Assembly: GCA_031213475.1 (NCBI GenBank)
Contig: JARUPZ010000029.1
Location: 7,899,290 to 7,963,289, forward strand
DNA length: 64,000 nucleotides
Origin: Nereocystis luetkeana
Lineage: Eukaryota > Sar > Phaeophyceae > Laminariales > Laminariaceae
Direction of reading: 5' to 3'
The notes below the pieces were generated by a model, which searched no databases, was not told the DNA's origin, and saw only the letters and a program-made list of their open reading frames with translations. A program made the position numbers and the translations under genes. This document shows positions 1 to 64,000 of the stretch, one piece after another (the first letter of the stretch is position 1; each line of letters begins with the position of its first letter).

Positions 1-151
1 TGGGACCGAGGAGGAGATTTCGACCCAGCAGGAGGATGCAGCAGCCGGCAGTCGCGACGTAGCCAACGGCGAGCTTTTGAGCGCTTCTTCCTCTGGCGAA
101 GTTGACGTTGTTGGACCAACCCGCGATCCTGCTGACGAGGGTGACGATGCA

Positions 152-207
<56 letters not shown>

Positions 208-526
208 GGGGGCAGCAGAAATTGCAGCTGCAAGAGCAGAGGAGAAGAAGGGAGCGCTGCCGGGGGATGCGCCGAAAAAGGAGACGGAGGATGATGGAGA
301 GACGGTGTATTTGCCCTCCGGCGACAACAAGGATTTCCGGCTGTTTCGAGCGAAGCTCAGGGCGGGCTCGGACGAGAAGTGGAGGGAGCAGCTGAAGAGG
401 AACGTCAACGTGGCGCAGCTGGGGGGGCAGGACGCGTGGGCGCACGAGCTGAATACCCCGGAGAAGGGCTGCCTGATCGTCGCCAAGTCTAGCGCGTTTA
501 GCCTGACCCAGACATATTTTAATGAG
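1..526 (+). CDS. AlgH-domain gene, first visible exon
   Basis: Open frame from base 2 through 175 codons to the donor GAG|GTCAGT at 527. It holds a (GCT)n-encoded poly-Ala tract (about 150-205), a charged linker, then the domain start NTPEKGCLIVAKSSAFSLTQ. The exon ends in phase 0 after TYFNE. Confidence 0.85.
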
Positions 527-3500
527 GTCAGTCTAGCTGCTTGCTCCAAATGGTGCCATACTTCCGGCATCACACGGACCTCGTGTGGGGAAGGACACTG
601 GTGGGAAGTGTGCCGGATACGTCAACAACAGCAGTTTAACTACTACGGGGGACCATAGTTAATAGAACCTACGGTACAAACAATAACCTATACCTGGTAT
701 ATTTTCCAATTTTTAGCGACAATATTTGGTCCTATTTACTATGGTCCCCCGTAATACCTGGTACTGTTTGCTGCTGCTGTTTGTACTCGTCTGTCGTGTC
801 TACCTGGTACCTGTTATCAGCTACCTGGTACCTGTTACACTGGTACTCACGGGAGTGTTGCGGACGCTGATCATGCCCCGGGCCTGTTTTACAGGTGCCG
901 TCGAGCGCTTTGGTTTGCGGCACAGGGGAACGAGCGTTTTGCCTATCTCGATTCTTCCGTATTGGCAAGGTCGACAATGCCAAACAAGGGGTTTTTGGAA
1001 ATATCTGGACTTCTCCGAAAACATGTACACCAGGCATAATGTTCAACTTTAACTTGACCCTCTCATTATTAGTATTACGGGGGACCATAGTTTAATAGGA
1101 CCTATGGTATACATAAAAACCTACCTGGTACCTGGTACCTGGTATATATTTAACAATGTTTACTAACAATATTTGGTCCTATTAACTATGGTCCCCCGTA
1201 ATAGTGGGCTACGAGTATACGAAAACCCGAGTATACTCTAATTCCAAGTGTTTTGTCCGCACGACGGAAGTGCAGTTCTTAGCACCCTTTCCGTTTTCGA
1301 GGAAACGAGCGCCGAGAAACGATTGCACTTTTTTTTTTGTTGAAGAAACCCCTGTCCACACTTATTTCTCAAGTTTTCGTGTACCGGTTCGAACCCGGTC
1401 GCACCTCTTCTGTACTGAGGACCTTTAACAATCTGGGAGAAGGGATCTTAAGGTTGGTAGGTTGTTCGGATGTTTTGGTTCCTGCTGGGATCAAGGCACG
1501 GACGAAGACCCAACCCAACCCCTGACCCTAACCCTAACCCTAACCCTGACCCCAAACCGCAGCCGAAACGGGCCAAAACTCGCCATAAACGAGGCTACGC
1601 CGAGTTTGCATCGAACCAGGAAATTTCTCAGATGCGGACGACGATTCCGAAGTGCAGACCACGCTACACATTTTTCAAGTAAAAAACATCCCTAAAGATC
1701 CCTTCTCCCAGACTGCTAAACCTACTCTTCTGTACTCGGTATACAAGCAATACGCTACCAAAGCGCTTCACGGTAGTTGTATCCTCTCTCAGTCTGTGAG
1801 CGCTGCAGGTCAAGAGACTACGATACTCAGAGTTCGAACTTTTCGCTATCATGTAGGCCGCCTACAGCGTACGCTATTCGACGTACGATACACCAGTAGA
1901 CTATACCGCTACACCATAGAGATAGCTGTGCAGCTATACATCCCGTTTTTCTCGCAATTGTTGCATACGGATTCCACACATCGGACAGATCGTGTACATA
2001 TCGTGTAAAGATTATATGCAGATCATCGATGTCCACTTGATGATCTAGATCCTCCAGGGCAGATAGGCTCCTGACCTGTAAGACCTAGCTCATGTTGCCC
2101 GGTGGGAACCACATAGCCTGCATGATCTATTAATAGGACGTGTTTCCTGAGTTGGATCTGTATTGTTCTGATCCTGCAAAGCATGTCATAACGGCGGATT
2201 ATGGTCGAAATGATCTTTCTGTAGATCGTGATGCGTCCCACGTGTGAATACATCCTTCGTAGAACATACCTGGTATGGTCTAAAAGGTACTACTCTGTCT
2301 CGAAATGTGAGAACCGTTTGGGTTGAATATTTATATGCAAAAGGTCCGTATATGCGGAGACAAAGTGGTACTGCTGTAGTAAAGTTCACAAATATAGTTT
2401 GAATCCCTCTTGAGCGGATTTTGGCGGCGCATTTCTTGTTGCCGAGCGCGTGGCAAGTCTTAGGGCCAGTTTTGTTTCACGTCGACACCTAAGGCAATGA
2501 GGCGTCCTTCTTTGATGGTGTTGAGATCACCGATCCTCTGATGTTGATGTGTGTGCCTTCGCCCTCTCATGAGGTTGATCCTGTCGACTTTCGACGCAAA
2601 AGAAGAAGAAAAACCTTGCCATGTTTTTTCCCCTGTGGATGTTGCGTATTTGAACTGGTTCGGTGTTTTTTTCTGACGGGTGGATGATATGATCGGGTGC
2701 CAATTGAAGCTACAGTAAGGTTTATACTTATCGGAGAGCGTTTTTTCCTTAATTTCCAAAGTTTGGAAATAATTGGAGATATGTATCGATATACGGAGGC
2801 GTTCTGCCACTGTTCGTGAAATTCTCCAGAACCAAAAAGATCAAGTTCGTTAACATTCCACTATTTGGAAAAAAAAAAAAACAGGAAAATATGGAAGATT
2901 GAAAAATTGCGCGAAAAAAATGTCGAAAACTTGGAAAAGAAAGCTCTCCGGTAAGAATGACCCTAAGAGATCGACCCTAAAGAGCGTCCTCAGAACACAT
3001 TGATATCGTGGACATATGTTACTATTACGGGGGGCCATAGTTAACAGGACCAAATATTGTTAGTAAAAATGGTCAAACATATAGGTTTTTATGTATACCA
3101 TAGGTCCTGTTATCTATGGTCCCCCGTAATACGAATAGTGGCATCACTGTCAGCACTCACTATCAGCAGCCTTGCGGTAGCCTTGCGCATCCTAACGGTT
3201 TCACTGCCTCATTCTAAAATACTGCTGGTACTAAAGTACTACTATAAAGTAGTACTTTAGTCATCTCTAAAGTGCTTCATTCATTGATAAACTCTACGTA
3301 AAGTACTATTACGGGGGACCATAGTTAATAGGACCTATGGTATACATCAAAACCTATACATTTAACCATTTTTACCAACAATAGTTGGTCCTGTTAACTA
3401 TGGTTCCCCGTAATATTCATACAAGTAGTTGAGGCTTCAGTGTCACATCGCCGCCGTTTCGCCCCCGCCAGCTGGCCAACCGGATTTTGTGGACGAGTCC

Positions 3501-6500
3501 CTAGCTACTGCTTTCACGGCTGTAGTTGTTGCGGCTTAACCCGCTGCATGCTCGACGCCTACGCAACGTTGCAAGCGCGATGCATTGAGCACGAGCTTGC
3601 CGCAAGATACAGCAGGATCGCAGTGCAGCAGCACCATCCGTGTATTTCTAGTCCCATCGACTCCTGCCCCTCGGTCGAAACTCCCAACTCTTCCCCTACC
3701 CTTGTTGAGCTGCTGCTGAGCATCTCGCGTGCGCTATTACGGGGGGCCATAGTTAACAGGACCTATGGTAGACATAAAAACCTACTGGTATATGTTTAAC
3801 CATTTTTACTAACAAAATTTGGTCCTGTTAACTATGGCCCCCCGTAATAGTGTGCAGCGGTGTTAACATTCGTGCAGTATTGCCTGATACACGCTATATA
3901 TTACGGGGGATCATAGTAAATAGGACCTACGGTAGACACAAAAACCTATATATTTACCTATTTTTTTCTAACATTATTTGGTTCTATTTACTATGGTCCC
4001 CCGTAAATAGTGCGTCTACCCCTCGCTTGTCGTCTCTTTTCGTTATCGTGTCAAGTCCTCCGGCGGACGGGTAAAAGCTTAGCGTTAACCCCTGTAGAAC
4101 TGCAGTCTCATTTTGGGGGCAATCCAGTCAAATTTTAAGTAGTTTCTCCCCAAATCGGGACTGCGGTTCTAAAAGGGTTGATTCACCCCCTATAGAACCA
4201 CAACCGTGTCTACTTGGAAGTAGTGTCAAGACAATGTTTGGCTCTGATCGGGAATATAAGCTCTGTTTGATGGTAATATCACAATTAAAACGAGGCTTAC
4301 ATTCGCGGTGAGAGTGGTCGTGGTTGTAAACGAAAAATAGGGTGCACTAAATCGCCCCGTGTGTCATATTCGCTTCGATCGTTTTTCGTTTCTGTCGGGT
4401 TTAAGGCGGTGATTTTTCTGGCAAGCCACGACGAAAATGGGTCCGCGGGCTTCATCCTGAACCGGCCGACTTCTGTCTGCCTCGGAGACCTGTTGGAGGA
4501 TGATGCGCTTCCGCAGTTCAGAGGAACGCCTCTTTATCTAGGAGGAGACGTCGGTGAGTGATACATGGTACAGTACCTGGTGAGGGTGCTGGTGTAACGG
4601 GAGCGGTACGTGGCAGCTGTTGAAAACAAAAAACAGCTGTACATAACAGCTACTTGAAAAAAACGAAAAAAAGACCTCAGCCTGCCTCAGCTGTGAGATA
4701 GGGAAAAAAAAAACTCACACACATAATTTGGTAGCTGCTGCAGTACCTACGAATATTGCTGTATTACTAGTAACGACTGCTGTGTTGAAATCACGTGTTG
4801 CTGGAGTAGTTGCATATGCAACCGGTACTGGTAATGCTGTAGTATTGGCTGCCGCCGTATTTAGTGTATATTGCTGAGGCAATAGCTGATGTATTTGTTG
4901 CTGTAGAATGGTTGATGCAGTACGTATCGCTGTATTTATGTTAATGATTGGTGCTTTATTGATGGTGCCTTAACCCCTTTAGAGCCGCAGTCCCGTTTTG
5001 GGGACAAAACACTTGAAATTTGAGTGGTTTGTCCCCAGAACGGGACTGCGGTTCTAAAAGGGTGAATGGCACTTGCTGTTGAGACGATTGGTCGCACTAG
5101 ATGGCTATATCGTGTGCATGGTATGATTGCTTCGTTCGGGGGCTGGCTATTTTTTATGTGATTGGACATATCGCATTTTAATAATCCTATGCATTGCCGG
5201 CGTCCCCGGTGGCTTGGTAGATGGTCCGCGTGCCTATCAAGATCAATTTCGTGGGTTCAAGTCTCACCGAGTGCATGATCGTAGGGACTTTTTCTTGCAT
5301 AAAAAAATCGGTTAGCGGAAAGCGCGAGAGCGTGAGTTAGCTACAATCGATGAAAATGGGCGACCAGTGGGAATGCTGAACCCTATGCGCGACAAAAAAT
5401 AAAGGCACGTACCGGGGGGGAGAAGGGTGGGGACACATGTGACTACGGCTTGTCCAGAAGTTTGTTGAGGGTAAATCCTTCCACGAGTTAGGCTGGAAAG
5501 TAAAACTGACGACAAAAAAAAAAGAAAAGGATTGTTTTAAGTTGGTCGAAGACCCTACACCTGTGACCACGGCTTGTCCAGAAGTTTGTAGAGGGTAAAA
5601 CCTTCCACGAGTTAGGCTGGAAAGTAAAAGTGACGATAAAAAAAAGAAAGAAAAATGATTGTTTTGAGTGGGTCGAAGACCCTTGAGGGTAAATCGGTTC
5701 TTCACCTCTTGTTCTTTCCCGCGAAAATTGTTCGTGACGCTAAAAATCCCCGATGGGTTTACGGTAGGCGCGAGGAGAGACATAGTGGCATGCAGTACGT
5801 ACCAGTTCTTGATCTTCGCGGTTTTTCAACTCTCCCGGACACATGTTAGGAGGATGCTTCCAAAGCTTGCGCTCGATTTCGGGGCAGTCCCAACTTGCCC
5901 CACCAGACCGGGTGGGTTGTGCAACTCCCTTGCCGGTTCGGAAGGAAATATTGAAGTCTACATACGAGCGAACTGCTATTGACTCTCTTTTTTCCCGATG
6001 CACGCCTCTTGCACGTTGTGATCTTCCTACCGAAGGGGAGGGGAACGTGCAGATATTGCATCCGTACGGTCCGGATAAGCTAGCCGGATCAATGGAAATA
6101 GTCCCAGGGGTGAGTGACGGGAGGCCTCTCCCTCGGAGCACCAGCGTTTCGCTCACTTCCCACAATGCGTGCGCAGGGACGTTGGAAATCAAACCAGAGG
6201 GTTTATTTTGTTGGGCTTTATGGAATCGGGAAGAGTTGTCGGCGGCGTGGAGGTTGTGGGGGAGGTGGGAGGAGAGTACCTAAGGTTTCTGAGGCTAGTT
6301 ATATGAGGAGGTAGATATATATGTCACGCGTGAAAACGACTTAACGAGAAAAAATAAACGGTTCGACGTGCGCAGCAGCTAACTCGACGAACGATCGAAT
6401 TGGCAAGGCATACTCGTCAAGAGTGCGCCTCGGAGGGGGAATCTAACTATAACCTAGTGGATACCTTGAATTTGTGTAGATGCATAGATTAACCCCACAC

Positions 6501-9500
6501 TGATTCACACGTGTATATCGATTAGATCATACTATTTATTAATAACACAGCACTACTTCGAAGTATACATTCATAGACTAAATGTAGTATTGCGGGGGGG
6601 CATAGTAAATCGGACCTACGGTACACACACAAACCTATATATTTACCCATTTTTACTAACAATATTTGGTCCTATTTACTATGGCTATGTATGTACACGT
6701 TGGTATTAATAGCCCGAAGACACCATGTTGATGAGGCACGACCCAATGAGCGGTTCCTCGCCCGAGGAGACACGCCAGTCCAACCATCGTAGCTCCCGAA
6801 ACTAGCTCCCATACGGGAACATGGTTGGAGAGAGGAATGGATGTGTGTGTTTTTTGTTGTTTGCGGTTGCCATTGTGTTGGCCCCTCCTGGCTCGTGCGG
6901 GGCGGGTAGCGTAGTAAGGGGGGGGTGAGGGGTGCGTGATGTGGCGACCCAATGAAAAGTCAGCCGTCACGTGGTGTGCTTCTTTCTGTAGACGGGCCGG
7001 ATTTGCTGTCGGGCTGTAGGCGACGCACGGGTCCACGGTTGCTTTGGTGGTTCAAAAACAACGCCTTCTGTTGAAGCAGGCGTGTTCCAAATATCGGCGC
7101 AAGAGGTGCTCGAGACGGCGTGCGCCGGATGGCATGCAGCGTCGTCCCTCTCTGTCCGGAAATGTGAGGACAGGTTGGTCGTTGCTATGAATACCGAAAC
7201 ACTGCTTATATTCCCAGATTGTACCGTGTTTCGACCCCCTTGATCAGGCGGTAGGTCTCGCTTTTTTTGTGTGTTTTGGTCTTCATCATGAGGCTGTATA
7301 AGGCTGTCCAAACGCCGGCAGTGACCCAAAATAATATATCCAACCCTGACTACAGTCGCACCTTTTTCCTATCCCGGTAGCATGTGTTGTGGTTCCGCAA
7401 ACGTTTTTCGGTCGACCTACAATCGCACCGTTTTTCGATCGCGTTAGTTACGAAACCGTTTTCCGGCGTGGTTCGACCGCAAAAACCATTGTTTTCACCG
7501 GTTGTCGATGGACTCGCAGGCGCGCTAGTTCCATATAACTTTTGGAAACAATGTTTTTCGATCGACTTACAATCGCATTGTTTTTCGCTCGTACATTCGC
7601 CGAATTTCGATTGCGAAAATCGTCATTTTCACCGTTTATCGAACGACTTTCAGCCACGTGAAGACTTCGATCACGATACCACTGCATATCAACCATTTTC
7701 CACCGTCTTTCGATGGCGACATATACAGATATGTACCCTGCGGGACGCTATATGAAACCCATACTACGCGGGACCGAAGTATCTATCACACCCAGCCTGC
7801 AAAGATGAACCTCGACCGAATCCTCCATTTCAGACCTATGCCAATGGTACAGCGAAGTTGCAATAAAAAAGTTTGAATTTCAAAGATACCCGCCAAAAAA
7901 AATCAGAACACGCTTCCTATGGGCCGCGTAAAAAAAAAAAAAGTTCCTAACTTTTGGAGAAGCCCGGAAAAAGCAAATCTGGGGCCGATGTTGGCCCAAC
8001 ATCGGCTTGAGAAAAACTCAGGCCGATCTTTGGTTCGAAGCGGCGAGATTCCGAGTCCTCGACAGACATCGATCAACAAAACCAACGATTGCGTTATGAA
8101 TTCTGAACGGAGTGCGCTCGTTAGGGGCTCCGACCCACCCTAGGGTCAATGTCTTCACACCATGGCCGGTGTCATGTGGCGGGAGCTGACGAGGCGTATG
8201 ATAAAAAAACATTAGGCCGCTGGTTTGCACAAAACAGACGACAAAACTTCTCCATCCGTCTCGAATGGCAAAAAATAGACTTTTTTTCAGGTTTGGGAAG
8301 ATACCGTAGGACGCCGCCGGCAAGCTCTCGCCCCCTAGACCATAGATCCGCTTGATATCTTCGAGGCCGTCATCTATATTCGTTGGGCTTGCCAGATACC
8401 GAGTGGGTTGGCCGTGGGCTGAGTCTATGTCGAGATCGAGCGTCGATCGTCACACGAGCTGGTTTCGATCACCGTGTTGACAATTTGCGACCAGAAAAAC
8501 ACAAATTGCGCCGCCTGCAGCCGTTGGGGGAAAAAAAAAAAAAAAAAAAAACATTTTTCTCGTTTTTTCCCACAGCGGCGGTACGAGAAATTTTTCGGCT
8601 GTTTTTTTAAAGCGATATATTTGAAAAAAAACTTTTGAACTTCGCGTTTCCATTGGCATAGGTCTCACAGCTGTTTTTTTTTTGTTTTTTGTTTTTTCTT
8701 GTTCTAGATGCTGTACTTGTATACCAGGTATAACTAATCGTACGTCGCGTTTTTGTTTTGTTTTGTTTTGTTCACGTTGGTGACTGCGCTTGACCGTAAG
8801 GTGTACATAAGCGGAGCGGTCGATGACGCCGACCACATGGTTGCGAACGGCAGTGCTAAGGTCGACGACTTCAGATTTTTCTTGCATCTGTGCGGGTGGG
8901 CGCCCGGGCAGCTGGAGGCGGAGATCGCAAGGGGGGTGTGGTTTCCGGCGGCAACGTCGACCAACGTGAGTCCACCTCTAGACCTCAGTGTGTTTCATAC
9001 GTAGGGCTGGGCACTATTTTTATTAACATTACGGGGGACCATACTAAATACCAGGTAGGGCCTACGGTACACACAAAAGCCTATATATTTCGCTATTTCT
9101 ACCAACAAATTTTGGTTCTACTTACTATGGCCCCCCGTGATAGCGCAGTATGTACTGATTGACCTGGCCAGTATGTTCTTTATTGTGTATATATATGGCC
9201 GGTTTTTGGTTTTGCAAGCAGCATAGGTAGCATGCATGCGCCGGTTGCCAGGGGACGAAGGATATCCACAAGCAGTACGTACATCCCGGTTTTGGGGGCT
9301 AAACCACTTGAAAGTAAGAGTGGGATCAGGTATGCAGTAGCATTGAGTAAAAGGGCAGAATAAGGCAAGGGTTTGGGCATGGTTGGTAGGGTGTATGTAC
9401 CTTGTACAGTATACACACACTGTGGGCCACTCTAAAACCTACACACCCATCAACATGCTTTGATGGAAGTGTCAATATTAATAGTATCACACCATGATTG

Positions 9501-12183
9501 CGAACACGACTTTCGAGGAAATTTTTCGATGTCACTGGTCGGGTGTGCGTGCGTGCGTGCGTGCGTATGTTTTTTTTTTTGCAGATGAGCCGGTCGCCCC
9601 GGTGGTCTGTTAGCAAGTATTACTACCCCGGTGGTCTGTTAGCAAGTATTACGGGGGGCCATAGTAAAATAGGACCAAATATATACCTGGTATATATATA
9701 TATATATATTTTAAAACAAAAAAAAACAAAAAAGGACCAAATATGGTTAGTAAAAATAGGTCCATATAATGGTTTTTGTGTGTACCGTGGGTCCTACCAG
9801 GTATTTGCTATGGCCCACCGCGATAGTGGCTAACCTCGAATGTCACTACTAGTGTTGGAGTCACGGGTTCGAATCTCGGTATCGAAAATTATTTAGTAAA
9901 ATGGCGCTAACTGTCGAGAGCGCCTGCGAGCGTGGGTAGGCACAGCTACATTAGGCGCGCATCGGCGAGGGAAGAAAGCGTTGCCGAACCCTTCTCGCGA
10001 TGAAAACGCCTGCCAAGGCAAAAACCGTGCGTAGTAGTGGGGAGAGGGGGGGAGAAGGGCCTACCTACAACATGTACTTCGTATGTGAACCCGGGTCTGA
10101 GTTGCGGCTATTAAGAGTAAGAGGGACAGAGAGCAAGAGGGGCGACGATAGCAAATGAGATGGGAATAATATATTAAAAATATACTGGTATGTATCTACA
10201 CTCTCGATGTATCCGGGTACCAACCCGACTATTAGCAAGACTTACGCTGCGTGATCCTCTCGGCACGTGCTGCCGTAGCTAGCCAGCGCGCCGAGCGAGG
10301 ACAGCCCCTTCATCGACGGTGCTTAGCGGTGTGGAAGCTTGCGCCCTCGGAGCAATACGTAGTTTCCTGTCGAACATCACCCCATGGGGCATCCCGTGGA
10401 AGATCCTATTTTCCATGGGTCATCCCGTGGAAGATCCCATGTCCCATGGAACAATCAGAGGAAAACATTTCCCCATCGTAAAACCTAGCCCATGGCTACT
10501 CCCATGAGATTTTTCGTGGGACGCCCAATGGGAAAACTAGATGGGGTGTTTGCGATAGCCCCATTTGGTGGGGTTCCCAAAATGTTTGAAACGGACTAAC
10601 GTGAGGAGCGGATTGGCTAAAACAGGCGAACCAGAAGTTGCTCCGTTTGGCTAACCAACCCACAGAGTTACTCAACCCAATAATCCTCACTAGGTATAGG
10701 TCAAAAACGTTATCTTTTGGGTCACTATTTCCCTCGTCGACGTGTTTTCGTGCGTTGGGCTTGCTATTATATATCCTGGTGGGAAACAGACAGCAGGAAA
10801 CCCAACCGAACGAAATGATTCGCAAATGCCCTAGTGAAGCATTGCCCGTAGGTCCGATGGTGGACGGGTGCTTAGCGGGTCGAGCGTGTATCGGGACGAC
10901 GAGGGCGGTCGTGGACAGGTACCACTCGACGCTCTGCCCTTGACGCGGGGGATGCGTGGCTGTGTGGTGGTGACCTCCTAGGCACGCTTTGCGTCGTTAC
11001 TGCCGTACCTAGTGCGTGCTACCGCGCGGTAGAGGTGCCTCTATTGTGCCGCTTGAGTAGAGCCGGGTGGCCGCTGTAGTGCCTGACTCGTTCTACGATA
11101 GAGGTAGCACGTTTCCGCTATGTTGCTTCTGAAAGACGGGGTTCCTTACCCCCGTCTTGACTTCGAAAAACATTTTATAGACTTAGGGCCATGAAATTAT
11201 TCACCGCGATGCAATTTGATTTTTGCTGGAGTCAGTTTTCGGGCGAGGTATGGAGCTCCTCAAGGATGTACCAGTGTCGCAGTGTTCGGAGTAGTTGGTG
11301 CCGGTTGGCGCTACATATAGTGCCGGTGATGTTTGCTGGCGCATAACTCTGTTTTGTAGACCGGCACTATCGAGGGACCGTTTGCTGCATCTCGCTGCTA
11401 CTGTATATCGGCTGTGCTTGGAGAGGTGCGGCACGGTAGCGGCTGCGCTTCGGTGGTTCAATGCTGACGGCTGACACTCACGTTCTTCAAGGCTCACCGA
11501 TGTGGTTATCATAGCTGTAGTTTGACCAAACTCGGACGACGGAAGAAAGAGGAGAACCCGTGTCGCAAGGAAATGGGCAGGGCACGAGGACAGGGGAGAA
11601 GAGACTGTTATGTGACCCCTGGATCTGCCTTATACGAAGTATGACTACTGTATTACAAAGGAGGGAGCAGGGCCGACAAGGGCGAAAATAATAAATGGGT
11701 GAAATATTACCGGGGGCCATAGTTAATAGGACCAAACATTGTTGGTAAAAATACATAAATACATACTGGTATTTTTTTTTGTGTGTACCGTAGGTCCTAT
11801 TTACTATGGTCCCCCGTAATATCTCCGCCATCTATCTCTTAGGCTGTGCTCCGATTTTGTCAATGCTAACGACCGCGCTTCATCTATGCATCTCTCACGC
11901 CCGTGCTTCCAGTTCTTCGACGAATAGCGGCCCGTGCTTCGGGTCATCCATCGCTAACGGTTTCCTGGTGTGCTTGCAGTAGGAAATGGAATGCTGGTGA
12001 TTGTGACGCTTTAATTTCGAACGCCCCCGCTGTCGTGGCCTCTGGCGGTACGCGCGCGCGCACGCCTTGCAGGTAATAATGAAGCACTGTCTGGGGCTTC
12101 CGGTCCCGATGTGGAGGGAAGTGATGACCCTCATGGGACCGAAGTACGGACTGTTGGCGAGAGACACCTACGACGACCTCTGA
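1..12183 (+). CDS. AlgH/YqgE-domain (DUF179, UPF0301) protein gene, 5' partial, 5 exons visible
   Basis: Exons read as 1-526, 4406-4553, 6036-6109, 8801-8965 and 12073-12183; junction phases 0, 1, 0, 0 join in frame. The frame is open to the left edge, so the start lies outside. The first exon carries a long Ala run and an acidic/Lys-rich stretch, then the family start (NTPEKGCLIVAKS). Later exons supply the domain core: FILNRPT, the Leu/Gly-rich strand before LYLGGDVG, LHPYGPDKLAGSMEIVPG, the WAPGQLEAEIARGVW motif, and a closing LPVPMWREVMTLMG. This order is that of the AlgH/YqgE fold, a bacterial family also found in plastid-bearing eukaryotes. The biochemical function of the family is poorly known and I assign none. 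The N-terminus is missing, so targeting cannot be read. The four introns total about 11 kb and hold most of the repeats described below. Confidence 0.85.
149..207 (+). repeat. Coding (GCT)n, poly-Ala
   Basis: An almost pure GCT run inside the AlgH-domain exon encodes about 19 alanines in a row; likely length-variable. Confidence 0.95.
643..754. mobile_element. F1 palindromic MITE carrying a TACCTGGTA insertion
   Basis: Starts CTACGGGGGACC, ends GGTCCCCCGTAA, TA on both sides. Compared with sister copies it has 7 extra bases (CCTGGTA) at a TA near 691. Confidence 0.85.
1075..1201. mobile_element. F1 MITE with three tandem CCTGGTA insertions
   Basis: Complete TA-flanked copy, 29-bp arms matching. 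At 1122-1144 the internal AACCTATATATTT of sister copies is interrupted by CCTGGTA three times in a row. Confidence 0.9.
1520..1552 (+). repeat. Short interstitial telomere-type run
   Basis: CCCTGACCCTAACCCTAACC continuing for about five CCCTAA-like units. Confidence 0.8.
2030..2225. repeat. F6 repeat, old fragment
   Basis: GATGATCTAGATCCTCCAGG, CTAGCTCATGTTGCCCGGTG and the GTTTCCTGAGTTGGATCTGT block of the family. Confidence 0.55.
2717..2964 (-). mobile_element. F3 TIR element (inverted copy)
   Basis: About 245 bp, in inverted orientation relative to the copies at 28501 and 30943. It shares the terminal repeat ending CTCTCCGGTAAGAATGACCC and the internal motif ATTTCCAAAGTTTGGAAAT. Confidence 0.8.
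3025..3129. mobile_element. F1 MITE
   Basis: TTACGGGGGGCCATAGTTAA start, CCCCCGTAA end, TA flanks. Loop in the orientation AAATATTGTTAGTAAAAATGG. Confidence 0.9.
3309..3413. mobile_element. F1 MITE
   Basis: Complete TA-flanked copy of the TTAATA/TATTAA arm type, loop in the opposite orientation to the copy at 3025. Confidence 0.9.
3737..3847. mobile_element. F1 MITE with TACTGGTA variant insertion
   Basis: Complete copy with arms GTTAACAGG/CCTGTTAAC (a compensated change). It holds a shorter TACTGGTA insertion near 3783. Confidence 0.9.
3901..4006. mobile_element. F1 MITE, GTAAATAGG arm type
   Basis: Complete TA-flanked copy whose arms both read GTAAATAG/CTATTTAC, in place of GTTAATAG/CTATTAAC. 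Confidence 0.9.
4089..4177. mobile_element. F2 hairpin MITE
   Basis: About 90 bp. The left arm reads CCCTGTAGAACTGCAGTCTC and the right arm GGGACTGCGGTTCTAAAAGG; preceded by TTAA. Confidence 0.8.
4406..4553 (+). CDS. AlgH-domain gene, exon with FILNRPT motif
   Basis: Acceptor TTTAAG|GCG and donor TCG|GTGAGT (phase 1). It encodes AVIFLASHDENGSAGFILNR, the PTSVCLGDLLE segment and LYLGGDVG, the most conserved block of the AlgH family. Confidence 0.85.
4974..5062. mobile_element. F2 hairpin MITE
   Basis: Follows TTAA. Arms CCCTTTAGAGCCGCAGTCCC and CGGGACTGCGGTTCTAAAAG, with GGGGACAAA/TTTGTCCCC inside them. Confidence 0.88.
5199..5440 (+). mobile_element. SINE, old diverged copy
   Basis: A tRNA-like head (GGTGGCTTGGTAGATGG as box A; GTGGGTTCAAGTCTCACC as box B) is followed by body pieces found in the younger SINEs (AAAGGCACGTACCG then GGGGGGAGAAGGG). 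Confidence 0.6.
5430..5690 (+). repeat. 124-bp tandem repeat, about two units
   Basis: CGGCTTGTCCAGAAGTTTG begins at 5446 and again at 5570, with GAGTTAGGCTGGAAAGTAAA in each unit. It starts inside the old SINE body; an inverted single unit lies at 14925-15010. Confidence 0.75.
6036..6109 (+). CDS. AlgH-domain gene, exon with LHPYGPDKLAGSMEIVPG
   Basis: Acceptor CTACCGAAG|GG after a short pyrimidine stretch. The first two bases complete the split Gly codon left by the previous exon. The donor is GGG|GTGAGT, phase 0. The 74-base exon matches the strand before the VPGVY(L/I)GG motif. Confidence 0.75.
6590..6685. mobile_element. F1 MITE, right end lost
   Basis: Left arm and loop intact. The right arm stops after CTATTTACTATGG, where the terminal CCCCCGTAA is replaced by unrelated sequence. 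Confidence 0.85.
7833..8664 (+). mobile_element. F4 ~835-bp TIR element, copy 1
   Basis: Terminal repeats GACCTATGCCAATGG and CCATTGGCATAGGTC, continued by GCGAAGTT/AACTTCGC. Nearly identical over its whole length to the inverted copy at 34476-35314. A reading frame of ~100 codons (minus strand, 8323-8018) is conserved between the copies but matches no transposase I recognise. Lies in AlgH intron 3. Confidence 0.85.
8801..8965 (+). CDS. AlgH-domain gene, exon with WAPGQLEAEIARGVW
   Basis: Acceptor GTAAG|GTG, donor AAC|GTGAGT, 55 codons, phase 0 at both ends. It encodes VYISGAVDDAD, the FRFFLHLCGW helix and GQLEAEIARGVWF, all typical of the C-terminal half of the AlgH fold. Confidence 0.85.
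9029..9140. mobile_element. F1 MITE with TACCAGGTA inside the left arm
   Basis: Sister copies read AAATAGGACC; here AAATA-CCAGGTA-GGGCC, a 7-base gain at the TA (9049-9057). Confidence 0.9.
9649..9823. mobile_element. Rearranged F1 MITE with two TACCWGGTA insertions
   Basis: Both ends belong to F1. The interior is enlarged by a (TA)n/A-rich segment that follows a TACCTGGTA (9684), and the right arm is split by TACCAGGTA (9795). A 26-bp direct repeat (GGTGGTCTGTTAGCAAGTAT...) sits at its left edge. Confidence 0.8.
9828..10170 (+). mobile_element. SINE, old diverged copy
   Basis: Head GTGGCTAACCTCGAATGTC with box B CACGGGTTCGAATCTCGG, then GAGAGCGCCTGCGAGCGTGG, CTTCTCGCGATGAAAACG and GGGTCTGAGTTGCGGC. 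These parts appear in the same order as in the young copies. Confidence 0.75.
11090..11275 (+). mobile_element. F8 TIR element, one end lost
   Basis: Starts GTTCTACGATAGAGG. Shares TTCTGAAAGACGGGGTTCCT and TCGGGCGAGGTATGGAGCTC with the inverted copy at 25128-25363; the second terminal repeat is missing. Confidence 0.65.
11707..11819. mobile_element. F1 MITE
   Basis: Complete TA-flanked copy of mixed arm type, with a TACTGGTA variant near 11773. Confidence 0.9.
12073..12183 (+). CDS. AlgH-domain gene, terminal exon
   Basis: Acceptor CCTTGCAG|GTA, 36 codons, then TGA at 12181-12183. The encoded GLPVPMWREVMTLMGPKYG is the family's C-terminal helix (compare LP..LW..VL.LMGGKY in plant homologues). 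Confidence 0.8.
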   Translation, partial: VIMKHCLGLPVPMWREVMTLMGPKYGLLARDTYDDL

Positions 12184-15100
12184 TATTTAAGCTCGTCCTC
12201 TCATCTTGATATTGCTCTCTTGTCTTAATCTTGTCCTCGGGTCCTAATCTCGTCGACCGTTTTTTTTTGTGTCGCCATCTGCTGTTTTTCATGGAGCTAA
12301 GACTTTTAAGCTGGGATTTCTTCTGCTTTCCCTGCGTAAGAAACGTTGGGGGAAGCGAGTCTGCGACTGATTGTGATCGTGTCTACTCGTGCGCAGTAGT
12401 AGTAGTAGTTTGTTTTTTTTTCTTGCAGTTTTTGAGGCGACGGTGGGGACGACGGTAACCGTGTCGATATTTTTACGGCGGCGGCTTTGCCGCCGCGCTT
12501 GTCCCCCCGACGTTTGTCTTTCTTCTCGCCGCAAAAATAAATCGTCTTCCCTCCACAGTAGTCCCGAGTGACTTGTAGCCTGAAGGCAGGTGCAGCTTCC
12601 AAAGAGGTTAGCCGCCAGTTGCAAAGGGGGTATAGCCGACGGGGTCTGGGGTCCAAATTGGTGGAACCGGTGTGGTGCGCCGTCCGAATGAAACCGGCGT
12701 GGTGCGGGATAGGACATGCGCGGGTCTCGTCTTTTTTTGGCTGCGTGCGCAGGCGATGGGGCTGTCGAGTAGCAGGTAGAGACTGCAGAGCCTGTCGCGC
12801 TGGCGCTCCGCTGTGAGCGAGAAAATAAACACTGTTCAGCGAAAGATTATTAACCGGGAAAGGGTTTGCGCGCGAAGCAGACTACCGCCGAGTTACATTG
12901 AAACCCTTTTGACACGCATTTTATACCTGGAGGGGCGTGAAGTTATTTAGCTTTGCTTTCACCTATCCGCCGGAGGACAGCAAGAGGAAAGAAAAAAAAC
13001 CGGGTGGCGAGAATGTGTGATTCTCGTTTTCTGACGACAATATTACAAAAAAAAAAAACGCCGTATCGTACCGGTAGCTCGCACAGGTGCAGGAAGGAGA
13101 CCAGGGTCGCGTCTCTCTTGCCAGACGTTTGCAGTATCAAAGAGAGCTGCCGCACGGCGGGCAGAAGGGGTTCATCTCGTGGTCGAAAGAAACGCCCTGA
13201 TCCCGAGTCGCGAGGTGGGAAACGGAGGGCTGTGTTTTTTTTTTCAGCTGCAGTTGAAAAAAAAAAAAAAAACGGTCCTGTTGAGAGGAGGAGGAGCCGT
13301 CGGACATGTTGGGTGCTGAATCTTGTACGTAGGGATGATTTTTTTCTTGGCTATTTTGTACAGTATTGAACAGGTCTCAGGCACTTTTTTCGCGGGAGTT
13401 TCAAGTTTTTTGTGCGAAATCGACCGCAAGACAGGTCCTGCTGTTTTTGGCCGGCGTCTCGTCGAGGTCGAGGTCTGCTTCGTCCCGTGCCATCAACTCC
13501 TCTAGCATATTTTTTTATGATCATTCACGTACGAGTGATATTTTGTATTGTCGCGACTATCGAGCTCCTTCGGCAATGGGTCGTCCGATGCGAAACGCTC
13601 TTTTTATACCAGGTACCTATACCAGTACGTACGCACGTACGTACGTACGTACCAATACGCAAGCATCCATTTTGGTTTTCGAATTTCGCTGCCCATCGTT
13701 CACCTCCGTTTACCCTTTTTTTTTGTTGCCGGTCGTATTTCGTAGCTGGTACTCTACCTGCACGCGTATATACGAGGTAGTTTTTGTTTTTGTTTTTGTT
13801 TTTTGCCACCTCACGTAAGTTTTACCTGTGCGTCCGATGGGACATTGGCGGGGGTATATGGCATTTTGGTACTAATTGTAGAGCCCATCAACATAATTCG
13901 TCGGCAATTTTGGGCCATTTTGGGTATTTCGGCTCCGCCAATTTTTTACCAAAATGGCGGTATGATGTATGCGATGTCGGGACGTGTTTTCATGCCAAGC
14001 ACGATGGTACCTTGGTATAACACACCAGCAGCATTTGTTGTCGCAAAGCGCATTGATAGAATGCCTGGTTTCGGTAGAAGTAACGGGCGACGAGGGGAGT
14101 AGGTGTTCGCTGTCGGTGTCAGTCGTTGTCGCTTGCGATGCGTGCGCGCTGTAGAAGCTGCCAGCTGACGTCACACAGCTTTTGAACGAGAAGAATCGTG
14201 CCTGCCTCCTGCTGCTGGAGGTGTATGTACAGCAGGTGCCATTCTGACTCGCGGAAGTTGTACTCGGATATAGGTTTACTTTTTCCTTCATGAAAAGTAA
14301 AAAGTGTGTGGTGTTGCGATTGGCCTGGCGGGATACGAGAGAGAGATATCGACGGCAATCCATCGCGTCGCGTGATCAGCAGCATCCAGCATCCGATTGA
14401 CCAGCCACCAACTACTGTGCTACCGCGGTACTGCACAGCAGTACGTAGGCGCACATTACAAACCAATATATCAATTCAAAGATCAGCCAATATATGAATC
14501 GAAAGATGAGGTGTTGTGTCTTAACTGCGCCGAAAAACAAAAACTGCCTGTTGCAAAAAACAAAAACCCGGAAGGACGAGAACAAACAAACACAACCTCA
14601 ACCAACGCACCCTATTACTCTTTCTGCTAGAAGTGCATGGTGGAATCACAGCTTGGAAGTGCTGACCTGGTATACTACTACTGTAGATAGACCTTCTGCA
14701 AGTATTCTGCAAGTATTCCAACATCTCAACTGGAACACCGTGGTTCGGGCGGCAGCTAAACAGTAGGCACCAGGTACCGAATTTTCTGAGACAGAACAAA
14801 GACCATCTGCAACAGTCCCAACATTCAAAGCGAAACACACCGTGATTTTTTTACACGGTCGTCGTGCAGTTTACTAGGAGGTACTGGCTGTAGCATTTTG
14901 ATAGTTTTTTCTTTTTAATCACCACTTTTACTTTCCAGCCTAACTCGTAGAAGGTTATATATACCCTCATCAAACTTCTGGACAAGCCGTGGTCAAAGGC
15001 GTCTACCCTTCTCCTCCCCGGTGTAGGGTGAAAAATCAACCGGATACCCCCTGCAAACTGGTCAATACATCAAGTGGAACACCGTCCGTGGCACGGTCGT

Positions 15101-16410
15101 CATGCAGCTCAAAAGGAGGCCAAGGTACTACAGGTAACTGCACCGTCACAAGCTACCCAGATATTAAAATAGTGCAGAGAACCGCCCGGGAACTAAGTAT
15201 GACAAAAGCTAGGCAATCACCAAACTATTACGTGGCAGGTATGCACGGATCGGTATATAGCCCTACCACAGAAAGGCCATCTCTTTTCGCTATCGTGCAC
15301 TCAAGTCACCACCCGGGATAAAACAAAAAAAACAGCTAAAGATCATGTGTTACCCTAGGTCTCGGCAAACTCGGTCGACTACAGCAGGCTAGGTAGTACT
15401 ATTTTTTCAATACGGCGCTTCACAATAGAGAGGGCCTAAAACAACTTGGACCCATCCACCGTCCCCCCACCGAATCAGACAAGCTCTGCCATCATTCCGG
15501 AAAAGAGGATAGCTGGACAAGGCGGCTACATGATCGAGCAAAAAGGGGGCACCACGAAGACAGACGACTATAAGTCACGCACGTGCACACTTCGATGCTG
15601 GAGACTGCGCGCCGGCCACTCGATTTGGGCGTTCCAAACGATACCTGGTATGATATATGGGCACGCCCCACCTACACATCCACCATCGCAGCCCTTCGTA
15701 CCGACGACGAAAAAAGAAAAAAAAAAAATGGAACAAACAGCGAAAAAAAAAAAAATGAAACAACGGGCGAACCTAAAAACGACACGGGTCCGCCCTCGAC
15801 ACGCCAGTGAGTCTTCTTCAAATGATGGTGAAGATCAGGATTTGGGGAAACAAGTAAAAAAACGCCTTTTAAGCGTCGAAACCCCCAAAATCCCACCGAA
15901 GTTCGTTTGACCCAACGCTGCACTGTATGTACCGAAACGCATACCTGGTATACGACTGTAGTTTCAAGTAATACGTCCCCGATACGGAAGTGCAGTCTTT
16001 GAAAGGCCTAAAAAAACTTTGGCGCCGGTTCCGCCGGTGTAGAAAAGGAGCCCTGCCTCTTCCAAACATTTTCCAGTAAACTCACCACAGCGAAAGGTGG
16101 GCGGGTGGGGGGGACCCCACTCCTCTTCCAACATATTCCTAACGTGAACGTGCGCAGTGAACAAGTACGACACCCGCCCCAAAAAACAAATAACGACGAG
16201 GCGGGCGAGCACCTTAGCGCATGCACTCTTTGTTCTGGCTTTTCCAAAGAAAAAAAAAAAAAAAACGGCCCCTTCCTGACATCCTGACATCCTAAACAAA
16301 AACTAACCCTACTAATAATACTCATGTTGAAACGACACTACGCTGCCATGCCATGCCATCGAGCTACACGCCAGATCGCCGGGTTCGCACGCGCCGAAGG
16401 GTCATCGCCC
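12184..16410. other. Convergent intergenic region without a recognised gene
   Basis: This lies between the stop of the AlgH gene (+) and the stop of RNR2 (-). Reading frames here are short, rich in homopolymer-coded residues (from A, T and GTA/CTT runs) and match no family I know. It contains a (ACGT)n-like stretch (13625-13652) and a segment at 14925-15010 that matches, inverted, the 124-bp tandem repeat at 5430-5690. I see none of the F1-F3 families here. Confidence 0.5.
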
Positions 16411-16578
16411 CTAAAACTCGGCATCCAATCGGAAACTCCGGCGGTCCTCTCCCGGGGCCGAGCCCCCCCCCATAATGCCTGCTTTCTGGTACTCCCCCAC
16501 GCGCTTCTCGAAGAAATTTGTCTTGCCTTGCAAACTGATGAGGTCCATCCAGTCGAATGGGTTTTGCGTCTCATACAC
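16411..16578 (-). CDS. RNR2: RNR2 terminal exon
   Basis: Acceptor GTCCAG|GTG after a T-rich tract. It encodes [33 protein letters not shown] and a short linker, then ends SFRLDAEF and TAG. The C-terminal peptide corresponds to the FTLDADF tail of other R2 proteins. Confidence 0.95.
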
Positions 16579-19500
16579 CTGGACAAAAAAAAAGGCAGCG
16601 GTCCAAACATGAAAGCATCGTGAGGCGGGAAGGCAGCAGTCGTTTTTTTTCAGGATCACACAACTTGTACCTCTTCGCTACCATAGCAGACATACATGCG
16701 GAAGGAAGCTGGGTGTGCTGATGACTATGCTGGGTAGAAAGAACGGTATAATGTCAAGACACAAAAACCAGGCTAAAGAGAACACAAAGAGCCGGGGGGG
16801 GGGGTGGGGGGGTGTACTCGCTAGGGGATATGTACTCGCATTCATGCATGGCCGTAGTCGTATGACCATAGACCCTCGCATCCCTACAATGCCGGGACGG
16901 AGCATGTCGGGGTTTCACCGACCAGGCAGGCATTGCTTGCACCGAGCGCAAAGCGCCGTGAGGTGTCCGGCGAGTCGCATGAAGGGTGAGCTGCATCCTA
17001 CTAACAATCGCTTGAGAGGCGGACTTGCATATGGACGACAGCTTCAATGAGTTGATTTAATTTCCGGTGTAGGCATTTCCAGAGACAGGCATGGGAGTAC
17101 CATGTAACTGCCTCTTGGGTACCTTACCATAAACTCTACGTGATACGATCATAGTGCGGAGCGATGGTTGTTCACCTCGCACAAACGATCTACTACAACT
17201 CGGCAACCAGCTGTGACCGACAGCCAAAACAAGAAAGAAAAAAAAAGCGGTACCCTGGTTGTCTAGCTCACGTTGGGAGCGGCATGTTTTACAGTGCCGT
17301 TGCCAACAGACGCCAACCCAACCTATATATACTAAGGGCGGTGTACTCGACACTAGGCGCGCGGGGGGGGGGGGGGAGGGAGGGGCGGGGGGGTTTCCAT
17401 GTCACGCATGGCCGTAGTCGTATGACCATAGACCCCCGCATCTCTACAAGGCTACAAGGCCGGGACGGGGCACGTTGGGTTGAAAACTTTGAAAAAGGCC
17501 ATGAGATAACTCAGTGTGATAACAGCAGCAAGTCATACGATATTTCATTGCGTGTCTAATAAAAACGACCCTCCTGTCCCTTGTTGTACAACGGATCCCC
17601 GGGCAAGCGGTACGGAAATTTTAAAAAAGGGAAAAGTCCGTAATCCAGCACTCTGACACCAAAACGTGCCGACGAAAGCGGCAAACAAAAAAAAACGGTG
17701 CCAGTCATAATTGTAAACTAAGAACTTCGGCCGCCACGGCGGAGCTGGGGTGGGCAGCAAGCAGGAGACTGCAACATCGACCTTGTTCCGGCTTGAACAA
17801 AATGGTTGTAATTTAGTCGATAGCTCAAAATCTTGACCCTAGCCGGTAAGATTGAATACAACAAACGACTGATTGCCGTATACGCTTAGCACTCAAACTT
17901 GCCCCCAACGCGGAAGGTTGCAACTAGAAAGGAACACAAGCCTGAACCTATGACTCGGAAGGCTGCACAACAACAACAAAAAAACCCAACAAAACTGGCG
18001 CACTCAAACTTGACCCTGACCGGGAAGGTTGTGGTGGGTAGACCTTGCCCCAGCGACAACAGATTGCTATAACATATCAGAAAACAAGCCTGACCTTAAC
18101 CCGGAAGGCTGCATAAAATTAAACATGTTTACAAGATACTGGAACTTGAACCGCACCCTTCCCCTTTCTCTATTGACCCAGACCGCCTGGGATTTTTCTC
18201 GGAAGCCTGGGAATTTTCCCAGAATGACGACGAAAAAAAAAAGTTAATGTGGACAACTATCAACCATTTTTTCGAAAGCTGGGCCTACTAAAGGTTTACT
18301 GAGGAGTGAGGATGGACTACCAACCAAGCTGTCCAGCCTGGGCCTGCTCGTAAACGACGAGCAACATCGTCTGACATAACTATGCCCACCTTATCGTAGC
18401 CGAGAGATCCCAGCATTCGGTCCGCCACGAACTCGATGTACTGAGCCATCACCCCCGCGTTCATGCCGATGAGGCTGCACGGTAACGCCTGACGCAACAG
18501 GACAAACGACATAGGCATGCAAGAGAAATCAGCAACATCGTCGTCGATTTCCGGGAAGTTTCCGGGAAACTTACAGTCTACAGTAGGAAAAGGTGACACG
18601 TTCACTCCAGTAGGAAATAGGCAGAACCCGTAGGCACGTGCTGAACCGCCCGATGCTGAGCCCCCCCCCCCGCGCCCTCGGCACTGCTGTTGATCGCCTG
18701 CATGTCGTGCTTGAAACAACACGACTGCCGTAACGAGCATCACTCATCGCCTGCATGTCGTGCTCGAAACGAAACGACTGCCACAACGAACACCCCTCAC
18801 TCTTTCAATGAGCAGCAGTGCCGGGGGGGGCGGGGGCGGGAGAGGGCGGGAGGGGAGCATCGGGCAACAGTCGGGGCACGAGTACCAGCACTTTTTCATG
18901 TGTCGCACTTTCAGCCCAAGGGCTGCCTACTACTTCCTGCTGATGGCGATGAGGCTGCACTTTCAGCCCAAGGGCTGCCTACTACTTCCTGCTGATGGCG
19001 ATGAGGCTGCACTTTCAGCCCAAGGGCTGCCTACTACTTCCTGCTGATGGCGATGAGGCTGCACTTTCAGCCCAAGGGCTGCCTACTACTTCCTGCTGAT
19101 GGCGATGAGGCTGCACTTTCAGCCCAAGGGCTGCCTACTACTTCCTGCTGATGGCGATGAGGCTGCACGGTAGGGTCCGGCACGACGCGATAGGACACAG
19201 ATTCCAGAGACGCCAGCGCCCACCTAAACAGTCGTGTAGCCTTTTGTTAGCTTTTCCGAAACACCACGACGACCACACGGCACACCACGTTTAGGCTGAA
19301 CCAATAAATCGAGGCTACCCACTACGCACCAGCCGCGCACCCGCAAACACCAAACCACACCCTTTCCCCGTCCTGCAAAAAAACGCCGCAAGTGGGTTTC
19401 CATCCTGAACCAACCCGCAAATATCCCTCCCCCCACAAATGACCCACATCACAAGCCGCGCGCCCAACATCATACCAGGTATCACACTCTCCACCATCCT

Positions 19501-22500
19501 ACCAAAACCAGAAAAAAACGCCATACGTGGGTTTCCATCCCATATCAAGCAGGTGTGGTATCTCTCTCACCCCACAAATGAAGCTCTTCTCGACCTCCAC
19601 CGCCTCCTTAATGATCGCCTTCACGGTCTCCCGGCTCGGCTTGTTCTCCAGGGAGTGGAACAGCTTGCACGCGAAGTCGCAGTGCAGCCCCTCGTCCCGG
19701 CTGATCATCTCGTTGCTGAAGGTCAGGCCTGGCATGAGACCGCGCTTCTTGAGCCAGAAAATCGCGCAGAAACTTCCCGAGAAGAATATTCCCTGCGTGG
19801 CGTTAGGGAGGCGGGGGGGGGGGGGGGGGGGGGGCGAAATAATCGGTAGGGTTGATTTTATGGAGGGCGAGAGGGCGAGTATTCCACGGTTGAAGCGGCA
19901 CAAGGTTAGCGCCATCAGGGTAAACAGTGTTATGGTGTCCACTCTATTACGGCGGACCATAATAAATAGGATACAATATTGTTAAAAAACTACCCTGGTA
20001 TCGAATTATACAGGTTTTTGTGTGTACCGTAGAGGCCCTATCTAAATATGCCCCCCCGTAATAGTATATATGTGGAGGCATTATTCGTACCCCTAGAAAG
20101 GAAATAAATGGGTATTTTTGTCCCACTTATTCAGCAGGCATAACGGGGACGCAAGCAAAATGAGGCTAAGCGCGTGTGAAATAAAAAGAAAAACTTTGCA
20201 AGAGGCGACCTGCAATTAAGTAATCGGTCCTTAACCGTTTTAGGATTGCAGCCCTGTTTTGGGGACAAAATACTTGTAACTAGTGTCGTTTGTCCCCAAA
20301 TCGGGACTGCAGCTCTAAAAGGGTTAAGGTCTGTACCACCCCCACCCTGCCGGCGGAATTAATATCAATCTTTTCTTTTTTCTTTTTTTTTTATCCTCCG
20401 GCGGATTGGTAAAAATAAAGCTCAAGCTCACCACACTTCCACGTAACCGTGTCGTGTGTCAATTTAACCTATAGCTCCCGTTACAACCTCAGCGTAAGCT
20501 GCTGTTACTACTGGCGCTTGAGCACGTTGAATCTGTACCACCCCCACCCTGCCGGCGGAATTCATAACAAATCGATAATAATGCGAGTGCATTGAACCAC
20601 GCCAATAATGATAATTGAGACACCAAACGTCGGCACCAACACCAACGCCTACCTGGTGCAAGCGACACCTACCACACCTGTCGCTCGCGAAGGTATTGCG
20701 TAAAATAGCAGGCGCTGGCTGAAGAGCGCGTCCGAGCGAAAGGAAGAAGAGGGGATAGACGATTAATTATCAATACACACCGGTGAATTGACAATACTCC
20801 TGCCGCTGTCACCCCCCAAAAAAAATGAAATAAAACAAAACAAAATAAAAGGTAACCCAAAACCCAAAAACAGTTGGGAAAGAAACAAGAAACGCTGGTG
20901 AGTAGAAACGCGAAAACATAGCACACATCGGACGGATAGATCATCATCTGCTGCCACTGCTACTATTGTAGACCATCTAGATCATCTATTCGCCTTTCTG
21001 AGATGCTGTGCGAGAGCGGTAAGATGCAGATCACACCCGGCGAAACACATGCGCACGCACAAGCAAGCAAGAGCCATGCCATAATGGCATATCTCTCACT
21101 CGGCACACACTGACGTGCAGTACTTAAAAGTAGATTGTGCGAATCATAGTGGGTATAGACCAGAGATCGGCTGCAGCTGCTGCCCCCAAGTACCTACACA
21201 GAAGCGGTGTGCCGATTTTAAGACCATCCGGTTTAAGGCCATAGCAGGGGGACATGACCAGGCAAGTCCACGCGTCACGAAAAAAAAAAAAACTACAGTA
21301 CGTGGAATTCGTATGGGATCCTTCTTTCAGCAGCAGTGATAGATAAAATACCGAAACGGGGATGAGACCACGTAAGTTGTCTCAACCCTTCGAAGACCGC
21401 AGTCCCGTTTGGTAGACGAAAGTACTTGGAATTCGACTGGTTTGTCCCCAAAAAACGGGACTGCGGTCCTAAACGGGCGGGTGTAAGGCCACGCGGTAGT
21501 CTGAAGGTGGATACACCGCTGTAGGTGTGTATACTCCGATCTGACTTTGACGTGATATCGTACGACAGAAAACAAAAGAGCCAGAAGAAAACGACGTAAA
21601 GCAAGCGGTGTGCTCCCTTTCACGACTCTCCCCCCCGGTCTGGACACAGTTGTTAACCGTTTTAGTACCGCAGTCCCGTTTCGGGGACAAACTGCTCGGA
21701 ATTTGACTGGTTTTGTCCCCAAAACGGGACTGCGGTTCTAAAACGGTTCAAGGGGTACTTCGAAGTACTTGAAAACAGAGTGGGATAATTGGTGCATGTA
21801 GAATAAAAAAAGGCTAAAGTTCCACGCTGCTGTCCCTATGAGGGCGGTTGCTCACCTCCACCGCGGCAAAGGCTATGAGTCTCTCCGCAAACGTAGCATC
21901 GCTTCCGATCCACCTCATGGCCCACTCGGCTGACATGCCGGGGATGCAAGAGGCAAAGAGGCAACTAATGTCATGAGCAAACACGATTAACAAACACAAC
22001 GAACAAAACACTAAACCATGCAACTATTACGGGGGACCATGGTTAATAGGACCAAACCTTGTTGGGAAAAATAGGGAAATGTATAGTTTTTTGTTTGTAC
22101 CGTAGGTCCTTTTTACTATGGTTCCCCGTACATACAAATAGCAAACCAATAAACAAGCAAAAATGAAACAACTACCAGGTGCCTGGTAACGAACAAACCA
22201 AGCGAACGGACGAGCACACCTGCCAAGCTGGCAGACAAACAAACAAAAACAAGAAACAAGAAAAACAACAAACAAACAACCATAGAGACCGAAACAAACA
22301 GCCATAGAGACCGAACACAACACAACAAACAACACAAACAAGAAAACGAACCGACGAACATCCAAACAAACAAACGAACAATCATACCACACACGGAGAG
22401 GCGGAGGGGGGGGCATGAAATAATTCGATGCGGGGCAGCGCTACAGTTTTCGCAGAAACGGTCAGACGAGGACGTCCAGGTTTCACGTCGTCCCCGTCGC

Positions 22501-25500
22501 TACAGCAGATCAAACACCACCACTATGCCCCAAAACACAAGGACATATCGGGTAATAATACAAACACCGAAGGTCCCTTTTTAATTTCCGGATATCGTAG
22601 TTTTTTCCTTTCTTTTTTGCTCATCCCATTCATTATCTTCGTACATCTTCTTCTCTCTCTCCTTCCAACTCGTAACTCAGATCCGGGGTCACATAGCAGG
22701 CTCTTCTACCCCCTTCCCGCCACGGTACGTGCCTTCATTTTTATCGCGAGAAGATTTCAGCATTTTTCTTCCCTCGTCGACTCGCATCGAATTGTGCCTA
22801 CCCACGCTGCAAGGCGCTCTCAACAAATGAATCCCTTCGATTTTTATTTTTGCAAATAAAGTCAAATGTCCGACCCACCTGGGGCTCGAACCCAGGATTC
22901 AAACACAAGTAGAATTCGAGGTTAACCACTTGAACCACCGGGGCGACCGGCCTGCAAGGTACTGGCTACTGAATAGCGCACGGCGCTTCGGCGAATGCTT
23001 CTCGGTCCGAGCACTTTATCAAACTTTCAGGCAATACGCCTCTGGAAACAAGACTTGACCCTTTGAGGGCAAAACCGAAGTCCCATTTCGGGTACATACC
23101 AGTCAAAATCATGAGTACTTTGTCCTCAAAACGGGACTGCAGTCCCAAAACACTCGGCACACAATGGTCGGCTTGGCTCACCCTTCTGCTGGACGCACGG
23201 GATGTTGTTGTAGGCGTTGAAGAGGTTATCTCGCGCCTCCCGGTCCTTGATGTATGTGTCAAGTAGGAGGGCGTACCTGCTCGTTTCCACGATACAAAGA
23301 AAATAAACGAGTGGGCTCGTAATGGCTGGTGAGCGGAATAAAAAAAAACACACACACACATTGGACAGGTCAAGATCCAGACGACGATCAAAGTGGATCA
23401 CGCTCGAGTATCACGATCTAGTATCACGATCTGTTACTAGCAATATCTAGATCACGATGTACTATCACGATCTAAGATATTATCTTTGCTTTTTGTGATG
23501 TACCGTACGTGTCCCCAACACCCGGGCGCGTATCTGCTCGCTCGTTTTGGCGATAAACAAAAAAAAACTTCGTGGACGCAGTCTTTTGGAGAAAAGCTAG
23601 AAACCGAAATGATAGGGAAAAGAGGCTCACTCCGATCGAGTGTCCTCATCAAAAATTCAATTTTCGAATCGTACCCTTTAAAGAACGGGCGATCGGCTAA
23701 AATAACATAGTTTCTAGTGTACCTGGTAACTAAAACTACGTTATATACAGCAGAGTAGGGGTGGGTTGCACTGTTTACCCCAGATATTACTGTAGGCTGC
23801 ATGTACATCGTACCCCCAGCACCTTTCCATGTGTCGGCATCCCGACACTTTGCATCTCTCACTTTTCAGCGTCAATTCCGTCTTCTACGTACATCCGCAC
23901 ACATCGTGGCTGTCATCCGGTGTCGCCGAGCTAGTGAAACTTAAGTGCCCATCAATAACTGCGATAACCCTACACCAGTCATGCACAACACATTCGAAGA
24001 AAAACAAAAAAAATCAGCTGTAAGATGTAAAAAAAAAAACTTGAATACTCATTTTTGCAAGCTTAGTGCGATACGCATACCAATGATACCACCATTGCTA
24101 CTGCTACTATTACGGGGGACCAGAGTAAATAGGACCTACGGTACGCACAAAAAACTAAATATTTCGCTGTTTGTACTCACAAAATTTGGTCCTATTTACT
24201 ACGGTCCCCCGTAATATGATCAAACCGTCCTACGGGGCGTGTATGTGTGTATCGATTAATACCTGGCATGCAGCGGCACAATAGCAGTGCTGATACTTAC
24301 CCTGGTACCACTCTGTCCCGAAATATAACGACATCTTCTAGCTTGATATTCAATGTAAAAGGTTGTTCTAAATTTAGGGACAGAGTGGTATCACATTATC
24401 GAAGCTGTTGTTTGTCTGCCTGTTCCGCCGCGCTCACATTTCCTGGTGGATCGATTCCATGGCGATCTGGAAGCCGTAGAAACACCGAGCCTCGGGCAGC
24501 TGCACTTCCTGGCTAAACCTCTCAACCTATCAAGAAAGTCACGTCAGGAAAAATGTAACGGCACGTCACGAGCCGTCACGAAACGAAACAAAAACCAAAC
24601 GCCACCACGCGTCACGAAACGTCACCACACACCACACACCACATGCCACGCCGCGCCACGAAACGTCACGAAACGTCGCGAAACGTCACGCCACGCCGCG
24701 AAACGAAACAATAACAAACGTCAGGACACGTCACGAAATGTCACGCCATGCCACGAAACGAAACGACAACAAACGTCGCGACACGTCACGAAATGTCTAC
24801 GACGCGTCACGAACCGTCACGAAACGTCGCGAAATGTCACGACACGCTACGAAACGAGACAATACGGAATACCACGACACGAGACGTCACACGAAACGTC
24901 AAGGTACTCCCGAAACGCCACCAAACGTCACAAAGCAGCACACCAGATTTAGCTGTCAGGCAGGGAGGGGGGACTGCAACAGAAGGTCACACTAACTTGC
25001 AAGCATCAGCGTTCAGTTAACTCGACCTCCGGCCACTGCCAAGGGTGCATCGCAGCCGAACAGCTATCGCGGACAAGCGCGTGAACAGAGCAAGCGTGTG
25101 CCGACATGCACGGTTGCTCACCGAGGCGTTCTACGATAGAGGTCCACCCTAAACTTTCTGAGGCTGCACACGTGAGGAGCTCCATACCTCACCCGAAAAC
25201 TGACTTCAGCAAAAAAAAAAATGCATCCCGATGACTAATCCCGTGGCTCAAGTATACAAAAACGTCATTTTCGGAACAAGGTTGGCAATACAACGATTTT
25301 GGGTTAAGGAACCCCGTCATTCAGAAACAAAATAGCGGAATTGTGCTATCTCTATCGTAGAACACGTCCACCACGACCCTCCTCCGTCATGACTCCGCCG
25401 TTACCCGCTAACAAGGCCGATACCATGCTCGCGAAAGACAGCTCACCAACTTATCCATGACCATTCCGCCCCCCAGTCCCAAACAAGGCCAACACCATGC

Positions 25501-28500
25501 TAATGAATGCGCACCATGTTCTCCATCTGTATTCCGTAGCTAGCCAAAGAAATATGTCCAAGATCACGCTAATGGCTGCTCATCAAGTTCCCCATCACCA
25601 CTCCGTAGCTATTGGCAAAGGAAGAAGGCCGAGACCGTGCTAACGGATGCTCATCATGGTCTCCGTCACGATTTTCTATCACGGGGGACCATAGTTAATA
25701 GGACCTGTGGTACACATAAAAACCTATATATTTAACCATTTCTACTATCAATATTTGGTCCTATTACCCATGTTTCCCCTGTAATAGCTAGCCAAAGAAA
25801 GAGGACCCAGACCATGCTCTACTGCGATGAGTGCTCACCAAGTTCTCCATCACGATCCCGTCGCTCGCCGCGAAGAAGGCCAATACCATGCTGATGAAGT
25901 GCTGCTCGTTGCCCGTCAACGCCTCCCAGTCGCGAGAGTCCTGGGGCGTCCACGAAACGGCAGTAAAAAGCCAAGGCGCCCTCTTTAAACTCTTCGCCTA
26001 CTACAAAATAGTTTCCACTTCAAATTCCGAGTGGTTTTCTTAAGTCCTGGGTGCATTTTTCACTGCAATACGAAAGGGGCAGATTCCAAGTGGTTTTCTT
26101 AAGACCTGGGTGCATTTTTCACTGCGATACGAAAGGGGAAAATTCCGAGTGGTTTTCTTAAGACCTGGGTGCATTTGTCACTGCAATACGAAAGGGGGAC
26201 ATTATCCAAAAAAAAAAAAGTCTCGTCGATCCCCGGTGTACTCTAAATATGATACCTGGTCTATGCTACTACTGTTAATCACTTCATACGTGGTATACCA
26301 AGCATAATACTCGTACATGCTGTATTGATATGTACGTGGTACGTATTACGCATGAAAGTCGAAGTGTAGGGTATGTATACTGTAGACCATCTCCAGGGTT
26401 TGGTTCGAAATACCAGGTTACCGGGTACGAGTAGTACTAAAGTATCAGGGAGTTTTCTTTTTCTTTTTCCTCCTGACGTAATTTTCCGCTCCTGGTGCCT
26501 TTCGTACCGCAGTTCCGTGTTGGGGACAAACTACTTGGAATTTGACTGGTTTGTCCCCCAAACGGGGCTCCACTGCTAGAGGGGTTGAAAATATATGGAA
26601 GCCTGCCCTGCGACCACGGACTGCGTTGAAACGGTGAGATTAACCATTTTAGAGCCGCAGTCCCGTTTTGGGTAGAAACCAGTCAAAGTTCAAGTAGTTT
26701 GTCCCCGAAACGGGACTGCGGTTTTAGAAGGGTTAACGTGAGAACAACACCGATGAGGAAAATGAAACGCCAAAATCTAACCCCCTGTAGCTCGGTGCGA
26801 TGGTTGAAGAAGATTCATTTCAGTGGCGGCGACCAAAGCACCGGGAAGAAACTGCGTCATGCAGTCATACTATCCGCCCGACGTTCAAGATTTCGAAAAA
26901 AAAAAAAAAAAAAAAGGCCCAAAACCGACGGAAATGCCGATGTCGTCGAAAAGTTGGGCCAATCTTTGGAAGCATTGCGAAACCTTGCTCTCTCGTGGAA
27001 ATAGTGCGGAGCTGTTACCATTGACTGAGCCACTTTCATAGATCTTCTTGATGATTCCGCCAGACGTTGTATCATATTTGTCAGTATGTTACTGCCTATC
27101 TTCGTTGTGGCGCTCACGGTGAAGAAAGCCTCTCGCGCAGAAAACCGGGGACTGACGACAAAAAGAAGTTTTGAAAGCAGTCCACGCGTGACGCACGGCG
27201 CACACCGACACACACACACGCGTGGCGCACGGAACACAGCCGTACGGTACTTGTAGTGGGATACTATTTACAGAAATAGGAAAGGATGCATCGAAGGAAG
27301 GGTTGGAGCCCTTGTCCACACTCGGCTGCCCACGAACATCGCACTGCAGCATCAGCAGCAGTAGCAGCGTTGCCATACCTGTGGCTGCATGCATGCACCA
27401 CACAGCAGCAGAGACCTCCAGCTCGACAGATCGCAAAATCCGATAAAAATGCAACTACAGAGTAGAAAACCGCAGCAAAGCAGCGCGGACAAACTACCGC
27501 ACACGCGCGATGTTGCTTGCTGCTCTGCTGGCGGGCGGCAGGCGAGTATAGCGTTGTAGCCAGCTGGTGGCAGCACGCACCCTGCACTGCGCGTATGCTT
27601 TTTTTTATCTGTGGTGTCCGGGTTGCGTTACACAATAAAAAATAAAAAAAAACGTGAAAAAAATATACCTGGTAGATGTTATCTCTGCGGGGATCGAACT
27701 CCCGCCGTCAAGCCCAGAATCGGGCATCGTGACGATTTGACCATAGTACGAAAGATTCATATTATTATTTTTAGCGCCGGCGCACCCACGGGGCGCACAG
27801 ACACCGGAGCGATGATGGATGACGGATCGCAGCCTCCGATAAAGCAACCAGCCACAGCAGTACACCGCACGCGCGTGGTGTTTCTGGCCGCTGCTTGTAC
27901 CGCTGGGCGGGGCTGTAACGCTGTTTGTCTTCTCCGCGTTGAATCTGCTGTCTATAGCCAGTAGATGTCTGGTGTGTTCTATGTATATATGCGTCCATAT
28001 GAGCAAGAAACACAAAAGTTCGGAAGTAGAAGGACCGTTGGCGTACTATTAATAATAATTAATCCAAACGGTGCTTGCATTTCCATCCAGAGTTAGCGCG
28101 GGTCTTGTCGCACACACCAGCAGCGAATATAGATACATGGTGGAGTACGGATCGCAGTCTCCGACAAACACAACTCGCCACAGCAGTACAGCGCTGATGG
28201 GTGTCACACGCACGGTGTTGCCAGCTGGTGCTTATGGGTAGCAGCGTTGCAATGGTGTGCCCTCTGACTGTTGTTTACCTGGTACATGTCTGGGCTGTGT
28301 GCTCGTGAAAGGGCAAAACGCTAACGAAATTTCAACGGTACGTACGTACAAAATAACGCCTCTCGTACTGAAACCAGGGATATCGTCCCATCCACTCCGG
28401 CCGAAAGACAAAATGAGGGCTTGCCACACGCTTCAGATTGCACGGATTGCGCCCGGATGTCGAACATTGTATCCGGACGGGCTTCCGGTGTCGACTGTTT

Positions 28501-31500
28501 AGGGTCATTCTTATCGGAGAGTTTTTTTTTCCCATAATTCCAGCAAAAAAAATCGCGCAATTTTTCAATCTTCCATATTTTCCTGATTTTTTTCTTCAAA
28601 ATACGTGAAATTCAACCAACTTGATTTTTTTCCTTCTGGAGAATTTCACGAATAGTGACAGAACGCCTCCGTATATTGATGCATATCTCCAATTATTTCC
28701 AAACTTTGGAAATCATGGAAAACAAGCTCTCCGATAAGAATGAGCCTCAGTGTTTCGCCAGAAAATGCTCGTGCGAAAAGAGATACGTCCGAAAAAGTAC
28801 AAAAAATCACAAAGAAAACTACACCTATAGTGCATCAATGTATCTAAGATATTCAGGGTATACTTTCGAAGGATGTGCTCAATGCATCAACTAAGCGCAC
28901 GCATGTAAACGACGGCCGTAAACGCAGCAGTACATACCTGGCTCAGGTCCACCTCTTCGACCGTCCAGAAGCTAGCCTTTGCCTTTTTGTACATGTCCCA
29001 CAGCTCCGGGTGCTTGATCGGAAACAGCACAAACCGAGACGGATCCGACCGACAGATGGGCTCCACGAACCGCACCCCTCTCGCGCTAGCCTCCTCCGCC
29101 GCCTCTACCGCCGACCCGACACTAACCCCCGCCCCTCCCCTCTCCAACGAAGCCTCGCTAGAAACCTCTGAAAATGGCGAACCCCGGGACGACGAGCCCT
29201 CCAATTCCGAAACTATCTCGCCGCGTTTTCGTGCCACCGCGGAAGCGGACGGTTTCGAAGCTGTTGGTTCTGGTGTAACCGTCGGCAACGACTCTACGTC
29301 ATTTTTCGTGGTGGTGGCGGCGGCGGCGATTCCAGCAGCCCCATCGTCAGGGTTTCCCAACGCCACCTCTCCTGCCTCAACCTTCCCCGACGCTCTGTCC
29401 CCTGTCCAGCTCCTTGCCCCCGCCTGGGCCTTGGTTGGCCGCGGCCGTTCCGCCCAATGGTTTGCCGGCTGAGCTGGTCGGAGGGACTCTGTGGAGGGCG
29501 GCACCGCATCAGAAACGCCGCCTTCGCAGTGACCACTGTCGGCTACGGAGGATGGTGGAGCTCGCGCCGCCGCGCTTGCTCTCCGCACCTGGTTCGCATG
29601 TACGACGTAAATTCATTAATCAGTTCAGGTGCTACGTATTAGTCTATATACCAGGTAATGTATTTGTGTAACACGTGTTGAATCAGAGTGTGCTTATTTA
29701 GGTTAGGTGGAGCGGTTGCTAGAGAAAGAGTATTTTTTTCTACCAGGTACCTAATACAGGAGTTACGAAGGATGCCGTTGGTATGTTGACTATCGTATCA
29801 TAATTCTACCACCAGGTATGATACTGGCAATAATAATATTGTCCATGCATAAAAAATTGTAGTTAGAATAGTATCTGTATGATATGTACCAGGTACCAAA
29901 ACAAAAAGTTGGCTGCATTGCACCTTGTAGTCGTTGCTTATGGTGGTTTGTTGTCGAACGTAGTGAAGGAAATCTCTTTTGGTACGTGATTAGTGCGATC
30001 GTGCGGGAGGCACCGACTTCACCAGTCCTCCCACGGCACGCAATGCACTACATGCGGCAAGGCGAAACATGGAGTGTGTGCTCCTTTGACGCCTGGTACT
30101 CGTACCAGGTATGTTGTATCAGGTAGCGGTGGCCACCCTTACCTTTTGCGCATGGCTCTGATATATCACCGGAGAGCGCCATCCTATAGCGCCGTACTGC
30201 TGTATTCTCTACCAGGTATAAATAGATCACCTCTCGACTCTGTGCTCAACCTTCGTCATCATGGTAACCACGATAAATATCACGATACTCCTGGTGTGTT
30301 AAGCAAAGCGACGACTGCTGTACGACGCACTATTATAACACTCGAAAGGCCGGAAAGGCGTGGGCAACGGTCGAACTCCCATTTCAACCAAGAAGCACGC
30401 GACCTTCCGCTACTTCACGCACCGCGCACCATCACACATGTGGGGGATGAACCCATCATCCATGATTTATCACGAGCACTATCAAAGAATGAAAGGTGAA
30501 ACATGCAGGACGAGGGGGAAGACACACCGCGAACACTTGGAGGGCAAGCTCGCTCTTGTAGCAGACAGCACGGAATGTACGGTACCACATATACCCCTCG
30601 CACGCAGCGTGCTCCGAACAAAACAAGAAAATCATGACATTTTGTAATTTGTACCACCGCTGTCAGCCGGTACTGGGTGCCGATGTGCCCATGGGCTAGT
30701 AGGTATATACTGCCATCAGCTATCACAACACCCATGGGTGTGTTCATCACAAATGAAGAAAAAGAGGAACTCGGACTGGAAAAACGTCGAAAAAAATGAC
30801 GATTACAGCATCGCCCAAGGGCAGACGAAACACCTACAGCAGTAGCCCAAAAGGCTGTGCTAGACTAGCGGATGTAAAGCGACGACTGCAGCATCGCCCA
30901 CAGGCTCACGAACCACCTTCGTATAACCCAAAAGGCTGTGTTAGGGTCATTCTTATCGGAGAGCTTTTTTTCCAAATTTTTGACATTTTTTTCGCGCAAG
31001 TGTTCAATCTTCCATATTTTCCTGTTTTAGTTTTCCAAATATTGGAATGTTAACGACCTTGATATTTTTGGTTCTGGAGAATTTCACGAATAGTGACAGA
31101 ACGCCTCCGTATATTGATACATATCTCCAATTATTTCCAAACTTTGGAAATTATGGAAAAAACGCTCTCCGATAAGAATGAACCTTAGACTAGCGGATGT
31201 GTCCGAACTGGAAGTGTCAGGAACTGCACGACAAAGCGTGCAGTTTGGTGATACTGCTGTAGTCTACATGCGCACTCGTACTGCGCCTTGGCTTTCCTAG
31301 ACTACCTGGTACCTGGTATTCATTATGAGATCGCACTCCCTCGTCATTATCTTGGTCGCTAAAGGGATGCAAGTCAAAACGGTTCTTTCGGACACGAGAT
31401 ACCCATCGATATCCTGCACACCCCAGCGTCCATGCCGATGATTGTTCATGCTTGAAAGGATATAAAGATACAAGCTCTTTGGTCATAAAGTATGACCCGG

Positions 31501-32687
31501 AGATAATACGAGTACAACGCAAGTACAGCAGTGCGAAGGAGAGGCAAAGAAAGCACTGCCGTCACCAGCATCATGCCGGTACGCCATTACATGCACCAGG
31601 TACACCAGACCAGCTAACAGCTACGCGTGCTGCTTGCTGTAGCTGTAATACATACGGCAAAAAAAAACACCATGAAAAGTTCAGACACTTCTGGTACCGT
31701 GCAAGTCAGGCCAATGATCGGTAGCCGCGTCGACTGGTATTATCGTAGGCTGGCAGGTGTCAGGGATCAGGTACGAATCAGGTAACAAAAATCCCAAAAA
31801 AATCGTCCAACGAGGATTCGAGTTGAAAAAAATCAAAGAGTCGGACGGGTGAGGCATGACAACAACCCAAGCTCTAATATTAATAACAGCATGAGCAAAT
31901 AAAAACATTATCAATGGTCACTGGGTGACACGTGTTCGAAAGATGACGGATGCGCGGACAGCAAGCCGCTAAAGGAGGTCTACGGTCACAGCCAACAACA
32001 GCGCGATTCCACATGCGTGTTTACAGCAGCAGTGTTGTGCATTGGACACGGAATTTCGTGGCAAGATGTCGGCGATGATATCCATATTATGCCACCCGTG
32101 GAGAGTGGAGAGTGGAGAACTTGACCGTTCGTCCTCACGCACGGGAGTTGGCGACGCGAAACCAATCTAATGCAAGTGGTGGGGAGAGCACCTTCAACCG
32201 TGTGTGTGCCTTTATGTACGTGGTGCAACGACAACGGCGACCACGTCCACGACCCACGATAAGCAAACCCCGACCACGGACTTCAACCCCGCCCCCTCTG
32301 CGACGCCGCAAGCCTCACCTGCTGCGCCGAAGATCTCCTCTCTACGCCCACCCCACCACCTTCACCAACACCGCCATCGTCCGAATCCGCTGCTGAGCTA
32401 CCGTTCACTCCAGGCCGAGCATTTCTGGCTTGCAAGGGTTCAGATAGGCTGCTATCCACACCCGGTGGTGCTGAGTTAGCCTCACCCCCCACCCGATCGC
32501 TCCCGTGGCCACCAGCAGTCCCTTCACACGCTGCCGCCGCATGACGGCCAGATGGTTTCGACGGCGGCGCTGCTGCTGCTCTTCGGGGCACCTCTACGCT
32601 GCCGCGGACGGCGGGGCATGTGGACACCATCAGCAGAGCAGCAACTGCAAGGCATGGCACCCTCGAATAGCGATGCGCGGCCCTCAT
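16411..32687 (-). CDS. RNR2: Ribonucleoside-diphosphate reductase small subunit (class Ia R2), 9 exons
   Basis: R2 houses the di-iron centre and tyrosyl radical that drive ribonucleotide reduction to dNTPs; it pairs with R1. Exons in transcript order: 32687-32319, 29588-28938, 25940-25839, 24526-24438, 23276-23182, 21929-21856, 19792-19571, 18488-18390, 16578-16411. All joints keep frame and give 622 residues. Ligands, predicted numbering: D367 (AASDGIV), E398 and H401 (ESIH), E460 (AAVE|GIFF), E494 and H497 (DEGLH). The radical tyrosine is Y405 (QEM|YALLL), W331 lies in SFWTVEE, and Y597 in GEYQK. The C-terminus LDAEF resembles the R1-docking tail. The catalytic core is of normal length. The odd part is ~295 extra N-terminal residues (exons 1-2), low-complexity Ala/Ser/Gly/Glu-rich and starting like a signal peptide. 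The core is certain; exon 1 is inferred. Confidence 0.9.
16794..17335 (-). mobile_element. F5 poly(C)-ended repeat, longest copy
   Basis: On the minus strand it runs from a GGCGTCTGTTGGCAACGGCA-type start, through GCGCTTTGCGCTCGGTGCAA and GGTCATACGACTACGGCCAT, and ends GAGTACACC followed by a C run. It shares the whole ~540 bp with 39350-39940. Confidence 0.7.
17359..17475 (-). mobile_element. F5 repeat, 3' fragment
   Basis: GTCATACGACTACGGCCATG ends in a long C run (G run on the plus strand), less than 100 bp from the longer F5. Confidence 0.6.
17775..18120 (+). repeat. Degenerate minisatellite in RNR2 last intron
   Basis: Irregular units of the form CTTGACCCTGACCGGGAAGG with TTGC/TTGT, four to five times. 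Confidence 0.5.
18390..18488 (-). CDS. RNR2: RNR2 exon 8
   Basis: Acceptor GCGTCAG|GCG, donor AAG|GTGGGC, 33 codons. It encodes [20 protein letters not shown] then [14 protein letters not shown] partial copy of its acceptor and start lies ~0.7 kb upstream in the intron. Confidence 0.95.
18907..19168 (+). repeat. 52-bp tandem repeat, 5 copies
   Basis: Near-identical units (CAGCCCAAGGGCTGCCTACT and ATGGCGATGAGGCTGCAC in each) in RNR2 intron 7. Each unit ends with bases matching the start of RNR2 exon 8. Confidence 0.92.
19571..19792 (-). CDS. RNR2: RNR2 exon 7 (ligands Glu and His of DEGLH)
   Basis: Acceptor CCACGCAG|GGA, donor GGG|GTGAGA, 74 codons, phase 0/0. It encodes [40 protein letters not shown] and a helix ending EKSFICG. 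Confidence 0.95.
19947..20061. mobile_element. F1 MITE, diverged
   Basis: In RNR2 intron 6. Start TTACGGCGGACCATAATAAA, end CCCCCCCGTAA, with a TACCCTGGTA variant insertion inside. Confidence 0.85.
20235..20323. mobile_element. F2 hairpin MITE with TTAA on both sides
   Basis: TTAA-CCGTTTTAGG ... CTCTAAAAGGG-TTAA, with CCCTGTTTTGGGGACAAA inside the left arm. Confidence 0.88.
21386..21477. mobile_element. F2 hairpin MITE, ends mutated
   Basis: CCCTTCGAAGACCGCAGTCC to GGACTGCGGTCCTAAACGGG; the flanking TTAA is lost on both sides. Confidence 0.8.
21657..21746. mobile_element. F2 hairpin MITE
   Basis: TTAA on the left; arms CCGTTTTAGTACCGCAGTCC and GGACTGCGGTTCTAAAACGG. The outer C-to-G change occurs in both arms, so pairing is kept. 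Confidence 0.85.
21856..21929 (-). CDS. RNR2: RNR2 exon 6 (iron ligand Glu at the joint)
   Basis: Acceptor ATGTCAG|CC completes a split Ala codon. It encodes [20 protein letters not shown] and AAVE. Donor GAG|GTGAGC follows the ligand Glu codon. The loop is one residue shorter than in animal R2. Confidence 0.95.
22027..22131. mobile_element. F1 MITE
   Basis: In RNR2 intron 5. Nearly complete; the right terminus reads CCCCGTACA. Confidence 0.85.
22598..22952 (-). mobile_element. tRNA-derived SINE
   Basis: Read on the minus strand: GGTCGCCCCGGTGGTTCAAG (box A region), CTGGGTTCGAGCCCCAGG (box B), a ~230-bp body, and an A-rich 3' tail. Promoter and tail are both present. In RNR2 intron 5. Confidence 0.88.
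23056..23150. mobile_element. F2 hairpin MITE, diverged
   Basis: CCCTTTGAGGGCAAAACCGA to CGGGACTGCAGTCCCAAAAC, adjoining RNR2 exon 5. Confidence 0.65.
23182..23276 (-). CDS. RNR2: RNR2 exon 5 (radical tyrosine)
   Basis: Acceptor ACGAGCAG|GTA. The first base completes the Met codon, so the radical Tyr (TAC) directly follows the splice joint. It encodes [20 protein letters not shown] and [11 protein letters not shown]. Donor AAGG|GTGAGC, phase 1. Confidence 0.95.
24110..24214. mobile_element. F1 MITE
   Basis: In RNR2 intron 4. Complete GTAAATAGG-type copy with TA flanks. Confidence 0.9.
24438..24526 (-). CDS. RNR2: RNR2 exon 4 (ESIH iron ligands)
   Basis: Acceptor TTGATAG|GTT, donor GAAAT|GTGAGC, phase 2. 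It encodes [20 protein letters not shown] and IAMESIHQE, with the ligand Glu and His. Confidence 0.95.
24535..24945 (+). repeat. Degenerate CGTCACGAAA satellite
   Basis: About 400 bp of 10-12-bp units (ACGTCACGAAACGTCGCGAA and variants) directly upstream of RNR2 exon 4 in intron 3. Confidence 0.85.
25128..25363 (-). mobile_element. F8 236-bp TIR element
   Basis: Ends GTTCTACGATAGAG and CTCTATCGTAGAAC, a 14-bp perfect inverted repeat. The interior matches 11090-11275 in the opposite orientation. Confidence 0.75.
25435..25830 (-). repeat. Tandem array derived from RNR2 exon 3 and its donor
   Basis: Four decayed ~70-bp units (starting near 25439, 25508, 25577 and 25649) resemble the exon's 3' half: GCTCACCAAGTTCTCCATCA, then ...GGCCAACACCATGCTAATGA. 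Each begins with the complement of the donor GTGAGC or a mutated form. Unit four is split by an F1. Confidence 0.75.
25679..25784. mobile_element. F1 MITE inside an exon-derived tandem array
   Basis: Complete copy (TCACGGGGGACC start) that interrupts the fourth unit of the RNR2 exon-3-derived array at 25435-25830, so the array is older than this insertion. Confidence 0.9.
25839..25940 (-). CDS. RNR2: RNR2 exon 3 (iron ligand Asp)
   Basis: Acceptor CCCCAG|GAC, donor TTG|GTGAGC, 34 codons. It encodes [15 protein letters not shown] and [13 protein letters not shown] with the first iron-ligand Asp. Decayed copies of its 3' half and donor lie next to it in intron 3. Confidence 0.95.
26022..26205 (+). 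repeat. 59-bp tandem repeat, three units
   Basis: TTCCGAGTGGTTTTCTTAAG plus CCTGGGTGCATTTTTCACTG, starting at about 26022, 26081 and 26140, in RNR2 intron 2. Confidence 0.9.
26500..26585. mobile_element. F2 hairpin MITE, degraded
   Basis: ACCGCAGTTCCGTGTTGGGG ... TTTGTCCCCCAAACGGGGCT. The outer ends are mutated. Confidence 0.7.
26644..26732. mobile_element. F2 hairpin MITE with TTAA on both sides
   Basis: TTAA-CCATTTTAGAGCCGCAG ... CTGCGGTTTTAGAAGGG-TTAA. Confidence 0.88.
27690..27765 (-). ncRNA. tRNA-like sequence, possibly a pseudogene or SINE head
   Basis: Minus strand: TATGGTCAAATCGTCACGAT (D-arm-like), GCCCGATTCTGGGC (anticodon-arm-like) and GGCGGGAGTTCGATCCCCGC (T-arm-like). The acceptor stem pairs poorly and the anticodon loop is not standard, so I do not name an amino acid. 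Confidence 0.35.
28501..28747 (+). mobile_element. F3 TIR element
   Basis: AGGGTCATTCTTATCGGAGA on the left; CTCTCCGATAAGAATGAGCC on the right. In RNR2 intron 2. Confidence 0.85.
28938..29588 (-). CDS. RNR2: RNR2 exon 2: linker and start of R2 domain
   Basis: Acceptor GAACCAG|GTG, donor AGCCAG|GTATGT, 217 codons, phase 0/0. The first ~170 residues are disordered (Ala/Ser/Pro/Glu). The R2 domain starts near [20 protein letters not shown] and runs to [12 protein letters not shown]. Confidence 0.85.
30943..31186 (+). mobile_element. F3 TIR element
   Basis: Same ends and internal sequence as the 28501 copy, with TTA/TTA-like flanks. In RNR2 intron 1. Confidence 0.85.
32319..32687 (-). CDS. RNR2: RNR2 putative first exon: signal-peptide-like start and low-complexity leader
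   Basis: ATG at 32687-32685, 123 codons, donor CAGCAG|GTGAGG, phase 0. It begins [20 protein letters not shown] followed by VSTCPAVRG, a positively charged start, hydrophobic core and small-residue cleavage site. Exon 2 has no in-frame ATG ahead of the R2 core and starts in phase 0, so an upstream ATG exon is required; this is the only good candidate seen. It could instead belong to a separate small secreted-protein gene. Confidence 0.5.
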
Positions 32688-33010
32688 CGCTTTTGATATT
32701 TTGTGTTGCTGACCACACCCTAGGCTGAGAGGCAAGTTCGTGAGGCTGGACTGCCGAGAAAAAAAAGTCGCGGACACTAAACGAGGTGGACTGCTGTGCG
32801 TTTCGCGGGGAGGCGTGTGGTCTGGGTAGAGCTGCGCCACCCTCTATTAGGCGACTTTGAGGAATAAAGTGGATGCTCTAGATTTTACAAGGGGTTTCCA
32901 TTACATGAACAAACGTTCGCCTCAAGGGACCGAGGGACCCCTGCATTCGTGCGTTGCGTTGGTTGTGGGTGCACTTGGGCAGTGTTTCAAGGGTTGGTAC
33001 CTGGGTATCA
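32688..33010. promoter_or_regulatory. Divergent promoter between RNR2 and GH5 genes
   Basis: The proposed RNR2 start codon (32687, minus) and GH5 start codon (33011, plus) are 323 bases apart and point away from each other. The interval has none of the dispersed repeat families that fill every other non-coding stretch, which fits a constrained promoter. I see no clear TATA box. Confidence 0.4.
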
Positions 33011-58072
<25,062 letters not shown>

Positions 58073-58076
58073 GCTA

Positions 58077-58181
58077 CTACGGGGGATCGTGGTAAATAGG
58101 ACCTACGGTACGGACAAACACCTGTATGTTTCGCAAGTTTTACGGACAATATTTGGTCCTATTTGCTATGGTCCCCCGTAA
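58077..58181. mobile_element. F1 MITE directly after the GH5 stop
   Basis: Starts CTACGGGGGATCGTGGTAAA four bases after the possible GH5 stop TAA and ends GGTCCCCCGTAA. Confidence 0.9.
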
Positions 58182-58334
58182 TAGACCGTGGGCACGTACG
58201 GTCGCGTAAACGCGGAGGTCCCGTCAACCGAAACGCCCCAAGTATCCCACCGCCCCGAGGGAGAGACGATAGAGAGGTGCTGTAACTCTTTTTGGCAAGA
58301 AAGAGAATGGCTGACGGGGCTCCTCTGCCCTTGT

Positions 58335-58412
58335 AGCGGTTCCGTTTTGGGGAAATATTACTTGGAATTTGTCTGGTTCGTCCCCAAAACGAGACTGCAG
58401 TCGTAAACGTCT
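58335..58412. mobile_element. F2 hairpin MITE, degraded
   Basis: GCGGTTCCGTTTTGGGGAAA ... CGTCCCCAAAACGAGACTGC; ends lost. Confidence 0.7.
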
Positions 58413-58564
58413 TAAGGGCACTGACGACACTACCCAATGAATATCGTTGGAACGCCCATTAATGTTTTACAACACAAAATACGTGTACACGTAAACGTGC
58501 TGCCGTAGGCCATGGGATTATTCTTGTCGTGCTTTCTTTTTCGTCGGCTTGGGTGCTACTGCTA

Positions 58565-59012
58565 TTACGGGACTATATTAAATAGGACCTACGGTACATA
58601 CAAAAACCTATATATTTCGCTATTTTTTCCAACAACACTTGGTCCTATACAATTTTTTTTTTTTTTTTTTCTCGTCCCATTCATTATCTTCGCACATCTT
58701 CTTCTCTCTCTCCTTCCAACTCGTAACTCAGATCCGGGGTCACATAGCAGGCTCTTCTCCCCCCTTCCCGCTACTACGGTACGTGCCTTCATTTTTATCG
58801 CGAGAATATTTCAGCCTTTTCTTCCCTCGTCGACTCGCATCGAATTGTGCCTACCCACGCTGCAAGGCGCTCTCAACAATTGAATCCTTTTTTTTTTTTG
58901 CAAATAAAGTCCAAGTCCGACCCACCTGGGACTCGAACCCAGGACTCAAACAAGTAGAATTCGAGGTTAACCACTTGAACCACCGGGGCGACCGGTACAT
59001 GCCCCCCCGTAA
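58565..59012. mobile_element. F1 MITE split by a SINE
   Basis: Left part 58565-58652 (through TTGGTCCTATAC); the end TACATGCCCCCCCGTAA resumes at 58996. The SINE at 58653-58995 separates them, with a possible TAC duplication at the joint. Confidence 0.85.
58653..58995 (-). mobile_element. tRNA-derived SINE inside an F1 MITE
   Basis: Full-length copy with a long A-tail. F1 sequence is split around it (58565-58652 and 58996-59012), so this SINE insertion is younger than that F1. Confidence 0.9.
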
Positions 59013-59169
59013 TAGCGCAGGTATTGGGGTAGAGAGCTCCTCGAGGGCTAAGAGAGCCTAAGAAATTTCTCAGAAAATGATTTGGCGCTGACTATCCCTC
59101 TACCGTAGCGCGCGTCTTCTACAAGGTATTGGTGAGGCTTACCCTGGGCCGGGTACGGTAATGGATTTG

Positions 59170-59265
59170 TGTCTCTCTTACACCGGTAGCTCAGTCGGTA
59201 AACAACCTTCATAAAATGCCATTCTTCTTTGAACCTCGCCCCCGGCGCACGGTTTCGAAAGGGAC
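59170..59265 (+). ncRNA. tRNA-like D-arm sequence, probably retroposon-derived
   Basis: CCGGTAGCTCAGTCGGTAAA is a good box A. A weak box B (CGGTTTCGAAAGG) follows about 65 bases on. No consistent anticodon stem. Confidence 0.3.
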
Positions 59266-59314
59266 GCGTGGTCAATGGCCAATGACCAAATGACTCAATG
59301 CAGGCAACATATGA

Positions 59315-59600
59315 GTACCCCCCCTACCCCCCCCTCCCGGTATTACAGGGATGCGAGGGCCTACCATATTTTGATCGTACGACTACGGCCATGCATGACA
59401 TTGAGTACACCCCCCCCCCCCGTGCTCCGCCTCGGAGGGGATACGCGGGGCAAAGTGCAAGCAACGGATAGGTACGCTCCTCTTCCCCCCCCCCCCCGCG
59501 CCGCCGGCACCGCGCAGTGCTCCGTCCCGGCATTGCAGGGATGCGAGGGTTTATGGCCACACGACTACGGCCATGCATTACATGAGACCCCCCCCCCCCC
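59315..59600 (+). mobile_element. F5 repeat, two partial 3' ends
   Basis: Two tandem fragments, each containing CGACTACGGCCATGCAT and each ending in a C run (59410 and 59589 regions). Confidence 0.65.
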
Positions 59601-60524
59601 TCCCTGCCACCACCGTCTTCTGCCACTCCCTTTTTTCTCGTAGGGGGGGTTTTCCGCTCCGACCATGGGCTACCAGGCGGGGCAAACCGAGACTTGATAA
59701 CCGGGGCATCCATCGCGGCACTGCTATTGACGACAATGTGTTTTGTGACAGGAGAGCGGTCTTTTCGTGTTTTGCCTGGACGTCTTTTTTCCAGAGTGTA
59801 CTAGTCTTAGCGTAGGGGAGCGCTCAGTCACGGGGTCGACCCGTGATCTTCTGACATATTTGCTACTGCCTGACTGCCTGCTGTAGTACGGGAGGGGCTA
59901 ATGTTGTAAGCAGAGCCCACGATGGACCCAAACCCCAGGTACCTCCCTCAAGTTTACACAATAGTTTTGGGGTATGATTACTATTCATATATCCCCCCCC
60001 CCCCCGTGATATATCTTCGAGTCAGCATCGTGCGCGTTCGGGCGTTAGGCCGCGGCTGCTGTGCGTTGTCGTGCTGCTATATCGTAGCCACAGCAGCAGT
60101 AGCAGTCTTTTGAATTTTGAAAATATAGAAGAAACAAAAACTATTACTGTAAAGCTGGGATAACAGATTTTTTCCTCAAAAAAATATTTTTTTGCAAGCT
60201 TCGGTGTGACATAGTACTTGGATGATTATTGTGACGTGTTCGTAGGTAGCGGGTTTGTGCTGCACGAAAACTGTCAGATTTTGTAGACCAAGTATGGCAG
60301 CTACGTACACAGCCCGCAGTACGAGCGATCGAAGTATCACTCAGTAGTATTACACACAGCGTACAAATACTATTATAGGTGCTTCGACGAAATCCTTGAT
60401 CACAAAGCTGACGTGTTTTTTGTTTTGTTTCCTTTTTCTATTGTTGCTGGGATCCTCACATACATGGTAGATTGCGTTGGACACCATCCTCTTTTTGGCC
60501 CGTGGTATAGTACCTGGTAGCATT

Positions 60525-61225
60525 TTTTCATGTGGTGCCTTGCCAAGCGTTTTGATCCTTGCCGGCCATGTTAGCGGCAGGCCGCGGGTGCGACATGTTT
60601 TGGTGCTGCGTTTCGATAGGGTCTACAACCGCGGCAATCTCGCTGTGGGCCTGCCAAGGCTGTCGATCCTTTATGTCGACGTATGGTAACGTTTTTGCTG
60701 TGGGTCTGGTAAGTGAGGCGTTTGCCCCTTCCTGGCCATGGGAGCATGTTCGCGGGGTGTCTGTCAAGGTCTCCGATCCCTCCTGGCCATGGGAGCATGC
60801 TTGCTGATCCATGTCTGCCAAGGATTGTGGTGGTTTCTGATCGTGGTTAACAAAAAAATTGCGGTGTGTCTCTTCCAAGACTTTCGCCCCTTCCTGACTC
60901 GTATGGCATCACGTTTGCTTCGTGTCTGCCGGCGAGTTTGATACTTACTGACTGTCGTAAACCATGGTATATATATATATATATTATATATATATATTGT
61001 TTTTGCTTTGTGCCTGCCAAAGCTTTGTTTGACCCTCGCCGGCAATGGCAGAATTTTGCCACGTACGTGTCTGCCTCGGCTTTTGAAGCTTCGTGGCTAC
61101 ATACGGTAGTTTTTTTTTTTCTTTGTGTTTTGACCATAATTTTCTGCCCTCACTGGCCATGGCGGCCTTTTTGCGGCGTGACTGTGTAACCGCCAAGCAC
61201 GGCGTTCTATGCTTGGCGCGGCTCG
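60525..61225 (+). repeat. Degenerate ~55-bp minisatellite
   Basis: About ten loose units built from TGTCTGCCAAGG, then GATCCCTCCTGGCCATGGG and GCATG. Frames across it repeat SHGQEG-like peptides, which I take as a by-product. Confidence 0.6.
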
Positions 61226-61296
61226 CCGGGGTATGGGCCTCCTGCCTTCTCCCTCTCCCTTCCGCCCCCTCCATGTAGGTGTTGCTCCATTTTTTT

Positions 61297-61374
61297 AGGG
61301 GGCACATAGTAATCAGAGCCAAAAAGTAATAGTGAAAATACTGGTACTGGAATATATACTTCAATTATAGTTTT

Positions 61375-61413
<39 letters not shown>

Positions 61414-61630
61414 TTTTTTTCTTTGCTCATCCCATTTATTATCTTCGCACATCTTCTTCTCTCTCTCCTTCCAACTCGTAACTCAGATCCGGGGACACAT
61501 AGCAGGCTCCTCCCGCTACGGTACGTGCCTTCATTTTTATCGCGACAAGATTTCAGCCTTTTCTTCCCTCCTCGTCGACTCGCATCGAATTGTTTATGAT
61601 GGGTCCTGATTACTATGCGCTCCCCCATAA
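61297..61630. mobile_element. Degraded F1 MITE split by a truncated SINE
   Basis: Left arm GGGGGCACATAGTAATCAGA near 61299; right arm GGGTCCTGATTACTATG and CTCCCCCATAA at about 61597-61630. A (GT)n run and a head-less SINE lie between. Confidence 0.7.
61410..61593 (-). mobile_element. SINE lacking its tRNA head
   Basis: Tail and body as far as CGACTCGCATCGAATTGTT; the head half is absent, as in 5'-truncated retroposons. Lies within a degraded F1. Confidence 0.8.
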
Positions 61631-61631
61631 C

Positions 61632-61633
61632 AA

Positions 61634-61702
<69 letters not shown>

Positions 61703-61703
61703 C
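61632..61703 (+). repeat. (TTA)n microsatellite
   Basis: About 23 TTA/ATT units directly after the degraded F1. Confidence 0.95.
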
Positions 61704-62246
61704 ATTTCTCTTGCCATCCGACAATGTGCAGCATGATCTTCAACATGGATCACTCATAACTTTCCCGGAAGAAAAAAACCTCGAAAGATCTATAGTAATA
61801 TCTCTGATGATAGTGTGTTATCGAGGGCTTTGAGTTGGCTGAAGTTCCCCTTCTAGATACTACCGCGCAGTTGGCTGGCCAAAGAGGCCAACTAACCGAC
61901 TTTAGTCCGACTAAAGTGAGACGAGCGAATCGAGCCAAAAAAAAAAACCCGGCCCGAGGGGGGCCCGCTGAAGGCGCCCCCCGAGGGCCCGCCAGAGGCA
62001 CCTCGAGAGGATTCCTCCGAAGGCGCTGCCGGAAGCGATACTTACGCTATTTGATGTTACATTGTACTACGCGCCGAGCCTAATTCCAAGTATTAGTCGT
62101 AGTAGTGGCTGTCTCTCGTGACAAAACCGATTTACCTGGTATCATCTCCCGAAAAGTCTTGAAGCTGGTGGTGGTCGCAAAAAAAGTGGTTACCCCACCA
62201 CTGCAGTACGTACGTAGCGGTCTGGGAAAAAAACTAATTATTAATA

Positions 62247-62353
62247 TTACGGGGGGGCCATAGTTAATAGGACCTGTCGTATACATAAAAAACCTATATA
62301 TTTGACCATTTCTACTAACAATATTTGGTCCTATCAACTATGGTCCCCCGTAA
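62247..62353. mobile_element. F1 MITE
   Basis: Complete copy, TTAATAGGACC/GGTCCTATCAAC arm type; a TACCCTGGTA variant follows its right edge. Confidence 0.9.
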
Positions 62354-62454
62354 TAGTACCCTGGTATATATAATTGAGTCTGTTTTCACTTTAAGTATTT
62401 TGCCCTCAAGCTAACGGGGGGTGCAGTTTTTTTGACGAAATGTTTACTCTACTA

Positions 62455-62655
62455 TTACGGGGGACCATAGTTAACCCTTTATTGGGAACCGCAGTCCGCT
62501 TTTGGGGACAAACTACTCAAATTTCAAGTCGTTTGCCCCCTAAACTGGACTGCGGTTCCAAAGGGGTTAATAGGGCCTATGGTATACATAAAAACCTATA
62601 TATTTCGCTATTTTTACTAGCAATATTTGGTCCTATTAACTATGGTCCCCCGTAA
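62455..62655. mobile_element. F1 MITE interrupted by an F2 hairpin
   Basis: The left arm reads GGGGGACCATAGTTAA, then the F2 element, then TTAATAGGGCC and the rest of F1. Removing F2 plus one TTAA restores the normal F1 sequence. Confidence 0.92.
62475..62566. mobile_element. F2 hairpin MITE inside F1; shows TTAA duplication
   Basis: CCCTTTATTGGGAACCGCAG to ACTGCGGTTCCAAAGGGG, bounded by TTAA on each side. The host F1 normally has one TTAA (ATAGTTAATAGG) at that spot. Confidence 0.92.
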
Positions 62656-62754
62656 AATAGTACCCTCTGGTATAAAATTGAGTCTAATTTCACTTCAAGT
62701 ATTTCGTCCTCAAACTAACCGGGGGTGCGGTTTTGACGAAATGTTTACTCTACT

Positions 62755-62768
62755 ATTGCGGGGGACCA
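62755..62768. mobile_element. F1 MITE left-end fragment next to F2
   Basis: TTGCGGGGGACC remains, then F2 begins; the rest of the F1 is missing. This is the second unit of the ~300-bp local duplication at 62353-62870. Confidence 0.65.
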
Positions 62769-62770
62769 AC

Positions 62771-62858
62771 CCTTTTAGAACCGCAGTCCCGTTTTGGGGA
62801 CAAACCACTCAAATTTCAACTAGTTTGCCCCCAAAACGAGACTGCGGTCCTAAAAGGG
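62771..62858. mobile_element. F2 hairpin MITE
   Basis: Near-perfect arms (CCTTTTAGAACCGCAGTCCC and ACTGCGGTCCTAAAAGGG), TTAA on the right; part of the local duplication. Confidence 0.85.
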
Positions 62859-63247
62859 TTAAAGGGGTTTCTACCCTCCCAGTGTACGGTATATGGCAAT
62901 CATTGCCCTTTTCTAAATCTAAGTAGTTTGGGCAAATACTCCACACACCGGGCACCCGAAGAGGTAGGTGTGGTTTGGAGCATGAAGATCGCCTCCGCGA
63001 GGGTTTCGACCTAATGCATCAGGCATGGGCGTCGCCGTTTCTGTTCCTTGGTGACCATTGACACACCTGACGACCCTGATCGGACTGACAGACAAGTTTT
63101 CTTAGGCCTATTGAGAGACCACACGTTAGTTAGTGTACCACTTACTTGTGGAAACAGTGAGTGAGTGTGGTTCAACGTGGTGGATGGGTGAAGGAATTTC
63201 GCACCCAAAAAAGGAACCCTTAATGTTGCTGTAGTATTAATAGACTA

Positions 63248-63352
63248 TTATGGGGGAGCATAGATACTAGGACCAAATATTGTCAGTAGAAATGGTCTAA
63301 AATATAGTTTTTTATGTACACCACAGGTCCTGTTAACTATGGTCGCCCGTAA
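63248..63352. mobile_element. F1 MITE
   Basis: Starts TTATGGGGGAGCATAGATAC and ends GGTCGCCCGTAA; moderately diverged. Confidence 0.88.
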
Positions 63353-64000
63353 TAGTATCTCCTACATACTCCTTTGTGGCCTCTCTCAAGGGGCAGCGAC
63401 GAAGACAACAAGGTTAATTTAGGGGTTTCCCACAGTCTACAAGAGGCGTGTGAGCACCCAGCAGCAGTGGGGGCATGTAGAAGGATGCCACACCCTGTCG
63501 AGTGGGATTGCTTGCATTGTACCTACATACAGCAAGCAGTAGCTCGGACACCAATTAATTTGTATCACGCACCAACCAAGCAGTGTCGGTTCGTTGCTGC
63601 ATGTAACCGTCACCTTCGCTACAATGAAAATTTCTCCTCTCGAAATATTTTGCGTCCAGATACTCGTTGGTATATTCAACGAATGCACCGCTGCTGCTCA
63701 GCAAGCTGCAGCTAGCTATACAAATTATTATTTTTGTTAATAATAGCTGCTTGTTTGTGTATTATTTGCAGAATTCAAGCGCGCAATTCAACGGTATAGT
63801 ATTGACTATGATATGCGGCCATGTCAGTAGTATATAAAAAAAACGACTGCGATAACACAGAATTAGCCCAGATCCCAGGTGCGGGCCAGCACTCCTTTCT
63901 TTTTCGCTTCAAGCGTATCCGGGGAGTGAATGCATGCCCGTGTGTCCCTCAGACACAAAAATGACTCACTCCCGCCTTGGTTCACGGACGGGTGCGCATA

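Follow-up and report, generated by a model that had tools for sequence, protein, structure and literature searches.

Copies of the 9-mer TACCWGGTA, here called scars, are scattered throughout the window (the whole 64,000-base stretch analysed), with 46 exact copies against a mean of 0.55 expected (100 dinucleotide-preserving shuffles, largest 3). An earlier note on this DNA had counted at least 45 copies for about 0.5 expected, and every position that it named is among the 46. The excess extends to the whole genome of 465,085,209 bases, which holds 182,395 copies of the word and 1,744 of a reversed control word; matches to its genes indicate a brown alga. The window copies, 28 with T at the centre and 18 with A, group into 40 arrays (36 single, 2 double and 2 triple). 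They are listed below with copies of the resident MITE family TTACGGGGGACC. Scars were read as the exact word unless another basis stands alone in brackets after "by"; other bracketed evidence is additional, and a dot marks features without a strand.

642..756 (+) MITE copy, TTACGGGGGACC family, carrying scar 691 (nhmmer match with 7-bp insertion; scar 755 starts on its right-end TA)
691..699 (.) scar TACCTGGTA inside MITE (MITE profile insertion)
755..763 (.) scar TACCTGGTA at MITE right end
801..809 (.) scar TACCTGGTA, then an apparently eroded second unit
822..830 (.) scar TACCTGGTA, then an apparently eroded second unit
1073..1203 (+) MITE copy with triple scar (21-bp insertion, three units, against the MITE profile)
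1122..1144 (.) triple scar, centres T,T,T (MITE profile insertion)
2267..2275 (.) scar TACCTGGTA
8722..8730 (.) scar TACCAGGTA (tblastn interval overlap)
9028..9142 (+) MITE copy with scar 9049 (MITE profile match)
9049..9057 (.) scar TACCAGGTA inside MITE (MITE profile insertion)
9648..9824 (-) MITE copy, two partial profile matches, with scars 9684 and 9795 (MITE profile)
9684..9692 (.) scar TACCTGGTA (MITE profile)
9795..9803 (.) scar TACCAGGTA inside MITE (MITE profile)
13607..13615 (.) scar TACCAGGTA
15642..15650 (.) scar TACCTGGTA
15942..15950 (.) scar TACCTGGTA
19473..19481 (.) scar TACCAGGTA
23720..23728 (.) scar TACCTGGTA
27666..27674 (.) scar TACCTGGTA
28276..28284 (.) scar TACCTGGTA
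29649..29657 (.) scar TACCAGGTA
29741..29749 (.) scar TACCAGGTA
29887..29895 (.) scar TACCAGGTA
30103..30111 (.) scar TACCAGGTA
30210..30218 (.) scar TACCAGGTA
31303..31318 (.) double scar, centres T,T
33689..33711 (.) triple scar, centres A,T,T
34077..34085 (.) scar TACCTGGTA (plain TA in a short L012 match)
34120..34128 (.) scar TACCAGGTA
34231..34246 (.) double scar, centres A,T (by array grouping; plain TA in paralogue L032)
35502..35510 (.) scar TACCTGGTA, with an apparently eroded neighbour to the left
36089..36097 (.) scar TACCAGGTA
38704..38712 (.) scar TACCTGGTA
41112..41234 (-) MITE copy with exact scar 41171 and mutated scar 41211 (MITE profile)
41171..41179 (.) scar TACCTGGTA inside MITE (MITE profile)
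41211..41219 (.) one-letter variant scar TACCAGGTC inside MITE (by MITE profile)
49421..49429 (.) scar TACCTGGTA in a (TATG)n microsatellite (repeat context)
49583..49591 (.) scar TACCTGGTA in a (TATG)n microsatellite, repeat phase intact on both sides (repeat context)
50599..50607 (.) scar TACCAGGTA
51539..51547 (.) scar TACCTGGTA
52492..52608 (-) MITE copy with scar 52552 (MITE profile)
52552..52560 (.) scar TACCAGGTA inside MITE (MITE profile)
53444..53452 (.) scar TACCAGGTA
54325..54333 (.) scar TACCAGGTA
60511..60519 (.) scar TACCTGGTA
62133..62141 (.) scar TACCTGGTA

The earlier note's statement that coding exons are free of exact copies can be tested only weakly, on a single gene for which tblastn gave five exon-like intervals; these cover about 1.4 kb of the window, and about 1 copy is expected in them by chance. 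One copy of the 46, that at 8722, overlaps the interval 8711-8971, although it precedes a stop that lies ahead of the open frame 8738-9001.

Scars as insertions at TA

Where a scarred repeat, be it a MITE, a microsatellite or another kind, has TA-CCWGG-TA, its sister copies show a plain TA. Among 143 scar arrays examined, 50 had a paralogue, and for 23 of these 50 at least one ungapped paralogue has the plain TA (identities 74 to 97%). These empty sites carry a single TA and the scars two, as the MITE profile also indicates, which shows that TACCWGGTA arises when 7 bp, CCWGG and a further TA, are inserted at a TA dinucleotide. Within MITE places of the window (35 places from 66 nhmmer hits, grouped and counted by eye in the better-aligned orientation, the partial hit at 9648 being excluded), the 11 insertions of at least 5 bp comprise 6 exact scars, one of them triple, 4 one-letter variants and 1 unrelated sequence.

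The scar is palindromic, with a centre free to be A or T. A C or G centre was seen once in the window against 0.77 expected, and 9 times against 2.6 in 264 kb, where the exact word occurs 126 times. Around 30 arrays that lie outside MITEs and microsatellites, A+T reaches 72% at positions +3 to +7 against 54% at control TAs, and T at +6 stands at 50% against 25%; the preference is significant at +4 to +7 and not at +1 to +3. The profile is short and symmetric, an A+T-rich target preference around TA.

One-letter variants of the word number 136 in 264 kb against 57 expected, and about 58% of this excess consists of transitions; in both abundance and transition share, the variants resemble unconstrained decay. 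In one scar-bearing repeat, all four near-identical copies carry scars. Since scars are common to these four copies and decay with age, they are inherited and decay by substitution, and on the same grounds a somatic programme of DNA elimination was rejected.

Probable excision footprints and other possible origins

In our judgement, TACCWGGTA is likely to be what a cut-and-paste transposon left behind on excision, after it had inserted at TA and duplicated the TA, with copies in repeats being inherited thereafter. The transposon would enter a TA, duplicating it, and its later exit would leave TA-CCWGG-TA. We infer that the element's inverted repeats end in 5'-CCWG or 5'-CCWGG and that these tips supplied the inserted letters. 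The cut would leave two identical single-stranded tips able to anneal except at one W-W mismatch, which repair would resolve to A or T. A four-nucleotide tip, CCWG, pairing by its inner three bases and then filled in, would give the same product as a five-nucleotide tip; the five-nucleotide overhang proposed at the outset fits but is not required, for a stagger of four fits too. The element would move, or would have moved, often while retaining very few resident copies, or it may be extinct.

A second scar, TA-TTAA-TA (CTATTAATAG), occurs 51 times against 1.4 expected in 264 kb. Its flanks (+1 G, +2 T, +3 A) are those at the ends of the resident MITE, which on these sequence grounds is its probable parent, and at one of these sites near-identical repeat copies differ between plain TA and scar. 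As a matched pair in one genome, the TTAA scar and the MITE serve as a positive control and make the footprint reading testable.

Stacked pairs of scars (dimers) number 15,917 genome-wide against 2 for the control. The centres are unlike in 6,378 of them (40%), being A-then-T in 4,522 and T-then-A in 1,856. Because 40% of the pairs have unlike centres, many stacks represent repeated events, and the A-then-T bias would follow from a preference for T at +3 if new insertions take whichever TA of a scar is the better target.

An alternative that we regard as improbable is that some unknown process, micro-insertion or templated end-repair, puts the seven letters directly at TA with no element departing. 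It would suit the failure to find a parent element, the stacking of scars at one spot and their great uniformity, and this uniformity, in contrast with the varied footprints of pogo and Stowaway elements, does count against the footprint reading. However, the target profile, which resembles that of a transposase, and the centre, A or T with either one found at similar sites, are as annealed inverted-repeat tips predict, and the same genome holds the TTAA scar with its probable parent MITE.

The stacked copies could also come from slippage of a 7-bp unit or from inheritance inside repeats. The like-centred dimers, 9,539 of the 15,917 by subtraction, are compatible with this, as are a dispersed repeat family whose 14 copies read have (TACCAGG)1-4 at a single internal position and no centre but A, and the L005 paralogues, which have one double and one single scar of equal centre. 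Judging from such repeats, some like-centred stacks are inherited arrays, and since an array can be inherited, and can grow or shrink with no new insertion, the figure of 182,395 does not count events. The arrays of the dispersed repeat raised the odds of slippage or inheritance for the stacks and slightly lowered those of a footprint and of the "hit-and-run" picture given below. Slippage or inheritance nevertheless keeps but a slim chance, as the unlike-centred dimers are numerous while C and G centres are rare, and slippage would account for part of the stacks, not for the single scars.

We give hardly any credence to a functional or mutation-driven motif, either a protein site or something like HIP1, a highly iterated palindrome: the word is palindromic, very frequent and genome-wide, but it arises by insertion at TA within MITEs and microsatellites rather than by substitution or selection, and its one-letter variants are abundant. 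CCWGG is also the EcoRII/Dcm site, and a CCWGG-specific restriction-like nuclease of EcoRII type might excise an element whose ends are then religated. An algal-virus mariner, Mariner-1_OLpv, is described in the available part of its report as having a transposase, an EcoRII C-terminal domain (E-value 1.1) and a C5 methylase (PMC3627910), but the EcoRII-C profile has 0 matches in this genome, as likewise in the control genomes, and such a nuclease is just as hard to credit.

Search for the parent element

The earlier note had read the word as the scar of a TA-targeting transposon, and insertion at TA, the symmetric target, the W centre, the unlike-centred stacks and the matched second scar all speak for that part of its reading. 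The abundant element that it predicted, with CCWGG ends flanked by TA, did not turn up: about 324 kb of sequence yielded no inverted ends of the form TA-CCWGG, and none were seen among the genome-wide matches listed or at 12 DDE_1 loci. In the window, where it had seen no full element, all TACCWGG half-site pairs within 12 kb gave MITE pieces or chance pairs. A de novo search of 264 kb for TA-flanked inverted repeats and for recurrent 12-mers after TACC yielded nothing taken for an element end; it recovered scars, pieces of the MITE, simple repeats, and repeats that are duplicated or palindromic. Half-sites number 102 in 264 kb against about 80 expected (scaled from the window), close to chance plus mutated scars, which counts against a resident element. 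In a comparison of 130 half-sites, 53 of them with paralogues, breaks at TA gave no consistent element boundary, and the seven half-sites flagged lie, by eye, at or near the ends of MITE, pogo or other repeats.

A search of the genome for extensions next to scars, limited to the classes [AC][CGT], G[ACG] and T[CGT] and read by eye, gave no element end among the matches listed, about 100 each of 233, 237 and 1,540. The repeated extensions among these matches included a local triplicate on C2 and a near-identical repeat family carrying scars; those followed up sit in repeats whose similarity spans the scar on both sides. Look-alike extensions ending GAAAGCAAGG or GAAAGCAAGAC were rejected as element ends, being part of the dispersed repeat with the internal (TACCAGG)1-4. 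A genome search with one look-alike gave 49 matches, of which ten further copies were read, and it is not an element end because similarity crosses the scar to both sides in many pairs. Viral contigs searched with the triple scar and with the MITE tip gave 0 matches each.

Among transposase profiles, DDE_1 has 28 matches in the genome and none in the control genomes; DDE_3 has 0 here and matched the controls, and Transposase_1 has 0 in both. Ends were read at 12 of the 28 DDE_1 (pogo-type) matches, L030 included, over 1.5 kb on each side for most loci, and none has a clear TA-CCWG(G) end pair. Two of these loci have clear inverted repeats, beginning TA-CAGT, and L031 holds, within a long palindrome, an inverted pair with tips CCAG and CGAG that was left uncounted. 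The resident pogo elements at these 12 loci do not appear to be the source of the scars. The parent element is low-copy, lost or unrecognised.

It is tempting, if rather doubtful, to picture a "hit-and-run" DNA transposon that leaves nearly every site it enters and survives in very few copies, or off the assembled chromosomes. It would write a uniform, permanent 7-bp record, about one mark per 2.5 kb. Its stagger of 4-5 nt would exceed the three nucleotides of Sleeping Beauty, and on its next visit it would land preferentially at its own scars. Transposon activity is usually judged by the copies that remain; in this genome departures have left a huge record and no resident copy is seen. Scars alone can expose elements that repeat annotation misses, and they give target preference, relative ages and site re-use for a single element across a long period. 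Each scar also adds 7 bp to non-coding DNA. Among the literature matches listed for a query with the TACCTGGTA form, no report of TACCWGGTA as a transposon scar was noticed.

Comparison with known systems

The resident MITE family resembles the case proposed for CCWGG in its TA-flanked inverted repeats and uniform palindromic scar, and differs in tip sequence, in target preference and in the abundance of the element itself. The Mariner-Tc1 elements of Ectocarpus, 17 families with 11,912 copies, are described in a paper whose main text, as available, contains neither "excision" nor "footprint". Stowaway and other plant mariners leave TA and short fragments of terminal inverted repeats, as is proposed for the CCWGG scar; for Stowaway these fragments are reported, in the part of the source available, as heterogeneous fragments of 1-4 bp, whereas the scars here are nearly all the same five letters.

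The pogo superfamily also targets TA and is represented in this genome by its DDE_1 genes, but where resident pogo-type elements have clear inverted repeats, as two do, these begin CAGT. Passer, of the same superfamily, has been reported from stramenopiles, with footprints given in the accessible text as 0-4 bp (PMC9976928); these are varied, and the CCWGG scars are uniform.

Excision of Sleeping Beauty is described, in the portion of the source available, as leaving three-nucleotide 3' overhangs (PMC7827188). That system and its Tc1-mariner relatives (TA-CWG-TA) are like the present case, as proposed, in the TA target, the TA duplication and a scar derived from inverted-repeat tips, and unlike it in having three letters between the TAs instead of five; the scar here is, moreover, very uniform and vastly repeated, with no element seen. 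In Sleeping Beauty, the CAG overhangs self-anneal with a central mismatch, and the mechanism proposed for CCWGG would follow the same logic with one or two further letters retained.

Abundance and erosion of TACCWGGTA

The word TACCWGGTA (TA-CCWGG-TA, here the scar, with the W base as its centre) is real and occurs far beyond chance. The window holds 46 copies, while 100 dinucleotide-preserving shuffles average 0.55 and never exceed 3, which bears out the over-representation described in the earlier note, whose listed coordinates are all correct. The genome-wide count proposed there confirms the excess, with 182,395 copies versus 1,744 of the reversed 9-mer used as control word (465,085,209 bases, 1,987 contigs). 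The window copies fall into 40 arrays, an array being a single copy or a stack of copies overlapping by TA.

Stacked arrays of the window
1122: triple scar
33689: triple scar
31303: double scar
34231: double scar

The centre is T in 28 window copies and A in 18; C or G occurs there once (0.77 expected). The window and other fetched stretches of the same genome (264 kb) contain 126 exact copies against 2.7 expected and 136 one-substitution variants against about 57. The four outer positions account for 127 variants (54.3 expected) and the centre, as C or G, for 9 (2.6 expected). Transitions make up 61 of the 127 (18.5 expected), or about 58% of the excess. If all scars were of one age, decay would be roughly 7% per site. 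The variant pattern points to erosion, not to a constrained binding site. A six-letter variant, TACCWGGGTA, occurs 10 times in the 264 kb (1.5 expected), perhaps as an imprecise footprint or through a slipped G.

The window's first gene is of AlgH type. Ectocarpus and Hapterophycus proteins head its named relatives, Ascophyllum stands lower, and the source is accordingly taken to be a brown alga.

Other features of the window
about 1515-1555: short interstitial CCCTAA-like telomeric run
7887-8583 and 34563-35261: inverted pair of one repeat, also present in fetched loci L013 and L016
18853-19220: 52-bp tandem repeat, several identical units
28890-29612 (-): open frame matching the beginning of a ribonucleotide reductase small chain (PF00268)
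42267 to beyond 42746: 10-bp unit (CGAACC/CGGTTC type) in a long array, with 37 overlapping register copies

Insertion at TA and target preference

The resident MITE, a TA-flanked family about 110 bp long whose inverted repeats read TTACGGGGGACC..., is abundant in the window, where a profile from its scar-free copies gave 66 matches on both strands, or 35 places (hand grouping, fragments counted). Read by eye in the better-aligned orientation, and excluding the partial match at 9648 that runs into scar 9684, the copies hold 11 insertions of at least 5 bp, of which six are exact scars, four are one-letter variants and one is unrelated.

Insertions relative to the MITE profile (matches in the window)
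642: exact scar
1073: exact scar (triple)
9028: exact scar
9824: exact scar
41234: exact scar (the second one)
52608: exact scar
41211: one-letter variant, TACCAGGTC
3783: one-letter variant, TACTGGTA
11764: one-letter variant, same type as at 3783
19991: one-letter variant, TACCAGGGTA
40396: unrelated insertion

Two scars lie inside (TATG)n microsatellites of the window, and at scar 49583 the removal of seven letters restores the (TATG)n phase across both sides. The paralogue test, on the window and fetched stretches (324,412 bases) plus four short loci, covered 143 arrays with 60-bp flanks; 50 have a paralogue, and for 23 of these at least one is an ungapped plain-TA sequence. Outside MITEs, the best such counterparts are those of L003:9234 (against L004, 96.6%), L004:7767 (94%) and L004:455 (92%), followed by L003:6519 (87%) and window 34231, a double scar (against L032, 84%); a few of the 23 cases have paralogue matches of only 74-79%. 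Among the remaining 27 arrays, 20 have a scarred paralogue but none with plain TA (a single near-identical repeat family supplies 12 of the 20), and 7 align poorly or otherwise differ. These alignments show TACCWGGTA to be an insertion. At L003, about 5060-5593, a long inverted repeat bears mirror-image scars in both arms.

The flank profile was taken from the 60 outward flanks of 30 arrays that lie in neither MITEs nor microsatellites, with other TA sites as control. From +3 to +7 the flanks are 72% A+T versus 54%. Position by position, the excess reaches significance at +4 to +7 but not at +1 to +3, and it is absent in these 60 flanks from +9 onward. T stands at +1 in 45% versus 29%, and at +6 in 50% versus 25%. 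Such a profile is what a target-choosing transposase would leave.

Stacked scars

Of the 113 arrays in the 264 kb, 102 are single, 9 are double and 2 are triple; random TA choice would give about 1.8% stacking. Genome-wide, overlapping dimers number 15,917, versus 2 for the control. Part of the stacks may come from slippage of one unit or from inheritance within repeats. Like-centred dimers (9,539 by subtraction) make up 60%, above the 50% for fully independent events, and one source of the surplus is a dispersed repeat, which one query matches 49 times, with an inherited tract, (TACCAGG)1-4, at one internal spot before a purine-rich stretch (L043-L056). Only A centres occur in the 14 copies read, and similarity crosses the tract both ways in many pairs. 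Since such arrays are inherited and vary in length without new insertions, the genome-wide totals count copies, not events. The 40% of dimers with unlike centres, however, are impossible by slippage of a single unit. Among these 6,378, A-then-T (4,522, 71%) exceeds T-then-A (1,856). This excess would be expected if a new insertion favoured a TA with T as its outward third base, an independent if inferential line of evidence. Single scars show that preference too: T at +3 reaches 49% over all 80 flanks and 40% outside repeats, versus 28% in the control.

Other scars, the search for a parent element and the proposed excision product

A second palindromic TA-flanked scar, TATTAATA (TA-TTAA-TA), occurs 51 times in the 264 kb (1.4 expected).

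Window positions of TATTAATA
2128
6537
6704
9476
28047
31878
33401
39017
40006
48856
62239
63235

Its outward flanks (+1 G 0.50, +2 T 0.47, +3 A 0.49) match 31 MITE ends (0.61, 0.58, 0.61), unlike those of TACCWGGTA, and it is probably the excision footprint of the resident MITE, in which a 3-nt tip TTA at each end would have paired through its last two letters. Four near-identical repeat copies (L039-L042, alignment columns 450-455) have CTAG in two and CTATTAATAG in two, a difference that reads as a 6-bp insertion, CTAG to CTATTAATAG, forming a polymorphic MITE scar. Given this scar and its probable parent, excision repair in this genome seems generally to leave uniform palindromic scars between TAs. 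TACWGTA shows a weaker excess (110 versus 37.9 expected, 264 kb), which would perhaps fit scars of resident pogo-type elements beginning CAGT.

TA-flanked pogo-type elements around a DDE_1 (pogo-type transposase) match
L036 3653-6260: inverted repeats CAGTGGGGGGCCC...
L032 237-2420: inverted repeats CAGTACCGGCC...

The best explanation of TACCWGGTA is that its copies are inherited footprints, left by the excision of a transposon that targets TA and is now rare or lost, or has gone unrecognised. This is the footprint reading of the earlier note, but the abundant parent with CCWGG ends that it predicted has so far not been found: no TA-flanked inverted-repeat element with such tips occurs in the window or in the 264-324 kb, and no clear CCWG end pair at the 12 loci (11 and L030 tested for inverted repeats) obtained for the 28 DDE_1 matches of the genome. 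TACCWGG half-sites (102 in 264 kb) are about as many as chance (roughly 80, scaled from the window expectation) and mutated scars would supply. A genome-wide next-letter search beside dimers covered the three classes [AC][CGT], G[ACG] and T[CGT] (233, 237 and 1,540 sites), and no element end was seen by eye among about 100 sites listed per class. The repeated extensions traced there belong to repeats running through the scar; another is a local triplicate on C2. DDE_3 has 0 matches in the genome, as has Transposase_1, for which control genomes likewise give 0. Since each departure adds a scar and resident copies need not accumulate, many scars are compatible with few elements. The source element likely belongs to the Tc1/mariner/pogo group, though neither the transposase nor the inverted repeats that would prove this were seen.

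CCWGG is also the EcoRII/Dcm site, and an EcoRII-type cut there followed by religation would give the same scar; this has a low probability, no support having been found (EcoRII-C, 0 matches in the genome, control genomes also 0). An EcoRII-like domain and a methylase are described for an algal-virus mariner element (PMC3627910). For excision by a transposase, a 5-nt tip CCWGG would form four pairs with a single W-W mismatch in their midst, and a 4-nt tip CCWG would pair through its inner three letters, with fill-in then giving CCWGG. The three-letter CAG tip of Sleeping Beauty anneals in the same manner. A 3-nt tip CCW, with nothing but the mismatch to meet at, is unlikely. Known footprints are of 0-4 bp in Passer (PMC9976928), footprint fragments of 1-4 bp in Stowaway (PMC1925063), and the stagger is of three letters in Sleeping Beauty (PMC7827188). 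Because 4-nt and 5-nt tips give the same product and these footprints are of at most four letters, we do not claim the 5-nt overhang of the earlier note.
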